NCBI GenBank assembly: GCA_019358985.1
Contig: JAHHIJ010000008.1
Span: 1 to 64,000 of the forward strand
Direction: 5' to 3'
DNA from: Tolypothrix brevis GSE-NOS-MK-07-07A
GTDB taxonomy: Bacteria; Cyanobacteriota; Cyanobacteriia; Cyanobacteriales; Nostocaceae
Length of the DNA stretch: 64,000 nt
The notes beneath the pieces are model-generated. The model worked only from the letters and a program-made list of their open reading frames with translations, made no database searches and was not told the origin of the DNA. Below, one piece after another: positions 1 to 64,000 of this stretch. Position numbers and translations under genes: made by a program. Position 1 is the stretch's first letter; every line of letters begins with the position of its first letter.

Positions 1-135
1 TCTTGACTCTTGACTCTTGACTCTTGACTCTTGACTCTTGACTCTTGACTCTTGACTCTTGACTCTTGACTCTTGACTCTTGACTCTTGACTCTTGACTC
101 TTGACTCTTGACTCTTGACTCTTGACTCTTGACTA
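1..135. repeat. Heptamer short tandem repeat, unit TTGACTC
   Basis: About 19 head-to-tail copies of the 7-base unit TTGACTC run from the window edge to the upstream side of the first gene, so the array may be longer. Such heptamer arrays are the STRR class known from heterocystous cyanobacteria. A two-unit relic occurs near 49204-49217, and related TTGACTATT repeats lie at 22020-22054 and near 61785-61810. Confidence 0.95.
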
Positions 136-149
136 TTAACGTATTTATT

Positions 150-596
150 ATGAATATTCGTGAATTTTCGCCGACGCAACCAGTGATTTTGGGCTTTGAT
201 CCGGGTAAAGATAAGTGTGGTTTAGCAGTGATGGGGTTAGATAGGCAACTATATTATCATCAAGTTGTGTTGTCAAGTGAGGCGATCGCATCTATTGATA
301 AACTACGCCAAAATTACCCGATTTCCTTGATGGTGATGGGTGATCAAACTACATCAAAACGCTGGAAACAGCAAATAACTGAACAAGTTAAAGAGCCGTT
401 AAATATCATTTTAGTGGATGAGCGTTACACCAGCTTAGAAGCACGCGATCGCTATTGGCAAATGTACCCACCCAAAGGACTCTCGAAACTATTGCCACAA
501 GGTATGCGACAACCACCAAGACCTGTAGATGACATTGTTGCTATCCTCTTAATCGAAAGATACTTAAATCGCTTAACTGAATCAAGTATCGGCTAG
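150..596 (+). CDS. RuvC/YqgF-fold resolvase-like nuclease
   Basis: This 148-residue protein has an RNase H/RuvC-like fold signature. An N-terminal GFDPGKDKCGLAV strand carries the first catalytic Asp, DERYTSLEARDRYW resembles the second acidic motif of YqgF/RuvX proteins, and PVDDIVAILLIERYL supplies the C-terminal acidic residue. YqgF relatives process pre-16S rRNA or act on Holliday junctions; which applies here is not visible. An in-frame TTG at 129 lies inside the heptamer repeat, so the ATG at 150 is preferred. The repeat therefore abuts the 5' end and probably contributes the leader. The gene stands alone. Confidence 0.75.
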   Translation: MNIREFSPTQPVILGFDPGKDKCGLAVMGLDRQLYYHQVVLSSEAIASIDKLRQNYPISLMVMGDQTTSKRWKQQITEQVKEPLNIILVDERYTSLEARDRYWQMYPPKGLSKLLPQGMRQPPRPVDDIVAILLIERYLNRLTESSIG

Positions 597-624
597 CTTA
601 TTTTCTCACCTTCCGCGTCAGCTA

Positions 625-779
625 TTAGACATATAATAAAAATTAATGATGCGTTGTCCGAAACCCTTGATTAGACGTAGCGATGCTACGTCTCTACCTA
701 TGACTCTGGAGATGTCTATTAGCCCTTGATTAGACGTAGCGATGCTACGTCTCTACCTATGACTCTGGAGATGTCTATT
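625..779. repeat. MITE-like element with 59-bp tandem duplication (TTAGACAT family)
   Basis: The element begins TTAGACAT and ends GGAGATGTCTATT, like the more complete copy at 36389-36482. Its right part is duplicated: 664-722 and 723-779 are nearly identical 59-bp units. Each contains the palindrome AGACGTAGC-GAT-GCTACGTCT (673-693 and 732-752). It lies just past the 3' end of the minus-strand gene that follows. Confidence 0.8.
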
Positions 780-789
780 TCTTAAAGCC

Positions 790-1053
790 TTATAATTCAG
801 CCCGAATAGTAAAAGCATAATCTCCTCCAGGCTCTAGTTCGTAGTCTCGTTGCTCCAAGAAGCGACCGAGGGGTTCTTTAATTAACGCACGACCTTGAGA
901 AGGCTTAACAGACAGTTCACCCAGGCGAAAATGCCATTGGAACTGCCACTCAAAGTCACCCGCACTGACTTCCCCTTCTAGGAAGCCGTGTTGCCAGGAT
1001 TGACGAGTAACCCTGACATGGGCAATACTTTCTGGCAGACGTTTAGTACTCAC
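790..1053 (-). CDS. Small conserved cyanobacterial protein (DUF3146-like)
   Basis: An 87-residue basic protein with alternating charged and aromatic residues (DFEWQFQWHFRLGELSV) and a conserved-looking tail (GGDYAFTIRAEL). From memory it matches the small cyanobacterial family DUF3146 (function unknown). I cannot confirm the family without a search. Start choice: TTG at 1068 and GTG at 1053 are both in frame. GTG gives the natural-looking N terminus STKRLPES. No signal peptide or membrane segment is seen. Confidence 0.65.
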   Translation of the reverse strand: MSTKRLPESIAHVRVTRQSWQHGFLEGEVSAGDFEWQFQWHFRLGELSVKPSQGRALIKEPLGRFLEQRDYELEPGGDYAFTIRAEL

Positions 1054-1187
1054 TATGCTTGATGTCAAGTTTGAGATAAAGGTTGACCATATAGGCTATT
1101 TCTACCATACATAGCTTAGATCCACAAAAGTAGGGCGTTGCATATTTCTGGGATGATGAATGCAATAGACATCGACCGAATTGAACT

Positions 1188-1259
1188 ATGCGTTGCCCCA
1201 AACCCTTGATTAGACTATTCTGTGCTACGTCTCTACATTGTTTTCTGGAGATGTCTAAT
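1188..1259. repeat. TTAGACAT-family element, left-truncated copy
   Basis: It carries the internal block GCGTTGCCCCAAACCC, an imperfect core hairpin around 1213-1238 (AGACTATTCTGTGCTACGTCT) and the right end GGAGATGTCTAA. The left terminal repeat is missing. Confidence 0.7.
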
Positions 1260-1278
1260 ATAGTTAAAAATTCAACAC

Positions 1279-1345
1279 GTTGTAAAGACGTTTCGGCGAA
1301 ACGTCTCTAGGATTTATCCCACGGTTATGCAATTTTATACCGATC
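1279..1345. repeat. Dispersed repeat with TTTCGGCGAAA hairpin, copy 1
   Basis: The palindrome AGACGTTTCGG-CGAAACGTCT (1286-1306) is followed by TAGGATTTATCCCACGGTTA and an AT-rich tail. A near-identical copy lies at 8280-8345. Both copies lie upstream of an NRPS-type start whose leader is also duplicated. Confidence 0.8.
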
Positions 1346-1375
1346 TTGGTCGGGACTTACACCGACCTGTACTAG

Positions 1376-1703
1376 AACATAAAGATTAAGTAAAGTTGAT
1401 TGACATACTTAAAATAATACTTAGAATATTATTAGGTTAGAGATCCAGTAAATCTACGAGAAATTACTTAACTTATTTTTAATGTACTCTTAACTTTTTC
1501 TTAGTTTAATTAAGTAGTCGGACAAAAATATTTACAGTCAGTGCGAGCGAAGAGAAGCAATCCCAGCCCTTGCGATTACTTCATTCCGCTTCGCTGGATT
1601 CGCAATGACATTGTGTAATTAATTCTGTCTGGCTACTTAAGGTTGATGAAAATTTTGTCCCCTTTAATTTAATGATTGATTTGTATACAAGGAGACAAGT
1701 ATT
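1376..1703 (+). promoter_or_regulatory. Duplicated NRPS leader/promoter region, copy 1
   Basis: AT-rich sequence from about 1376 (AAAGATTAAGTAAAGTTGAT) and the immediate leader (ATACAAGGAGACAAGTATT before ATG 1704) match the leader of the intact NRPS at 8702-8876 in order and wording. A MITE (1510-1640) splits this copy. No gene is seen in 1069-1703. Confidence 0.55.
1510..1640. mobile_element. MITE-like element with TTAAGTAGYCRGACA ends
   Basis: This 131-bp non-coding element has terminal inverted repeats TTAAGTAGTCGGACA and, on the other strand, TTAAGTAGCCAGACA. The interior has the GCGAGCGAAG...CTTCGCTGGATTCGC type of sequence common as dispersed repeats in cyanobacteria. It sits inside the duplicated NRPS leader. 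Confidence 0.7.
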
Positions 1704-1946
1704 ATGAAACAATTAAATACTTGTATTGTGGATCAAATAATCGTGGAAGCTGCTTTGCTAGAGCATCCATTGATTCACGACTGTGTGGTGTTGGTTCGCA
1801 TTTAATTGTTCTCGAAGCGATCAGTTTTGACTTAGTGCAGCGACGCTCCGCAAAAACGCCTAAAGTCGATGCCAGAAGTCGAGCAGGTGGCGGTAATTGT
1901 TGAAGAGTCTAAGGAGAAAGTCCCTTTATTGCATCTATTTAGATAG
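1704..1946 (+). pseudogene. Broken NRPS-associated gene start
   Basis: The reading frame starts ATGAAACAATTAAAT, the same 15 bases and ribosome-binding site as the intact NRPS at 8877, then stops after 33 codons at 1805. The first piece contains VEAALLEHPLIHDCVVLVR and a second piece from 1869 reads MPEVEQVAVIVEESKEK. From memory, both strings resemble an N-terminal segment seen in some cyanobacterial NRPS and acyl-AMP-ligase proteins. A short GCGACGCTCCGC-type repeat lies between them. I read this as the decayed 5' end of a former NRPS gene, not a functional small protein. Confidence 0.6.
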
Positions 1947-2089
1947 TGCTACCTGACCAAAAAGGCAGGCTTGTTCTTGAAAATATACATCTGGGTTAGG
2001 TTAAACCTGTTTGTTCAAAACCAGGACTTACGCAGCAAAAATCCAGTTCAGACACTTCCCCTGTTTTTACGTATAGGAGCGTGATAGTT

Positions 2090-4891
2090 ATGGAAAAATC
2101 GCATGAATCTATCATAGATAAGCAAATCCTGAAACCAGTTGCTTTATCTGTTGCCCAACGCCATTCTATTAACCGACCGAAAGGCTTCATCAAATTTAAA
2201 AAAGAAGATATTGAGCAATCAATTGCAAGTCGTTTTGAACAACAAGTTAACAAGTATCCCAACTTAATTGCTGTCAAAAGCAAGACCGAAACATTTAGCT
2301 ATGACCAACTAAACAAAACTGCCAACCGTCTGGCACGAGCTATTTTATCACAGCGAGGAGAAGGAAAAGAAGCGATCGCCCTGTTGCTCGAAGGTGCAAG
2401 TTTTATTACTTCAATGTTTGGGGTACTCAAAACAGGAAAAATCTATGTCCCGATAGACCCCTCAACTCCCCATACCAGACTTACTTATATCGTTGAAGAT
2501 TCAGAAGCCGTTTTAATTGTCACTAATAATAAAAATCTCGCTTTAGCCCGTGAGTTAGCTCAGAACCAATGCCAAGTGTTAAATCTTGATGACATTGATT
2601 TTAGCCTTTCTACAGATAATCTGAATCTGTCAATATCACCCGATACCCTTGCTTTTATAATTTATACCAGTGGCTCAACAGGAAAGCCAAAGGGAGTTGT
2701 GCAGAATCATCGCAACGTGCTGCATAACTGCATGAATAATACTAACGGTTTGCATATCAGCCCAAATGACCGCTCGACTCTTTTATATTCTTGTGGTTTT
2801 ATGGGGGCAATGAGAGGCATCACGAATGCCTTACTAAATGGTGCTTCCCTCTACCCTTTGAATGTAAAAGAAGAAGGATTAAATAGTTTAGTCAACTGGC
2901 TAATCCAAGAAGAAATTACTATTTACCATTCAGTTGCGACCCTTTTTCGACAGTTTGTTGCTATTCTCACAGAAGAACAGCAGTTTCCCCAACTTCGCGT
3001 ACTCGTATTTGGCGGTGAGCCTGTCTTACGGAGAGATGTGGATCTCTACAAAAAGTATTTTTCCTCAAACTGTATGATGTATGTTGGTCTAGGAGCAACT
3101 GAAACCGGAACTGTGCGGCAGTTCATCGTTAACAAAGATACCCAGATCCAGAGCAGCACTGTACCGATTGGCTATCCAGTCGAGGGTATGGAGATTTTGC
3201 TGTTTGATGAAGCAGGCATTGAAGTTGGCTGCGGTGAGATTGGTGAAATTGCTGTCAAGAGTGAATATGTTGCTTTAGGCTATTGGCAAAAGCCGGAACT
3301 GACACTCGCCGCATTCCAACCAGCGCTACTGGGTGGAAGCCAACGCATCTATCGCACAGGGGATCTAGGACGCATGGAGCCTGATGGTTGCCTGATTCAT
3401 CTGGGAAGAAAAGACTTTCAGGTGAAAATTAGAGGCTTCAGAATCGAAGTCAGCGAAATCGAGATGGCACTTCTTGACACCGACGTTATTAAAGAAGCCG
3501 TGGTTATTGCCCGTGAGGATATACCCGGAGATAAACGTCTGGTCGCTTATGTTGTTGTTCCTAAGGCAAGTCTAGCACCGAGCAACAGCGAACTGCGGCG
3601 CTATTTGCAGGATAAAGTACCCGATTACATGCTGCCTAGTGCCTTTGTATTTTTAGATGCTCTGCCCTTAACACCTAACGGAAAGCTAAATCGCCTTGCA
3701 CTTCCAGCACCTCACACTAGTCAACAAGATATGAAAGCAACGTTTGTTGCCCCTCGCGATAATTTTGAACAAAAGCTTTCGCACATTTGGTCAGAAGTTT
3801 TAGGCATTCAACCGATTGGAGTGAAAGACAACTTCTTTGACCTGGGGGGAAATTCGTTGTTAGCTGTCAGCTTATTCGCGCAAATAGAAAACAAATTTGG
3901 CAAAAAACTTCCCTTAGCCACCCTTTTCCAATCAGGTACAGTGGAAGCTTTGGCAAAAACGATTCGCGAACAACAAGTAGCACTTGGTAATGAAAATTGG
4001 AAATCAGACCTTGCTTTGGCAAATGATTTATCAGCGGTCATAAGACAGAAAAAGTCAGCACATCTTTGGTCATCCCTGGTAAAAATTAAACCTAACGGTT
4101 CCCAGCCACCTTTATTTTTTGTACACCCGCTTGGTGGAGAAATCCTCTGCTACCGTGATTTAGCAAACCATTTGGGGTCAGAGCAACCAGTTTATGGGCT
4201 ACAACCACAAGGACTAGATGGAGAACAAGCACCTTTAACCTCGATTGAAGATATGGCAGCCCATTACATTCAAGAAATTAAGTCTATTCAAGGCAATGGT
4301 CCTTATTTTCTTGGAGGGTACTCCTTTGGTGGTATAGTTGCTTTCGAGATGGCGCAGCAACTTTGCAAGCAAGGTGAGAAAGTCGGTCTTTTAGTTATGT
4401 TTGATACTTCTCGTCCGGGTACTGAAAGGCGATCGCCCTTCTTAAAACGATTTTTAGAGCATATAAATAATTTTGTGCAACAAGGACCTATATACCTTCA
4501 ACAAAAGCTTGTAGGCTGGCGTGAGTGGGGTACATACCAAATCCGAGAGAAATATAAGCGTTTTTTGGAGAAGTCAAATAGGTTACCTGAAGATGACAAG
4601 CACTTAGCAATCATAGATGCTAATGTTTTAGCTCAAAGTCAATATATGTTCCAAGTTTACCCCGGTCAAATGACTCTTTTGCGGACTGATGACAAGAATC
4701 GAGACGATGCTGTGGGTATGCATTACGATCCGCAATTTGGTTGGGGTGAGTTAGTCACTGGAGGAATAGATATTCATTACATTTCTGGTTCTCACCTTTC
4801 CCTACTCGAAGAACCCAATGTACAACTGCTAGCAGAGAAATTGAAGCTTTGCTTAGAGAAAGCTTGTCCATTAAATAATTCAGCTTTATAA
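2090..4891 (+). CDS. NRPS-like protein, adenylation-PCP-thioesterase
   Basis: A 933-residue protein. An adenylation domain (about 40-540) has YTSGSTGKPKG near 191, YRTGDLG near 420, the KIRGFRIE hinge and NGKLNR near 530. A carrier protein has DLGGNSLL near 586 with the phosphopantetheine serine. A type I thioesterase has HPLGGE, GYSFGG near 742 (nucleophile Ser) and a C-terminal GSHLS histidine. There is no condensation domain. It presumably activates one acid, loads it on its own carrier and releases it. The usual A4 FDxS motif reads CGFMGAM, so the Asp that binds an alpha-amino group appears absent and the substrate may not be an alpha-amino acid. AGGAG at 2075 favours ATG 2090 over GTG 2081. 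It resembles the A-PCP-TE part of the gene at 8877. Confidence 0.9.
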   Translation: MEKSHESIIDKQILKPVALSVAQRHSINRPKGFIKFKKEDIEQSIASRFEQQVNKYPNLIAVKSKTETFSYDQLNKTANRLARAILSQRGEGKEAIALLLEGASFITSMFGVLKTGKIYVPIDPSTPHTRLTYIVEDSEAVLIVTNNKNLALARELAQNQCQVLNLDDIDFSLSTDNLNLSISPDTLAFIIYTSGSTGKPKGVVQNHRNVLHNCMNNTNGLHISPNDRSTLLYSCGFMGAMRGITNALLNGASLYPLNVKEEGLNSLVNWLIQEEITIYHSVATLFRQFVAILTEEQQFPQLRVLVFGGEPVLRRDVDLYKKYFSSNCMMYVGLGATETGTVRQFIVNKDTQIQSSTVPIGYPVEGMEILLFDEAGIEVGCGEIGEIAVKSEYVALGYWQKPELTLAAFQPALLGGSQRIYRTGDLGRMEPDGCLIHLGRKDFQVKIRGFRIEVSEIEMALLDTDVIKEAVVIAREDIPGDKRLVAYVVVPKASLAPSNSELRRYLQDKVPDYMLPSAFVFLDALPLTPNGKLNRLALPAPHTSQQDMKATFVAPRDNFEQKLSHIWSEVLGIQPIGVKDNFFDLGGNSLLAVSLFAQIENKFGKKLPLATLFQSGTVEALAKTIREQQVALGNENWKSDLALANDLSAVIRQKKSAHLWSSLVKIKPNGSQPPLFFVHPLGGEILCYRDLANHLGSEQPVYGLQPQGLDGEQAPLTSIEDMAAHYIQEIKSIQGNGPYFLGGYSFGGIVAFEMAQQLCKQGEKVGLLVMFDTSRPGTERRSPFLKRFLEHINNFVQQGPIYLQQKLVGWREWGTYQIREKYKRFLEKSNRLPEDDKHLAIIDANVLAQSQYMFQVYPGQMTLLRTDDKNRDDAVGMHYDPQFGWGELVTGGIDIHYISGSHLSLLEEPNVQLLAEKLKLCLEKACPLNNSAL

Positions 4892-4893
4892 AG

Positions 4894-4919
4894 GGACATT
4901 GCAATATATGTCCTTGTTT
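4894..4919 (+). terminator. Weak hairpin after NRPS-like gene
   Basis: GGACAT (4894-4899) pairs with ATGTCC (4908-4913) directly after the stop codon and is followed by TTGTTTA. It is short and has only a broken T-run, so termination is tentative. Confidence 0.35.
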
Positions 4920-4974
4920 ACATAGGGCTTGCTGAAAAAGTCGTATTTAAGGCAGTTAAACACTTGTAATATTT

Positions 4975-5052
4975 GTAGGTTGGGTTGAGGAACGAAACCC
5001 AACATGAATTCTAAGCTTTTGTTGGGTTTCACTTATTTTCAACCTAACCTAC
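4975..5052. repeat. GTAGGTTGGGTT palindromic repeat, copy 1
   Basis: A 78-bp imperfect palindrome: GTAGGTTGGGTTGAGG at the left, AACCTAACCTAC at the right, with internal GAAACCCAACA/TGTTGGGTTTC arms. A second copy lies at 13082-13156. Each copy is the first large repeat downstream of an NRPS-type gene. No gene is seen between 4892 and 5260. Confidence 0.85.
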
Positions 5053-5260
5053 ATTCAGAAATTTTATTATAAGTAATCACCCGAACTTGATATGACCTAG
5101 CAACAAGCACCCATTTAAGTCAAACTTAACCGAGTGCATATTTTGTTCGGAAAATATTTTTGCAACACAACTTTTTTTAGATACAAAGTTTAACAAGGGC
5201 TGTGTTGGCAAGGTAAAAATAATAAATTTATTACCAGCGATCGCTGTGGAAAAAATCTAA

Positions 5261-6343
5261 ATGCGTATATTACATCTGACAAATCATATAGAGGAAGTCG
5301 GTAATGGTATCGTTAATGTGGCAATAGACTTAGCTTGTTTGCAAGCAAAATATGGACATGATGTTGCTGTAGCATCTGCCGGCGGACAATATGAAACATT
5401 ACTATCACTTTATGGTGTCAAGCACTTTCAATTAAACCAGTCTAGAAAACTGTTGAATTTAATCACAGCACTTTCTCTTTATCGGGGAATTATCCAACAG
5501 TTTCAGCCAGATATTGTCCATGCACATATGATGACAGGAGTAGTACTCGCAGGACTTGCAAGATACGGCTTTAAATATAATTTAGTTTCCACAGTACATA
5601 ATGAATTTCAACGTAGCGCCATTTTAATGGGTTTAGCCGATCGCGTAATTGCTGTTAGTAATGCCGTAGGTAATTCAATGGTGCAGCGCGGTATACCCAA
5701 TAAAAAATTGCGTGTAGTCTCCAATGGCACATTAAATAGTCCCCGGCATCAGAGTATTTTAGACTACCAACCGCTACCTTTACACCGTCCGGCAATCGTC
5801 ACTGTCTCCGGAATGTATCAACGCAAAGGAATTGGTGAATTAATCGATGGCTTTGTGAAAATTGCCGCCAATTTTCACGAAGCGCATTTATATCTAGTGG
5901 GGGATGGTCCAGATCGTGCAATGTTTGAGGAAAAAGTGAAAAATACACCTTTTGCGGAGCGCATTCATTTTGAAGGCTTCCAGAACGAACCGCAACGTTA
6001 TATGCTCGCAACTGACGTCTTTGTGCTTGTTTCCCATCACGAATCCTTTGGTTTAGTTCTCACAGAGGCACGGGAAGCCGGTTGCGCTATTATTGCTAGT
6101 GATGTAGATGGCATTCCGGAAACTTTGGATAATGGGCAAGCTGGAGTTTTAGTGCCAGCTAAAGATAGCGAAGCTGTGGCAGTTGCGTTAACAGAATTAC
6201 TTAGTAACCCTTCGGCACTGCAAAGGTGGAAGTGCCTTGCAAAACAAAATCTAGAGCGATTTAGTGCTACGCGGGTTACTCAAGAAACACTTGCCGTATA
6301 TCAGGAATTAATCCCAAACTATAATCTATTTGAATTAGTTTGA
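5261..6343 (+). CDS. Glycosyltransferase family 4 (GT-B fold)
   Basis: This 360-residue enzyme has the two-lobed GT-B plan. The N-terminal lobe begins MRILHLTNHIEEVGNGIVNV with the glycine-rich acceptor loop, and the donor lobe holds GDGPDR and HHESFGLVLTEAREAG near 255-270, the E-x7-E motif of retaining GT4 enzymes. It should transfer a nucleotide-activated sugar, but donor and acceptor are not evident. No membrane segments are seen. It follows the NRPS-like gene after 370 bp containing a palindromic repeat, so co-transcription is not obvious. A transposase fragment starts immediately after its stop codon. Confidence 0.88.
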   Translation: MRILHLTNHIEEVGNGIVNVAIDLACLQAKYGHDVAVASAGGQYETLLSLYGVKHFQLNQSRKLLNLITALSLYRGIIQQFQPDIVHAHMMTGVVLAGLARYGFKYNLVSTVHNEFQRSAILMGLADRVIAVSNAVGNSMVQRGIPNKKLRVVSNGTLNSPRHQSILDYQPLPLHRPAIVTVSGMYQRKGIGELIDGFVKIAANFHEAHLYLVGDGPDRAMFEEKVKNTPFAERIHFEGFQNEPQRYMLATDVFVLVSHHESFGLVLTEAREAGCAIIASDVDGIPETLDNGQAGVLVPAKDSEAVAVALTELLSNPSALQRWKCLAKQNLERFSATRVTQETLAVYQELIPNYNLFELV

Positions 6344-6346
6344 AAC

Positions 6347-6450
6347 ATCGAGAAAGTGCGGACTAAATATTCTAGGATTCGCGCTAGATTGCAACATAAA
6401 GCCAGCAAAGGCACTCGTAGTAGTCGAAGACGTTCTCGACAACATTGTCT
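6347..6450 (+). pseudogene. TnpB-like transposase fragment
   Basis: The open frame right after the glycosyltransferase stop reads IEKVRTKYSRIRARLQ followed by KGTRSSRRRSRQ. This resembles the arginine-rich middle of IS1341/IS607-type TnpB proteins. It is cut at the right by the MITE starting at 6452. It is a different lineage from the intact TnpB at 6678. The identification rests on about 33 residues. Confidence 0.45.
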
Positions 6451-6451
6451 T

Positions 6452-6562
6452 ATACAGCAGATTGCGTTGTTATTAAATACACGTAGAGACTATTCTGTGC
6501 TACGTCTGTGAGCGGGTTTTGGGTTTTACGCCTGTACCTCATTTACCTGAAATCTGCTGTAT
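6452..6562. mobile_element. MITE with perfect 12-bp ends ATACAGCAGATT
   Basis: A 111-bp element bounded by ATACAGCAGATT (6452-6463) and its exact reverse complement (6551-6562). Inside are a degenerate core hairpin (AGACTATTCTGTGCTACGTCT) and GGGTTTTGGGTTTTA. Partial or decayed copies lie at 14336-14391, 15811-15886, 18525-18612 and 47236-47343. Confidence 0.9.
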
Positions 6563-6677
6563 CTATATAGGACAACAAGAATTGACTGAACCGTCTATTT
6601 ATAAGTATTGGGCAATTGAGAGAAATCACCAAACCGCTCGTTAAAATCTGTACAAAGCTACCTAAAGATAGTCAATA

Positions 6678-7901
6678 CTAGACAATAACGTTTGTAATCT
6701 TAGTCCAAATTGATAAGACTACTGGGATAAACGGCAATCCCACTATCCCCTCAAATGCTTTAGGGATTACTTTGCGAACTATATTAATACTTCCATTGGT
6801 ATCAGCATTTATTGTTCTACCAGTGGAAGTTTTATATAAACCGCGTTTAATTCGCTTACCACTAAATACTGGCTTGTCTTCTTTTTTATCGCCATATCTA
6901 GGTAACTCATCACTATCCAATGCACTAGCTTTCGACGTGTAACTTTCTTCTGTCACGGTTACATCAATACCTGCTAATTCTGCTTTGTAAGTCAATAAGT
7001 TAATTAATTTGGCGTGTGGAATTTTTGTAAAATCTTGGTTGTTCTTTTTATCAATATTTATATCTTGTTTCCAAAAAGAATTGTTACCGATTATTAGATG
7101 TCCTATATTATTTATCTGACACCAATCGATAACTCGGCGGCTAACAGTATGAAGATAATTATCTATTCGTCTATCACGTTTACCGTTGAGTGATTTTGTT
7201 TGGCGATAAGCTCCAAGTGATTGTGATGAAGCTACTCGTTTATTAAAGAATTGGTTAATACTTTTTAATGGTCTACCGTTTACCAGCAACGGTTTGACAC
7301 CGGGTTGGTTGGAGGTTATAGCCATTAAATTGTTTAAACCTAAGTCTACACCTGCGACGTATTCACTGCTGCTTTTTACAGCATCTTCTACAGTGTAAAC
7401 AACTTCAATAGCGTAATGGTCAACCTTCGGTACTATTCGTACTTGAGCGATATTTTTCGCGCTAGTAGGAAATTCGATATTAGTTTGTGAAAGTTTAACA
7501 ATACCTTTGATTAGCGCTGGCTTAGATATTGCATCATTCGGATATATCACAACATTTCTACCACGTTCTTTATGTTTGTATCCGGGTATTTTCGGTTCAC
7601 CAAGATACTTATCTGGATTTTTAGTCCAATCTTTAAACGCAGCCGTCCAACCTTTCCAAGCGTCCGTTACTCTACGAACAATTTGCTTACTAACTTTAGT
7701 TGGCAAATAACGATAAGCTTCTAATGTTTTAGTTTGATGATATATATCGATTGAGTTGTAATATTTGCGCGTCTCAAAATAGTATTGGCGTTGTACATAA
7801 TTTGCAGAGTTATACAAATGTTTTGACTGTAACGCCAAGTTATCGCACTCTTTCCAAAATTTATGCTGACGACTAATAACGTGTTTTTCTACTAGCTGCA
7901 T
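6678..7901 (-). CDS. TnpB-family RNA-guided nuclease (atypical, no zinc finger)
   Basis: This 407-residue protein matches IS200/IS605-type TnpB in overall plan. It has a basic N-terminal half (W-K-x-W-x-A-A-F-K region), RuvC-I GVDLGLNNL near 182 and a C-terminal NADTNGSINI near 367 supplying the last Asp. The usual RuvC-II glutamate position reads IIGNNSFWKQ with no Glu. The CxxC...CxxC zinc finger is replaced by EESYTSKASALDSDE, and a conserved Glu pair there could substitute. No tnpA is adjacent, so it would rely on a transposase elsewhere or serve another function. A guide RNA would normally come from the 3' end and the 6563-6677 flank. Confidence 0.85.
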   Translation of the reverse strand: MQLVEKHVISRQHKFWKECDNLALQSKHLYNSANYVQRQYYFETRKYYNSIDIYHQTKTLEAYRYLPTKVSKQIVRRVTDAWKGWTAAFKDWTKNPDKYLGEPKIPGYKHKERGRNVVIYPNDAISKPALIKGIVKLSQTNIEFPTSAKNIAQVRIVPKVDHYAIEVVYTVEDAVKSSSEYVAGVDLGLNNLMAITSNQPGVKPLLVNGRPLKSINQFFNKRVASSQSLGAYRQTKSLNGKRDRRIDNYLHTVSRRVIDWCQINNIGHLIIGNNSFWKQDINIDKKNNQDFTKIPHAKLINLLTYKAELAGIDVTVTEESYTSKASALDSDELPRYGDKKEDKPVFSGKRIKRGLYKTSTGRTINADTNGSINIVRKVIPKAFEGIVGLPFIPVVLSIWTKITNVIV

Positions 7902-7961
7902 TGTTTCGACCTCATCATGTTGCTATACTATCTAGTATATCAGATGCCTTGAGTCATTACA

Positions 7962-8129
7962 ATGTCTAAAACAAAATTTAAGCCAGATAACAATGTAGCC
8001 TACGACAAAGCCCCAGTCCAATTTAAAGTTTTACCGGGGGTGAGAGAAAAGCTTAGAACTATACCAAACTGGCAACATCGTCTTAGAGAGTTTGTAGATA
8101 GTTTGATTGAAGATATAGGTAAACAGTAA
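7962..8129 (+). CDS. 55-residue small protein divergent from TnpB
   Basis: An ATG-initiated 55-codon frame begins 60 bp from the tnpB start, in the opposite direction. The product is basic at the N terminus (MSKTKFKPDNNVAYDKAPVQ) and amphipathic at the C terminus (WQHRLREFVDSLIEDIGK). Its tone is that of a small DNA-binding or antitoxin-like protein: FKVLPGVREKLRTIPNWQ looks like a strand followed by helices. I do not recognise a family. The shared 60-bp intergenic region (with AT-rich TATACTATCTAGTATAT) suggests coupled regulation with tnpB. Confidence 0.55.
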   Translation: MSKTKFKPDNNVAYDKAPVQFKVLPGVREKLRTIPNWQHRLREFVDSLIEDIGKQ

Positions 8130-8162
8130 GCTTTGTCTAATTATGGGTAGAAATTAACTTAC

Positions 8163-8283
8163 AGCTTCAACCCCTCGACAGCACAATGCAATCTGGAACA
8201 TTACACTTTGTTTATGCTATCGGAACCAAAGCATGGTGGGTGTCGCAGACTAGCAGAGATACTGGAAGACGTTTCACATGATA
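8163..8283 (+). pseudogene. Transposase N-terminal fragment (IS4/IS701-like)
   Basis: An open frame reads NLEHYTLFMLSEPKHGG then CRRLAEILEDVSHD. This resembles the start of cyanobacterial DDE transposases of the IS701/IS4 type (YxxFLLxEPK...SHDSVNRFL). It is cut after SHD by the dispersed repeat at 8280. No downstream transposase body is present, so this is a relic. Confidence 0.6.
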
Positions 8284-8345
8284 GAGATGTTTCGGCGAAA
8301 CGTCTCTAGGATTTATCCCACGGTTATCCAATTTTACACCGATGT
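8280..8345. repeat. Dispersed repeat with TTTCGGCGAAA hairpin, copy 2
   Basis: Near-identical to 1279-1345: TTTCGGCGAAACGTCT followed by AGGATTTATCCCACGG and the same AT tail. It interrupts the transposase fragment. Confidence 0.85.
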
Positions 8346-8517
8346 GAAAATTAATTATGCGTTGCCCTCCCCCGTCCCAGAGGAGGACAGCATTTCCACT
8401 ACGCTCAATGCAAGCATTCTGTTAAAAATTTGCTTACCATATAATCGCTTATTTTTGCGACACAAGTGATTGTCTTTATACAATATTTATTTTTATCTCA
8501 ATCAACTTTACTAAAAT

Positions 8518-8704
8518 AGGACTTACGCATTGACAAAAAACACCAAATAGGAGGTATGGATTTCAGGAATTAAAACCTGATTTTTCTTTTGTTTTTTAGC
8601 GATCGCTACCCATTTGAAGATTATTGTCAAAAGCCTGAAACGGCGATTTTACATTCATGCATATTATGTGCAATTTGTACAGTACGTAAATCCTATAAAA
8701 TATA
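8518..8704. mobile_element. MITE-like element with AGGACTTACGCA ends
   Basis: AGGACTTACGCA at 8518-8529 faces TACGTAAATCCT at 8693-8704 (two mismatches). The 187-bp interior is non-coding. The cleanest copy of this family is at 42905-42996. Solo ends occur at 2023, 39504 and 58543. The remaining 8344-8517 stretch shows no gene. Confidence 0.6.
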
Positions 8705-8876
8705 AAGATTCAGTAAATTTGATTGAGATACTTAAAATATTTTGTAAGATATAGCCATATTAGGAATAATTGGCTTACTATAACCATTTTTGAACCTTTC
8801 CTGAGTCTAGGAAAGGGTTCTGAAAATTTTCTACTTTTCATTTAATGAATTATTTGCATACAAGGAGATAAGTATT
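8702..8876 (+). promoter_or_regulatory. Leader of C-A-PCP-TE NRPS with stem-loop and strong RBS
   Basis: An AT-rich leader shared with 1376-1703. A hairpin AACCTTTCCT-loop-AGGAAAGGGTT (8793-8819) sits 58 bp before the start and AAGGAG (8862-8867) is ideally spaced from ATG 8877. The stem-loop could be an attenuator or a 5' UTR structure; no T-run follows it. Confidence 0.5.
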
Positions 8877-11800
8877 ATGAAACAATTAAATAATTGTAAA
8901 GAATCAAATCCCTTGTCTTTTGCCCAACAGCGACTGTGGTTTTTTGAACAACTCGATCCAAATAGCCCAACCTATCACATTTCTAAGGGACTGCACTTGC
9001 AAGGCAACCTCAACGTGGAAGTCTTGCAACAGACTCTGGATACCATTGTTGCCCACAACGAAGCACTGCGAACTAACTTCACAGCACAGGATGGCATCCC
9101 CGTACAGTTAATTAACGAGCCGAAGTTAGTTGAACTCGTGGTGATTGACTTGAGGGATTGTCCAGAAGCAGAACGCACCACCCAAGTAGAAAGGCTGCTA
9201 GAAGATGAGGTGCAACGCCCTTTCAATTTAGCATCAGACTTGATGCTACGTGCCTGCTTGCTTCAGCTATCTCCACAAGAACATATCCTACTGTTGGTAA
9301 TGCACCATATCGCCTCCGATGAGTGGTCAATAAGCATTTTATTTGAACAGTTGACAACCCTTTATCAAGCATTTCTAGAAGGAAAGCCCAATCCTCTGGC
9401 AAAAATGCCCATCCAGTATGCCGACTTTGCCCAATGGCAACGCCAACGGCTCTCTAGTGAAGTGATAGAAAACCAAATCAACTATTGGAAACAGCACCTG
9501 GCAGGTGCTACTCCAGTACTGGAATTACCCACTGATAAACCGCGTCCACCAGTCCAAACCTACCGGGGTGCAAAGCAATCTTTCGTACTACCCCAGAGTT
9601 TATGTGCAGCGCTGCATAGAGTGTCACAACAAGAGGGTGTGACACTGTTCATGACATTGTTGGCAGCGTTTCAAACCCTACTATATCGTTATACTGCACA
9701 AGAAGACATCCTGGTAGGTTCTCCCATCCCAGGTCGAAATTTACCGGAAACCAAACAAGTAATTGGACTTTTTGTCAATACCCTGGTATTACGTACCGAT
9801 ATGTCGGGGAACCCCAGTTTTCGGGAATTGTTGCAAAGGGTGCGATCGCTAGCAATGTCTGCCTATGCACAACAGGACTTGCCCTTTGAAAAGCTGGTAG
9901 AAGAACTGCAATTAGAGCGATCGCTCTCGTATCACCCTTTATTTCAGGTAATGTTTGTCTTGATGGATTCTGCAAGACAAACACTCTATTTGCCAGGACT
10001 GACCTCAACTACCTTTGACTTAGATAACGTCACCTCTAGGTTTGATTTAACGTTGTCAATCAAAGAAACAGAACATGAATTGCAGGGATGGTGGGAATAT
10101 AACACTGATCTGTTTGATGCTGCCACTATTACCAGGATGATAGGGCATTTCCAAACATTACTGGATTCAATAGTTGCTAATCCACAGCAGCAGATTTCCG
10201 AATTGCCACTGCTCACACCAGCTGAACGACACCAGTTACTGTTTGAGTGGAACGATACTCAGGCAGACTATCCACAAAATAAGTGTATCCATGAGTTGTT
10301 AGAACAGCAAGTAGAGCGCAACCCAGACACTGTAGCAGTTGTGTTTGAAAACCAGCAAGTTAGCTATCAGGAATTAAATAGTCGTGCTAACCAATTGGCG
10401 CACTACCTAAAGACTTTGGGTGTAGGATCGGATGTACTGGTTGGCATATGTGTGGAACGTTCCATAGAGATGGTTGTGGGAGTGTTGGGGATTCTGAAAG
10501 CGGGTGGGGCTTATGTGCCTTTAGACCCAACATATCCCAAAGAGCGATCGAGGTTCATGCTGCAAAACTCTCAACCGAAGGTCTTTTTGACTCAGGATTT
10601 TCTGAAAACGGAACTACCGGAAATAAAAACTACAGTTGTTTGTCTCGATACAGATTGGCATTTAATTGCCCAGCAATCAGAAGAAAACTTAAACCAAACG
10701 GCAACAACTGCCAACTTAGCCTATGTGATTTATACCTCTGGCTCAACCGGAACTCCTAAAGGGGTAAAAGTCACACACGGTAATTTGTGTCATTACGCCC
10801 AGGCAATGGGACTGGCGCTAGGGATTACGGCAGAAGATGTATATTTGCATACAGCATCTATTGCTTTCTCCTCTTCCGTCAGGCAGTTAATGGTGCCTCT
10901 GGCTAGTGGCGCTACTGTCACACTTGCGACTTCCGAACAGAGAAAAGACCCAAGAGCGCTGTTTGCGGGAATTAAACAACACGATGTCACGGTTATTGAT
11001 ATCGTCCCCTCCTACTGGCGCAACTGCGTTCACACACTAATTAGCTTAGAACCTGGGACGAGCCAAGCCCTATTAGACAACAAATTGCGCTTGATTGTGT
11101 CTGCCAGCGAACCCCTGCTGTCTGATATTCCCACTCAGTGGACGTTTGGTTTCAAACATAGCGCACGATTAATAAATATGTTTGGTCAAACAGAAACCTG
11201 TGGGATTGTTGCAACCTATCCGATTCCTGCCCAACAGGATGAGCGGGTAAAAATCGTCCCTCTTGGTCGCCCAATTCCTAACACGCAGATTTATCTGCTC
11301 GACTCTCATATGCAACCTGTTCCCATCGGTGTGGCAGGAGAACTGCACATTGGCGGTGTTGGACTGGCGCAAGGCTACCTCAATCGCCCAGAGTTGACAG
11401 ATGAAAAATTCATCCCCAACCCCTTTATTCAAGAAGAGGGGGCACGTATCTACAAAACTGGGGACTTAGCTCGCTTTTTGCCCAATGGTAACATTGAGTT
11501 TCTCGGTCGCGGTGACTACCAAGTAAAAATACGGGGTTTCCGCATTGAGTTGGGAGAGATAGAGGCTGTACTGAGCCAACACCCATCTATAGTTCAGACT
11601 GTAGTCATTGCTTATGAACACATCCCCGGCGATAAACGCTTAGTAGCCTACGTCGTCCCGAATCAACAAACTACAGCCACAATTAGTGAGTTGCGTCGCT
11701 TCCTTAAGGAAAAGCTGCCTGAGTACATGATACCTTCTGTTTTTGTATTCCTAGAAGCCCTACCCCTAACTCCTAGCGGCAAAGTAAACCGCAGCGCCCT

Positions 11801-12998
11801 TCCAGCACCTGAGCAAGCCTTGCAAGAGTCGGAAGTAACTTTTGTTGCTCCCCGCGATGATTTAGAACAAAAGCTTTCGCAAATCTGGGAAGAAGTTTTA
11901 GGTATCCAACCCATTGGCATCATGGATAACTTCTTTGATCTGGGGGGGCATTCCTTGCTAGCTGTGCGCTTATTCTCAAACATTGAGCAGACATTCGGCA
12001 AAAAACTTCCCCTATCTTCCCTGTTTCCATCAGCGACTGTAGAAGCTCTTGCTGAAACTATTTCTCAAACAGAATTAGCTGTTGATAATCAAGTTTCGTC
12101 AACATTGGCTGAGAATAAATCAAAAACTTCTTGGTCATCCCTGGTAGAAATTCAGCCCACAGGTTCCAAACCACCTTTATTTTGTATCCATCCCCTTGGT
12201 GGAGAAACTTTATGTTACCGCGATTTGGCAAATCATCTAGGATCGGAGCAACCAGTTTATGGGTTACAACCAATTGGGTTAGATGGAAAACAGCCTCACC
12301 ATACTCGCATTGAAGACATGGCATCGCACTATATTCAAGAAATTCAGAAGATTCAGCCCAATGGTCCTTATTTTCTATTAGGGTGGTCTTTTGGAGGTTT
12401 TGTTGTCTACGAAATGGCTCAACAACTTTACTCTCAAGGTGAGAAAGTGGATCTTGTCGGGATGATTGACAGCACTCGTCCAGGTTATTCTAAGCGATCG
12501 CCATTTTTAATCCGAGTTTTTCTGCACTTAAATAATATTTTCCGACGAGGACCGGCTTATATCTGGGAAAAGGCTGTGGGTTGGAGCAACCAGGGCAAGT
12601 ATGAGATTCAACAGAGATACAAGCGTTACGTAAATGCGACACAACATTTATTAGATATTACGCCGCATTTAGCAGATGATGACGAACACTTAGAAGTTAT
12701 AGGCGCTAATGTGCAAGCTCTAGACAAATATATTTTTCAAGTTTACCCCGGTCGAATGACCCTTTTTCGGACTGAAGATGAAAATCGCTACGAAGCGATC
12801 GGCGAAACATACGATCCTCAATTCGGTTGGGGTGATATCATCACTGGAGGAATAGATATCAATTACATTCCCGGTTCTCACTTATCTGTGATGGAAGAAC
12901 CCTATGTACAGGTAATAGCAGAACAATTAAAGGTTTACCTAGAAAAGGCTCATGGAATCAACTTAAAGGATTACAGCAGATTTCAGGTAAATGTATAA
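8877..12998 (+). CDS. Single-module NRPS: condensation-adenylation-PCP-thioesterase
   Basis: A 1373-residue protein. The C domain (1-440) starts PLSFAQQRLWFFEQLDP; its catalytic HHxxxDG motif reads HHIASDE (near 143), so the catalytic His and Asp are kept but the Gly is Glu. The A domain (470-980) has YTSGSTGTPKG near 619, YKTGDLA near 858 and KIRGFRIE. The A4 region reads IAFSSSVRQL (near 662) instead of FDxS, so the alpha-amino-binding Asp is replaced by Ser. The PCP has DLGGHSLL near 1023. The thioesterase has GWSFGG near 1169 and a terminal GSHLS near 1332. It would condense an upstream acyl or peptidyl donor with an unusual acid and release it. The A-PCP-TE part is a diverged paralogue of the gene at 2090. 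No phosphopantetheinyl transferase or exporter is nearby. Confidence 0.93.
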   Translation: MKQLNNCKESNPLSFAQQRLWFFEQLDPNSPTYHISKGLHLQGNLNVEVLQQTLDTIVAHNEALRTNFTAQDGIPVQLINEPKLVELVVIDLRDCPEAERTTQVERLLEDEVQRPFNLASDLMLRACLLQLSPQEHILLLVMHHIASDEWSISILFEQLTTLYQAFLEGKPNPLAKMPIQYADFAQWQRQRLSSEVIENQINYWKQHLAGATPVLELPTDKPRPPVQTYRGAKQSFVLPQSLCAALHRVSQQEGVTLFMTLLAAFQTLLYRYTAQEDILVGSPIPGRNLPETKQVIGLFVNTLVLRTDMSGNPSFRELLQRVRSLAMSAYAQQDLPFEKLVEELQLERSLSYHPLFQVMFVLMDSARQTLYLPGLTSTTFDLDNVTSRFDLTLSIKETEHELQGWWEYNTDLFDAATITRMIGHFQTLLDSIVANPQQQISELPLLTPAERHQLLFEWNDTQADYPQNKCIHELLEQQVERNPDTVAVVFENQQVSYQELNSRANQLAHYLKTLGVGSDVLVGICVERSIEMVVGVLGILKAGGAYVPLDPTYPKERSRFMLQNSQPKVFLTQDFLKTELPEIKTTVVCLDTDWHLIAQQSEENLNQTATTANLAYVIYTSGSTGTPKGVKVTHGNLCHYAQAMGLALGITAEDVYLHTASIAFSSSVRQLMVPLASGATVTLATSEQRKDPRALFAGIKQHDVTVIDIVPSYWRNCVHTLISLEPGTSQALLDNKLRLIVSASEPLLSDIPTQWTFGFKHSARLINMFGQTETCGIVATYPIPAQQDERVKIVPLGRPIPNTQIYLLDSHMQPVPIGVAGELHIGGVGLAQGYLNRPELTDEKFIPNPFIQEEGARIYKTGDLARFLPNGNIEFLGRGDYQVKIRGFRIELGEIEAVLSQHPSIVQTVVIAYEHIPGDKRLVAYVVPNQQTTATISELRRFLKEKLPEYMIPSVFVFLEALPLTPSGKVNRSALPAPEQALQESEVTFVAPRDDLEQKLSQIWEEVLGIQPIGIMDNFFDLGGHSLLAVRLFSNIEQTFGKKLPLSSLFPSATVEALAETISQTELAVDNQVSSTLAENKSKTSWSSLVEIQPTGSKPPLFCIHPLGGETLCYRDLANHLGSEQPVYGLQPIGLDGKQPHHTRIEDMASHYIQEIQKIQPNGPYFLLGWSFGGFVVYEMAQQLYSQGEKVDLVGMIDSTRPGYSKRSPFLIRVFLHLNNIFRRGPAYIWEKAVGWSNQGKYEIQQRYKRYVNATQHLLDITPHLADDDEHLEVIGANVQALDKYIFQVYPGRMTLFRTEDENRYEAIGETYDPQFGWGDIITGGIDINYIPGSHLSVMEEPYVQVIAEQLKVYLEKAHGINLKDYSRFQVNV

Positions 12999-13081
12999 AA
13001 CCCCTCTCCTTGCAGAGACATAGCACAGAATAGTCTCTATATGTCAATACAGTTCAGTTAGCGTCAAAAGCTTTAAACTGC

Positions 13082-13156
13082 GTAGGTTGGGTTGAGGAAC
13101 GAAACCCAACATTTTCGGGAGGTTTGTTGGGTTTCACGACCTTCAACCCAACCTAC
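13082..13156. repeat. GTAGGTTGGGTT palindromic repeat, copy 2
   Basis: A 75-bp imperfect palindrome with the same arms as 4975-5052, 84 bp after the NRPS stop. A solo AATACAGTTCAGTTA repeat end lies just upstream (near 13046) in front of it. Confidence 0.85.
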
Positions 13157-13250
13157 AATTATCCTTAACACCAAGCATATTGCTCTATATGTATTCAATT
13201 ACAGCGCAATTTGCTGTACCTATTTTAACGGCATACCTAATCTTAATTAA

Positions 13251-13347
13251 CTAATATTTATTATTTAGTTAACTCAACGTTAATTTGAAAACATTAATAC
13301 TAATATTTATTATTTAGTTAACTCAACGTTAATTTGGAAACTTTAGT
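13251..13347 (+). repeat. 49-bp tandem duplication upstream of nucA
   Basis: The sequence CTAATATTTATTATTTAGTT through AACTCAACGTTAATTTG occurs twice with a period of 49 bp, ending 54 bp before the nucA start. Its position and AT content suggest a duplicated promoter or operator segment. No protein is encoded. Confidence 0.75.
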
Positions 13348-13401
13348 ATTTAGGCGAGTGAAAAGTTGAAAAGACAAATACAACTTCAAAACTAAATACT
13401 G

Positions 13402-14244
13402 ATGAAAAAAGCTAAGTTTTCGACTTTACTGATTGGTTTTGCATCTGCTTCTTTACTTACTGTTGCATTTGCTCTATTGCCTAAGATTGCACCAGCTCAA
13501 GTCTCAACAAGTGTGCATTTAACTATGGGTAATCCTAGTGGTGCTGGCACTTCTAACCTCAACAACTATTTATTGAATAAATCGCAATACGCAACATCAC
13601 ATAACTGTGGTAAAAGAATCCCAAACTGGGTTAGCTGGCAGTTAAAGTCATCTTGGCTTGGCAGTGCACCACGACAAGATGACTTCCGTGCAGATACCAC
13701 GCTACCTTCAGGCTGTTATCGAGTTGTTACCGGTGACTACACTAACAGTGGATTTGACCGGGGACATATGACACCCTCGGCAGACAGAACAAACACTATT
13801 CCGAACAATTCTGCAACATTTTTGATGACAAACATAATTCCACAAGCCCCTGATAACAATCAAGGAGTGTGGGCAAGACTAGAAGACTACGCCAGAACTT
13901 TACTGAGCAGCAATGATCTATATATCATTTCTGGTGCATACGGCACAGGTGGCACTGGGTCGAATGGATTTAAGAGCGTCATTTCAAGCAATAACATTGT
14001 AGTACCAGCAAGAACTTGGAAGATAATTGTGGTTGTGCCTAAAGGCGGAACAGCAAGTAGTGTTAATAATTCTACACGCGTTATTGCTGTTGATATACCT
14101 AATGGTCAGGGAGTCCGAAACGCTAACTGGCGCGATTACAGAGTTACTGTTGATTCAATTGAAGCTGCAACTACTTATAACTTCCTATCCCAAGTTTCTA
14201 GTTCTGTTCAAAGTGTAATTGAATCCAGAGTTGATACTCAGTAA
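13402..14244 (+). CDS. nucA: Secreted sugar-non-specific endonuclease NucA
   Basis: This 280-residue DNA/RNA non-specific endonuclease carries a Sec signal peptide (KKAKFSTLLIGFASASLL, ending APAQ near residue 33), so it acts outside the cytoplasm. The beta-beta-alpha-metal motif DRGHMTPSADR near 118 holds the catalytic His, and the metal-binding Asn is in the NNQGVWARLE segment near 155. Length matches Anabaena NucA. The inhibitor gene nuiA faces it downstream across a palindromic terminator. Cytosolic inhibitor plus exported nuclease is the established NucA/NuiA logic. The duplicated 49-bp block upstream may affect expression. Confidence 0.92.
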   Translation: MKKAKFSTLLIGFASASLLTVAFALLPKIAPAQVSTSVHLTMGNPSGAGTSNLNNYLLNKSQYATSHNCGKRIPNWVSWQLKSSWLGSAPRQDDFRADTTLPSGCYRVVTGDYTNSGFDRGHMTPSADRTNTIPNNSATFLMTNIIPQAPDNNQGVWARLEDYARTLLSSNDLYIISGAYGTGGTGSNGFKSVISSNNIVVPARTWKIIVVVPKGGTASSVNNSTRVIAVDIPNGQGVRNANWRDYRVTVDSIEAATTYNFLSQVSSSVQSVIESRVDTQ

Positions 14245-14269
14245 AACTCAATCCAATAATTAAAAGTAT

Positions 14270-14297
14270 TTAGCCTGTCTAATATTAGACAGGCTAA
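14270..14297. terminator. Perfect palindromic hairpin after nucA
   Basis: TTAGCCTGTCT (14270-14280), loop AATATT, AGACAGGCTAA (14287-14297): an 11-bp perfect stem 25 bp past the nucA stop and before the convergent nuiA. It is followed by AATTTTAT rather than a strict T-run. It could act on both convergent transcripts. Confidence 0.6.
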
Positions 14298-14335
14298 TGC
14301 CAATTTTATCGGTTACGCCCTGTGCAACTTCATAC

Positions 14336-14391
14336 ATACAGCAGATTGCGCTTTCATCGAATACAAGAGACGTAGCACTTGGTAGTCTCTA
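14336..14391. repeat. ATACAGCAGATT-family relic
   Basis: Left end ATACAGCAGATTGCG (14336-14350), then a core hairpin AGAGACGTAGCACTTGG plus TAGTCTCTACG. The right terminal repeat is missing. It lies between nucA and nuiA. Confidence 0.65.
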
Positions 14392-14435
14392 CGTTTTTTC
14401 TACCAGATGTCTAATGGTATGAAGTTTTAGTGTGT

Positions 14436-14840
14436 TTAGGTTTCCACGACTTTAGTTGCAAGTCCTGCTAAATCCCCTGACTGAATTTTACCAACCACGT
14501 AAACGTCAATATTTATTTCACCCACACGAAAAACTTGAATATCACTCAGGTTGCTTTCAAGCACTTCTACCAGGTTACGATACTTGCCTACGTTTTCTTT
14601 TTGTTGTTCGTCATGCCATTCTTGCTCTTGTGCAAGATTTCTGAAAAGATAAGATAGGTCAACTGTTTCTACTGGTGAGTTCTCTGGATGATTGGTTAAT
14701 TCTAAAATTTTCTCAGGAGTTAAGGGTTGTTTAACGCCTGACCATAAGAAAGGTTCAAAAGCAAAATCTGACTCACTTGGCATGAGCAAGTCAGTAGAAG
14801 CCTCTTTAAGTTTTGCAGTAATCTCATCAGAATTACTCAT
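14436..14840 (-). CDS. nuiA: NuiA nuclease inhibitor
   Basis: A 134-residue cytosolic protein without signal peptide. It closely follows the Anabaena NuiA plan: SESDFAFEPFLWSG near 23-36, KYRNLVEVLESNLSDIQVFR in the second half, and the C-terminal GDLAGLATKVVET, whose last residues insert into the NucA active site in the known complex. It blocks NucA stoichiometrically and so protects the host from nuclease that is not yet exported. The gene is convergent with nucA. SD-like GGAGAAG lies just before the ATG at 14840. Confidence 0.88.
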   Translation of the reverse strand: MSNSDEITAKLKEASTDLLMPSESDFAFEPFLWSGVKQPLTPEKILELTNHPENSPVETVDLSYLFRNLAQEQEWHDEQQKENVGKYRNLVEVLESNLSDIQVFRVGEINIDVYVVGKIQSGDLAGLATKVVET

Positions 14841-14921
14841 CTGCTCACTTCTCCAAGTCTAAATGTATTTAGCAATAAACTGACAAAGACCAACATTCAG
14901 TATACGTTGACGTGCAACAAC

Positions 14922-14981
14922 ATAGATCATTCCTTCTTTACCGGGGAGAAATTCGACAAACGCGCGAATAGGTATAATCTG
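14922..14981 (-). pseudogene. Detached fragment of pnp (S1-domain segment)
   Basis: About 60 bp match the S1-domain coding part of pnp near 16280-16335 with few changes. On the minus strand it reads [18 protein letters not shown] versus [18 protein letters not shown] in pnp. There is no start codon or continuing frame. It lies about 1.1 kb downstream of pnp. Confidence 0.75.
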
Positions 14982-15043
14982 CAAAAGTAACGCAGTAAGT
15001 ATTTTTACATGATTAGCTGCGTAGACGCTTATAAGGCTTGTCG

Positions 15044-15463
15044 TTAGACATCGCTCAAGATGCCTTTGCCGTTAGTTGCAGTTTGGGTAGGTTGAGTGGC
15101 TGTAATCGTGACAATTGAAGGAACTTGTGAAATAGATTTTTTACTTCCCTTTCGATTAGAGCCACCTGCTTTTGAATACTCCATGCTGTTTCTGCCGTAC
15201 ATACTCGCGACTCCAATAAGCATCCTCTCAGACAGTTGCGAGAGTGTTTTGTCCATCTGAGTTATAGTTTTACGAGATTCCTCAAGATTAGACAGAAGCG
15301 TATTATGGGCTTCTAGGGTGGCACGGGTGTTAGTGATGAGGCTAGTGTAAGCTTCAATGGTTAATCCGTGTCCTAAATCCAGATTCTCATGAATGGATTT
15401 AAGCAGTGCGAGACGGCGTTGAGCTTTGTCTACAGCAGCAGAACCGCGAGTTTTTAGAGACAT
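15044..15463 (-). CDS. Hypothetical helical protein, 139 residues
   Basis: ATG at 15463. The first 95 residues are strongly helical and probably coiled coil (AQRRLALLKSIHENLDLG, TRATLEAHNTLLSNLEESRK). The tail is basic and low-complexity (GGSNRKGSKKS) followed by a Thr/Gln-rich stretch. No membrane segment or enzyme motif is seen. The stop codon and last residues (ILSDV) fall in a GCTTGTCGTTAGACATCGC-type dispersed repeat, so the original C terminus may have been replaced. Family not recognised. Confidence 0.6.
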   Translation of the reverse strand: MSLKTRGSAAVDKAQRRLALLKSIHENLDLGHGLTIEAYTSLITNTRATLEAHNTLLSNLEESRKTITQMDKTLSQLSERMLIGVASMYGRNSMEYSKAGGSNRKGSKKSISQVPSIVTITATQPTQTATNGKGILSDV

Positions 15464-15634
15464 GGGAGATATTTGTTGAATAGTTCTCTTTCAAGATAGT
15501 GGGATGCCCTTCTACGTGATAAGAGTATTTTCGGGGATTTAATTAAGACTAAAATTAAAATTTTAGTAGTATTTTTACGTAAATTATTATATCTGTCCCT
15601 TGTTTCAGGATAAATGCAATGCAATTTAGTAACA

Positions 15635-15802
15635 GCGATCGCCAACCTAACTTTTGCGATCGCCAACCTAACTTTTGCGATCGCCAACCTAACTTTTGCG
15701 ATCGCCAACCTAACTTTTGCGATCGCCACACTAACTTTTGCGATCGCCACACTAACTTTTGCGATCGCCACACTAACTTTTGCGATCGCCACACTAACTT
15801 TT
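15635..15802. repeat. Eight-copy 21-bp tandem array of HIP1 sites
   Basis: Eight perfect GCGATCGC octamers spaced exactly 21 bp apart. The spacer is CAACCTAACTTTT in the first four units and CACACTAACTTTT in the last four. A ninth CTTTTGCGATCGCC occurs alone at 15888. The unit length is a multiple of three without stops, so several artificial frames run open through it; I do not read it as coding. It lies 170 bp upstream of the minus-strand hypothetical gene. Confidence 0.97.
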
Positions 15803-15810
15803 GCACGTAA

Positions 15811-15886
15811 AGACGTAGCAGTGCTACGTCTCTACAAGGAGAGGGGTTTTATATATGTACTTCCTAAGGAGTGAAATCTGCTGTAG
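15811..15886. repeat. ATACAGCAGATT-family element, left-truncated
   Basis: Core hairpin AGACGTAGCAG/TGCTACGTCT (15811-15831), then GGGTTTTATATATGTACTTC and the right end GAAATCTGCTGTA. The left end is replaced by the HIP1 array. Confidence 0.75.
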
Positions 15887-15930
15887 CTTTTGCGATCGCC
15901 GAAATCACAATTTACTAAGCCCAAATCCTC

Positions 15931-15959
15931 GTAGAGACGTTCCGCCGGAATGTCTTTAC
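15931..15959. repeat. Solo core hairpin (GACGTTCCG type)
   Basis: GTAGAGACGTTCCG/CCGGAATGTCTTTAC: an isolated copy of the hairpin core with two mismatched pairs in the stem and no recognisable flanking ends. Confidence 0.6.
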
Positions 15960-16028
15960 ATTTCATTTCGACTTATCCGGCTTGTCCCCTGATTCGTCTT
16001 ATTCGGCTAGTTCTTAAAAATTGCTGAC

Positions 16029-16055
16029 GGCGATGCCTACAGCAAAGGCATCGCC
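16029..16055 (-). terminator. Probable pnp terminator
   Basis: On the minus strand GGCGATGCC, loop TTTGCTGTA, GGCATCGCC, then GTCAGCAATTTTT. A 9-bp perfect stem, 43 bp past the pnp stop. The T-run begins 7 bases after the stem. Confidence 0.55.
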
Positions 16056-16097
16056 TTAGAGATTTTAGACCCAAAATCTAAAATCCTAAAGCGCGAA

Positions 16098-18254
16098 TTA
16101 TTTATTCACTGCTGCTGCTTCTCGTGCCGCAGTTGCTTGATCTGGGTGAATACCCAAGCGTGTAAGATTAATCCTTCCCTTATTATCAATCTCGCGCACT
16201 TTCACAATCACTTCATCACCAACTGCCACTTCATCTTCAACTTTGCCAACGCGGTAGTCAGCTAGTTGAGAAATATGGATCATTCCTTCTTTGCCGGGGA
16301 GAAATTCGACAAACGCCCCGATAGGTATAATCCGCGTAACTTGCCCAACGTAGACATCACCTTCATGCAGCTTGCGCGTCATGCCTTGGACAATGTTGCG
16401 TGCTCTCTTCGCTTTATTTTCATCCACCGCAGAAATAGTCACCGTGCCATCATCTTCGATGTCAATCTTGGCACCAGTTTCTTCTGTAATGCCCTTAATC
16501 GTCTTGCCTCCGGGTCCGATGACCAGACCAATCATGTCTGGATCAATCTTAATGGTCAACAAGCGTGGGGCGTAAGGTGAAGTTTCTGTGCGTGGTTGCT
16601 CGATGCAAGCGAGCATTTTTTCCAGAATGTGCAATCGAGCCGATTTAGCTTGATTGACAGCTTGGGCGATAACATCCAAAGACAAACCAGAGATTTTCAT
16701 GTCCATTTGCAAGGCGGTGATTCCAGTATCCGTCCCAGCAACTTTAAAGTCCATGTCGCCCAAAAAGTCTTCAATGCCCTGAATATCGGTAAGAATTCGC
16801 ACTTCGTCGCCTTCTTTAATCAGACCCATTGCCGCACCGCTGACGGGTTTGGTAATTGGTACGCCGGCATCCATCAAAGCTAAGGTAGAACCGCACACCG
16901 AACCCATTGAGGTGGAACCGTTGGAAGAAAGCACTTCCGACACGACCCGAATCACGTAGGGAAAATCTTCTTTTGATGGTAGCACGGGTAAGAGCGATCG
17001 CTCTGCCAAAGCTCCGTGACCAATTTCGCGGCGTCCTGGTGCCCGTAAAGGTTTCGTTTCCCCAACCGAGTAAGGGGGGAAGTTGTAATGATGCAAATAA
17101 CGCTTTTGTTGATCTGCTTGCATGTCATCATTTAAGTTTTGGGCATCTCCTGGTGTGCCAAGGGTGCAAGCAGTTAATACCTGGGTTAGTCCCCGGTTAA
17201 ATAAACCGCTGCCGTGGACTCGTCGAGGTAATAAACCAACTTGACAAGAAACAGGACGCACTTCATCAAGTCTGCGACCATCAACCCGAACATTATCTTC
17301 GACGATTTGCCGCCGCATAAACTGTTTGGTAATGTCTTTAAAAGTGTTACCTAGTGCTTTGCTATTTGCGGTTGCAGCTACTCGAATAGCGTCTTCTTCT
17401 GGAAGTTCGTCGATCTCGATTTTAATTTTATCCTTCACCTCATCCAAAGCTGTATCTCGTTCGGTTTTGGTGAAACTAAATTGTGACAGGATTTTTTTAA
17501 TTTCATCGTTAGCGCGTGAGCGAATAAAATTCTCTAGCGTCAAGTCTGCTTCTGGTGGTTCTTGTTGCACCATTTGCAAACCCAATTCTGCCATCAAATC
17601 TTCTTGCGCTTTAATTAAGTCGCGCACTGCTTCGTAGCCAAAATCAATTGCTTCGATAATGTCTCGTTCTGACAATTGATTTGCCCCAGCTTCTACCATG
17701 ATCACACCATCCGGCGAACCTGCAACCACCAAATCGAGGTCGCTGGCATCAATTTCTGCATAGGTTGGGTTAATGATGAAATCATCTCCCACCAAACCAA
17801 CCCTGACTGCTGCCATCGGTCCATAAAATGGTATCTGGGCAATCAAAGTAGCAATTGAAGCACCTGTAACTGCCAACACATCGGGTGGTACTTCTTCATC
17901 CATTGATAGCGTTACTGCGACAATTTGCAGGTCATCTCGCAACCATGAAGGGAACAAGGGACGCATGGGACGGTCAATTAGACGGCTAGTCAGAATTGTT
18001 TTCTCTGGGGGACGACCTTCTCGCCTCATTATCCCTCCAGGTATTCTACCTGCTGCGTACAGTCTTTCTTCGTAATCTACAGTGAGGGGAAGAAAATCAA
18101 TGCCTTCTCTGCCTGCCGATCGCGTAGCTGTCACTAACACTGCTGTATCCCCAGATTGTATCAAGACTGACCCACCAGCCTGGGGAGCTAGTAAACCAAC
18201 CTTCAGTCGAATATCCCGTCCGTCGAAGGATATTGACTTATCAACTTCTGCCAT
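16098..18254 (-). CDS. pnp: Polyribonucleotide nucleotidyltransferase (PNPase)
   Basis: A 718-residue enzyme of normal length. Two RNase PH-like domains: the first contains [20 protein letters not shown], the second contains [17 protein letters not shown] and [20 protein letters not shown] with the catalytic Asp residues. These are followed by a KH domain ([20 protein letters not shown]) and an S1 domain ([20 protein letters not shown]). It degrades RNA phosphorolytically and adds 3' tails, which in cyanobacteria lacking poly(A) polymerase is the main tailing activity. Apparently monocistronic. Confidence 0.97.
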
Positions 18255-18524
18255 TCAGTTTTTTTTCCTTCTATGCACGCTATTCTCTTTCTGTGGCAAT
18301 CCTAACATTTATGCACTATGACTGACGGTGGAGTACATACAAAGACAACAACTGATGGCAGCAGAGTGCGCTTTTCATCCTTTGTGAAATCTTAGCCTGG
18401 AGATAAATGTCTCAAAGGTTGCCGATTGCTACACTCTCATTAAAGGTATATTAGTTTGAAAGCCCAAATTGAACGTCATCCCAGGAGCGCCCAATTTCTT
18501 GGTTAACCATGATAGATCCTTACC

Positions 18525-18612
18525 TACAGCAGATTGCGTTTTTATTGAATATACGTAGAGACGTTCCGGCGGAACGTCTCTACAGGGTTTTGGATTTTAT
18601 GCATGTACCTCT
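18525..18612. repeat. ATACAGCAGATT-family element with GACGTTCCG core
   Basis: Left part CTACAGCAGATTGCG, perfect core hairpin GTAGAGACGTTCCG/CGGAACGTCTCTAC (18555-18583), then GGGTTTTGGATTTTATGCAT. The right terminal repeat has decayed. The rest of 18255-18681 shows no gene. Confidence 0.7.
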
Positions 18613-18681
18613 ATTTAATAAATGAAATTATTGCAAAAGTAAAAAGACAAAATAAACAAATTAAAAGATTTAGTTTGACGA

Positions 18682-21600
18682 ATGACAATTTTACATGGTA
18701 GTTGGTTACTTCAAAATCAGGGCAGTTGTTTATTTGTTTGGGGAGAGACTTGGCGTTCTTTCGATGTGAATTTGTCTTTAGATGCCACCGAAATTCCACA
18801 ACATCCATTTGCCATCGATGCGCTGGAATTAGTGGAATGGTTAAATTCCCATAACATGACAATTGCCAAGTTCATACAGCCACAAGTGGCTTTAACTAAA
18901 ACTGGTAAAAGCAGAAAAGAAGTTGAAAAGAATACAAATAATTTGCGAATATACACGCAAATTGTTTCCTTACCAACTTATATTTCAGAAAGCGGTGAAG
19001 AAATAGCGATCGCTCCAAAACATTCTGCCACATTAGGAGAGCAAGCAGAATCGCCACAATACCTGCAACCTTGGCTTGTTGAGGGTTTTTGTCTCAACCC
19101 AAGCGAAGCAATAGAATTTCTCACTTCTCTACCCCTGAGTGCTGCAAAGGTTGAGGATGCCTTTTTAGGAGGAGATTTGCGCTTTTGGTCGCAAATTGCC
19201 CGTTGGAGTTTAGATTTAATCTCGCGAGGGAAATTTTTACCGACAATTCAAAGACAATCAGATGAAGCGATCGCGGCTAAATGGCAAGCACTAATTGATA
19301 GTGCTGTCGATCAAACTCGTCTAGAAAAATTTGCCGCAAAGATGCCTTTGGTTTGCCGCATGTATAAGGAACTGGAGACTGAGAAATCTACCCAATCGCT
19401 ACTTCGTGTAGACTTTCCAGTAGAATCTGCTGAATTGCTGTTAGGATTTCTTCACCAAACCATAGATACTCAAGTTCGCAAAATGGTAGGTTCCCAACCT
19501 TTGCTAGAAGCCAGGATAATGGCATCTCTACCACCGACAATAAAGTTGTGGCTGCAAGCTTTAAATAGTATATCTCAAACAGTTAACGCCGATACAGTTG
19601 GAGTGGAAAGATTAGCAGCGGCGTTGAAAACTTGGACTTTGCCAGTACAATACGAACTAACGGGAAAAACTTTATTTCGCACTTGTTTTGAATTGCGTCC
19701 TCCAGAGTCAGGAGAAACAGATTGGTTGTTAGCTTATTTCTTGCAAGCGGCTGACGATCCAGGATTTATAGTAGATGCAGCAACAATTTGGCATAATCCA
19801 GTTGAGCAATTAGTTATTCAAAATCGGACAATTGAACAGCCTCAAGAAACATTTTTGCGCGGTTTGGGATTAGCTTCGCGATTTTACCCGCCAATTGCAT
19901 TGAGTTTGGAAACGGAAAATCCTCAATCTTGCCGTCTCAATCCAATGCAAGGATATGAGTTTATCAAGTCGGTAGCGTGGCGTTTTGAAGACAGTGGTTT
20001 AGGGGTAATATTGCCTGCAAGTTTGGCGAATCGTGGAGATATTGCCAACAAATTAGGTTTAAAAATTATGGCACAACCTCCAAACAAACAAGGGCGTTTG
20101 GGTTTGCAAAGTCTGCTAAATTTTGAGTGGCAATTGGCAATTGGTGGACAGACAATTTCTAAGGCGCAATTTGACAGATTAGTGGCATTAAATAGTCCAC
20201 TAGTAGAAATTAACGGTGAGTGGGTAGAGTTGCGTCCTCAAGATATTAAAACAGCTCAAGCATTTTTTGCTTCTCGTAAAGAACAAATGACGCTTTCTTT
20301 GGAAGATGCTTTGCGTTTGAGTACTGGGGACACTCAGACAATTGAAAAATTACCAGTAGTTAGTTTTGAAGCATCTGGAGCATTGCAAGAGTTAGTTGGA
20401 GCTATAACAAATAATCAGGCGATCGCACCTTTGCCCATACCAGAAAGTTTTCAAGGACAATTACGACCTTATCAAGAACGGGGAGTGGCTTGGCTGGCAT
20501 TTCTAGAACGTTGGGGTTTAGGTGCGTGTCTTGCCGACGATATGGGACTTGGTAAAACGATCCAGTTAATTTGTTTTTTATTATACCTGAAACAAGAAGA
20601 AGCGTTAGAAAAACCAACATTACTTGTATGTCCAACTTCAGTGTTAGGAAACTGGGAACGCGAAGTTAGGAAATTTGCCCCAAGTTTGAAAGTTGTACAA
20701 TATCACGGTGACAAACGTCCGAAAGGGAAAGCGTTTGCAGAAGCCGTAAAAAAGCAAGATTTAGTTATTACTAGTTACTCACTGGTTTACCGAGATATCA
20801 AGTTATTACAAAGCGTTTCTTGGCAAGGAATTGTTTTAGACGAAGCGCAGAATGTGAAAAATTCGGAAGCAAAGCAGTCCCAAGCAGTGCGACAATTAGA
20901 AGCAAGTTTTCGTATTGCTTTGACGGGTACACCTGTAGAAAATAGATTACAAGAATTATGGTCTATTTTAGACTTTCTCAATCCGGGATATTTAGGAACT
21001 AAGCAATTTTTTCAGCGACGGTTTGCCATCCCAATTGAAAAGTATGGTGATACGGCTTCTTTGCGACAATTGCGCTCATTAGTACAGCCGTTTATTTTGC
21101 GTCGTCTGAAAAGCGATCGCGAAATTATTCAAGACTTGCCAGAAAAGCAGGAAATGGCAGTATTTTGTGGTTTAACTCCCGAACAAGGCACACTTTATCA
21201 AAAAGTCGTTGATGAGTCTTTAGCTGAGATTGAAACAGCAGAAGGATTGCAACGTCGGGGAAAGATTTTAGCTTTATTGATTAAATTAAAACAAATCTGC
21301 AATCACCCATCGCAATATTTAAAGCAAAATACTTTAGAACATCATAATTCTGGTAAATTGCAGCGGTTAGAGGAAATGTTAGATGAAGCGATATCAGAAG
21401 GCGATCGCGCTTTAATTTTCACACAATTTGCTGAATGGGGCAAGTTACTCAAACCCCATTTAGAAAAGCAGCTAAAGCGAGAAATTTTCTTTTTATACGG
21501 TAGCACCTCCAAAAAACAACGCGAGGAAATGATAGACCGTTTTCAACACGATCCCCAAGGACCACCAATAATGATTCTTTCTCTCAAAGCTGGTGGTGTC

Positions 21601-21903
21601 GGACTTAATTTAACACGAGCAAATCATGTTTTTCACTATGACAGATGGTGGAATCCCGCAGTAGAAAATCAAGCCACAGATAGAGTATTTCGTATTGGTC
21701 AAACTCGCAATGTACAAGTGCATAAATTTGTCTGCACAGGCACTTTAGAAGAAAAAATTCATGACATGATAGAAAGTAAGAAACAACTTGCTGAACAAGT
21801 TGTTGGTGGAGGTGAAGAGTGGTTAACAGAAATGGATACAGACCAACTCCGCAACTTACTATTACTTGACCGCAGTGCAATAATAGACGAGGATTCAGAA
21901 TGA
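18682..21903 (+). CDS. SNF2-family ATPase/helicase
   Basis: A 1073-residue protein. The N-terminal 500 residues belong to the bacterial SNF2-associated region. The SNF2 ATPase core has Q-like RPYQERGVAWLAFLE, Walker A DDMGLGKT near 618, Walker B LDEAQN near 719, ALTGTPVENRLQELW, and the helicase-C motifs SLKAGGVGLNLTRAN and ATDRVFRIGQTRNVQVHKF. It is expected to translocate on double-stranded DNA using ATP; the cellular task is unknown. A SWIM zinc-finger gene follows, a pairing common in bacteria, although here a repeat element separates them. Confidence 0.93.
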   Translation: MTILHGSWLLQNQGSCLFVWGETWRSFDVNLSLDATEIPQHPFAIDALELVEWLNSHNMTIAKFIQPQVALTKTGKSRKEVEKNTNNLRIYTQIVSLPTYISESGEEIAIAPKHSATLGEQAESPQYLQPWLVEGFCLNPSEAIEFLTSLPLSAAKVEDAFLGGDLRFWSQIARWSLDLISRGKFLPTIQRQSDEAIAAKWQALIDSAVDQTRLEKFAAKMPLVCRMYKELETEKSTQSLLRVDFPVESAELLLGFLHQTIDTQVRKMVGSQPLLEARIMASLPPTIKLWLQALNSISQTVNADTVGVERLAAALKTWTLPVQYELTGKTLFRTCFELRPPESGETDWLLAYFLQAADDPGFIVDAATIWHNPVEQLVIQNRTIEQPQETFLRGLGLASRFYPPIALSLETENPQSCRLNPMQGYEFIKSVAWRFEDSGLGVILPASLANRGDIANKLGLKIMAQPPNKQGRLGLQSLLNFEWQLAIGGQTISKAQFDRLVALNSPLVEINGEWVELRPQDIKTAQAFFASRKEQMTLSLEDALRLSTGDTQTIEKLPVVSFEASGALQELVGAITNNQAIAPLPIPESFQGQLRPYQERGVAWLAFLERWGLGACLADDMGLGKTIQLICFLLYLKQEEALEKPTLLVCPTSVLGNWEREVRKFAPSLKVVQYHGDKRPKGKAFAEAVKKQDLVITSYSLVYRDIKLLQSVSWQGIVLDEAQNVKNSEAKQSQAVRQLEASFRIALTGTPVENRLQELWSILDFLNPGYLGTKQFFQRRFAIPIEKYGDTASLRQLRSLVQPFILRRLKSDREIIQDLPEKQEMAVFCGLTPEQGTLYQKVVDESLAEIETAEGLQRRGKILALLIKLKQICNHPSQYLKQNTLEHHNSGKLQRLEEMLDEAISEGDRALIFTQFAEWGKLLKPHLEKQLKREIFFLYGSTSKKQREEMIDRFQHDPQGPPIMILSLKAGGVGLNLTRANHVFHYDRWWNPAVENQATDRVFRIGQTRNVQVHKFVCTGTLEEKIHDMIESKKQLAEQVVGGGEEWLTEMDTDQLRNLLLLDRSAIIDEDSE

Positions 21904-21914
21904 AAAAATGGTTA

Positions 21915-22002
21915 TTAGACATCTCCAGAAAAGACGTAGCAGTGCTACGTCTCTACAAGGGTTTGGGACAACGCGTAGTTCATTTTCACTCCTATGTCTA
22001 TT
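21915..22002. mobile_element. TTAGACATCTCC-family MITE
   Basis: Left end TTAGACATCTCCAGAA, core hairpin AGACGTAGCAG/TGCTACGTCT (21932-21952), right end CTATGTCTATTAG. It sits between the SNF2 gene and its SWIM partner. Confidence 0.75.
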
Positions 22003-22019
22003 AGTTAGTTGTTATTGGA

Positions 22020-22054
22020 TGACTATTGACCATTGACTATTGACTATTGACTAT
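22020..22054. repeat. Short tandem repeat TTGACTATT
   Basis: Three to four imperfect copies of TGACTATT(T/G) immediately upstream of the SWIM gene. Same class as the heptamer at the window start. Confidence 0.75.
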
Positions 22055-22070
22055 TTACCAACTAACAAAG

Positions 22071-22916
22071 ATGACAAATTACACACTAGAAGCGAGTCGA
22101 GAATGGTGGTCACAAAGGTGGCTTGATTTATTAGATTCCTATCGTTTTAAAAAGCGCTTGGAACGTGCGAGAACTTATGCTCGTCAGGGAAATGTCCTCA
22201 GCATAGAATTTAAAGGTGAAAAGGTATTAGCTAAGGTGCAAGGTAGCGAAGTTGAACCATATAAAGTTTCTCTTTCTCTTGATACTTTCAGCGATGAAGA
22301 GTGGGGTTATGTGATTGAAACAATGTCTAAAAGATCGATTTTTGCGGCAAAACTTTTAGCGGGAGAAATGCCACAAAATATCGAAGATGTATTTACTAGA
22401 AATGGTCTTTCCCTCTTTCCTTTCACTTTATCAGATGTTCATAGTAAATGCTCTTGTCCTGATAAAGCAAATCCGTGCAAACATGTTGGCGCAATTTACT
22501 ATCAATTAGGCGATCGCTTTAGTGAAGATCCTTTTGTACTATTTCAATTGCGTGGACGCACTAAAGAGCAAATTATCAGCGATTTACGGCAATTACGCAG
22601 CGCTCATAATCAACAGACGGAAATAATATCTGCCGAAACAACGAACAACGAACAACCAACAACTAACACTCAACATTCTGTAAAAATTGACTCTTTCTGG
22701 CAATATAATGAGCCGTTAGAGTCTTCTTTAGTAGTAATTGTGCCATCGAATAGCGAGACAGTGTTAGATGTTTTGGGGTCAATTCCTCTGGCAAAGGAAG
22801 AAGAAAATGCAGTAAATTTAACTTCTGCCGATGTGGTAATGAAATATTTGGATACAGTCTATAAAGATGTCAGCCAAAAGGCTGTTTTAGCTGCGATGAA
22901 TTTAGGAGGAAGTTGA
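22071..22916 (+). CDS. SWIM zinc-finger protein
   Basis: A 281-residue protein with the SWIM signature CSCPDKANPCKHVGAIYYQL (CxCx(n)CxH) near 138-157, a zinc module for DNA or protein binding. N-terminal W-rich segment REWWSQRWLDLLDSYRFKKR; a low-complexity Asn/Thr linker (TTNNEQPTTNTQHS) follows near 200. An in-frame TTG at 22047 lies in the short tandem repeat, so ATG 22071 is preferred. Its role is probably as partner of the upstream SNF2 ATPase. Confidence 0.85.
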   Translation: MTNYTLEASREWWSQRWLDLLDSYRFKKRLERARTYARQGNVLSIEFKGEKVLAKVQGSEVEPYKVSLSLDTFSDEEWGYVIETMSKRSIFAAKLLAGEMPQNIEDVFTRNGLSLFPFTLSDVHSKCSCPDKANPCKHVGAIYYQLGDRFSEDPFVLFQLRGRTKEQIISDLRQLRSAHNQQTEIISAETTNNEQPTTNTQHSVKIDSFWQYNEPLESSLVVIVPSNSETVLDVLGSIPLAKEEENAVNLTSADVVMKYLDTVYKDVSQKAVLAAMNLGGS

Positions 22917-23060
22917 ATAAGTTTAGGTGCTTTTCTTGCTGAAGATAAAATGTATTTATTTACACCCAGCACAGATTACTTTTAGTTTGATTATTTTGTT
23001 AGTAAGATTTATACCAGTGATTGAATATTATAAAAGCAGAGTAATTCTCTCTATAGCAAC

Positions 23061-23360
23061 ATGGAACTCCAAAATAAAATAATTTCTGTAGAACTTGCTG
23101 ATGGGACAAGTGTTAAAGTAGAAGCTACACCGATAGGCGATCGCAAAATAAATTTTCACACCCGACCTTTTAGCGAAGTAACCGACACCATAGAATCTCT
23201 GTCTAAAGAAATTGCCGAAGCATTGCACAAAATTAAGCCAGATAGATTCACTGTAAAATTTGGTATAGAAATAGGCATTGAATCTGGAAAACTCACAGCT
23301 TTACTGGTGAAAGGTACATCTACGGCAAATCTGGAAATTACTTTGGAGTGGGGTAACTAA
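23061..23360 (+). CDS. CU044_2847/Trypco1-like small protein
   Basis: A 99-residue protein: an N-terminal strand-rich half (ISVELADGTSVKVEATPIGD), a helix (VTDTIESLSKEIAEALHKI), then KPDRFTVKFGIEIGIESGKL and LVKGTSTANLEITLEW. This layout fits the CU044_2847 or trypsin-co-occurring domain 1 family, which is often found near conflict-system peptidases. No peptidase gene is adjacent here, so the role is open. Isolated between the SWIM gene and Uma2. Confidence 0.65.
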   Translation: MELQNKIISVELADGTSVKVEATPIGDRKINFHTRPFSEVTDTIESLSKEIAEALHKIKPDRFTVKFGIEIGIESGKLTALLVKGTSTANLEITLEWGN

Positions 23361-23457
23361 TTGCTGACTGAGGATATTTATCTGTTGTTATAGAGGAGTA
23401 GAATTACTAAGAAAATATCTAAATATATGTGTTTGAAAAAAGATAGCGATCGCATCC

Positions 23458-24087
23458 TTATTGCCCTCTTTCCCTCACCCATTGTCGCACTGCACGACGA
23501 ATTGCCAATCTTCCATCCGCTCGATATTGTTCAATTAATTTTGGTAGTTCCCGAATTGGTAAACTCGGAAACACCATACTTGTCTCTGACTCTAAATATT
23601 CCCCGTCTTGCAGTTGATAAATCTTCAGTTTCCCAGAGTCATAACACCAAAGTTCTGGCACTCCCAAACGAGCATAAATCCCAAAGCGATCTAAAGATTT
23701 ATTTGTAACATCAATTTCTAGTGCTAAATCAGGCGGTGGATCTTGATTTAAGTTTACATCAAGCCTTCCCCTAACTAAAGCTTCATTCTGAAAATAAAAG
23801 CAATTATCTGCCTCAACCCCTGCCATTTTCCTTTCTCTTCTCCAGGTAGTTGAGCCATAGCTTTCATAATTCAATTCCAATTCCTCAGCAATATCTTTGA
23901 CTGCATCACTGATAACTTCTTTATAAATTTCGTGTTCAGGTAAAGGTGTCATAATTTCCAAAGTGCCATTATCATAAGCTATTCGTGCAGCCCGATGCTC
24001 TCCCAAATCGTTGAGGATATTTTCAAACTGTTGCCAGTCAATGCTGTAAAGTAGTATGCCATCGGCTCGGTGAGCAGCAATTGTCAT
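23458..24087 (-). CDS. Uma2-family putative restriction-like endonuclease
   Basis: A 209-residue Uma2 (DUF820) protein of the PD-(D/E)XK fold: RIAYDNGTLEIMTPLPEHE in the first half, AGVEADNCFYFQNE, PPDLALEIDVTNKS (Asp, ExD motif) and LGVPELWCYDSGKLKIYQL. Uma2 genes are multiplied in cyanobacteria and have no established function. ATG at 24087 with GGAGG 8 bases upstream is preferred over GTG at 24093. Confidence 0.88.
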   Translation of the reverse strand: MTIAAHRADGILLYSIDWQQFENILNDLGEHRAARIAYDNGTLEIMTPLPEHEIYKEVISDAVKDIAEELELNYESYGSTTWRRERKMAGVEADNCFYFQNEALVRGRLDVNLNQDPPPDLALEIDVTNKSLDRFGIYARLGVPELWCYDSGKLKIYQLQDGEYLESETSMVFPSLPIRELPKLIEQYRADGRLAIRRAVRQWVRERGQ

Positions 24088-24176
24088 TGACACGACCTCC
24101 GTAAATGGGCGTAATTAAACATAAATGGTACTTCTATTTCGTAGTGAGCGGTAAACCGCTCATAGTCTCATCTTAT

Positions 24177-24209
24177 AAAAAAAGCCCCTGGTTTTTCAAC
24201 AGGAGCCTT
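24177..24209 (-). terminator. psbDC operon terminator
   Basis: On the minus strand GGCTCCTG, loop TTGAAAAAC, CAGGGGC, then TTTTTTT. A classic intrinsic terminator about 50 bp after the psbC stop. Confidence 0.85.
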
Positions 24210-24260
24210 AAAATTATTGATTGTCAGTGATACAAAGTTAAAAACTAAAAACTTTGTAAC

Positions 24261-25649
24261 CTAGTCAAGTGGTTTCATTGACATTACTGGTTCGGTATCA
24301 CGGTTGATTCCTTTCTCAAATCCACCTGATGCTGCACGAGCGCGACCGGCGTGCCACAAGTGACCAATTAGGAAGAAGAAGCCCACGAAAAAGTGGAAAC
24401 ATGCCAACCAAGCGCGAGGAGATACGTAGTTGAAAGAGTTTATCTCCGTAGCCACACCACCCACAGAGTTCAAAGAACCCAGAGGAGCGTGAGTCATGTA
24501 TTCAGCGGCACGACGAGCTTGCCAAGGCTGAATATCGTTCTTGATTTTTTCCAAGTCAAGACCGTTGGGACCGCGTAGAGGCTCCAACCAAGGACCGCGG
24601 AAATCCCAGAAGCGCATGGTTTCTCCACCGAAGATGATTTCACCAGTAGGAGAGCGCATCAGGTATTTACCTAGACCGGTAGGACCTTGTGCAGAACCGA
24701 CGTTAGCACCCAAGCGTTGGTCACGAATCAAGAAGGTTAAAGCTTGAGCTTGAGAAGCTTCAGGACCAGTAGGACCGTAGAATTCGCTGGGGTAAGCGGT
24801 GTTATTGTACCAAACCATAAGGGAGGCGACAAAAGCCATCAAGGACACAGCGCCAATACTGTAGGAGAGGTAAGCTTCACCAGACCAAATCAAGGCGCGA
24901 CGTGCCCAAGCAAAGGGTTTGGTGAGAATGTGGAAAATACCGCCTGCTATACAGACAAAGGCAACCCAAATGTGACCGCCAATGATATCTTCCATGTTAT
25001 TGACGCTGACAATCCAGCCTTCGCCGCCGAAGGGAGATTTAATCAAATAACCGAAGATAGTGGCTGGGTTCAGTGTGGGGTTGGTAATGACGCGAACATC
25101 ACCACCGCCTGGCGCCCAGGTGTCGTATACACCGCCAAAGAACGTTGCCTTCAACACCAACAGAAGGGCACCGCATCCTAAGATGATTAGGTGGAATCCG
25201 ATGATGTTGGTCATCTTGTTCTTATCTTTCCAGTCGTAACCAAAGAACGAAGAATACTCTTCTAAGGTTTCTGGACCGCGAACGGCATGATAAATACCGC
25301 CAAAACCTAGTACAGCCGAGGAAATCAGATGCAGTACACCGACTACGAAGTAGGGGAAGGTATCGATGACTTCACCACCCGTACCAACACCCCAGCCCAG
25401 GGTGGCTATGTGAGGTAACAAAATCAAGCCTTGTTCGTACATCGGCTTTTCGGGAATGAAGTGAGCGACTTCAAACAAAGTCATCGCTCCAGCCCAGAAT
25501 ACAATCAAGCCAGCATGGGCTACGTGAGCGCCCAGCAGTTTACCGGATAAGTTGATTAGACGAGCATTACCAGACCACCAAGCGAATCCAGTGGATTCTT
25601 GGTCACGTCCGCTGCCCATTACCGAAGGTTTATTAGAGAGCGTTACCAC
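24261..25649 (-). CDS. psbC: Photosystem II CP43 chlorophyll protein
   Basis: A 462-residue inner antenna protein with six membrane helices and chlorophyll-binding His residues. The large lumenal loop contains [19 protein letters not shown], whose Glu and Arg contact the Mn4CaO5 cluster. The annotated start is the GTG at 25649 (VTLSNKPSV...), the conserved psbC start, with GAGG in the psbD tail as ribosome-binding site. A longer in-frame extension exists but lies inside psbD. Overlaps psbD by 17 bp, the conserved cyanobacterial arrangement. Confidence 0.97.
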
Positions 25650-26688
25650 GCGGTAGTACCTCTTCAGGGAATACAAATTGTTCGTGAGGTTGATCTTGAG
25701 GAGCCATCCAAGCGCGGATACCCTCGTTCAGCAAAATGTTTTTGGTATAGAATGTTTCAAACTCTGGGTCTTCTGCCGCACGCAATTCTTGCGATACGAA
25801 GTCATAAGCCCGCAAGTTCAGCGCCAAACCGACAATTCCAATTGCTGCCATCCACAAGCCTGTGACTGGGACAAACAACATGAAGAAGTGCAGCCAACGC
25901 TTGTTGGAGAAAGCAATGCCGAATATCTGTGACCAGAAACGGTTTGCTGTCACCATTGAGTAGGTTTCTTCTGATTGAGTTGGGTTGAAAGCACGGAAGG
26001 TATTTGCACCTTCGCCATCTTCAAACAGAGTATTTTCCACTGTTGCACCGTGAATCGCGCAAAGTAATGCACCACCCAATACACCAGCTACACCCATCAT
26101 GTGGAAGGGGTTTAAGGTGAAGTTGTGGAAACCTTGGATAAACAAGATGAAGCGGAAAATTGCTGCTACGCCGAAGCTAGGAGCAAAGAACCAGCTTGAT
26201 TGTCCCAAGGGGTACATTAAAAATACGCTGACGAATACAGCGATGGGGGCAGAAAATGCGATCGCATTATAAGGACGAATCCCTACTAAACGAGCGATTT
26301 CAAATTGTCGCAACATGAAGCCAATTAAAGCGAAGGCTCCGTGTAAAGCTACAAATGCCCACAATCCACCCAATTGAAACCAACGGGTGAAGTCGCCTTG
26401 TGCTTCTGGTCCCCACAGCAACATCAAAGAGTGTCCCAAGCTATTTGCTGGGGTGGATACTGCTACTGTCAAGAAGTTACAGCCTTCCAGGTATGATGAG
26501 GCTAATCCGTGGGTGTACCAAGAAGTGACGAATGTTGTACCGGTTAGCCAACCGCCTAATGCTAGGAAGGCGGTTGGGAATAATAATATCCCTGACCAAC
26601 CTACGAATACAAAGCGATCGCGCTTCAACCAGTCGTCTAGTACGTCAAACCACCCTCTACTGGGGGCGCGTCCTACTGCGATGGTCAT
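25633..26688 (-). CDS. psbD: Photosystem II D2 reaction-centre protein
   Basis: A 351-residue D2 protein of canonical length, starting [20 protein letters not shown]. It has five transmembrane helices, [20 protein letters not shown] with the redox Tyr/His environment, [19 protein letters not shown] with the chlorophyll-ligand His, and [19 protein letters not shown] near the quinone site. It binds P680, QA and the non-haem iron together with D1. First gene of psbD-psbC. Confidence 0.98.
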
Positions 26689-27339
26689 TTCAGGAAATCC
26701 TCTTTTTTACTAAAATTGCGACGTTTTTCACGTTTTGAGGAAGTGAAGTACCCCAGTTTGCCTTCGGCTGAAAAAGTTGCTCTCCAATTTCAACTAGCAC
26801 AAAGACGGTCTTATTCGTCTTTAGGGTTTCCCATATCATCCGCCATTGCCACGTTAGGAACTTCCGAAGAAGTCGAGAACTAAATCCCGTGATGGTCTTA
26901 CACAGCGTCCACAGGCAGCCGCCCGTCTACCACAGGCAGTGGGAAAAGTTTTACGACACGTTCACCTTGGATTTACAGCAAACGTTTTTTTGACACTCTT
27001 ACCAGCTTACATGCTGTTGAGATTCTGAGAATCTGGCGAATTAATCAACGCCATTTCTCAGTTGCGCCTTCATAATCACCACTTACTGCTATATTTAGCT
27101 TGTGGTAACTTAATGATTCTTAATTTATCACATCTTGCTCGGTTTGCGTCGATCCACGTTAGTAAATCAGGTATCAAACACGAGGCTCCTAATTAATATG
27201 AATATCAGAATTTTTACAATTTGACACAGATTTTCTCAGAAATCTTAAAATAAAGAGTGAGAAAACTTGCTTGCAATACATCCTCTTGGGGTGGCAGACT
27301 TTGTTTTAGGTGAAGATATTACGGGAAATAGGCAGTTAA
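26689..27339. promoter_or_regulatory. Divergent intergenic region, psbD and ycf4
   Basis: A 650-bp gene-free region between the divergently transcribed psbD and ycf4. It must hold the psbD promoter and 5' UTR. An imperfect direct repeat CCACAGGCAG occurs twice near 26909-26940. I see no clear -35/-10 pair I would commit to, and no RNA gene. Confidence 0.5.
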
Positions 27340-27921
27340 ATGACGGCATCAACAACCATCAACAAAGGCGATCGCTCCGCTACAAACATTTTGCATCAAA
27401 AAGTTCTCGGTTCTCGTCGGTTCAGCAACTACTTGTGGGCAACTATCGTTACCTTAGGGTCAACAGGCTTTTTGCTGGCAGGGATATCCAGTTACCTCAA
27501 AGTCAATTTACTCATAGTTAGCGATCCAACTCAACTGGTATTCGTCCCTCAAGGATTGGTCATGGGGTTATATTCCATTGCTGGCTTTCTTTTAGCCTTA
27601 TACCTGTGGTTGGTAACTTTATGGGATGTGGGAGGCGGATACAATGAGTTTGATCTGGAAACTGAGAAAATAAAAATTTTCCGCTGGGGATTTCCTGGCA
27701 AAAACCGCCGCATTCAGCTTGATTTTGCCACACAAGATGTACAATCTGTGCGAGTAGATATCAAAGAAGGTCTAAATCCACGTCGCGCTCTTTACCTACG
27801 AGCTAAAGGTCGCCGAGATATTCCCCTAACACGGGTAGGTCAACCATTATCGCTAACTGAGTTAGAAGTTAAAGGCGCCGAGTTAGCCCGCTTTTTGCAA
27901 GTTCCACTAGAAGGACTATGA
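27340..27921 (+). CDS. ycf4: Photosystem I assembly protein Ycf4
   Basis: A 193-residue protein. Two N-terminal membrane segments (LWATIVTLGSTGFLLAGISS and LVMGLYSIAGFLLALYLWLV) are followed by a soluble domain with DVGGGYNEFDLETEKIKIFR, and LYLRAKGRRDIPLTRVGQPL. Ycf4 is a thylakoid scaffold for PSI assembly. Length and the second-half motifs are typical. Divergent from psbD. Confidence 0.93.
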   Translation: MTASTTINKGDRSATNILHQKVLGSRRFSNYLWATIVTLGSTGFLLAGISSYLKVNLLIVSDPTQLVFVPQGLVMGLYSIAGFLLALYLWLVTLWDVGGGYNEFDLETEKIKIFRWGFPGKNRRIQLDFATQDVQSVRVDIKEGLNPRRALYLRAKGRRDIPLTRVGQPLSLTELEVKGAELARFLQVPLEGL

Positions 27922-28109
27922 GAAAGAGGGGGAAAGGGGAAAGGGGAAAATCACGACTCGTCGGTAAACAACTGAAATATGATGTGCCTCGCTGCACTGG
28001 TAGTTTAAGATCGCATTTTGACGGGTATGCTTAGTATGTGTGTAGTGTTTCATTCCACATGACCGAAAAAGTGGAATGGAAAACTAGCCAAAAATTTTTG
28101 TAAGTAACA

Positions 28110-28901
28110 ATGCGCTTAAAAATTCCACAGTTTTTACTTGCTTTAGTGATTGTTGGTGGATTGATGTTGGGGGGATGTTCAGCACAGCAGGCTGCTAATA
28201 ATGCTTCCCCATCCTCCACAGCTACCTCAGTAGCTACAGAAGCAAGCACCAAGACAACTACAGAGGCAAGCTCTGTATCTCCAAATCCAAATAATCAGAG
28301 TATTCCCGGAATGAAAGATTTACCAAGACTCGAAGGTAAGGCTACTGTGGTGATGACCGTGAAAGGTTCGCCAATTACGATCGAAGTAGACGGCACAAAC
28401 GCCCCAATTACCGCTGGCAACTTCGTCGATTTGGTGCAACGGGGTGTTTACGATGGGTTATCTTTTCATAGAGTAGTGCGGGAACCACAACCGTTTGTGG
28501 CTCAAGGAGGCGATCCTAAAAGTAAAGATCCGAAGACGCCCACACAACTTTTGGGAACAGGTGGTTTTATTGACCCAAAAACTGGAACTGAACGCTCTAT
28601 ACCTTTAGAAATTAAGCCAAAAGGTGCCCAAGAGCCTGTATACAGCAAGACGATTACTGAGACGCCTGTTTTGACACATAAACTTGGTGCAGTAGCAATG
28701 GCACGATCGCAACAACCAGACTCTGCTTCCTCACAATTTTATTTTGCACTCGCCGATCTCGCCTTTCTTGATGGTAGCTACGCCGTTTTTGGCAATGTCA
28801 CCAAAGGAATGGATGTAGTTAACAAAATTCAGCAAGGCGATCGCATTGAAGAAGCTAAAGTCACCCAAGGTGCAGAAAACTTGAAAAATGGCGGGAAGTA
28901 A
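28110..28901 (+). CDS. Lipoprotein cyclophilin-type peptidyl-prolyl isomerase
   Basis: 263 residues. A lipoprotein signal [16 protein letters not shown] predicts lipidation at Cys 23 and export. A Ser/Thr-rich linker runs to about 70, then the cyclophilin domain with [52 protein letters not shown] and [19 protein letters not shown]. It should catalyse prolyl isomerisation in the periplasm or thylakoid lumen. The gene stands alone. Confidence 0.92.
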
Positions 28902-28971
28902 AGATTGTTAGTTGTTAGTTGTTGGTAGTTAGTTGTAAAAAAGTATAACTAACCACTTCCACTCCCCAAAA

Positions 28972-30159
28972 TTGATTAAAGTTGTTGTCACAGGTATTGG
29001 TCTTGTTTCCGCTTTGGGTACAAGCTTAGAGGATAGTTGGCAGCAGTTAATTGCTGGTAAATCTGGAATTAAATTACATCAACCATTTCCAGATTTAGAA
29101 CCACGTCCTCTAGCATTGATTGGTAAGCAACCAGTTGAGTTAAGAATGCTGACTCAATTGGTTGTTGATTCCGCTTTGAAAGATGCTCTTTTAGTTCCAC
29201 CTTTGCCTGATTGTGGCGTTGTCATCGGCTCAAGTCGCAGTCATCAAGCTTCGTGGGAAGAGATGCTGACGGGGAGACAAGGAGACAAGGAGAACAATTC
29301 TTCTTTCCCCCCCTCTCCCCCTCTCCCCCTCCCCCCATCCCCCCCTCCTCTTTCTTGGTTGGATAGTTTGCCGCATATGAATGCGATCGCCGCAGCGCGA
29401 CAAATCGGTGCAACAGGGATAGTTTTAGCACCGATGGCTGCATGTTCTACAGGAATTTGGGCGATCGCTCAAGCAGTTTTACTCATCCAAAGTGGGCAAT
29501 GTCAGCGAGTTATTGCCGGCGCAGTCGAAGCACCGATTACACCACTAACAATAACTGGATTTCAGCAAATGGGCGCAAGCGCGAAAACTGGAGCTTATCC
29601 CTTTGATAAACACCGCGAAGGCTTAGTTTTAGGCGAAGGTGCCGCTGTGTTTGTCTTGGAATCAACAGAGTTAGCAAGGCAGCGTCAAGCAAAAATATAT
29701 GGTCAAATTCTCGGTTTTGGCTTGACAGCAGACGGATATCATGCTATTAAACCTGAACCTGATGGTAGAAGTGCGATCGCTTGTGTAAAGCAATGTTTAG
29801 AACGCAGTCACTTAACCTTCTCGGATATTGATTACATTCATGCTCACGGTACAGGTACTCAGATAAATGACCGGATAGAGAGTATGGTAATACAGCGGTT
29901 ATTTTCCCAACAGGTGGCAGTTAGTTCGACTAAAGGTGCTACAGGTCATACTTTAGGAGCATCGGGAGCAATGGGAGTGGCTTTTTCATTATTGGCGTTG
30001 AAGAATCAAATTTTACCGCCTTGTGTTGGGTTGAAAGAGGCTGAATTTGATTTGGATTTCGTAACGACAGCGCGCGAAGCTGAAATCCGGCGGGTGTTAT
30101 GTTTGAGCTTTGGCTTTGGCGGACAGAATGCAGCTTTAGCCTTGGCTAGAGAGTTTTAA
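28972..30159 (+). CDS. Beta-ketoacyl-ACP synthase (KAS II-like) with in-frame repeat insertion
   Basis: A 395-residue thiolase-fold condensing enzyme starting at TTG 28972 (IKVVVTGIGLVSALGTS). The active-site Cys is in MAACSTGIWAIAQ; the two His are in HAHGTGTQINDR and KGATGHTLGASGAMG. It should elongate acyl-ACP by condensation with malonyl-ACP. Near residues 98-125 a low-complexity segment (GRQGDKENNSSFPPSPPLPL) encoded by a CCCCCTCTCCCC-type repeat interrupts the conserved sequence between SWEEMLT and SWLDSLPH. It stays in frame and probably forms a surface loop. Its 3' end overlaps vapC by 4 bp, convergent. Confidence 0.85.
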   Translation: MIKVVVTGIGLVSALGTSLEDSWQQLIAGKSGIKLHQPFPDLEPRPLALIGKQPVELRMLTQLVVDSALKDALLVPPLPDCGVVIGSSRSHQASWEEMLTGRQGDKENNSSFPPSPPLPLPPSPPPLSWLDSLPHMNAIAAARQIGATGIVLAPMAACSTGIWAIAQAVLLIQSGQCQRVIAGAVEAPITPLTITGFQQMGASAKTGAYPFDKHREGLVLGEGAAVFVLESTELARQRQAKIYGQILGFGLTADGYHAIKPEPDGRSAIACVKQCLERSHLTFSDIDYIHAHGTGTQINDRIESMVIQRLFSQQVAVSSTKGATGHTLGASGAMGVAFSLLALKNQILPPCVGLKEAEFDLDFVTTAREAEIRRVLCLSFGFGGQNAALALAREF

Positions 30160-30578
30160 GATTCACCTAAAAGTCGCACAGGAAAGCCTTGTCCAATTGC
30201 ATTTCGATAAAGTGGACCGTCTAGCCTCCACAATTGGGCATCTAAAGATTCTGCTAAAGCCAGATAAGCAGCATCGTAGGCACTTTGACGTCTCAAAGAT
30301 AAAGCAATTTCAATTACTCTGGTTCCTTGTAAAAAAGGGTGGTAGGTTATGGGTAGACGCGAGATAAAGTTTAAAGCCGTTGTCAAGTTATCTTGTGGAA
30401 AGGCATTTGCAACTATTGAGCGCGTCAGAGAGTTGGCTACTTCATAAGGGGCTAAATCTGGTGCATGGATATCGATATCCTGCTCGATCCATTGGGTGAA
30501 AAGCATTTGAACTTGTCCACCACGAAGATCGCCATTAACCATAACTATTAGCAAGTTAGAATCTACTACGATCGCCAC
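30156..30578 (-). CDS. VapC-type PIN-domain toxin
   Basis: A 140-residue PIN domain: VVDSNLL (first Asp), APYEVANSL (Glu), RRQSAYDAAYLALAESLDAQLWRLD (Asp pair). PIN toxins cleave RNA, often tRNA or 23S rRNA. GTG start at 30578, 3 bp after the antitoxin stop, so translationally coupled. The cognate antitoxin is the upstream gene. Confidence 0.85.
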   Translation of the reverse strand: MAIVVDSNLLIVMVNGDLRGGQVQMLFTQWIEQDIDIHAPDLAPYEVANSLTRSIVANAFPQDNLTTALNFISRLPITYHPFLQGTRVIEIALSLRRQSAYDAAYLALAESLDAQLWRLDGPLYRNAIGQGFPVRLLGES

Positions 30579-30581
30579 TAA

Positions 30582-30845
30582 CTAAAATACTCCCCGTTGC
30601 TCTAAGTCTTGCCGACTGGCTCGTGCCAATTCAACAGCATCTATTGGCGGTAGTTGTTTACGTATTTCAGCAAGTCCCCAAAGGGCTACAAGGGCATCAA
30701 CAGAGGGATTAACTTTAGTTAGACTAAATTTAACCATTATCGACCCTAAAGCATCGGTAGGTACATTTAGCCTTTGAGCTTCGGCTTCGAGGCGCTCAAA
30801 GTCTTTATCAGACAATTCGATAATAATGCTTTTAGACATGCTCAT
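30582..30845 (-). CDS. Antitoxin of VapBC-type pair
   Basis: An 87-residue protein: an N-terminal ribbon-helix-helix-like start (SKSIIIELSDKDFERLEAEA), then a C-terminal toxin-binding tail (ELARASRQDLEQRGVF). It should neutralise the PIN toxin and autorepress. Two in-frame ATGs (30845, 30839). Preceded on the same strand by an XRE-like regulator. Confidence 0.75.
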   Translation of the reverse strand: MSMSKSIIIELSDKDFERLEAEAQRLNVPTDALGSIMVKFSLTKVNPSVDALVALWGLAEIRKQLPPIDAVELARASRQDLEQRGVF

Positions 30846-30918
30846 GTTTTTATTTCAGAAGTTCAGTTCGGGGCTGTAACGCTAATTTAACTAAGAACAA
30901 AAGAAGTCCCACACTGTC

Positions 30919-31815
30919 TTAGTTTATTTTTTGGTAATTCCTAAACGAACGCATTGTTGATTCGTTAAGGCACTCTAATTCAAAATCATCATCAAATTCT
31001 GGGACTAAAATTGTTAGTGGTCTTGTCAAGCCAATCGAGAGTACTTTAGCAAAAGCAAAGGATACCGTCGCTGGTATAGGTAGAGCTTTTTGAGCGCTCA
31101 TCTCTTCCCAAGCAAATTTTAGTAAGGCGCGGTAGAACTTTAAAAGTGCAACATCTCCTTCTAGTAAACTGTCTTGACGCAATAATTTATCTAAAACCAT
31201 TTGTATACAACCAAATCGTTCCTGTGGATATAAGTCATTATGATAAGTATCATGCTGTGTTAAGTCAGAACTTGGAGCTAATTTTTTAGCGATCTGATGA
31301 ATTGCGGCATGAGAGTTAGCTAATTTGCTATTTTCATAATCTGTTGCTTTTTTTGGGTGAATTGGACCAAGAATTATGGGTCTGCAAAAGTACCCAATTT
31401 CATGAATTAATGTTTCGTTACAAACGCCTGTAAAAAAATCGCTTCCGTGAGCGCTAAGTTCAAACCACTCTTGGTAAGCTCTCAAGATGACTTCACGATA
31501 TTCTAGAGGTACTTCCTTATAAAGTAACTGAAGGATAGGTGCTAGCCTTTCTGTAAAGCTGTAAACATGATGTAAATGTATAGTTACGATTTCTTCGTCT
31601 TGCATGTCTGACTCCTTTTTTGTTGACAACAAACTACCTTTTTCTAGTTCGGCAATAGTCTTTGCATACAAACCAGTACACTTCCTTTGGTCTGTTTCCC
31701 ATCGCGCAACAGTCACTGCATCTACAACCAAGCGCTTGGCAAACTCTGCCTGAGTTTCTCCAAGCTTGCGTCGGATACGTCTTATTTCTTCTGCCGGAAG
31801 ATGATACTTTGACAC
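30919..31815 (-). CDS. XRE-like helix-turn-helix protein with unknown C-terminal domain
   Basis: 298 residues from GTG 31815. An N-terminal HTH (PAEEIRRIRRKLGETQAEFA, KRLVVDAVTVARWETDQ) is typical of XRE/MqsA-type DNA-binding modules. Residues 70-298 form a helical domain rich in aromatics with no known motif (LHHVYSFTERLAPILQLLYK, SFAFAKVLSIGL). Its own promoter region carries two ACCAATGGTT sites, suggesting autoregulation. It lies 74 bp upstream of vapB on the same strand and could form a three-gene locus. Confidence 0.65.
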   Translation of the reverse strand: MSKYHLPAEEIRRIRRKLGETQAEFAKRLVVDAVTVARWETDQRKCTGLYAKTIAELEKGSLLSTKKESDMQDEEIVTIHLHHVYSFTERLAPILQLLYKEVPLEYREVILRAYQEWFELSAHGSDFFTGVCNETLIHEIGYFCRPIILGPIHPKKATDYENSKLANSHAAIHQIAKKLAPSSDLTQHDTYHNDLYPQERFGCIQMVLDKLLRQDSLLEGDVALLKFYRALLKFAWEEMSAQKALPIPATVSFAFAKVLSIGLTRPLTILVPEFDDDFELECLNESTMRSFRNYQKIN

Positions 31816-31832
31816 AATACAATATTTTTACA

Positions 31833-31873
31833 ACCAATGGTTAATATAATAACCTATTTCATTACCAATGGTT
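31833..31873. promoter_or_regulatory. Putative operator: two ACCAATGGTT sites
   Basis: Near-palindromic ACCAATGGTT at 31833-31842 and 31864-31873, each followed by AT-rich TAATATAATAA/ATAATAA. Start-to-start distance is 31 bp, about three helical turns. Located 18-58 bp upstream of the HTH protein start. Confidence 0.55.
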
Positions 31874-32003
31874 ATAATAATTGTGGGTTGTTCTGCCTGA
31901 ATACGTCCTATAAGGTTTTAATATCCTCCTTTGAAGCGATCGCTCAAGGTGGGAAAATCGATATCATAATAAAAGTTGATAAAAGTTAAACTGTATTTAC
32001 CAA

Positions 32004-33326
32004 ATGCTGATTTCCTCCTCTGGCTTGTCCAAGGTAAAAGACTCAGTAACAGAAAAAATTTTTTTTGGCAACAAACCCTCTGCCGAATTACTTGCCATTC
32101 TTACTGTTTACTTAGTCCAAGGAATCTTAGGTTTAGCGCGTTTAGCCGTTAGCTTTTTCCTCAAAGATGAACTATTGCTGAGTCCGGCTGAGGTTTCAGC
32201 ATTAATGGGTATTGTCATGTTACCTTGGGTTATCAAACCCCTATTTGGCTTTATTTCCGATGGCTTGCCAATTTTTGGCTATCGGCGTCGTCCATACTTG
32301 ATTTTATCGGGGATACTCGGAGCAATTTCTTGGGTCAGCCTCGGAACAATTGTTGACACTTCCTGGGGAGCTACATTAGCGATCGCTTTTACTTCTTTAT
32401 CTGTCGCCATCAGTGATGTTATAGTTGACTCACTGGTTGTCGAACGCGCTAGAGGAGAATCTCAAGCAGCAGCAGGTTCCTTACAATCCCTCAGCTGGGG
32501 TACTGTAGCCTTAGGCGGTTTGATTACAGCTTACTTTAGCGGAATGCTTTTAGAGCATTTCACTACCCGCAATATATTTTTGATTACAGCCTCATTTCCC
32601 CTCATCGTTTCTGGGGTAGCTTGGTTGATTGCGGAAACACCCGTAAGCAAAAATAAGGAAGATAACAATAGGAGCAACTCCCCAACAATCAAGCATCAAT
32701 TGCAGCAATTACGCAAAGCCGTTTCTCAAAAAGCGATTTGGCTACCAACAGCGTTTCTCTTCATCTTGCTAGCAATGCCAAGCGCTGATTCAGCCTTTTT
32801 CTTTTTCACTACCAACGAACTACACTTTCAACCAGAATTTTTAGGACGAGTGCGTTTGGTGACGAGTATTGCTTCACTAGTTGGTATCTGGATTTTTCAG
32901 CGTTTCTTGAAAACGGTTCCGTTTCGCGTCATCTTTGGTTGGAGTGCTGTTATTTCCACAGTTTTGGGAATGACAATGCTGCTGCTGGTAACTCACACAA
33001 ATCGAGCTTTGGGCATAGATGACCACTGGTTTAGTATCGGTGATAATCTCATTCTCACGGTGATGGGGCAAATTGCTTATATGCCAGTATTGGTGCTAGC
33101 AGCAAGGCTGTGTCCCCCAGGAGTGGAAGCGACATTTTTTGCCCTCTTGATGTCGATTGTAAACTTAGGTGGACTGGTTTCCCACGAGTTAGGCGCAGTT
33201 TTAATGTATCAGCTAGGGATTACTGAGACAAGCTTTGATGCTATGTGGCTGTTAGTAGTGATTGCTAACCTTAGTAATCTTTTACCATTGCCATTCCTCA
33301 GATGGCTACCGGCTGCGGACTCCTAA
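32004..33326 (+). CDS. BT1/folate-biopterin family transporter
   Basis: 440 residues with about 12 membrane segments. The MFS-like N-terminal half has LPWVIKPLFGFISDGLPIFG and YRRRPYLILSGILGAISWV, the signature of the folate-biopterin transporter (FBT/BT1) family. Cyanobacterial members have transported folates in heterologous tests; the substrate here is unproven. The two halves are separated by a charged loop (SKNKEDNNRSNSPTIKHQ). Gene stands alone, with a HIP1 site in its upstream region. Confidence 0.88.
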   Translation: MLISSSGLSKVKDSVTEKIFFGNKPSAELLAILTVYLVQGILGLARLAVSFFLKDELLLSPAEVSALMGIVMLPWVIKPLFGFISDGLPIFGYRRRPYLILSGILGAISWVSLGTIVDTSWGATLAIAFTSLSVAISDVIVDSLVVERARGESQAAAGSLQSLSWGTVALGGLITAYFSGMLLEHFTTRNIFLITASFPLIVSGVAWLIAETPVSKNKEDNNRSNSPTIKHQLQQLRKAVSQKAIWLPTAFLFILLAMPSADSAFFFFTTNELHFQPEFLGRVRLVTSIASLVGIWIFQRFLKTVPFRVIFGWSAVISTVLGMTMLLLVTHTNRALGIDDHWFSIGDNLILTVMGQIAYMPVLVLAARLCPPGVEATFFALLMSIVNLGGLVSHELGAVLMYQLGITETSFDAMWLLVVIANLSNLLPLPFLRWLPAADS

Positions 33327-33459
33327 AGCAAAATAGCAAACAATACAGAACAAGCATTTGTGCCTGAATTGATAATGGGCTTCCCCAAGATCATAACTAG
33401 CAGAAAATGCACAATTTATAATCTAAAATCCCAAATTTCAAATCCAAAATAAAATTAGT

Positions 33460-34986
33460 ATGCAGAGTTTTCAGCTTGACGAACACGCTTCGACAATTCC
33501 TGATAAATCTTACACTCGCGGAGATTGGCAAGAAGGATATCAATCTCTAAAAGAAGAATTTGATTATTGGATTGATGATATTGAAGGAGAAATTCCGCCA
33601 GAACTAAACGGTACGCTATTTAGAAATGGTCCGGGATTGTTAGATGTAAATAGGCAACACATTCATCATCCGTTTGATGGTGATGGAATGATTAGCCGAA
33701 TTTCATTCTCCAATGGTCGCGCCCACTTTTGTAACCGCTTTATCTACACAGAAGCTTATTTAGAAGAACAAAAAGCTGGTAAAATCCTTTATCGTGGTGT
33801 TTTTGGTACGCAAAAACCCGGCGGTTGGCTAGCTAATATTTTCGACTTTAAACTCAAAAATATTGCTAATACCAATGTTATTTATTGGGGTGATAAACTG
33901 TTGGCACTCTGGGAAGCAGCAGAGCCTCATCGTCTCGATCCCCACACGCTAGAAACTTTAGGCAAAGAATATTTTAACGGTGTTTTATCAGAAGGTGAAG
34001 CTTTCGCCGCACATCCCCGTTTTGATCCAAGTTCTGCTCAAGATAACGGTGCTACTTGTCTAGTAAACTTTTCTATCAAGCCGGGATTATCCACAACAAT
34101 TACAATTTTTGAGTTAGATACAACTGGCAAGATTGTGAGAAAGCACGCTCATAGTGTTCCGGGTTTTTGTTTCATCCACGATTTTGTCATTACGCCTAAT
34201 TACTGCATATTTTTTCAAAATCCTGTTGCTTTTAATCCTATACCTTTCGCTTTGGGAATCTGTGGTGCTGGAGAATGTATTAAGTTTCAGCCAAATCAAC
34301 CAACTCGAATTATAATAATTTCCCGCAATCCCCAAGAAAAGGCGATACAAATTCTAGAAATTCAGTCAGGTTTTGTCTTCCACCACGCCAATGCTTTTGA
34401 GCAAGGCGATGAAATTGTTGTAGACTCTATTTGCTACGAATCTTTTCCAGAAGTCGAATCCAAAAGCGATTTTCGCCAAGTTGATTTTGAAGCGCTTTCA
34501 CCGGGAAATTTATGGCGGTTTCATCTCAACCTCAAGGATAAGACGGTGCGACGCGATTTGTTAGTAGACAGGTGTTGTGAGTTTCCCAGCGTACATCAAG
34601 ATAAGGTAGGACGCGCTTATCGTTATTTATACATGGCTGTGGCTGATGCCAAAATGGGTAATGCACCTTTGCAAGCTTTTGTCAAGGTAGATTTTGAATC
34701 TGGGGAAAAAGAACTTTGGAGCGCTGCCCCGCGTGGATTTGTCAGTGAGCCGATTTTTGTACCGCGTCCAGGTTCTGATAAAGAAGATGATGGCTGGGTG
34801 CTTTCTTTAGTTTACGATTCGACTTATCACCGTTCAGATGTGGTGATTTTAGATGCTAGTGATTTCAGTACTGGACTAGTAGCACGGCTGCATTTAAAAC
34901 ATCATATCCCTTATGGTTTGCATGGCAGCTTTACGAATGAAGTGTTTATAGACCACCTTTGCAGAAATGGAGCCAAGGCAGGGTAA
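33460..34986 (+). CDS. Carotenoid cleavage oxygenase (RPE65 family)
   Basis: 508 residues. Beta-propeller dioxygenase with iron-ligand His residues visible in FAAHPRFDP, FCFIHDFVIT, FVFHHANAF and IPYGLHGSF. Substrate could be a carotenoid or apocarotenoid; not predictable. The last about 12 residues (DHLCRNGAKAG) read through an acquired sequence that in another frame encodes a monooxygenase fragment, so the original C terminus was probably slightly different. Confidence 0.9.
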   Translation: MQSFQLDEHASTIPDKSYTRGDWQEGYQSLKEEFDYWIDDIEGEIPPELNGTLFRNGPGLLDVNRQHIHHPFDGDGMISRISFSNGRAHFCNRFIYTEAYLEEQKAGKILYRGVFGTQKPGGWLANIFDFKLKNIANTNVIYWGDKLLALWEAAEPHRLDPHTLETLGKEYFNGVLSEGEAFAAHPRFDPSSAQDNGATCLVNFSIKPGLSTTITIFELDTTGKIVRKHAHSVPGFCFIHDFVITPNYCIFFQNPVAFNPIPFALGICGAGECIKFQPNQPTRIIIISRNPQEKAIQILEIQSGFVFHHANAFEQGDEIVVDSICYESFPEVESKSDFRQVDFEALSPGNLWRFHLNLKDKTVRRDLLVDRCCEFPSVHQDKVGRAYRYLYMAVADAKMGNAPLQAFVKVDFESGEKELWSAAPRGFVSEPIFVPRPGSDKEDDGWVLSLVYDSTYHRSDVVILDASDFSTGLVARLHLKHHIPYGLHGSFTNEVFIDHLCRNGAKAG

Positions 34987-35039
34987 AGCTTTTAGGCGAT
35001 GCGGCTCATCCGATGGTTATGCTAACAGCTTTGGGTTAA
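34968..35039 (+). pseudogene. C-terminal fragment of an FAD-dependent monooxygenase
   Basis: In the frame shifted from the oxygenase, the sequence reads WSQGRVKLLGDAAHPMVML then TALG and stop. GRVxLLGDAAHPM is the FAD-binding GD motif of PheA/zeaxanthin-epoxidase type hydroxylases. It is only 23 codons long, without start. Confidence 0.7.
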
Positions 35040-35103
35040 AATATTAATTATTGAGGTAAGAATCTCTGGCAGTAAGTTTGATCAACCACTAATCACCAAT
35101 CTG

Positions 35104-35310
35104 GGAGGGGGAAAGGGGAAAGGAAAAAAGGGGAAAGGAAGAGAAGAAGTTATTTAAAACACGCATAAACCTTTTTTCTTTTATTTCCCCCTGTAGTGTT
35201 TAAAGCCCCGACTTTGCGTATTGGTTAAAATTAAAATTGGACTTTCTTCCTATGGGTGAGCGTCCAATTTCTTCCTCCTTTCCCCCTTCCCCTTTCCCCT
35301 TTACCCCTCT
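35104..35310. repeat. Inverted purine/pyrimidine low-complexity arms
   Basis: GGGGGAAAGGGGAAAGG-type sequence at 35104-35142 and its complement CCTTTCCCCCTTCCCCTTT at 35272-35310 flank about 130 bp. The same G4A3 theme recurs near 27930 and in the repeats inside genes. Confidence 0.75.
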
Positions 35311-35328
35311 TGATGAAGCAGAGTGAGT

Positions 35329-35667
35329 ATGTCTCAAAACAATGATGAATTACTCCAGATTGAAAAGCTAGCCGAACTTAAACCGAAGCATTTTGCTGAC
35401 TTAGTGAGAGCTGCACAATTAATTTACGATCCGACAGCGGGACTTTCTGGTAGACACTTAAAAGTTGACTGGCAAGATTTCGGTGTTCCAATGGAAGTCG
35501 TGGACAATCTGAAATCACTTGGTCAGAAGTATCAATATGCATCTCCCCATATACCAGTTGAAATTATTTGGAGTCAATTAACTCCAGAAACTCGTATTTG
35601 GTTCATGGCAAATAAAGATAGATTGTGGCAATTTGAAGAGGCTTTTCCGGCACTTGATGAAGACTAG
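35329..35667 (+). CDS. Conserved hypothetical protein, 112 residues
   Basis: Acidic, soluble, no signal peptide. Contains KPKHFADLVRAAQLIYDPTA, DWQDFGVPMEVVDNLKSLGQ and PETRIWFMANKDRLWQFEEA. It looks like a structured domain with aromatic conserved positions, but I do not recognise the family. GTG 35323 and ATG 35329 are both possible. Leader lies in the low-complexity arm. Confidence 0.65.
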   Translation: MSQNNDELLQIEKLAELKPKHFADLVRAAQLIYDPTAGLSGRHLKVDWQDFGVPMEVVDNLKSLGQKYQYASPHIPVEIIWSQLTPETRIWFMANKDRLWQFEEAFPALDED

Positions 35668-35861
35668 GTGTCTTGTATAAGTAGGAAAAAGCATTTCTGA
35701 GTAAAGGAATAAGAAAAAATGCATCTATTTATTTACTCGGAAATGCAATAAATTTACCAAATAGCTAAGAAAATAAGTAGGCGAAATTAAATCTACGTAG
35801 TGAGAGGTTTACCGCTCATATCAAGTTTTTTCAGGGCTTCAGCCCTGACTACAATCTAACT

Positions 35862-36341
35862 TCAAATTGCTGACAATTCCCGCAATTTATTTAATACCTG
35901 TTCAGCATGACCTTTTGATTTAACAACTGACCATGTATGGGCGATAATTTTATCGGGTGAAATTAAAAAAGTTGATCGTGCCACACCCATATATTCTTTG
36001 CCCATAAATTTCTTTAATCGCCAAGCACCATAAAGTTCTGCTAAATGATGTTCTGGGTCGCTTAATAAGGTGATTGACAAGTTATGTTTGTTAATAAATC
36101 GACAATGAGACTTAGCAGAATCTGTGCTTACTCCTAATATTTTGGCTTTGAGTTGGTTGAATTCGTGGTTAAACTCGGTAAAGTCTTTCGCTTCAACAGT
36201 ACAACCGGGTGTATCATCTTTGGGGTAGAAATAAAGCACAACCCATTTCTCAGAGAAATCACTGAGACTAACTTGATTGTCGTTTTGGTCTAGTGCGGTG
36301 AAATTAGGCGCTTGTTGTCCTGTTTGGGGAATGTTGTTCAC
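35862..36341 (-). CDS. PrxQ/Bcp-type peroxiredoxin
   Basis: 159 residues from GTG 36341 (NNIPQTGQQAPNFTALDQND). The peroxidatic Cys is in DDTPGCTVEAKDF. The usual resolving Cys five residues later is Lys, so this is a 1-Cys variant that would need an external thiol. LSDPEHHLAELYGAWRLK is typical. A longer open frame exists upstream but runs through a MITE (36389-36482) and is not part of the gene. Confidence 0.88.
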   Translation of the reverse strand: MNNIPQTGQQAPNFTALDQNDNQVSLSDFSEKWVVLYFYPKDDTPGCTVEAKDFTEFNHEFNQLKAKILGVSTDSAKSHCRFINKHNLSITLLSDPEHHLAELYGAWRLKKFMGKEYMGVARSTFLISPDKIIAHTWSVVKSKGHAEQVLNKLRELSAI

Positions 36342-36388
36342 GAAGCAAGGGAAGAAGTATAAATTAAGTTCAGTCCTAAATATATCAA

Positions 36389-36482
36389 TTAGACATCTCC
36401 AGAAATTAATTATGCGTTGCCCCAAACCCTTGTAGAGACGTAGCACAGAATAGTCTTTACCTCTTTTCCGGAGATGTCTATT
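36389..36482. mobile_element. TTAGACATCTCC-family MITE, most complete copy
   Basis: 94 bp. Ends TTAGACATCTCC and GGAGATGTCTATT are inverted repeats. The interior is ATTATGCGTTGCCCCAAACC plus an imperfect core hairpin (36432-36460). It lies about 50 bp upstream of the peroxiredoxin start and probably separates it from its original promoter. Confidence 0.85.
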
Positions 36483-36597
36483 GAAGCTGTTGCATATTTG
36501 ACAAATGCAGTGGTTCAATGAACATAAATGCAACTTATAGCTCAAAAAATGCCTAAGAAGTGTTAAATCTAGTATCGTTGAACTATAAAAAATCAGC

Positions 36598-37644
36598 GTG
36601 AAAGCACAGGTATTTAGAGGCGTTAATCAACTTTCTTACGAAGATATCCCAGTTCCAGAACTCTCAGCCGATGAAGTTTTGGTACAAGTGCGGGTAGTCG
36701 GGTTGTGTCAGTCGGATATCAAAAAGATTCGCTATCCCCTATATGAACCACCGCGTATCTTTGGACACGAGACAGCAGGAACCATTGCCGCAGTCGGTAA
36801 TGAAGTTAAAAATTGGGTCATTGGACAACGGGTAGCAGTAATGCACCACATCCCTTGTATGCGTTGTGCGTACTGCCTGAATGATAATTTCTCAATGTGC
36901 GATGTCTACAAAAACATTTCCACCACAGCCGGCTTTAATGCTAGTGGGGGTGGTTTTGCCGAGTATGTCAAGGTTCCCGGTCATATAGTGCGATCGGGTG
37001 GATTGATTCCGATTCCTGATAATATTAGCTTTGAAGAAGCAAGTTTTGTAGAACCGACTAACTGCTGTTTGAAGGCAGTAAAAAAAGCTCAGATTATTCC
37101 TGGTCAAACAGTTTTGGTTACTGGTGCAGGACCTATTGGGTTAATGTTTGTTATGTTGGTGAAGTATTTCGGAGGAAAAGCGATCGCCACCGACTTACTG
37201 CCCTCTAGAATTGAAAAAGCTTTAAATGTCGGTGCAGAAGCCGCATTTGATGCCCGCGATCCCGATTTACCTGCTAAAATTCAAGCACTAACCGATGGTA
37301 TGGGTGTTGATGTCACCTTGCTAGCTGTCCCCAGTGATAAAGCTTTCTTTCAGGCTCTTGATTGTACCCGCAAAGGTGGAAAAATCGTCTTTTTTGCCGA
37401 GTTCCCCGATGAAATGGAAATTCCCATTAACCCGAATATTCTGTATCGCCGGGAAATTGACTTGATGGGCAGTTATAGTTCATCATATCGTTTGCAAAGT
37501 CTAGCAAGTGATATAGTATTTAATCGACGCATTGATGTAAAAGCATTAATTAGCGATCGCTATCCCCTACAAAAATTATCTCAAGCTGTAGAAATGGCGA
37601 TCGCACCTACCTCGGAAACTTACAAGATTTTGATTTATCCATAG
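36598..37644 (+). CDS. Zinc-dependent MDR alcohol/polyol dehydrogenase
   Basis: 348 residues from GTG 36598. Catalytic zinc ligands Cys (LCQSD), His-Glu (GHETAGTI) and a later Glu; structural zinc Cys cluster CMRCAYCLNDNFSMC; Rossmann motif VLVTGAGPIGLMF and TDLL for NAD(P). Resembles sorbitol/threonine dehydrogenase subgroups. Substrate unknown. An upstream ATG is absent; KAQVFRGVNQLSYEDIPVPE is the natural N terminus. Confidence 0.9.
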   Translation: MKAQVFRGVNQLSYEDIPVPELSADEVLVQVRVVGLCQSDIKKIRYPLYEPPRIFGHETAGTIAAVGNEVKNWVIGQRVAVMHHIPCMRCAYCLNDNFSMCDVYKNISTTAGFNASGGGFAEYVKVPGHIVRSGGLIPIPDNISFEEASFVEPTNCCLKAVKKAQIIPGQTVLVTGAGPIGLMFVMLVKYFGGKAIATDLLPSRIEKALNVGAEAAFDARDPDLPAKIQALTDGMGVDVTLLAVPSDKAFFQALDCTRKGGKIVFFAEFPDEMEIPINPNILYRREIDLMGSYSSSYRLQSLASDIVFNRRIDVKALISDRYPLQKLSQAVEMAIAPTSETYKILIYP

Positions 37645-37679
37645 TTTTGGTAGGGGACACGGGGACACGGGGACAAGGA

Positions 37680-37809
37680 GAAAATTCTGGCATTGCTGAA
37701 TTGATGTATGAATCCGGATGTAAAGACGTTCCGCCGGAACGTCTCTACAAGGATTTTAGTATTATATAAAATTATTTTCATACCTCCATTCAGCAATGCC
37801 AAAATTCTT
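37680..37809. mobile_element. MITE with TGGCATTGCTGAAT ends and hairpin core
   Basis: About 30-bp imperfect terminal inverted repeats (TGGCATTGCTGAAT at 37689-37702 and its complement at 37788-37801, extending to AGAAAATTC/AAAATTCTTT). The centre is the hairpin GACGTTCCG/CGGAACGTC. Flanked by GGGGACAC tandem units (37654-37677) and a C-rich tract (37811-37855). Confidence 0.85.
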
Positions 37810-37857
37810 TCCCCCATCCCCCCCTCTCCCACTCCCCCACTCCCCACTCCCCCCTAA

Positions 37858-39243
37858 ATGTTTACAGCTTTTGTCACCCTACTAGCCTTATATGTTGCTT
37901 TCAACTTGGGAGCAAATGATGTTGCTAACGCGATGGGGACTTCTGTAGGTTCCAAAGCTGTTACACTAAGACAGGCTTTGATAATTGCTGGGGTATTCGA
38001 GTTTACAGGTGCTGTATTGTTTGGGCATGAGGTGTCAGAAACACTAGCAACGAAAATCGCTAATCCCGCTTTATTTGTCGCTGCACCACGAATGCTTTTA
38101 ACTGGGATGGTGACGGTGTTAATCGCGTCTGGGGTGTGGTTGCAAATTGCCACCTCACGGGGTTTACCTGTATCATCGTCTCATGCGGTTGTTGGTGCGA
38201 TCGCTGGATTTAGTTGGGCAGCTTTGGGAGTTAACGCCATTGATTGGTCTTCAATTAGGTTAATTACCCTTGGTTGGATTGTAACCCCCCTAATAAGTGG
38301 TGCGATCGCCGCTTTATTTTACAGTCAAATCAAGCGCTGGATTCTCGATCAACCGAATCAGATAGCGCAATTAAAAGAATGGATTCCTTGGTTGAGTGCA
38401 TTGCTGCTGGGGATATTTGGAGTAATTGTCCTACCCTCGCTGACTCAAGGAGTCACAAATTTTTTGATTTCGCAATTTGGTTTAAATATACCTGCTCACG
38501 ACATCCCAATTTTCACAGGTGCTGTAGCAACAGTTGGACTTAGTTTATATAGTTGGAGAGAATTGGGGGACGAGGGGGGGAGTGAGGGAGGGGGGGAAGC
38601 AGGGGAAGCAGGGGAAGCAGGGGAAGCAGGGGAAGCAGGGGAAGCAGGGGGAGCAGGGGAAGCAGGGGAAGCAGGGGGAGAGGAATTTTGCCCAATGCCC
38701 AATGCCCAATGCCCAATGCCCAATGCCCCATTCACTAATCCTACCGAACGGTTATTTGGGAAATTTCAACTAATTAGCGCTTGCTTTGTGGCATTTGCTC
38801 ATGGTTCTAATGACGTGGGGAATGCGATCGCTCCTTTGGCTGCGATCGTTTACATTAATACTACTGGGGTAGTTCCCATAAATGGCATTACGATCCCCAT
38901 CTGGATTTTAATACTTGGCGGTGTTGGTATTGTCGCTGGTTTAGCGATTTGGGGCAAAAAAGTTATCGCTACGATTGGCGAAAACATCATTTCCCTACAA
39001 CCTAGCAGCGGATTCTGCGCCGAACTCGCCACAGCCACCACCATTTTGCTTGCCTCCCGGCTGGGTTTACCCGTTTCCACCTCCCATGCCCTCGTTGGCG
39101 GCGTGGTTGGCATCGGACTAGTGCAGAATCTCAAGTCGATTCAATTTCAAACTCTCCAAGGAATCGCCGCTGCATGGCTGATTACAGTCCCCTTCAGCGC
39201 AGCCCTCAGCGCTGCCATCTTTACTTTGCAGAAAAACTTTTAA
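37858..39243 (+). CDS. PiT-family inorganic phosphate transporter with repeat insertion
   Basis: 461 residues. The duplicated PiT signatures [17 protein letters not shown] near 20 and [13 protein letters not shown] near 320 mark the two halves; about ten membrane segments. It imports phosphate, possibly as metal phosphate, using an ion gradient. The central loop contains about 55 residues of simple sequence (EAG repeats, then CPMPNAQ repeats), encoded by GAAGCAGGG and CCCAATG tandem repeats. Normal PiT loops are shorter, so this is a repeat insertion that stayed in frame. Confidence 0.9.
38565..38730. repeat. Two simple tandem repeats inside the PiT gene
   Basis: Nine-base units GAAGCAGGG (about 38597-38680) followed by heptamers CCCAATG (about 38691-38728). 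The second is an STRR-type heptamer. Both keep the reading frame because the total length fits triplets. Confidence 0.9.
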
Positions 39244-39618
39244 TTCAGTAAAATGATTTTCAGACAAAGGGAATATTTTTATTTCCACCAAAGAATATTT
39301 TCATCCAGGTTTAGGATGAAAGGTGTAACGCAATTGACATTCTACACAAGTTTACAGATAGGTGTCAACTACCTAAGAATTTACAGAATAGTTGTCTGTG
39401 ATGCATTAATCAACGGGAATCTCATGTATCAAATGTCAAAACAGTAGAGGAAATTATCCGGTTTGATCACGCTGTGTTGAGCATCACGCAATTAAGTTAA
39501 AACGCGTAAGTCCTGTTAGAATTTTTAGTTTATCTGACAAAATACAGGAAATAATATGAGTGCCAAGCAATTGCACAAAAAGCTGCATTATCGTCAAGGG
39601 GTCAGAGGTTAGAGACTA
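39244..39618. other. Intergenic region without recognised gene
   Basis: 375 bp between the PiT gene and the EamA fusion. It contains a solo GCGTAAGTCCT repeat end (39504-39514). An 18-codon frame starting at 39556 is too short to support. No terminator with T-run is evident. Confidence 0.4.
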
Positions 39619-41955
39619 ATGGGGCGATTTGAAAACCGACCAGAAAACCCCCGTGGAAGAGGGGAAATATCTAGGGCAGCAGAAACTGCCTTGTGGGGTG
39701 TAGTTGAGGATTTGCAAAGCCTCCAGCAGAATTTGCTCAAATCCTTACAAGAAGATATAAATCGGCTAGAGTCTGACAAAAAACACTTAGCTGATGACAT
39801 TAAACAGCTGCAAAGCGAAAAAGAACAGCTACAACAGACCAAGCAAATAACTGAGCAACAAGCTTTGGTGCGTCAGTTGGCGCAAGTTCTCGCAAATCAC
39901 ATATCTTCTCAATTACAATCTTCGCTTTCGGCTTTAGCAAACCAAGCAATCGAGCGCGATTTACAGCAAGGAAATGCGATCGCCGAAAGGGGTGCCGCAG
40001 GTATCGCGTCACATGAGGCTAACAGTAATATTGTTACAGAAATTAATAAAAATACCCAACAATTAATTGGCAGCCTAGATGATACCTTAACTATCACCTT
40101 GAAGTTACTACAACAAGAGTTAAATAACCATCAAAGTGGTATTTCTCAACAGTTGTCTCGGATGCAAAGCCGACAGCAGCAAGGGGAAGTGATGTTGGCA
40201 GAATTAACCAATCGGCTCAACAAGGAACTGGAAAAAAAAATCCTACCTACACCAGTTACCCCAACGAAGTCTCTTGAGTTGACACCAAACGAGCAAAAAC
40301 AGGAGAATGTCAAAAACACTTCTCCAGCCAAAGAAGTCAACAACCCCCCCGATCCTACTTTTATTGTTCCTAAAGAGACATCGAGCAACGGAACTACATT
40401 ATCTGCGTCTTCTGTAGCAGAAAAAGAAGTCAACAAATCCACCGTTGAACCTACTTCTGTTATTCCGAAAGAAACATCGAGCAACGGAACTACATTATCT
40501 GCGTCTTCTGTAGCAGAAAAAGAAGTCAACAAATCCACCGTTGAACCTACTTCTGTTATTCCGAAAGAAACATCGAGCAACGGAACTACATTATCTGCGT
40601 CTTCTGTAGCAGAAAAAGAAGTCAACAAATCCACCGTTGAACCTACTTCTGTTATTCCGAAAGAAACATCGAACAACGAAACTACATTATCTACGTCTTC
40701 TTTGATGGCATCAAATAACACTTCGGCAAAGCCACCAGAGGTAAAAAAAGACCCGAAAGAGCCAATTTCTGTTCTTTCCAGAGAACTAAGCGACACTACA
40801 TTACCCCTATCCCCTCCGCCAGAAATCAAAGTAAAGCCACCAGAGGTAAAAAAAGACCCGAAAGAGCCAATTTCTGTTCTTTCTAGGGAAGTGATCGACA
40901 CGACATCATCTGGTTATCGTCAGCCACAACGACTGTCTCGTGGCTCTGGAGCCTTACCACCCATGAAAATGGGTTTATTGCTGATTCTATTTTCAACGGT
41001 GTTGTCGTCGCTTTACAACGTCGCTATTAAAACAATTTTTCAGCCAAATTCCCTCATTTTGGGTGCGTTTCAGGTTGAGCAGTTGATATCGCCAACGTTG
41101 GGAAATTCTCTGTTAATTTTGATGCTGAGGATGATGGTGGTTGTACCACTAATGTTAGTTTTAGCGCCGATGATGCATCAGCGAGTGTGGCAAGATTTAC
41201 AAAACTTGGCTGACTCAGTACGGGGAAATCCTTCTCCGACGAAAGCAAGTACGCGACAGGTATTGATATTGTCCCTTGTGAGTGGATGCTTTTTGTTTTT
41301 GTCTCAGTTGCTGATTTACTTAGCGATTGGTCAAGTACCAACAGGGATAGCGATCGCACTTTTCTTTATTTATCCGATGATTAGCGGGCTATTGTCTTGG
41401 TTTCTGTTCCGCGATCAACCAACATTATTTCGTATCGGTGCGATCGCATCGATTTTTATCGGTGAATTATTGATGTTGAGCGGTTTTGCTAATAGTGTTA
41501 GTAGTAACTCTTCTGGAAGTATGAGTGCGATCGCTTCTGGAGTGAGTTTCGCTATTTACGTAATTCTGACACGGATTTGTGCTGCTAAATTGCATCCTGT
41601 CACATTTACTTTAATTAACTTCGCTACTATGCTATGTTTGTGCTTCATCAGTTTGATGTTGCTTTTACCAACTAGCTTAAGTTTTATAGTTGATCCCAAT
41701 CGGTTATTAGAACTTATCTTAAGCGCTTTTATCTTGGGTGTAATGACCCTAGCATCTTATGTGTTGAATAACGTTGGAATTAGCCAAGTTAGTGCAACCC
41801 GTGCAGCAATATTTGGAGCCAGTGTCCCAGTTTTAACCGTGATTCTTGCTGGGTTAATTATTCAGGAAAGCTTATCAATTGTTCAGGCTTTAGGAGTCTT
41901 ACTAATTACCTTTGGTGCAGCCGCATTTAGCCTAGAAAGAATACGCACATCTTAG
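39619..41955 (+). CDS. Coiled-coil / repeat-linker / EamA-type membrane protein fusion
   Basis: 778 residues. Residues 20-210 are coiled coil (SLQEDINRLESDKKHLADDI, QSEKEQLQQTKQITEQ). Residues 230-440 are a low-complexity linker with three to four 32-residue repeats (VEPTSVIPKETSSNGTTLSA) and a second repeat KPPEVKKDPKEPISVLSRE. Residues 450-778 hold about ten hydrophobic segments of EamA/DMT type (LFFIYPMISGLLSWFLFRDQ, ATRAAIFGASVPVLTVILAG). DMT carriers export metabolites; the large cytosolic coiled coil is unusual and may make an assembly or sensor. Confidence 0.8.
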   Translation: MGRFENRPENPRGRGEISRAAETALWGVVEDLQSLQQNLLKSLQEDINRLESDKKHLADDIKQLQSEKEQLQQTKQITEQQALVRQLAQVLANHISSQLQSSLSALANQAIERDLQQGNAIAERGAAGIASHEANSNIVTEINKNTQQLIGSLDDTLTITLKLLQQELNNHQSGISQQLSRMQSRQQQGEVMLAELTNRLNKELEKKILPTPVTPTKSLELTPNEQKQENVKNTSPAKEVNNPPDPTFIVPKETSSNGTTLSASSVAEKEVNKSTVEPTSVIPKETSSNGTTLSASSVAEKEVNKSTVEPTSVIPKETSSNGTTLSASSVAEKEVNKSTVEPTSVIPKETSNNETTLSTSSLMASNNTSAKPPEVKKDPKEPISVLSRELSDTTLPLSPPPEIKVKPPEVKKDPKEPISVLSREVIDTTSSGYRQPQRLSRGSGALPPMKMGLLLILFSTVLSSLYNVAIKTIFQPNSLILGAFQVEQLISPTLGNSLLILMLRMMVVVPLMLVLAPMMHQRVWQDLQNLADSVRGNPSPTKASTRQVLILSLVSGCFLFLSQLLIYLAIGQVPTGIAIALFFIYPMISGLLSWFLFRDQPTLFRIGAIASIFIGELLMLSGFANSVSSNSSGSMSAIASGVSFAIYVILTRICAAKLHPVTFTLINFATMLCLCFISLMLLLPTSLSFIVDPNRLLELILSAFILGVMTLASYVLNNVGISQVSATRAAIFGASVPVLTVILAGLIIQESLSIVQALGVLLITFGAAAFSLERIRTS
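40330..40690. repeat. 96-bp coding tandem repeat in the EamA fusion gene
   Basis: Units start near 40372, 40468, 40564 and 40660 with an exact 96-bp period. The middle copies are almost identical at the DNA level, indicating recent expansion or homogenisation. A second, 20-codon repeat (KPPEVKKDPKEP) occurs at 40729 and 40843. Confidence 0.95.
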
Positions 41956-42174
41956 AGAATATTTGAAAAGTATCGTTATTAACATCAATACCGTTCAGTT
42001 AAACCTACTCTACGAGTGTAGAGACGCGACGCCAGACGCTACAACGCTCGTGACCTCCTTCTCCTTACGGAGACGCTTTGCGAACGGGTGACGCTCCTGC
42101 GTCGCTAACGCCACTTCGACGGGACGATACAGGCAACCGCCGAGTGGCAACGCGCTGGCTCAAATTTCGTGTCT
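41956..42174. repeat. Cluster of GCGTCTC-type dispersed repeats
   Basis: Begins with a solo CAATACCGTTCAGTTAA end (41987), then a chain of short overlapping palindromic repeats (GAGACGCGACGCC, CCTTACGGAGACGCTTTGCG, TGACGCTCCTGCGTCGC). No gene seen. Confidence 0.65.
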
Positions 42175-42211
42175 CTACAGGTCTAAAATTTGTACGCGCA
42201 ACGCCGCGATT

Positions 42212-42515
42212 TTAATCGTTAGGTGCAAAAGATGTGAGCTTATGGATGGGAAGCTGGATAGTAAATTTTGTCCCCTGTGCCAGGGTAGAATCAACAGCGA
42301 TCGCTCGTTAACTACAACAGTTTTAGCAATACCCGAAAAACCAGCTACCAACATCATTTCAGTTGCATCCAAGCTGACTCTTTCAAATGCTTGGAGTAGG
42401 GTTTTTACTTCTGTTTCTCGTCCATAAAGTTTATCGGGTATTAGGAAGCGATCGCACACATCCCGTTGGGCAATTGGAAAACTCTTAATTTCACCAGTTT
42501 CTTGAAGCAGGTGGT
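42212..42515 (-). pseudogene. Deleted multidomain Ser/Thr kinase-AAA-histidine kinase
   Basis: The N-terminal part reads DRFLIPDKLYGRETEVKTLL and EMMLVAGFSGIAKTVVVNE, the AAA/NACHT-like Walker A region of the large cyanobacterial multi-sensor kinases. After HIP1 site 42297-42304 the homology continues in another frame with VDSTLAQGTKFTIQLPI, the end of a histidine-kinase ATPase domain, and stops at 42212. Normally well over a thousand residues lie between these. One internal deletion with frameshift explains it. Confidence 0.75.
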
Positions 42516-42615
42516 TTTGGAACGACAACGGGCAGAGCAAGAACGCCAACGGGCAGAAACTGCTGAACGGGAATTGGCTCACCTGCCATCGCTCCTGCAA
42601 CCTCAAGATCCATAG
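42511..42615 (+). pseudogene. Uma2 C-terminal coiled-coil tail fragment
   Basis: On the plus strand: VLERQRAEQERQRAETAERE, then LAHLPSLLQPQDP and stop. ERQRAE repeats are the typical C-terminal tail of cyanobacterial Uma2 proteins (compare 53662-54465). It abuts the start of the kinase pseudogene on the other strand. Confidence 0.65.
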
Positions 42616-42699
42616 ACTAAGCTGCCTGCTACATAAACTCTGGACATCATTTGTAAAATTCCTATTAATATCATATCAGGTTTATTACTTATAAATAAT

Positions 42700-42728
42700 G
42701 TAGAGACGTTCCGCCGGAACGTCTCTAC
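42700..42728. repeat. Perfect hairpin core, GACGTTCCG type
   Basis: GTAGAGACGTTCCG, one base, CGGAACGTCTCTAC: a perfect 14-bp stem. A second, different core (AGACGTTATATGTAACGTCT) lies about 60 bp on, near 42792. No gene is seen in 42616-43063. Confidence 0.85.
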
Positions 42729-42904
42729 GACGGTTGCGACGTTTTTATTACTGTTAATTAAACGGACATTATATAACCAGACGTTATATGTAACGTCTCT
42801 ACATTGGTCAAATAATCCTTGAGGGAAATCACCCCAAAGTGTTTGATCCAGATGCGCGACTAAATTTTATACCAACGCCAAAATATTTACAGAGCAATTC
42901 TCAC

Positions 42905-42996
42905 AGGACTTACGCATCGAGTACCAAATGTAGGGGCAATTCATGAATTGCCCCTACGGTAAATCAAGGCTTTCAGTGGCTTTTTGCGTAAGTCCT
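42905..42996. mobile_element. MITE with perfect 12-bp ends AGGACTTACGCA
   Basis: 92 bp. AGGACTTACGCA (42905-42916) and TGCGTAAGTCCT (42985-42996) are perfect inverted repeats. An inner palindrome GTAGGGGCAATTCA/TGAATTGCCCCTAC spans 42930-42957. Confidence 0.92.
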
Positions 42997-43063
42997 ATCT
43001 CATTTAAACTGAGGATTTGGAACGTTTGTTAATAACTATCAAGTCTTTTGCTAATCTCTAACT

Positions 43064-43960
43064 GTGACTTCAAAACTGAGAAAATTTATGCATAAAGCAT
43101 CTGCCACTAACTTAGCATCAGCCGACAATCAACCTACAGGCGCCACAGACATTAAACTACTAGTTGTAGATATTGATGGTACCATCGCCGGCGAATCTAA
43201 CAACCTGAGTCAAAAAGTTCTTCAAGCGATCGCAGCAGTCAAAGCAAAGAAAATCAAAGTAGCGATCGCTACTGGTAGAATGTATCGCTCTGCCTTGCGT
43301 TTCCACCAAAAAATTAATTCTACCCTCCCTTTATTAGCTTATCAGGGAGCCTGGATTCAAGATCCAATTACCCAAAAAATTCATCGTCATTTGGCTGTTT
43401 CCAGAGAAATGGCAGAAAAACTACTAGATTATTTTGAACAACCTGAATTGCGATCGCTTTTATCTGTTCACTTCTACATCAACGATGAACTCTATGTTCG
43501 TGAATTAACAACAGAAACTCAAATTTATGCCCTACGCTCTGGTATTGTCCCTATAGTTGTGGGTGATTTGCGTTCTTCTTTAAGCAATGAACCGACAAAG
43601 ATTTTGGCTCTATGCGATAACATAGATATTATCAAAGATTTGCTGGGGAATTTGCGACGCCAATATACCCCTGCCCAATTGTATCTTACTACATCTGTTG
43701 CAACTTTTTTTGAAGCGGCTAATCCTTTAGTCAACAAAGGAACTGCTGTACGTTACCTAGCTGAAGAAGTGCTAGGATTGCAAAGAACTAACGTCATGAC
43801 TATTGGTGATAACTTCAATGATTTGGAAATGCTGGAGTACGCTGGCATTGGTGTAGCAATGGGCAATGCACCAGAAGAACTTCAAGCGATCGCAACTTGG
43901 GTAGCTCCTAACGTCGAACAAGATGGAGCTGCCACAGCGATTGAAAAGTTTTTGCTGTAA
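43064..43960 (+). CDS. HAD-superfamily Cof-type phosphatase
   Basis: 298 residues. Motif I VVDIDGTIAGE, motif II IATGRM, and C-terminal MTIGDNFNDLEMLEYAGIGV plus ATAIEKFL show a Cof/IIB HAD hydrolase (sugar-phosphate or flavin-related phosphatase activity in relatives). Asp nucleophile at about 35. GTG 43064 and ATG 43088 are possible starts; the first 25 residues are poorly structured, so the ATG may be right. Convergent with the DALR gene. Confidence 0.9.
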   Translation: MTSKLRKFMHKASATNLASADNQPTGATDIKLLVVDIDGTIAGESNNLSQKVLQAIAAVKAKKIKVAIATGRMYRSALRFHQKINSTLPLLAYQGAWIQDPITQKIHRHLAVSREMAEKLLDYFEQPELRSLLSVHFYINDELYVRELTTETQIYALRSGIVPIVVGDLRSSLSNEPTKILALCDNIDIIKDLLGNLRRQYTPAQLYLTTSVATFFEAANPLVNKGTAVRYLAEEVLGLQRTNVMTIGDNFNDLEMLEYAGIGVAMGNAPEELQAIATWVAPNVEQDGAATAIEKFLL

Positions 43961-43962
43961 TT

Positions 43963-44008
43963 AGTTAGTTATCATTCGTTATTATCGATCACTAATAACG
44001 AATAACTA
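43963..44008. terminator. Long hairpin between convergent genes
   Basis: TTAGTTATCATTCGTTATTA, 8-base loop, TAATAACGAATAACTAAC: about 17 paired bases with one bulge, starting 3 bp after the HAD stop. CAAAAAATC follows it on the plus strand. Likely a bidirectional termination structure, though without a T-run. Confidence 0.5.
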
Positions 44009-44019
44009 ACCAAAAAATC

Positions 44020-44090
44020 AGAAAGGACACCGACGACTGGCCGTGTTTCGTCTCGGTGCCCTTGCTGGTTCGCTCCTCACACACCAGATA
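44020..44090. ncRNA. Structured region, possible small RNA or terminator
   Basis: Hairpin GGACACCGACGA/TCGTCTCGGTGCCC (44025-44061) is followed by CTGGT...ACCAG (44065-44087) whose loop is TCGCTCCTCACAC. On the plus strand the loop resembles the CU-rich core of the cyanobacterial RNA Yfr1, but no terminator follows and the synteny is different. On the minus strand the large hairpin is followed by CCTTTCTGATTTTTT and could terminate the DALR gene. Confidence 0.35.
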
Positions 44091-44154
44091 ATATAGCGTG
44101 AGATATTCTAGGAGTCAATATCTGTTACAAAACTTTAGAATTTGGCTTTCAAAC

Positions 44155-45027
44155 TCATAATTCAAGCAGAGCAAAGACCCCTAATTTTTCTTCTAACAAA
44201 AACCTTAATACAGACTGAGTAGCTATCACTAATCCTAATCTGGCTTGAGAAAGCTCTGGTGAGGTAATTTTCACCTCACCGAAAATTCTACAGTTGCACC
44301 AGAAAACTTCAAAAGCTTGGCTCAAATTGATCGCTGCTTTTTCCCAGTTAACCGAACCTGCTTCATCAGAAAATTCTAAATCATCTACCACTTGTACTAA
44401 CTCAGAAATTAGCCGACGGGAAGCTGAATGGTAAAAGCGAAGTTTGCTACAGCTATTCAGCCAAGGTATCGGGTTAGGGGAAATCACATTCCCCATAGCC
44501 GAACTAGTATTTACATTATTGTCACCAAATTGGATCAATTTCTCTTGTTGAGCTAACCGCATTAACGAGCAGCAGCGAGCATGAGCGTATTGAACTGTAA
44601 ATAAATGTGAAGAATTTTCGTACTTCGCTCCTCCTGCTCCCCCTGCTCCCCCTGCTCCCCTTTCCCCCATCCCCTCAACCAGGTGCTGCAACCAAGCAGC
44701 TAAAATAGAATCGGTTAAAATAAAATAAATGTAACCTGGTGGAACAATTTCGATGATAAATTCGTCGCCACAGTTCGACGAAAAATGAGAGGCGATCGCA
44801 CAAGCAATGTCAATTCCTTTCCGATTCTGAGATTTTGACAGTTGTAAAGCCACCCCAGATATATATAAAATTCTGTTAATATCTCTACTTTTATATAGAG
44901 GAATTTTATCATTCTCTATACTTGGTGTTTTATCTGTATTAGTATAAACACTCAGTGCAAACAGCAGATGAGTGCGAATTAACCGTTTAATTGCTGTATT
45001 TTTACTTATTTGTAGCAATTGAAGCAC
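44155..45027 (-). CDS. Stand-alone DALR anticodon-binding domain protein
   Basis: 290 residues, GTG 45027. The C-terminal half starts VQYAHARCCSLMRLAQQEKL, the opening of the arginyl-tRNA synthetase DALR domain, and ends LGVFALLEL. There is no HIGH/KMSKS catalytic domain. The N-terminal 110 residues (NRKGIDIACAIASHF...) resemble the segment that precedes it in ArgS. Near residues 118-132 an MGERGAGGAGGAGGAK stretch is encoded by a CTGCTCCCC simple repeat and is an in-frame insertion. Could bind tRNA; function unknown. Confidence 0.75.
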   Translation of the reverse strand: MLQLLQISKNTAIKRLIRTHLLFALSVYTNTDKTPSIENDKIPLYKSRDINRILYISGVALQLSKSQNRKGIDIACAIASHFSSNCGDEFIIEIVPPGYIYFILTDSILAAWLQHLVEGMGERGAGGAGGAGGAKYENSSHLFTVQYAHARCCSLMRLAQQEKLIQFGDNNVNTSSAMGNVISPNPIPWLNSCSKLRFYHSASRRLISELVQVVDDLEFSDEAGSVNWEKAAINLSQAFEVFWCNCRIFGEVKITSPELSQARLGLVIATQSVLRFLLEEKLGVFALLEL

Positions 45028-45287
45028 AAACGACTACCATTTAAGCCTTAACCCTTCATATTTTTACTAATTTGTCATCTATCTTTAGGAAGAATTTAAT
45101 CTAGATAAAGAAAAATGAGAATTGTGCAAAATTTGATTAATAGTAAGTAAACTTTACTACCATCATAGTACAGTAAGAGTTATAACAAAAGTGTAGAGAG
45201 CAAATTGCTTTCTATCTTTAAAGATGGCTGGCGCTGTTAGGCGTTAAGCCTACACCACCAACACAAAGACACTCCTTGCACCTTTTT

Positions 45288-46046
45288 ATGACGTCTTTGT
45301 CTTCAGCCGAACGCTCTTTGTTACCTATGCAATCTCAATCCTCCTTCTCTGAAGCATCACGCCCTTTTCTGACTTGGCAACGAATTATTGATTGGGCTCA
45401 AGAACACTATCGCTGCCGCACCTTTAGCAAAGATGAGCGCATTCCAGCTAGACCTGGATTGCTATATTTGGTTCAAAGGGGTGCGATCCGCATGGTAGGC
45501 ACCGCCCAGGTTAGCGCGACAGCAAGTCAGCTAACGTCTCGACGAATCAACAGAACTCCAGAAGAAGCTTTCTTGGGTTTTGTCGGGGCAGGACAGCCAT
45601 TTGAAATTGTTGCCCAATCACCATTTACACTCCAGTCCTACGCCCATGTAGACCAAACTGCGGTGCTTTGGATGTACTGGCACGACCTAGACAACTGGCC
45701 CCATTTCCGCCGAGAAGTTATGGATGCCTTTAGGTATCAGCACCAGCGGAAGCTGCTGTGGCTGAGTGCCTTGGGGCAACGACGCACAATTGATCGACTT
45801 TTAGGATTCCTCACATTATTGATTGAGGAATATGGCGAGCCATCAATGAGCGAAACCGACCCTGATGTGATTCGTGGCTATTGTCTGCCCTTCCCCCTCA
45901 CCCATGCCCAAATTGGCAGCGCGATCGGTTCGACTCGTGTCACCGTCACCCGCTTGATGGGTAAGTTGCGTCAACGCGGCTTAATCCTTACCCAAGGGGA
46001 TAATCTCATTTGCTTGCCAGCTGAGTCTATTAATAGAGTCAACTAA
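45288..46046 (+). CDS. Crp/Fnr-family transcription regulator
   Basis: 252 residues from ATG 45288 (a TTG at 45276 is also in frame). The N-terminal region is a degenerate cyclic-nucleotide-binding-like jelly roll (RPGLLYLVQRGAIRMVGTAQ, GQPFEIVAQSPFTLQSYAHV) without the PRxT phosphate-binding signature, so cAMP binding is doubtful. The C-terminal winged HTH is PFPLTHAQIGSAIGSTRVTV then TRLMGKLRQRGLI. Convergent with the PstS-like pair. Confidence 0.88.
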   Translation: MTSLSSAERSLLPMQSQSSFSEASRPFLTWQRIIDWAQEHYRCRTFSKDERIPARPGLLYLVQRGAIRMVGTAQVSATASQLTSRRINRTPEEAFLGFVGAGQPFEIVAQSPFTLQSYAHVDQTAVLWMYWHDLDNWPHFRREVMDAFRYQHQRKLLWLSALGQRRTIDRLLGFLTLLIEEYGEPSMSETDPDVIRGYCLPFPLTHAQIGSAIGSTRVTVTRLMGKLRQRGLILTQGDNLICLPAESINRVN

Positions 46047-46081
46047 AGCGCACTAAGAGCGCCTACTACCAATAGCAGGTG

Positions 46082-47158
46082 TCAGCGAATTTTGACAAAC
46101 CCAGTCTGGGTAATCAATTCCTGTCCCTGCTCGGTTAGCAGTAAATTGGCGTAAGCAACACCTGCTTGCTGCTCGATTTGACCATTTTGTTTGACTACCA
46201 CAAACAGATTGCGAGTAATCGGGTAACTTCCTGACTGGAAAGCCTCAATGTTCAGCTTGTTACGTTTACCAGGACATAATGACGCAGTTACAAATGGTTC
46301 TTGGTAGGGAGCAATATATTGTTGTTGTGTCCGTCCTAACGGTAAAGGCTTGATTGAACATTGGGGAACCACCTCTGGAGCAGAAGCGTAGTAAATGGCT
46401 CCAAGACTTAAGCTGACTTTTTCCAGCGCTTGGGTGGTGGTGGAAACAAATTCCACATTGGCACCGAAACCTTGACCACCCAAGATGTCTTGGACAAAAA
46501 TCTCCACAGTGCCGCCATCATTGAGGCGGCGTGAATATGGCTTAATAGGGATATTAGAACCACCTACTTGGTTCCAATTCCTTATTTTGCCGATGTAAAT
46601 TGACCGTAACTGTTCTACAGTCAATCCTGGAATATTTAGGTTGGGGTTAACTGCTAGAGCCAAACCATCAATTGCAACGGGAATTTGTTTCAAATCGAAT
46701 CCCCGCTGTTTGGCACGAGCTAACTCTTGATCTTCAACTGGTCGAGAAGACTGGGCAAATGACAGTTGACCGTCAATTAAAGATTTTATCCCACTACCAG
46801 AACCGCGTAGGCGAAGCCCGTCGTAGACATCGCCACTACTTGGTTCTACATAACGCAGCCTAAACTCTGGTCGCGCTCCTTGAATCCCTGAATCAACTGC
46901 CAGTCGAATAGGTGCCCATGAGGTGCTGCCTCCGTATGTAAATAATCCTGTAGGCACATTCTGCACAGAAGCGAAATTCTTACCGCTTGGTTGCAGGGTT
47001 TGTCTACCACCATCAGTAGAATTTTCCGACTGAGAACTTGTAGTTTTACCCAAGTTAAAACCAGATTTTTTTGTAAACCACCATAACCCACCAGCTATCA
47101 GCCCAACTGTAATCAGAAGGGATAATACTAGAACTGGTGTTTCATTTTTTTGGGACAT
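46082..47158 (-). CDS. PstS-like phosphate-binding protein, paralogue 1
   Basis: 358 residues. One N-terminal membrane anchor (VLVLSLLITVGLIAGGLWWF), then a periplasmic-binding fold: YGGSTSWAPIRLAVDSG, GSGSGIKSLIDGQLSFAQSS, VAIDGLALAVNPNLNIPGLT, SGSYPITRNLFVVVKQNGQ. Similar to PstS and sphX-type phosphate binders. Compared with its neighbour (47344-48378) it has about 10 extra residues DVYDGLRLRG, encoded by a palindromic repeat. No PstCAB genes are nearby. Confidence 0.85.
   Translation of the reverse strand: MSQKNETPVLVLSLLITVGLIAGGLWWFTKKSGFNLGKTTSSQSENSTDGGRQTLQPSGKNFASVQNVPTGLFTYGGSTSWAPIRLAVDSGIQGARPEFRLRYVEPSSGDVYDGLRLRGSGSGIKSLIDGQLSFAQSSRPVEDQELARAKQRGFDLKQIPVAIDGLALAVNPNLNIPGLTVEQLRSIYIGKIRNWNQVGGSNIPIKPYSRRLNDGGTVEIFVQDILGGQGFGANVEFVSTTTQALEKVSLSLGAIYYASAPEVVPQCSIKPLPLGRTQQQYIAPYQEPFVTASLCPGKRNKLNIEAFQSGSYPITRNLFVVVKQNGQIEQQAGVAYANLLLTEQGQELITQTGFVKIR
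46805..46834. repeat. Palindromic dispersed repeat inserted in a coding sequence
   Basis: GCGTAGGCGAAGCCCGTCG followed by TAGACATCGCC. The same class occurs near 52889-52923 and 15010-15050. The paralogue at 47344 lacks it at the equivalent place, so it is an insertion of roughly 30 bp, in frame. Confidence 0.85.
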
Positions 47159-47235
47159 AGCAAATTACCGCGCATTTAAATTAAATATAAGTGCTTGATA
47201 AATACTTGTTATTTGAGAGTGTAGTTGCATAGAAG

Positions 47236-47343
47236 GTAGCAGCCTATCGCTTTAATCGAATACACGTAGAGACGTAGCAGTGCTACGTCTCTACAAAGTT
47301 TTGGGTTTTATATATGTACTTCGTTTACCTGAAATCTGCTATA
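47236..47343. mobile_element. ATACAGCAGATT-family MITE, diverged ends
   Basis: Left end decayed (GTAGCAGCCTATCGC), perfect core hairpin GTAGAGACGTAGC/GCTACGTCTCTAC (47266-47294), then GGGTTTTATATATGTACTTC and GAAATCTGCTATAT. Lies between the two PstS-like paralogues and ends at the stop codon of the second. Confidence 0.8.
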
Positions 47344-48378
47344 TCAGCGAATGGTGACAAATCCAGCTTTTGTAATTAATTCTTTACCTTGAGCCGTTTG
47401 TAGCAAGTTAACGTAGGCTTCTCCAGCTTGCTGGTCGCTTTGATCATTTTGCTTAACAATCACAAATAACCGTCTGGTGATGGGGTATTCACCACTTTGA
47501 AAGGCATCTGCATTTATTTGGTTACGCTGTTGCGAGCATTTTTCAAGGGGAATGAAAGGCTCTTTGTAAGGGGGAACCAGCTGATCTGATTTACGTCCCA
47601 GTGGCAAGGGTTTAACGGTACATTGTCCGACTATTTCCGGTGCAGAAGCATAATAAATGCCACCTGTATTTTTCGCCACTTGTCGTAAAGCTTCAGTCGT
47701 CCTGGGGGTGAATTGCACATTATCAGCAAACTTTTCACCCCCTAAGATGTTTTCGTCAAAAAATTGGATGGTGCCTCCTTCTTCGAGACGCCGAGAGTAG
47801 GGTATAATTGATAATTCTGGACCCCCTACCTGTTTCCAGTTAGTAATTTTACCAGTGTAAATGTCTTTTAACTGGGCGAGGGTTAAACCAGGGATATTCA
47901 GACGGGGATTAACTGCGATCGCAATGCCATCAATTGCCACCGGGATTTCTTTTAATCTAATGTTCAGCTGTTGCGCTTGTTGGTATTCCTCTTGTTTAAT
48001 TGAACGAGACCCATGAGAAAAAGCCAGTTGGTTATTCAACAACATCTTGATACCAGAGGCAGTACCAGGGGCACCTGTGATGGGATCGGTATAGCGTAGT
48101 CGAAATTGTGGTTGGGAAGTTTGAATCAGTGGGTCAACTTCTTTTCGGATCGGCGCCCAGGTTGTGCTACCTCCATAGCTAAATAATCCAGAGGGAACGT
48201 TCTGCACTTTGTCAAAAGTGTCGCCTTTAGATAGGACCTGCGAGGATGGATTATTGGTAATATTGCTGATAACACCATTGTTAGTCAACAACCAAAACAC
48301 ACACCCCACCAATCCGAGTGTGATTGTTAGAGCTAAAACTAAAACTGGTGTTTCATTAGCTTCTTTTTTTTGCGACAT
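47344..48378 (-). CDS. PstS-like phosphate-binding protein, paralogue 2
   Basis: 344 residues, same plan as its neighbour: N-terminal anchor VLVLALTITLGLVGCVFWLL, YGGSTTWAPIRKEVDPLI, ASGIKMLLNNQLAFSHGSRS, IPVAIDGIAIAVNPRLNIPG, SGEYPITRRLFVIVKQNDQ. ATG 48378. Tandem duplicate of the gene at 46082, now separated by a MITE. Phosphate specificity is inferred from family only. Confidence 0.87.
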   Translation of the reverse strand: MSQKKEANETPVLVLALTITLGLVGCVFWLLTNNGVISNITNNPSSQVLSKGDTFDKVQNVPSGLFSYGGSTTWAPIRKEVDPLIQTSQPQFRLRYTDPITGAPGTASGIKMLLNNQLAFSHGSRSIKQEEYQQAQQLNIRLKEIPVAIDGIAIAVNPRLNIPGLTLAQLKDIYTGKITNWKQVGGPELSIIPYSRRLEEGGTIQFFDENILGGEKFADNVQFTPRTTEALRQVAKNTGGIYYASAPEIVGQCTVKPLPLGRKSDQLVPPYKEPFIPLEKCSQQRNQINADAFQSGEYPITRRLFVIVKQNDQSDQQAGEAYVNLLQTAQGKELITKAGFVTIR

Positions 48379-48650
48379 AATCGTTTATTTGATTTTTGTC
48401 TATACGTGCAATGTGACATTTTGCTGATGATTATAGGTTAAGGATTGGTTAATTTTTAATTGCAGATTGTAGTAGCGGCACAAAATCATAGCCAGTATGA
48501 GAACTATTACCGGGAGCGATTTTTACAAATATCGCTCCAGTTGCACCTCTATCCACTATGAACTAACCACTCTCCCGATCTGATGATCCCCAGGATACCA
48601 ATACAGGGTACGATGGACTTTGATTTATGCGTTATTCCACTCTTTGACTT

Positions 48651-49046
48651 ATGAAGCGCTATTGGTCACGTCTGCTTGCCCTGGTTTTGGTTTTAGCGAT
48701 CGGCTTGATGGGTTGTGGTAGTCCGGATAGTTTGACCGGAAATTATAGCCAAGACACCTTGGCTGTAGTCAATATAATGAAAAATGTGTTGGAACTTCCC
48801 AACGATGCACCAGATAAAGCAGCAATTCAAACAGAAGCGCGTCAAAAAATTAATGACTTTTCGGCTCGCTATCAGCGGGTTAGCTCTGTTTCTAGTCTGA
48901 ACTCGTTTACAACGATGCGAACGGCTCTAAATTCCCTAGCTGGACACTACAGTTCTTACCCAAATCGTCCTGTACCAGAAAAGTTGAAAAAACGCCTACA
49001 GCTTGAATTACAACAGGTAGAGACAGCATTAAAGCGTGGTGGTTAA
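48651..49046 (+). CDS. psb27: Photosystem II lipoprotein Psb27
   Basis: 131 residues with lipobox LVLAIGLMGCGSPD, so anchored in the thylakoid lumen. Four-helix bundle typical of Psb27: TLAVVNIMKNVLELPNDAPD, QKINDFSARYQRVSSVSSL, TTMRTALNSLAGHYSSYP, PEKLKKRLQLELQQVETALK. It binds CP43-containing assembly intermediates and keeps them from premature oxygen-evolving complex loading. Monocistronic. Confidence 0.93.
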   Translation: MKRYWSRLLALVLVLAIGLMGCGSPDSLTGNYSQDTLAVVNIMKNVLELPNDAPDKAAIQTEARQKINDFSARYQRVSSVSSLNSFTTMRTALNSLAGHYSSYPNRPVPEKLKKRLQLELQQVETALKRGG

Positions 49047-49699
49047 TTATCTGCTGCTTCCAGCAATTGAGAGTCAAAAGTTGAAAGTTCAAATTTTTGA
49101 CTTTTGAACAAACACTTAATTGAGTAAACTACCTACACCGAGAAAGGAGTACCAAATGCGGAGTAGGCAATGTCTGCGATTTCACCACCAGTTAGTGTTA
49201 TACTTTTGACTCTTGACTAGATTATTAATTTGTGATATAAAATTGAAGTTTTAAACAGACTCGTTGCTATAAATGCCTGTAGATACTACAGTATTTTTAC
49301 TGAAGAAAAATCACTATGGACGGATGTAAACGCGGTAAAAAATATTGTAAATTAACTCAATAACAAAATGTTGCAACAGAAATAGGGTTTTGGAAGTCTT
49401 CAAAATGTAGGCTTCAACATTCCTATCAATGAACTAAGGAATTTAAATATACATTGCCCTAAGTAATCTGATTTGGGGTTGATGATTCTTTTGCTCTTGT
49501 ATAATTACTCGCCCATGAACTGCATACACAAAAAGGTATAAAAAACACTATTTTTCTAGCACTAGGCTCTAATCTATTCTTTTTTTACCCCTTAGAGGAT
49601 GTTTGAAAAGTCCTCTTGTCAGTATCAAAAAGTTCTAGTTCCCCCTAAATCCCCCTTTTTAAGGAGGACTTTGATTCCGGTTCCCCCTTTTTAGTAGGT
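49047..49699. other. Long intergenic region without recognised gene
   Basis: 653 bp. Contains a two-unit relic of the TTGACTC heptamer (49204-49217) and, just before the next gene, the repeat CCCCCTAAATCCCCCTTTTT with an inverted partial copy. No protein or RNA gene is evident. Confidence 0.4.
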
Positions 49700-51208
49700 A
49701 TGTTTAAACGTCCCTTGAATATTACAAAACCAATATTATTTTGGCGTCGCTTGCTCGCTGTCATGTTCAGCACTAGTCTGCTGATTCCCTTGGATATTGT
49801 CAGTCAGCGAGCAGAAGCGCAAGTAAACGACTATTGCCAGTTGTCAGCAACGGCAACGCAAGAAAAAGAAAATTTACGCGCTTTGGCAGAAAAAGGTAGT
49901 CAAGATACCCAGAACAACTATCGACAGTTGTTGCAACAACATGCAGAAGCTTTGCGAGAATGCCGCAGTCGCACTTGGCCCCAAGTTCAAGCAATTTGGT
50001 TGCGCTTGTATCCTTGTGACATTCAACCGGGAGCCATCGATCAAATTATGGATCGAATTGTTAGCCGGGGCTATAACCAAGTTTATTTGGAAACGTTTTA
50101 CGATGGACAAGTGCTGTTGCCAGCAGGATCTAACCCGACAGCTTGGCCCTCTGTGGTTCGCACACCAGGGTCAGAAAAAGTTGATTTGTTAGCCCAAGCA
50201 ATTCAAAAAGGACGAGAACGCGGTTTAAAGGTTTACGCCTGGATGTTTACAACCAATTTTGGTTATACTTATGCCCAGCGTCAAGATAGGCAAGGTGCGA
50301 TCGCTCGCAATGGCAAAGGTCAAACTAGCTTATATGTTGTAGACAACGGCAGTCAAGTCTTTGTTGATCCCTACAACCTGCAAGCCAAACGCGACTACTA
50401 TCAACTGCAACAAGAAATAATCCGTCGTCGCCCAGATGGAGTACTGTTTGACTATGTACGCTATCCGCGACAAGCTGGAACTGATTCTATCGCCACTAAA
50501 GTTACAGATTTATGGCTATTTACCGAAGCCACTCAACAAGCTTTATTTCAACGCGCACAGAATTCTAAAGGGTTGGACTTGATTCGGCGCTTTTTGAGTA
50601 AGGGATACGTCACAGGCGGAGATATTGCTGATGTCGATAAAGTGTATCCTACTGAAGGTGAACCACTTTGGCAAGGTCGCATACCAGGGGCAGTAACAGC
50701 AGAAAAATCGCTGATGAGTGCAAACGAAAGGCAACCACTGATGCAAATGGAGTTATGGCAGCTTGCAGTTGCCCACGCCATGCAAGGTATCCTGGATTTT
50801 GTCGCTTTAGCTAGTTACCCCGCTATTCAACTAGGTATTCCCGCAGGGGTGGTGTTTTTCCCTGAAGGAAATCAATCATTAGGACAAGGTTATGATTCTC
50901 GCTTGCAACCTTGGGATAGATTTCCCAGTAACCTAGAATGGCATCCGATGTTGTATGCTAATTGCGCCGATAGTGCTTGTATTGTTGCTCAAGCACAGCG
51001 GGTTTTAAGTATGGCAAAACCAGGGACGCAGGTGATTCCCGCTTTAGCCGGCAAGTGGGGTGAATCAATTAGTAATCGTCCACCATTAGAAGCGCAAATG
51101 CAAGCATTACGCCAATTAGCCCCGCAACTTAAAGGTGTAAGCCATTTTGCCTATTCTTGGCAATATCCTGAACATGATGGCGATCGCAAATTCTGTCGTG
51201 TTCGGTGA
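49700..51208 (+). CDS. Secreted GH10-like/GHL10 glycoside hydrolase-type protein
   Basis: 502 residues. Signal peptide RRLLAVMFSTSLLIPLDIVS ending around residue 40. A TIM-barrel type domain: VQAIWLRLYPCDIQPGAIDQ, NQVYLETFYDGQVLLP, RERGLKVYAWMFTTNFGYTY, RRPDGVLFDYVRYPRQAG and LDFVALASYPAIQLGIP. This matches the glycosyl hydrolase-like 10 (DUF187) class, several of which act on cell-wall or capsule glycans. Substrate unknown. 26 bp separate it from the next gene; probably one operon. Confidence 0.8.
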   Translation: MFKRPLNITKPILFWRRLLAVMFSTSLLIPLDIVSQRAEAQVNDYCQLSATATQEKENLRALAEKGSQDTQNNYRQLLQQHAEALRECRSRTWPQVQAIWLRLYPCDIQPGAIDQIMDRIVSRGYNQVYLETFYDGQVLLPAGSNPTAWPSVVRTPGSEKVDLLAQAIQKGRERGLKVYAWMFTTNFGYTYAQRQDRQGAIARNGKGQTSLYVVDNGSQVFVDPYNLQAKRDYYQLQQEIIRRRPDGVLFDYVRYPRQAGTDSIATKVTDLWLFTEATQQALFQRAQNSKGLDLIRRFLSKGYVTGGDIADVDKVYPTEGEPLWQGRIPGAVTAEKSLMSANERQPLMQMELWQLAVAHAMQGILDFVALASYPAIQLGIPAGVVFFPEGNQSLGQGYDSRLQPWDRFPSNLEWHPMLYANCADSACIVAQAQRVLSMAKPGTQVIPALAGKWGESISNRPPLEAQMQALRQLAPQLKGVSHFAYSWQYPEHDGDRKFCRVR

Positions 51209-51234
51209 GTAATTACCAAAAACAATTCTAAGTT

Positions 51235-52524
51235 ATGAGTATGCTATTTAATCAAAAAGTCCGCCTGACAATCGGTTTTGCCACTTTATTAATTACCGGC
51301 TTCGCTAGTAGCTATCTATATACTCAGTCAAAAACTAAACAGTTAGCTCAACAAAATCCGGCTACAGAAAACCTAGCCTTTACTCAGCAGCAGATTTCCC
51401 TAGCATCAAATATTCAAAATACTTTTAATGAGAATATAGGCAAGGAAAATACTTTTTCATCAAAGCAAGAATTAGCACAAGCATCAAAACCATATTCTGT
51501 CATTGATGAAGCACAAAAACCTAAATTTAAGGTTAATAGCAGCCAAGTTTTTAATTCCGCCAAGCTACCAACTACTAAAGTTAATTTCAATGAAGCTGAC
51601 TTATTAGCAACTCTCTCCAATACCAGAAAGTATTTTCAAGACTATGGTTCGTTAGATCCAGATGTTCAACGTACAGGATTGCTTGGCGCTCAAGGAGTTA
51701 CTATAAAAGATATCCTCAAGACTTTGGATTTTATGATTGCTGTCTTACAAGAGGATATTGGCAATGGTCGAACTACACGTTTACAAGATCCTAATTTTAT
51801 CAACTCTAATTTTCGCGTTATCAAATGGTCTGCTTATAACCCACAAAAATCTCAGCAAGAACGACTACGAATTACAAAATATGCTGTATTTATTCATCCA
51901 GGGTCACGGAAGAAAACCTCTACATTTAATATACCAATCTACAGTTTAAAAGATGATTTAGCGGTTAGTAAGTTCTATACCAGATATACAAAGCAGGATG
52001 TTTTATCAGGTATTTACGAACCAGGTGGTAGAGAGTATGGAAAAGTTGAACCTTTGGCTTATCTAACCCGAAAAGGGTTAGAAGAAGCTTTAATGCAAGG
52101 AACAATTCTGGTTAATTTTCCTGATGGTTCTAAGACATACTTTAATGTCGATAGAAACAACGAAATCCCTTATGTGCGAGGATTAGCCGCAACTGCCCAA
52201 AAGCGTTATTGGTATTTTCGGGAGGTTGATGCTATCAAAGGTTATGGATATAAGATTGATGCAAAAATTTCTATCAAACCAGGGGTGACTTTTGCTGGTG
52301 ATGTGCTGAATATTGGTTTAGGGAAAATTATTGTACTTGAGTATAATAAGGGCGGGCGAAAAAATCTGCAAATGGGAATTATAGCAGATACAGGTGGGGC
52401 GTTTTTACCGAATCTGCATCAACTTGATTTTTTAGCGGGTATTTTTAAGAATAATAAAGATTTTGGGCAGCATGGTCATAAATTGCCTGATTATGCTAGT
52501 GCGTATATTTTAGTGAAGAAGTGA
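51235..52524 (+). CDS. MltA-like / 3D-domain exported protein
   Basis: 429 residues with an N-terminal signal-anchor (RLTIGFATLLITGFASSYLY). The C-terminal half contains YGKVEPLAYLTRKGLEEALM, DGSKTYFNVDRNNEIPY, PGVTFAGDVLNIGLGKIIV and IIADTGGAFLPNLHQLDFLA. The ADTGGA...D pattern is that of MltA-type lytic transglycosylases and 3D domains, where the Asp residues are catalytic. Residues 50-140 are low-complexity. Peptidoglycan as substrate is an inference. Probably co-transcribed with the GH10-like gene. Confidence 0.6.
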   Translation: MSMLFNQKVRLTIGFATLLITGFASSYLYTQSKTKQLAQQNPATENLAFTQQQISLASNIQNTFNENIGKENTFSSKQELAQASKPYSVIDEAQKPKFKVNSSQVFNSAKLPTTKVNFNEADLLATLSNTRKYFQDYGSLDPDVQRTGLLGAQGVTIKDILKTLDFMIAVLQEDIGNGRTTRLQDPNFINSNFRVIKWSAYNPQKSQQERLRITKYAVFIHPGSRKKTSTFNIPIYSLKDDLAVSKFYTRYTKQDVLSGIYEPGGREYGKVEPLAYLTRKGLEEALMQGTILVNFPDGSKTYFNVDRNNEIPYVRGLAATAQKRYWYFREVDAIKGYGYKIDAKISIKPGVTFAGDVLNIGLGKIIVLEYNKGGRKNLQMGIIADTGGAFLPNLHQLDFLAGIFKNNKDFGQHGHKLPDYASAYILVKK

Positions 52525-52538
52525 GGCTGGATATAAAA

Positions 52539-52641
52539 CAATACAGTTCAGTTAAGAATTGGTGGTAAAAAATGGTATGTATGTAGAGACGTAGCATTGC
52601 TACGTCTCTATGAGGATTTAGGGCTTAACTGAACGGTATTG
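52539..52641. mobile_element. MITE with CAATACAGTTCAGTTAAG ends
   Basis: 103 bp. 18-bp terminal inverted repeats with one mismatch. Core hairpin GTAGAGACGTAGC/GCTACGTCTCTA (52583-52610). Solo ends at 13044 and 41987. Confidence 0.88.
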
Positions 52642-52650
52642 GCATATAAA

Positions 52651-52704
52651 AGCCCTCAGGCTGGAAGCCTGGGGCTATAGAAACAAAGCCCACCTGCGTG
52701 GGCT
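52651..52704. repeat. AGCCCAC...GTGGGCT repeat, left copy
   Basis: GGCTGGAAGCCTGGGGCTAT then AAACAAAGCCCACCTGCG and TGGGCT. Inverted relative to 53603-53656. The two copies flank the two hypothetical genes between them. Confidence 0.85.
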
Positions 52705-52749
52705 AAATGCATCTTGTTGTAAAAACGGTGTAAAATGTTTGTTATAAGA

Positions 52750-53184
52750 TCAAAATGTCCATTCGTGGTCTGGATCGTCTAGGGCAGCGCGGACAGAAGT
52801 TAGGTTTGCAAGCTCTTTAAATGGGCTTGATTTGGCTATTTCTGTGATTGAATTTAATGTTAAGGCTAGTTGCTCGTTATTATTGGATGCGTAGACGCGA
52901 AGCGGCTTGTCGTCAGACATCGCACTATCAACTACATTAAATAAAGCACGAAAATTTTCTGCACGTTCATCAAAAGAGCGATCGAGATACGCTATAAGTA
53001 AGTCTCGCTGGGCATTTATTTTAGCGATCGCTTCTTTTTCCCAAGCATCAATTTCACATCGCTTTGTCTTTTCTTGTTCGGCAATTATTTTGTATTCAAA
53101 ATAAGCCGAAACCATCTGCTGTAGGCATTCAGCAGGATTGATAAATTCTTTGACTACTACTGTGGCAACTTTCTTTACAGACAT
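52750..53184 (-). CDS. Hypothetical protein, 144 residues, second gene of a pair
   Basis: Helical, charged protein: MVSAYFEYKIIAEQEKTKR, EKEAIAKINAQRDLLIAYLD, DERAENFRALFNVVDSAMSD, NEQLALTLNSITEIAKSSPF. Coiled-coil-like, no enzyme motif. The segment SDDKPLRVYA is encoded by a GCGTAGACGC...GCTTGTCGTCAGACATCGC repeat, probably an insertion. Separated by 2 bp from the upstream gene. Unrecognised family. Confidence 0.6.
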   Translation of the reverse strand: MSVKKVATVVVKEFINPAECLQQMVSAYFEYKIIAEQEKTKRCEIDAWEKEAIAKINAQRDLLIAYLDRSFDERAENFRALFNVVDSAMSDDKPLRVYASNNNEQLALTLNSITEIAKSSPFKELANLTSVRAALDDPDHEWTF

Positions 53185-53186
53185 TT

Positions 53187-53546
53187 CTAATTGCCTCCCA
53201 AAGTACGATATTTGGCTTGGATAGTCGCAGTAATAGGATTCAGTTGCCCTTCATTATCTAAAACAGGAGTTTTCATGATTTCTGCGAGTGCCTTCATTAG
53301 AAGTCCCACTTGTTGGAATTTACTAGCATCCCTGTTTTTATCAAATGTTGGCAAAGATTCAAGTTCATCCAAACCGATAACAGCAAGGTTGTTAAGAGAT
53401 TCAACTAAATCCATCAACTCGATAATCCGTCGTCTTACTTGTTGCATAAAGTCTTTTGCAGCTTCAATTTTAGCGATCGCAATATTGACTTCAACTTCAT
53501 ACTTTCGCGCTTTCGTCAAGGCTTTTTCACCTTCACCAGCAAACAC
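53187..53546 (-). CDS. Hypothetical protein, 119 residues, first gene of a pair
   Basis: GTG 53546. Helical: EKALTKARKYEVEVNIAIAK, AAKDFMQQVRRRIIELMDLV, FQQVGLLMKALAEIMKTPVL. The start FAGEGEKALTKAR looks as if it begins within a domain, and an in-frame stop lies just upstream, so the 5' end may have been cut by the repeat at 53603. Partner gene directly follows. Confidence 0.6.
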   Translation of the reverse strand: MFAGEGEKALTKARKYEVEVNIAIAKIEAAKDFMQQVRRRIIELMDLVESLNNLAVIGLDELESLPTFDKNRDASKFQQVGLLMKALAEIMKTPVLDNEGQLNPITATIQAKYRTLGGN

Positions 53547-53602
53547 AACCTATTCAGCAGCAAAAATGTAAAACTTCCATGAAGAAAATTACTAAACTCT
53601 TT

Positions 53603-53656
53603 AGCCCACGAAGGTGGGCTTCGTTTGTATAGCCGCGACTTCCAGTCGTCCGGGCA
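53603..53656. repeat. AGCCCAC...GTGGGCT repeat, right copy
   Basis: AGCCCACGAAGGTGGGCTTC then GTTTGTATAGCCGCGACTTC and CAGTCG. Reverse complement of the left copy at 52651-52704 with few differences. Confidence 0.85.
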
Positions 53657-53661
53657 AAATA

Positions 53662-54465
53662 TCAACCCAAAGTTTCCGGATCGATACCTAACGCGGTCAA
53701 TTTTTCTGCTAACATTTGTGCCCGTTGTTCTGCTGACACACGTCGCTGTTCCTCATAATTTGCGCGTTCTTCAGCTTCTGTAATGCGTTCTTCTGGCGTC
53801 AGCAACCTTTGCCCTTGTTCGTCATACCAATACAACCACTCCCGCGCTATACCTTGATAAATTCCGCGATCGCGTCCAATTCCTAAATTAATCTCCGGTA
53901 GCCAAACCGGATTTCCTGGCTGTAACTCATATTCGCCATTCACTAAGCGATACACTTCCAAAGGTGGGTTTTTGCGACGACAAGGATTATATACAACGTA
54001 GTACAAAATCCCTAATTCTTTCCCATAGAATTCTTTCTTAGTGCTGTATTCTCCCCGATGGGTTTGAGAAACAACCTCTAATACCAAAATTGGCAGCGTA
54101 TTTTCTTCCCACAGTACATAACTTAGGCGTAAATCCTCACCAATAAAGCGTTTAACTCCTAAGCTGAGAAATCCATCAGGGACGATCGCGGGTTTATTTG
54201 GGTCATAATAAACACCCATATCAACGCCAAAGAACCAATCCCAACGCTCTGACCACAGCAAAGCCAGCATCGCTTTTAGCAAGCCAGGAATCAAATCTTG
54301 TAGTTCATTATCCACAGGTGTATCGTCTGAGTCGGGTAGTTCTTCGGAAGATGGCAAACAGTGCAATGGGTTGTAGTCTAACATGAGCGGTTGTGCCAAA
54401 GCTGATTCTAAATAGATTGTAGAAAATTGATTGACCGAGTAGAAGCTTTGTGTTTTGCCATACAT
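53662..54465 (-). CDS. Uma2-family protein with coiled-coil tail
   Basis: 267 residues. Uma2 core: GVDMGVYYDPNKPAIVPDGF, NTLPILVLEVVSQTHRGEYS, LGILYYVVYNPCRRKNPPLE, the PD-(D/E)XK-type Asp and Glu. Tail EERITEAEERANYEEQRRVS ending LGIDPETLG is the usual coiled coil. A later ATG at 54384 would remove a weakly conserved first 27 residues. Faces the 54542 gene divergently. Confidence 0.85.
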   Translation of the reverse strand: MYGKTQSFYSVNQFSTIYLESALAQPLMLDYNPLHCLPSSEELPDSDDTPVDNELQDLIPGLLKAMLALLWSERWDWFFGVDMGVYYDPNKPAIVPDGFLSLGVKRFIGEDLRLSYVLWEENTLPILVLEVVSQTHRGEYSTKKEFYGKELGILYYVVYNPCRRKNPPLEVYRLVNGEYELQPGNPVWLPEINLGIGRDRGIYQGIAREWLYWYDEQGQRLLTPEERITEAEERANYEEQRRVSAEQRAQMLAEKLTALGIDPETLG

Positions 54466-54541
54466 ACCAAAGAAATGGTGAGATTTTAGATAGAATCAAG
54501 TTCAATAGCATAAAAATTAAATTTACTAAAATGTTTGTCAA

Positions 54542-55150
54542 ATGCCATACAGTCAATTCAGTATAGACACTGTTGAGACAACCTTGGGAATTACCATTGT
54601 GGAAACTGTGGGAATTTTTGCGGACACACCCCCAGTAGAATACGGTGATTTTTTGGCACAAACACTTAAAAAGTATATACCATTAGCATTATCTATTGGA
54701 ACTGAAAAAGCTCGTTCGGAACTAATTTTAACACCAATTCTTGTAGAACTAAAAGATATATTACAAAATCAAATTAGTTTGTTTTCCGGTCGAGAATTTA
54801 ACGTTAGTCCAGAAAAAGGTTTAACTGGTTTTTGTGACTTTCTTATTAGTAAGTCTCCAGAACAAATAATTATCAAAGCACCTGTTATCGCTTTGGTAGA
54901 AGCTAAAAATGATAATATTCAATCTGGTTTGGGACAATGCATAGCAGAAATGGTAGCCGCGCAATTATTTAATCAGCAAAAAGAAAATGAAATTAAAACA
55001 ATTTACGGTAGTGTCACCACAGGTACTAACTGGAAATTTATGCGTTTGTCTGGACAAATAATAGAAATTGATTTAAATGAATATTTTATAAATGATGTTA
55101 GAAAAATTTTAGGAATTTTAAGAAGTTTTATTGATAATGGTGATAATTAA
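54542..55150 (+). CDS. PD-(D/E)XK-like hypothetical protein
   Basis: 202 residues. GFCDFLISKSPEQ then APVIALVEAKNDN near 118: an Asp followed by ExK, the core of the PD-(D/E)XK nuclease fold. QSGLGQCIAEMVAAQLFNQQ and IYGSVTTGTNWKFMRLSGQ follow and resemble type I restriction R-subunit N-terminal regions. A nuclease or an inactive relative. The gene stands alone. Confidence 0.6.
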   Translation: MPYSQFSIDTVETTLGITIVETVGIFADTPPVEYGDFLAQTLKKYIPLALSIGTEKARSELILTPILVELKDILQNQISLFSGREFNVSPEKGLTGFCDFLISKSPEQIIIKAPVIALVEAKNDNIQSGLGQCIAEMVAAQLFNQQKENEIKTIYGSVTTGTNWKFMRLSGQIIEIDLNEYFINDVRKILGILRSFIDNGDN

Positions 55151-55488
55151 TATGGTATTTTTATCTGAATGCGTTATCCAGAACCCTTGAGACGTAGCAA
55201 TACGCTTCGGTTAAGGCAAAAGATGCAAGAGAATCGCCTTGCAATACGCTTGGTGTTAAGGCAAGAGACGCGATAAATCGCCGTCTCTACAAAGGAATTA
55301 TTATTGTAAAGACGACGATTTATCGGGTCTTTGTGATCTATAATTTTCATCAAAAAATCTTATCCGAACCATATTGAATCGCCTTGTAGAGACGGCGATT
55401 TATCGCGTCTGATCTATAATTTTGATCAAAAAACCTTATCCGAACCGTATTGAGAGACGTAGCACTGCTACGTCTCTACATTCTTGAC
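55151..55488. repeat. Gene-free region of degenerate hairpin repeats
   Basis: Repeats of CGCCTTGTAGAGACGGCGAT and TTATCGCGTCT, direct copies of TTATCCGAACC (near 55362 and 55436) and a hairpin core AGAGACGTAGC/GCTACGTCTCT (55453-55477). No gene. Confidence 0.75.
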
Positions 55489-55516
55489 AAAAAAGGGCAG
55501 GTTGAAAACCCACCCT
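55489..55516 (-). terminator. ndhD1 terminator
   Basis: On the minus strand GGGTGGG, loop TTTTCAA, CCTGCCC, then TTTTTT. Located 30 bp after the ndhD1 stop. Confidence 0.85.
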
Positions 55517-55545
55517 CAAAGTAATATTAATTGGAAATTAACTTT

Positions 55546-57120
55546 CTAATTACCAATTGCCGGCGCACTCAAAGACACCGTTGGAGCTTCTTCATGCTGT
55601 ACCAAAGTCGGCACTGAATCGCGTAATCTTGCTGTTAACTGCACAGTTGTGGAATCATACATCTGAGTCAGCAACTTAGGATAGAAACCAATGCCAATAA
55701 TTGGTATTAACAAACAAGCGATGATAAACACTTCGCGCGGTTCAGCATCGATCAAAGCTTGGTGAGAAACTAATTCTTCGTTTTCTTGCCCGTAGAAAAT
55801 TTCTCGTAGCATCGATAGCAGATAAATCGGAGTTAAAATCACCCCAACTGCCATCAAAAAGACCACGATAACTTTAAAGGTAGAGCTATAAGCATCGCTA
55901 GTGGCAAAGCCGACAAACACCATTAATTCTGCTACGAAACCGCTCATTCCTGGTAATGCTAAAGAAGCCATCGAACAAGTAGTAAACATAGCGAAAATCT
56001 TCGGCATTCTCTTACCTACACCACCCATTTCATCTAACATTAAGGTGTGTGTCCGGTCATAAGTTGCCCCTACCAAAAAGAACAAACTTGCCCCAATTAA
56101 TCCGTGGGAAACCATTTGTAAAACTGCCCCACTTAATCCCAAATCGGTAAAGGAGGCAAAACCAATTAGCACAAAACCCATGTGCGAAATTGACGAGTAG
56201 GCAATTTTCCGCTTCAGGTTGCGCTGGGCAAAGGATGTTAAGGCAGCGTAGATGATGTTAACTACCCCCAAAACCACTAACGCAGGTGCAAAATAAGCGT
56301 GAGCATCGGGTAGCATTTGGGCATTCATGCGAATTAAGGCGTAACCGCCCATTTTCAGCAAAATACCCGCTAACAACATGTGTACGGGGGCTGTGGCTTC
56401 ACCGTGGGCATCAGGTAGCCAGGTGTGCAGGGGAATGATTGGCAATTTGACAGCGTAGGCAATCAAAAAGCCAGCATACATTAAAAGTTGGAAATTTAGG
56501 GCGTAATCTTTTAGGGCAAGCGATCGCATGTCGAACGTCACCGTATCGCCGTAAAACCCCATTGTCAGGGAAGCCAGCAAAATAAACAGCGACCCGCCAG
56601 CAGTGTATAAAATAAACTTGGTCGCTGCGTATTGCCGCTTTTTACCTCCCCAAATCGACAGCAAAAAGTAAATCGGTACCAGTTCCAGTTCCCACACCAG
56701 GAAAAACAGCAGCATATCCTGAACCGCGAAAACGGCTATTTGACCGCCATACATCGCCAGAATCAGAAAGTAAAAGAGCCTGGGCTTGAGGGTCACGGGC
56801 CAAGCTGCTAAAATCGCCAGGGTAGTTATGAATCCAGTCAAAATAATTAGAGGCATGGATAAGCCATCTGCCCCTACTGACCAATTCAAATCAAGTTGCG
56901 GTACCCACGGGTAACTCTCCACCAACTGCAAATTTGGATTGGCGAAGTCGTACTGGGTATAAAAAGCCCAAACAATCAGCGCAAAATCAATCAATCCGAC
57001 AATCAGAGCGTACCAGCGCACTGTTTTGCCATCTTTATCCGGGATTATCGGTATCAGTAGTGACGCCGCTATCGGAAACAGAATAATCGTCGTCAGCCAG
57101 GGGAAATTAGCTATATTCAT
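55546..57120 (-). CDS. ndhD1: NDH-1 subunit D1 (NdhD)
   Basis: 524 residues, proton-pumping antiporter-like subunit. [60 protein letters not shown] and [20 protein letters not shown] contain the conserved Glu/Lys/His of the channel. About 14 membrane segments. ATG 57120 is preferred over the TTG/GTG codons just upstream. The D1/F1 pair belongs to the respiratory and cyclic-electron-flow NDH-1 forms. Normally directly after ndhF1; here 2.4 kb apart. Confidence 0.93.
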
Positions 57121-57442
57121 CACAATCAATCTGCTATCAAAATCATGTTTGGCAAAAAGTCACTAGTTATTAACTAACAGCTTTTTGGTGATTTGGTCTT
57201 TCTCGTTAGGTTGATTTAATTAAATTGGAATCGCTCATTTTGTCTCTTAGGAGTCTCTTTTGACACTTGGGGGTGCGGTATGTGGGTTGTGATACTCCCA
57301 GTCAAGTCAAAAATTTACCCTCAAAAAGCCGCTAAAATTATAGTCTAGGAGTGCGATCGCGTAGCTCAACTCATCGCTAAAAATACATAATGCTGTTTGG
57401 TGTTGATTTGGTACAAAAAAGCATCACAGGAGAAATAACACT

Positions 57443-57706
57443 ATGATAATCGCACAAATTGAAAGCCAGATTCGTTATGTCACCAACGTAGAGGGACAAA
57501 CAACAGATGTACACGTCCCCATAGAACTTTGGCAACAGCTGATGAGTTCCATAAATTCTGATAACGTCAGTGGTTTAGCTTGGATTGATGAACAAGAGCC
57601 AAAAGCACAAATATTAGCCGATTTGCAAGAGTCTGTTCGACAAGCAGCAGTAGGACAAACTTTCCCAGTTTCACAGCTTTGGGACTACAGTAGGCGATTT
57701 GATTGA
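57443..57706 (+). CDS. Small hypothetical protein, antitoxin-like
   Basis: 87 residues, AGGAG ribosome-binding site in front of ATG 57443. Strand-rich start (IESQIRYVTNVEGQTTDVHV), helical end (AQILADLQESVRQAAVGQTF). Resembles small cyanobacterial antitoxin-like proteins, but no toxin partner follows, so the assignment is weak. Sits in the ndhD1-ndhF1 insertion. Confidence 0.5.
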   Translation: MIIAQIESQIRYVTNVEGQTTDVHVPIELWQQLMSSINSDNVSGLAWIDEQEPKAQILADLQESVRQAAVGQTFPVSQLWDYSRRFD

Positions 57707-57754
57707 GTTTTTTTAGTAAAATAGACAGGGAAAGTTGATAAGGGAAATTCGATT

Positions 57755-57985
57755 ATGTCATCTCCAGCGATCGCTACTGTAATTAAGATGATGGAATCTT
57801 TATCTGAAGATGTGCAAGAAAGAGTTGCAGAACATCTTGGAGAGTACCTGGAAGATTTGCAAGATGAATTGAAATGGGATAAATCATTTAATAAAACTCA
57901 ACAACAACTGATTGCATCTGCCCAATCTGCTAAAAGAGAGATTGCAGAAGGACTTGCGAAACCAATGAACTATGAAAAGTTATGA
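57755..57985 (+). CDS. Antitoxin of a RelBE/ParDE-type pair
   Basis: 76 residues, helical: TVIKMMESLSEDVQERVAEH, LGEYLEDLQDELKWDKSFNK. Its stop codon overlaps the toxin start (ATGA). Such short helical proteins with an N-terminal dimerisation and C-terminal toxin-binding tail are typical. Confidence 0.75.
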   Translation: MSSPAIATVIKMMESLSEDVQERVAEHLGEYLEDLQDELKWDKSFNKTQQQLIASAQSAKREIAEGLAKPMNYEKL

Positions 57986-58245
57986 AGTCTGCAACTCTTC
58001 CTTCTTTTTGGGATAAATATCAGTCTCTTGAAAAGCAAGTTAGACAGAGTGCGAGAAAAGCTTATCAGTTATGGAGAGAAAATCCTTTTCATCCGTCTTT
58101 GCATTTCAAATGTATAAATAACGAGGAAAATATTTGGTCTGTCAGAATAACTCGCAATTATCGAGCAATTGGGGTTTTGGAGGGTGATACAGTTACATGG
58201 TTCTGGATAGGTAGCCATGACGATTATGAGAGCTTTTTTTCATAG
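57982..58245 (+). CDS. RelE/ParE-type toxin
   Basis: 87 residues. Pattern SFWDKYQSLEKQVRQSARKA, HPSLHFKCINNEENIWSVRI, TRNYRAIGVLEGDTVTWFWI, GSHDDYESFF is the ParE/RelE fold (SVRI..YRA...WFWIGSHDDY). ATG overlaps antitoxin by 4 bp. Either mRNA cleavage or gyrase inhibition is possible. Confidence 0.85.
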   Translation: MKSATLPSFWDKYQSLEKQVRQSARKAYQLWRENPFHPSLHFKCINNEENIWSVRITRNYRAIGVLEGDTVTWFWIGSHDDYESFFS

Positions 58246-58352
58246 CGCGATCGCTCTTTTATTTACCACTTATAATAAAATTCCATATTTTATATATTAG
58301 TAGTTTTTCTATATCATAAAAATCCTTAAATGTCAATTCAATAAATAATGTA

Positions 58353-58464
58353 ATAGAATTGAGCGCGACCGTTTTCTAGGTACTTTAGACCTTCACCTCT
58401 GAGAAGGGTGCAAAAACCTGTGAGGTTAACGACATCATCGACAACGTAGAAGTCAACTTCCATT
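58353..58464 (-). pseudogene. Duplicated 3' fragment of ndhF1
   Basis: 112 bp closely match the end of ndhF1 (59548-59668). On the minus strand it would encode VVNLTGFCTLLRGEGLKYLE then NGRAQF, versus VNLTGFFTLVSGEGLKYLE. No start, no full gene. Confidence 0.85.
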
Positions 58465-58870
58465 ACTGGTCTTAGCTTTTAAATAGAGAAAGCGCGATCG
58501 CAAAGCTTACCTTAAGCGATCGCTTCTTGACGAAATTTACATAGGACTTACGCACTGTTTAAGATTTTTGCGTCGAACTATTCCCAACGGAGGTTTTGAG
58601 ATTATGTTTGAAGCGCCAGATGATGTAAAAGAAGACTTTAATCTTTAACAAAATTTGGAGGTTTAAGTAAAGAGTAACTATCAAGTAGCGCGTTTTGTGT
58701 TGGAGTAAAATCCCCGTTACAAAACGTAATTGCTGTCTTCTCTACGAGACGCGCAAGGGACGTAGCGGGGCTGCGCCCCGCTACGAATTGTTTTAATTCC
58801 AGTCGAGTACGAAAATCTGGTTTTTTATCATCTTGTTACAGTTTGCCCTCAACGGGTTTGCAAAATGTTT
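58465..58870. other. Gene-free repeat region in the ndh insertion
   Basis: Contains a solo AGGACTTACGCA end (58543-58554), a palindrome CGTAGCGGGGCTGCGCCCCG followed by CTACG (58761-58785) and a 14-codon frame at 58604 with GGAGG upstream that is too short to support. Confidence 0.6.
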
Positions 58871-59053
58871 TTAGCTTGCTTGCAGTCGTTTGGGTAACTT
58901 TGTTTCAATCTCTTCTGCTGATATTTTTACTCGTCCTGGAACTGCCCGTAACATATCTACATATTTGTGAAAGGCTTCAATATCTTGAGGGTTACGGCGT
59001 ACATATACTAGTAGTTCTTGGCGAGTCATTCCTTCAAAATTTGATTCCGTCAT
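58871..59053 (-). CDS. Small protein, DUF6887-like
   Basis: 60 residues: MTRQELLVYVRRNPQDIEAF, HKYVDMLRAVPGRVKISAEE. Fits the small cyanobacterial family DUF6887 from memory; function unknown. Its start overlaps the upstream gene by 20 bp, as expected for the known pair with DUF6888. Confidence 0.65.
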   Translation of the reverse strand: MTESNFEGMTRQELLVYVRRNPQDIEAFHKYVDMLRAVPGRVKISAEEIETKLPKRLQAS

Positions 59054-59222
59054 ACGTTAATCCCCCATCAATGTCGATTTCTATTTCTATTGTCTCTTCA
59101 ACAATAATGTAGATGCAACGTGTTCGTTCATCTAACCGAGTCATGTTAATTGCTTTTAACAGATTGCTAGTTTGTACGCACACTCGGTATAACGATTTAA
59201 GTTGAGCTATTGTTGGTTCCAT
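59034..59222 (-). CDS. Small protein, DUF6888-like
   Basis: 62 residues from ATG 59222 (EPTIAQLKSLYRVCVQTSNL, NMTRLDERTRCIYIIVEETI). The Q-x-S-LYRV...RLDER pattern resembles DUF6888. A further in-frame ATG at 59234 is possible. Translationally coupled to the next gene. Role unknown; pairs of this kind are dispersed in cyanobacteria, possibly as toxin-antitoxin. Confidence 0.65.
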   Translation of the reverse strand: MEPTIAQLKSLYRVCVQTSNLLKAINMTRLDERTRCIYIIVEETIEIEIDIDGGLTYDGIKF

Positions 59223-59469
59223 TAATTTCTTCAATTTTTAGTCAGAATCAAAAACCACATTACATGAATCACATCTGCGGAATGTGGGTTTAATTGCTGA
59301 CTATTAGCTTTCAAAAAACACTTGGTGTAAAGATTATGTAGAAAGGGCAGTTATAAACCGCATTTACACAGGCAAAACCCGCTTGCGCGGGTTAAAAAAT
59401 CTTAATTTTCTCTTAAGCTCTGTTTGTGTAGCTACGAATTCTATTCGCTAGGGCTTAAGTTGATACGTA

Positions 59470-59491
59470 GGGGTGGACGATCGCCCACCCC
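59470..59491 (-). terminator. ndhF1 hairpin
   Basis: On the minus strand GGGGTGGGCGATCGTCCACC then CC: an almost perfect palindrome 9 bp after the ndhF1 stop containing CGATCG, without a T-run. Confidence 0.5.
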
Positions 59492-59499
59492 GATTAAAA

Positions 59500-61581
59500 T
59501 TAGGTAACACCAAAGACAATCACTAAGCCCAAAACAGCTCCAAATACAATCAAGGCATAGAATTGAGCGCGACCGTTTTCTAGGTACTTCAAACCTTCAC
59601 CACTAACTAGGGTGAAAAAGCCTGTGAGGTTAACAGCACCATCGACTACACGGAAGTCAACTTCCATAACTTGTCTGGCTACGCGACGCAAGCCGAGGAC
59701 AAAGTAACGATGGTAAATGTCATCAAAGTACCACTTGTTAAGGGATAGCTCGTAAAGCGGTTTGATTTTTTGGGCGATCGCACTAGGGTCAATTTTGCGC
59801 GACAAATACATCAGCGAAGCCAATGTAATCCCAATCAAAGCGATTCCCACTGAATTTCCCGCCATAATGTAAAATTCCGTCGGGTTGAACTCGGCGGTTT
59901 TTTCCATCACTTCGGCGAGGGTTTCGCTGGGAGGAAAGATAAATTGCTCAAAGTAGTTGGCGTAAGGTGTTCCCACCAAGCCAATCAACATTGAAGGAAT
60001 CGCCAACACCACTAAAGGCAAAGTCATTGTCCACGGCGACTCGTGGGGAGAATCGCTATGATGCCCATGAGTATCATGTGCCTGTAATTCGCCATGTTTC
60101 ATCGCCCCAGGACCATAAACAGGGGTTGCTGCTGCTTCTGTCTCTAATTCCAGAACGATTGTGGCTGCTTTTTTGAGTTTCTGCTTGATTTTCTGGTCAT
60201 TGCCTCTAAAGCTACCTTCAAATGTAGAGAAATACATTCTAAACATATAAAAAGCAGTAATGCCGGCAGTTAACCAGCCGACAAACCAAAGAAGCGGGCT
60301 AGCTTGAAAAGCTTCTCCCAAAATTTCATCTTTTGACCAGAAACCTGCAAAAGGTGGGATACCGGAAATTGCCAAGCAACCGATAAAGAAGGTAATTGCG
60401 GTAAATGGCATGTACTTCCGCAGTCCCCCCATCAAGCGCATATCCTGCGCCAAAACGGGGTCATGACCAACGACGCCTTCCATCCCGTGAATGACTGAAC
60501 CAGAACCTAAGAACAGCATCGCTTTGAAATAAGCGTGAGTCATCAGGTGGAAAAGTCCGGCAGAGTAAGCACCTACTCCCATCGCCATCACCATGTAACC
60601 GAGTTGGGAGATAGTGGAGTAAGCTAAACCCTTTTTGATGTCGTTTTGGGTTATGGCAATTGTTGCTCCCAAAAAGGCGGTGAATGCCCCAGTGTAGGCA
60701 ATTACGTTCATTGCCGCTGGGACGTGTTCAAAGACTGGGTACATCCGAGCGATGAGGAAAACACCCGCCGCCACCATCGTTGCTGCGTGGATTAAGGCAG
60801 AAATGGGGGTGGGACCTTCCATCGCGTCTGGCAGCCACACATGCAAAGGGAATTGGGCTGATTTGGCAACCGGACCCAAGAAGACTAAAATCGCAAACAA
60901 GATGGCGAGGGCATTGCTGATGGAACCTGATTCTACAAGTTGTGCGAGGCGATCGCCCATCACCTGAAAATCAAAGCTTCCTGTCGCCCAGTAAAGCCCT
61001 AAAATACCCAACAGCAAACCAAAGTCACCCACGCGGTTGGTGACAAATGCTTTTTGTGCTGCATCTGCTGCTGACTTGCGATCGTACCAAAAGCCGACCA
61101 GCAAGTAAGAACACATCCCGACTAGTTCCCAGAATATATAAATCTGGACTAAGTTGGGGCTGACCACCAAACCCAGCATTGAAGAGCCAAATAAGCTGAG
61201 ATAGGCGTAAAACCTTACATATCCTGGATCGTGAGCCATGTAGCCATCGGTATACACCATGACCAAGAAGGCTACCGTTGTCACAATCACCAGCATCAGG
61301 GCTGTTAGGTGGTCAATAGTGTAGCCCATGTTCAGGTGAAAATTGCCTGCTGCCGCCCATTCTATAGTGCGGATATAAGGCGCATGTCCTTGAATTTGGC
61401 TCCACAGCAAGACAAACGACAGCCCCATTGCTATCCCCACTAGGGAGATAATGAATGCCGCGTTTAGCTTTCTGGCTGCGTTTGTCACCTGATTCATCGA
61501 GATTAACCCTAGACCGACCAGCATTGCTCCTAAAAGAGGTAATACCGGAATCAGCCAGGCATACTGATAGATAACTTCCAT
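59500..61581 (-). CDS. ndhF1: NDH-1 subunit F1 (NdhF)
   Basis: 693 residues, proton-pumping subunit with 16 predicted membrane segments. Conserved IFWELVGMCSYLLVGFWYDR, PLHVWLPDAMEGPTPISALI, HAATMVAAGVFLIARMYPVF and KGLAYSTISQLGYMVMAMGV. The C-terminal region has the long lateral helix and EFNPTEFYIMAGNSVG of NdhF1. ATG 61581 (a GTG precedes directly). It works with ndhD1 in NDH-1L. A duplicated fragment of its tail lies at 58353. Confidence 0.94.
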   Translation of the reverse strand: MEVIYQYAWLIPVLPLLGAMLVGLGLISMNQVTNAARKLNAAFIISLVGIAMGLSFVLLWSQIQGHAPYIRTIEWAAAGNFHLNMGYTIDHLTALMLVIVTTVAFLVMVYTDGYMAHDPGYVRFYAYLSLFGSSMLGLVVSPNLVQIYIFWELVGMCSYLLVGFWYDRKSAADAAQKAFVTNRVGDFGLLLGILGLYWATGSFDFQVMGDRLAQLVESGSISNALAILFAILVFLGPVAKSAQFPLHVWLPDAMEGPTPISALIHAATMVAAGVFLIARMYPVFEHVPAAMNVIAYTGAFTAFLGATIAITQNDIKKGLAYSTISQLGYMVMAMGVGAYSAGLFHLMTHAYFKAMLFLGSGSVIHGMEGVVGHDPVLAQDMRLMGGLRKYMPFTAITFFIGCLAISGIPPFAGFWSKDEILGEAFQASPLLWFVGWLTAGITAFYMFRMYFSTFEGSFRGNDQKIKQKLKKAATIVLELETEAAATPVYGPGAMKHGELQAHDTHGHHSDSPHESPWTMTLPLVVLAIPSMLIGLVGTPYANYFEQFIFPPSETLAEVMEKTAEFNPTEFYIMAGNSVGIALIGITLASLMYLSRKIDPSAIAQKIKPLYELSLNKWYFDDIYHRYFVLGLRRVARQVMEVDFRVVDGAVNLTGFFTLVSGEGLKYLENGRAQFYALIVFGAVLGLVIVFGVT

Positions 61582-61689
61582 CACTGACGCCTACATTTAT
61601 AATTCTTTACGTTTGCTTTTGACAGTTTTGCCCAAAGGCATCTGTCCTGGTCGCAACTGTTAATAATTGTGACACACACCTTTTAGCAT

Positions 61690-61722
61690 AAAATACCCCA
61701 CCTGATGGTTGTTAGGTGAGGT
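61690..61722 (-). terminator. Terminator after the thioredoxin gene
   Basis: On the minus strand CCTCACCT, loop, AGGTGGGG, then TATTTTATGC. 8-bp stem, about 95 bp past the stop codon, just before ndhF1 on the same strand. Confidence 0.5.
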
Positions 61723-61816
61723 AGTTAAGCATGGTTTTAGATTTGGTCAATAATTAATGGTCTATAGTCCATAGTTCAAAGCTTTTTGACTGTTAACTAT
61801 TGACTATTGACTTCTT

Positions 61817-62203
61817 TCATGCTGTCCGACAGCCTAAATCAACTATTTTTGGGGTACTGTAGGTTTTTGGGCGATTGGTATAACTAACTTTAATTTTTTC
61901 TAGAGCTTGACGTAAATCGTCTCGTCCACGAAAACAGTCTAAACGCTCCCGGACGATACCATTTTCAATCAACAGTAAGGTTGGCAGTGATTTTAGCCGA
62001 TAAGTGGTAGAAAGTTTAAAATTTTGATCGGCGTTAACTCCAACCAATTTTATTTCTTCGCCACATTGAGTTTTAAACTGCAACAACAGCGGCTGTATTA
62101 TACGACATAAGCCGCACCAAGGCGCTTCAAAATTTACTAAAACAGGAATTGGAGATTCTAAAACTTCTTGATTAAATGTCCGATCGCTGACCAACAACAC
62201 CAT
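61817..62203 (-). CDS. Thioredoxin-like protein with CGLC motif
   Basis: 128 residues. Thioredoxin fold: VLVNFEAPWCGLCRIIQPLL has the redox-active CxxC (CGLC instead of CGPC), YRLKSLPTLLLIENGIVRER has the cis-Pro. A C-terminal extension of about 20 residues (NRPKTYSTPKIVDLGCRTA) with a third Cys is unusual. A general disulphide reductase of divergent type; partner unknown. Confidence 0.88.
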   Translation of the reverse strand: MVLLVSDRTFNQEVLESPIPVLVNFEAPWCGLCRIIQPLLLQFKTQCGEEIKLVGVNADQNFKLSTTYRLKSLPTLLLIENGIVRERLDCFRGRDDLRQALEKIKVSYTNRPKTYSTPKIVDLGCRTA

Positions 62204-62594
62204 GATGCCTCTATAATTACAGGGTTTTTATATCAAACTAGCCATCAGCAGAAGTATTTGGCAAGGAATACGGTTCTGCAAATAGACTGTTCCAGGGTAC
62301 AAATAATTATCCGAAAAACAAGCGCGTTTGTTGTTGCGCTGAGAAAAAAGCCAGCGCGAGGCTTTCACGGTGGCTTTTTTAGATTTTCAACTCCTGACTG
62401 CCCCTGGGGAGAGATTTTAAACTGTTTTGTCATTTAGTTTGTAATGAAGGTAATTGAAGCTTCAATTACTACCTTTTCTAAATCTCGCTTTTGATATTAC
62501 GTCCCCCAATGACATCTGCACTCCCACTAATGCTACGGGGAATTGGATAGCAATTGAGAAGATTAAATCTTCATCTTCTGCTATTAGGGTGTAC
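62204..62594. other. Intergenic region with terminator only
   Basis: 391 bp. Apart from the terminator at 62344-62380, no gene, repeat or conserved motif is seen. Confidence 0.4.
62344..62380 (-). terminator. Bidirectional terminator after the NnrU-family gene
   Basis: AAAAAAGCCA (62344-62353) and TGGCTTTTTT (62371-62380) pair around a GC-rich loop. The minus orientation gives stem plus T6, 215 bp after the NnrU-family stop. Confidence 0.6.
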
Positions 62595-63317
62595 CTAAAA
62601 TAACCATTGTACCTTACTACTTGCTTCAAGCAATAGGGGGTGTGACCACCAAAGTAGACCGATAAAACCAGCGACTCCTAAATAAGCCAGGCGGAGAAAT
62701 TCTTGCCATTTAAGAGATTGACGGCGATCCAGAACAGCTAAAAAAGGAATAATTGAAGTTCGCTGTTTGACGATTTCAAAGGCTTCACCGTAACGCGATC
62801 GCATACGCCGATCGCCATGCCAAACTCCAAATAAGTGGTGTAACACCAATCCCACTGAGGTAACAAGAGTAAAGCTTGTACCGAGCCAGAGGGTATGAGC
62901 AACACACCAAATTATCTGCCCAACCATCTGCGGATGACGGGTAATCCGAATAATGCCCGTTTCGTAGAGGTGGACGGAGGGCTTTTGAATGGCAGCAATT
63001 TCTAGTAGATTGAATGTAGCTGGATACAAAAACAAAAACGAAATCGCTGAAAGCACCCAAACTACTGGCTTGATTCCTGGCACACCTTGGAGTTGCCAAA
63101 GTTGCCAGCCATCATAACGGTGGTTAATAAAGTAAACGATTAAAATTACAGCTAAAGGCAAGCTGAGTAACGCAAAGAATACGCGATAGAGCCTTGGTCC
63201 AATTTGTTTTTCGGCATACGGACGCAAAGCTGCTCCTCCACTGTGAGCGATCGCAAAAACTATTTGTAACCCCAGCATGACAAAATGACTGTTGGTTAAC
63301 CAAGTGCTCAACATCAT
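62595..63317 (-). CDS. NnrU-family membrane protein (Z-ISO-like)
   Basis: 240 residues, six to seven membrane segments. ITRHPQMVGQIIWCVAHTLW and HHLFGVWHGDRRMRSRYGEA carry the His-rich motif of NnrU/15-cis-zeta-carotene isomerase (Z-ISO) proteins, which bind haem in Z-ISO. A role in carotenoid isomerisation is possible but not demonstrated here; the neighbour of an RbcR-type regulator supports a plastid-like cluster. Confidence 0.75.
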   Translation of the reverse strand: MMLSTWLTNSHFVMLGLQIVFAIAHSGGAALRPYAEKQIGPRLYRVFFALLSLPLAVILIVYFINHRYDGWQLWQLQGVPGIKPVVWVLSAISFLFLYPATFNLLEIAAIQKPSVHLYETGIIRITRHPQMVGQIIWCVAHTLWLGTSFTLVTSVGLVLHHLFGVWHGDRRMRSRYGEAFEIVKQRTSIIPFLAVLDRRQSLKWQEFLRLAYLGVAGFIGLLWWSHPLLLEASSKVQWLF

Positions 63318-63534
63318 ATAAACAGGTGAAGTAATTTAAAGAAAACGCCCATTAAGTACAACCAATACCACAAAGTATTCAAAAGGGGACTTTCGTCAAG
63401 ATGTTGTGCTACTGTCTTTTTCGATTAAAGCTCCAAGTTTAAGATGCAATAAATTGCATTCGCCGTTTTTTGGTGAAATACTAGTTTTTTGCTCTATAAC
63501 TGCTCATGCTCATGGATTTTGTGGGTTTAGCCTT

Positions 63535-64000
63535 ATGTCTGACCTTCCTTTCACTTTAGATCAATTGCGTATTCTCAAAGCGATCGCCGTAGAAGGAAGC
63601 TTCAAGCGTGCCGCTGATAGTCTCTACGTCTCTCAGCCCGCTGTGAGTTTACAAGTTCAAAACCTAGAACGGCAACTAGATGTACCTTTATTCGACCGTG
63701 GAGGACGTCGCGCACAATTAACCGAGGCGGGGCATTTACTTCTGAGTTATGGTGAAAAAATTCTCACCCTATGTCAAGAGACTTGCCGCGCGATCGAAGA
63801 TTTACAAAATCTCCAAGGTGGAACTTTAATAGTCGGTGCTTCTCAAACTACTGGCACCTATCTGTTGCCCAAAATGATTGGCATGTTCCGACAAAAATAC
63901 TCAGATGTGGCTGTGCAGTTGCATGTCCACTCTACCCGTCGGACAGCCTGGAGTGTCGCTAATGGACAGGTAGATTTGGCAATCATCGGCGGCGAGATTC
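63535..64000 (+). CDS. LysR-type regulator, RbcR-like (runs off the window)
   Basis: The first 155 residues are seen. N-terminal winged [23 protein letters not shown] and [20 protein letters not shown] are followed by the start of the effector domain ([40 protein letters not shown]). The HTH and this effector-domain start match the cyanobacterial RbcR/CmpR group that controls RuBisCO and CO2-uptake genes. Divergent from the NnrU-family gene, upstream of ndhF1. ATG 63535. The 3' end is outside the window. Confidence 0.87.

Follow-up and report, generated by a model that had tools for sequence, protein, structure and literature searches.

Unrelated MITE families of Tolypothrix brevis GSE-NOS-MK-07-07A have a short palindromic module, hereafter the core, in common, and exchange of the core between these families is strongly supported. 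The core is probably a hotspot of conversion and template switching that is provoked by the palindrome and carried by MITEs, with an enzymology that we infer.

Sequence, abundance and location of the core

The core consists of GTAGAGACG, a variable inner stem of 9–13 nt and CGTCTCTAC, for a total of 28–30 nt; the arms vary as well (e.g., GATTAGAC, GTAAAGAC and GTCTAATC). The window, that is, the whole stretch of 64,000 nt that was analysed, contains 19 cores that lie within 2 mismatches of three arm variants (positions 669–55479) and one further core at 6483 with a degenerate right arm, bringing the total to 20 (Table 1). For the motif GTAGAGAC, the window yields 25 occurrences where 0.82 are expected, a count reached by 0 of 100 shuffles. 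Exact palindromes of the form GTAGAGACN{0,30}GTCTCTAC number 366 genome-wide, compared to 0 for the reversed control pattern, and in the 1.32 Mb covered of the 6.52-Mb genome, 119 of the 189 long perfect inverted repeats are this core. Thus, the hairpin core reported in the initial annotation at many sites of the window is real and more widespread than claimed, and the outer ends named there are real too. The core is also found solitary or in tandem arrays. No exact GTAGC-type cores were detected in the viral contigs searched, and the F3 element had no match in the plasmids searched.

Although the coding fraction is 0.78, only 25 of 320 cores lie within ORFs. Among 286 cores, 48% are located between co-directional, 39% between convergent and 13% between divergent genes, whereas 21% and 30% of random positions are convergent and divergent, respectively.

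Table 1. Cores and core-bearing elements in the window.
Position	Strand	Feature	Remarks
669..697, right end 717	+	Truncated F1, core GATTAGAC-GTAGCGATGCTAC-GTCTCTAC	Absent here in G001, G002
728..756, right end 776	+	Same core and F1 right half again	Partial tandem duplicate of 669 copy
1167..1256, core 1208-1236	-	F1-type MITE	Chimeric inner-unpaired core (TATTCTG half + GTGCTAC half)
1282..1310	+	Core GTAAAGAC-GTTTCGGCGAAAC-GTCTCTAG	No recognised outer family
6455..6559, core 6483-6511	+	F2 MITE CAGCAGATT...AATCTGCTG	Chimeric core; TA either side
13012..13040	+	Degenerate chimeric core GCAGAGAC-ATAGCACAGAATA-GTCTCTAT	In nested F2/F4 structure
F2 ends 12974, 13216; F4 ends 13046, 13181		Nested F2/F4 structure around 13012 core
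14364..14392	+	Core CAAGAGAC-GTAGCACTTGGTA-GTCTCTAC, hybrid outer element	F2-type left end 14339, F1-type right end 14412
15807..15835	+	GTAGC-type core	Beside F2 right end (15883)
15931..15959	-	GTTCC-type core	Outer ends not recognised
18527..18583, core 18555-18583	+	F2 MITE left half, GTTCC-type core	Right end not recognised
21917..21999, core 21928-21956	+	F1 MITE, GTAGC-type core	ATT either side; absent in G001, G003
36391..36479, core 36432-36460	-	F1 MITE, chimeric core	ATT either side; empty site clean in G001, G003
37689..37800, core 37720-37748	+	F5 MITE GGCATTGCTGAAT...ATTCAGCAATGCC, GTTCC-type core
42668..42774, core 42700-42728	+	F3 MITE ATATCATRTC...GACATKATAT, GTTCC-type core
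47237..47341, core 47266-47294	+	F2 MITE, GTAGC-type core	Absent here in G001, G002, G003
52540..52640, core 52583-52611	+	F4 element AATACAGTTCAG...CTGAACGGTATT, GTAGC-type core
55199..55479	+	F4-type composite	GCGA-type cores 55262, 55306, 55386; GTAGC-type core 55451-55479

Outer elements

The core occupies the centre of five MITE families and is present in 109 of the 110 two-ended elements in the 1.32 Mb (F1, 55/56; F2, 17/17; F3, 17/17; F5, 14/14; F6, 6/6); a single F7 element has no core. Members of the five families carry terminal inverted repeats and a flanking duplication, encode no transposase and have median lengths of 90–113 bp. Target duplications differ: among core-bearing elements with both ends, F1 is flanked by 3 bp in 43 of 55 cases (ATT in 22 and AAT in 18), F2 by TA in 15 of 17, F6 by TA in all 6, F5 by 8 bp in 12 of 14 and F3 by an identical single base in 14 of 17. 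Whole MITEs have been inserted, with clean empty sites found for F1 and for an F2 copy of Plectonema radiosum (L352). Copies of the F1 MITE at 1163–1260 are recent, because its three paralogues are 99–100% identical. The core at 42700, previously described as standing alone, in fact lies inside F3, an outer family that had gone unnamed. Searches for an autonomous IS with MITE ends in approximately 20% of the genome and in the relatives' loci yielded 6 candidates; on visual inspection, no candidate looked like a transposase.

The type II MITEs of Anabaena sp. 90 are described as elements of 77–541 bp with terminal and internal inverted repeats and ends unlike those of the IS of that genome (PMC3542288). 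The elements reported here resemble them in size and inverted repeats, may also share the lack of an end-matching IS, and differ from that description in that the core is common to families with different ends. No literature on a core common to MITE families was found in open-licence PMC articles searched by title and the start of the abstract, and although 313 open-licence PMC papers contain one of two core 9-mers, no title among the matches listed is cyanobacterial.

Core exchange between families

The proposal that cores are swapped or converted without regard to the element around them is supported by the tables of core type by outer family, by core-precise swaps, by the spread of a chimeric core across many families and by orthologous insertions with different core halves. 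Within the ATACAGCAGATT family, cores differ by copy, as had been noted: a TATTCTG/TAGC chimera at 6483, GTTCC at 18555 and GTAGC at 47266. Core-precise swaps were identified in F2 (C42:84382 and C42:116449) and F1 (C60:36562), whereas in an F3 swap the exchanged tract takes in approximately 12 nt of flank. The rare chimeric core GTAGCACAGAATA, in which the inner stem is unpaired, occurs in all five MITE families, two of which have it in both orientations. Its CAGAATA half was collected in 72 distinct copies, whose outer ends are a pair from F1, F2, F3 or F5, a single F4 end, or those of F6. In a genome collection that may omit this genome, P. radiosum NIES-515 and one MAG were the only matches to the exact 21-nt chimeric pattern, and the novelty of the CAGAATA half suggests that the chimera arose once. 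The TATTCTG homopalindrome occurs in 0 of 5 genomes, the chimeric core never being corrected to one; hence, arms with an unpaired inner stem are not rapidly corrected.

At three orthologous F2 insertions, the core halves differ between this strain and P. radiosum. The left inner half at C60:13412 is GCAGCAC here and TATTCTG in P. radiosum (alignment of 689 nt, 92%); at C60:58059, the switch lies within the core, and the sequence from the core end to beyond the element end is identical save one arm base; the third locus is on C42 near 197.5 kb. Parts of the outer element differ as well at two of the three loci, which could therefore, though less probably, reflect independent insertions into one TA. 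The F1 locus C42:79877, considered as a further swap, shows differences from P. radiosum beyond the core too and was not counted.

Other orthologous comparisons revealed further core changes: an exact reverse-complementation of the inner stem (C42:57364), a right half recopied from the other half with the centre flipped (C15:27462) and a double compensatory change, GCGACCGGTCGC/GCGAAATTTCGC (C42:82199). The former two loci display arm homogenisation and spacer inversion, which are published signatures of template switching at inverted repeats (PMC8604942; PMC8794818); beyond what is described there, dispersed copies in different elements also exchange here. Core positions differ in 37 of 228 cases compared to 73 of 960 in the flanks (8 pairs, 6 loci; Fisher p = 2e-4), and in 55 of 314 compared to 142 of 1317 when three realigned C52:84810 pairs are added (11 pairs); the core changes only modestly faster than its flank, and neither pairs nor sites are independent.

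Origin of the exchange

According to the explanation we favour, each of the unrelated MITE families sharing the module would move with ends and a target duplication of its own, presumably via different transposases, with the core as central cargo. With copies at hundreds of places, the palindrome could become a local hotspot for recombination and template switching: strand folding or fork stalling would be the trigger, after which synthesis or repair switches template. A switch to the opposite arm would homogenise the arms, generating compensatory changes and an inverted centre, whereas a switch to the same palindrome in another copy, via the common 8–9 bp arms and nearby flank, would replace the core or one half of it and leave insertion and ends unchanged. 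The route may be either template switching or break repair, and selection for the full fold would not be needed. As counterpoints, no nuclease or transposase was identified, the chimeric core has stayed uncorrected, and arms of 8–9 bp are short for RecA-type recombination, although longer exchange tracts can stay hidden because members of one family have common flanks.

Alternatively, and only tentatively, the core may be an autonomous, very small SDR/REP-like mobile element that enters MITEs and other sites, perhaps via an RNA or single-strand intermediate. Consistent with this, the 50-nt flanks of 56 of 320 cores each have no more than one similar copy elsewhere; the core at C42:57364 is missing from G001 with a near-clean junction; a core plus partial second copy within heptamer repeats of P. 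radiosum (L316:5283) is absent here, again with a near-clean junction; and T, the only consensus in their flanks, lies just outside naked cores in 54% of 90 outer positions. The SDR1-8 repeats of Nostoc and thus of related cyanobacteria, treated by Elhai in 2008, are reportedly very short hairpins of 21–27 nt with compensatory changes, often located in minitransposons and heptamer repeats, and are said to have been argued to be mobile; replacement of half a core at orthologous sites is not known to be part of that account. The core resembles SDRs in being a hairpin with compensatory changes embedded in minitransposons, and differs in its size of 28–30 nt. However, unoccupied MITE targets are almost lacking, because only 1 of the 110 two-ended MITEs (plus the single F7) lacks a core. 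Moreover, no clean empty site aligned for other naked cores, the 46 naked cores to which no outer end could be assigned are not bordered by duplications of 3–9 bp, and counts of Y1 transposases and cores are only weakly correlated across 59 genomes including this one (Spearman 0.30, p 0.02).

A more speculative reading is that the core is a cassette of about 29 bp, parasitic on mini-transposons, whose centre causes DNA to break or stall and for which other copies serve as repair templates. If so, it would convert the cores of unrelated MITEs and exploit several transposition systems at once with no transposase of its own, making it a homing-like selfish unit about as small as mobile DNA can be.

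It is unlikely that pairing is kept because a hairpin of RNA or DNA, whether terminator-like, protein-binding or mRNA-stabilising, is under purifying selection, with exchange being incidental. The initial annotation had stated that pairing is kept and suggested selection for the fold. Pairing is indeed in excess, with inner pairing at 78% compared to 57% in the re-paired null (the highest of 500 shuffles reaching 65%), and cores avoid genes and divergent intergenic regions and favour convergent ones, as reported for REPs (PMC3733652). Nevertheless, no fewer than 5 of the 20 cores in the window (those at 1208, 6483, 13012, 14364 and 36432) have an unpaired inner stem, and the chimeric core, which folds through its 8-bp outer arms only (−4.9 kcal/mol compared to −12.9 for the paired type), has attained its many copies all the same, so that the full fold appears not to be required for spread and selection for it is not supported. 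We do not take the pairing excess as selection, because template switching alone can yield covariation; purging of harmful insertions predicts the same avoidance of promoters and genes, and no Rfam family matched at the cores.

Mobilisation of the palindrome, as a GTAG-ended REP or REPIN, by a REP-associated tyrosine transposase (RAYT) is very improbable. GTAG- and CGTC-tagged REP superfamilies are described as 20–40 bp palindromes with alternative complementary stem residues, and many GTAG-15 dimers of A. variabilis lie within longer palindromes (Di Nocera 2013, PMC3733652). The core begins with GTAG and, like these REPs, which occur in filamentous cyanobacteria, is a palindrome of 20–40 bp with alternative complementary stem residues and a co-directional and convergent intergenic bias; the genome also contains one gene that is RAYT-like by eye (C39:16955, 190-aa frame). 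In the REPs as described, however, GTAG is unpaired, whereas here it pairs with CTAC inside a 12–13 bp stem, and the core, unlike what that source describes, is central to several MITE families with differing target duplications. The sole RAYT-like gene lies between the two members of another inverted pair, GTAGGATGCGTTAGCG.../...CATCCTAC, and its 3.4-kb locus contains one arm match with one mismatch and no core; Y1 matches number just 5–6 genome-wide. The suggested RAYT association is therefore rejected in this genome, where no cognate RAYT was found.

Descent of the outer families from one ancestral element with an inherited core is virtually out of the question: AAGG(G/A)TTT adjoins the core in F1, F2 and F5, but the ends are unrelated, target duplications (3 bp, TA, 8 bp) differ, the chimeric core crosses families in both orientations, orthologous insertions carry different core halves, and the cross-classification of core types and outer families contradicts it.

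Covariation in repeated hairpins is usually taken as selection for structure. At the orthologous loci studied here, inversion-, half-recopying- and exchange-type changes occur, while a core with an unpaired inner stem spreads too. The core of T. brevis thus represents a case of one module common to MITEs that move by different target rules, and makes testable by what means very small palindromic repeats propagate when they have no cognate transposase.

Abundance and definition of the palindromic core

In the window, contig C52:1-64000, GTAGAGAC is about 30 times over-represented, and HIP1 octamers number 70. Each unit is palindromic, spans 28-30 nt and consists of 8-9 bp arms around a variable inner stem. 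The 6.52-Mb genome contains 366 exact copies of this core and none of a reversed control pattern. The 320 cores collected in 1.32 Mb of the genome, typed by inner stem, comprise GTTCC (139), GTAGC (111), GCGA (28), a GTAGC/TATTC chimera of two unlike halves (11), GTGAC/GTTCC (7) and others (24). The same 1.32 Mb contains 189 perfect inverted repeats whose arms reach at least 11 and whose spacers do not exceed 6; 119 of them are core palindromes, so that the set was not produced by our choice of arms. Of 59 genomes from the order, our own among them, 44 contain exact-arm palindromes, and four same-genus genomes contain 85 to 637 each; inner stems are lineage-specific in the listed genomes of the order. 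The window also encodes an ordinary IsrR antisense RNA, overlapped on the opposite strand by a 471-aa ORF, presumably isiA; this RNA and the HIP1 octamers mark the DNA as cyanobacterial.

A common core in unlike MITE families

The core is common to MITE families with unlike target rules (F1, F2, F3, F5 and F6 among families F1 to F7, all defined by their outer ends), which we read as unrelated families with one common centre. The one-base duplication of F3 is unusual. The sole F7 element scored in the 1.32 Mb is without core. F4 was scored only in the 524 kb covered by an initial pass, which gave 8 overlapping rows, one without core. Clean empty sites were found in relatives for F1 elements and in our own genome for an F2 copy of Plectonema radiosum. 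No parent IS sharing the MITE ends was found in the 1.32 Mb (about 20% of the genome) or in the relatives' loci. A methyltransferase-like ORF between inverted F2 elements is possibly MITE-bounded cargo.

Outer families and their cores (own 1.32 Mb; chimera columns, 72 copies including fetched loci)
Family	Two-ended elements with core	Flanking repeat	Core types	Chimeras, two ends	Chimeras, one end
F1	55/56	3 bp, 43/55		14	13
F2	17/17	TA, 15/17	GTAGC 13, GTTCC 2, chimeric 2	7	10
F3	17/17	same single base both sides, 14/17; no longer repeat	GTTCC 13, GTAGC 4	1	1
F4					2
F5	14/14	8 bp, 12/14	GTAGC 6, GTTCC 5, chimeric 2, GCGA 1	2	1
F6	6/6	TA, 6/6

Location of the cores

ORFs called by a simple script contain 25 of the 320 cores, compared with 78% coding DNA. 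Intergenic cores favour convergent regions (39% versus 21%) and avoid divergent ones (13% versus 30%), which is consistent with REP-like tolerance or 3'-end effects; location does not decide function. Several naked cores, many of GCGA type, lie within long ORFs, so that the palindrome may be translated to amino acids, reminiscent of Rickettsia palindromic elements. The initial annotation had suggested a RAYT as a possible mover of the core, a proposal unsupported in this genome, where the single RAYT-like gene is enclosed by its own distinct inverted pair. As GTAGGATGCGTTA has 0 exact copies in the 1.32 Mb, this gene may be a RAYT that lacks a repeat family.

Exchange of the core between families

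Cross-classification of core type and outer family shows that the core is exchanged among the MITE families. Some copies within F1, F2 and F5 differ in core, with the flank conserved up to the core edge; the GTAGC core in F3 is accompanied by about 12 nt of flank. The sharpest marker of exchange is the chimera GTAGCACAGAATA. Its inner stem is unpaired, and its CAGAATA half is novel, so that the chimera is most simply read as having arisen once. We collected 72 distinct copies, 12 from the 1.32 Mb and 60 from loci fetched by the chimera sequence itself, so that family proportions are not unbiased. Two ends or one recognised end (27/72) place chimeras in F1 to F5, in both orientations in F1 and F2; 21 copies are without those ends, some showing F6 or F7 ends by eye, with one F6 element confirmed. 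In the genome collection, which may omit our own genome, 52 of 58 chimera stretches belong to P. radiosum NIES-515 and 6 to one MAG. G004, one of the same-genus genomes, is apparently the NIES-515 strain (100% over 3593 nt).

Inner-stem pairing

Of the pairs in 63 distinct inner stems, 76% are Watson-Crick. For those length classes in which shuffling is possible, the share is 78%, whereas 500 re-pairings averaged 57% and reached at most 65%. Arm homogenisation and spacer inversion are among the template-switching outcomes described in PMC8604942 and PMC8794818, and pairing above the null is therefore expected without selection. The TATTCTG homopalindrome occurs in 0 of 5 genomes, so arm correction is not universal.

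Naked cores

Near-unique flanks surround 56 of the 320 cores. As a rival reading, the bare core may move autonomously: two near-clean absent sites (C42:57364 and L316:5283) speak for mobility, whereas the 46 naked cores without a recognised outer end show no flanking duplication of 3-9 bp, although T stands immediately outside the core in 54%. No near-clean absent site was seen for the other naked cores compared with relatives.

Changes at orthologous insertions

In 8 orthologous core pairs from 6 loci within the genus, differing positions are 37/228 in the core versus 73/960 in the flank (Fisher p 2e-4); with three realigned C52:84810 pairs added, they are 55/314 versus 142/1317, making the core excess modest. 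It is the type of change, rather than the rate, that stands out: orthologous insertions differ by half-replacement, inversion and recopying of the core.

Loci discussed (C, own contigs; L, fetched loci)
Location	Feature	Observation
Window 25046-25232	IsrR RNA	Rfam RF01419, 164.5 bits
L033 1366-2041	RAYT-like gene	GTAGGATGCGTTAGCG.../...CATCCTAC on both sides
L336 7050-7169	F3 element	core position taken by another palindrome (CCCTCCCCGC...GCGGGGAGGG)
C42:84354-86298	435-aa ORF	between two inverted F2 elements; DNA cytosine methyltransferase-like by eye
C60:44237, C43:58179, C43:49630, C15:55269	naked cores	within long script-called ORFs
C42:57364	core	same-genus G003 inner stem exact reverse complement; near-clean absent site in relative G001
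L316:5283	P. radiosum core plus partial second copy	in heptamer repeats; near-clean absent site in own genome
C15:27462	core	one half-recopying accounts for two differences
C60:13412	F2 insertion, versus P. radiosum	continuous 689-nt alignment, 92% identity; left core half differs, outer element nearly identical
C60:58059	core, versus P. radiosum	switch point inside core; rightward identity past element end, one arm base excepted
near C42:197.5 kb	F2 copy, versus P. radiosum	also mosaic
C42:82199	core	two compensatory pair changes; array in P. radiosum
C42:79877	F1 locus, versus P. radiosum	outer parts differ as well; ambiguous
L017 12389-12582, L020 10829-11281, L325 5370-5439	tandem arrays	units of ~41-106 nt, core in each; at the locus matched by L325, units in P. 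radiosum and own strain hold different cores (concerted change)

SDRs inside minitransposons are one precedent for the core; REPs and template switching are others. Neither one core across families nor orthologous half-core replacement had a precedent among the passages and listed entries of the open-licence PMC literature searched, a scope outside which the key paper, Elhai 2008, falls. The palindrome itself may provoke template switching or break repair.
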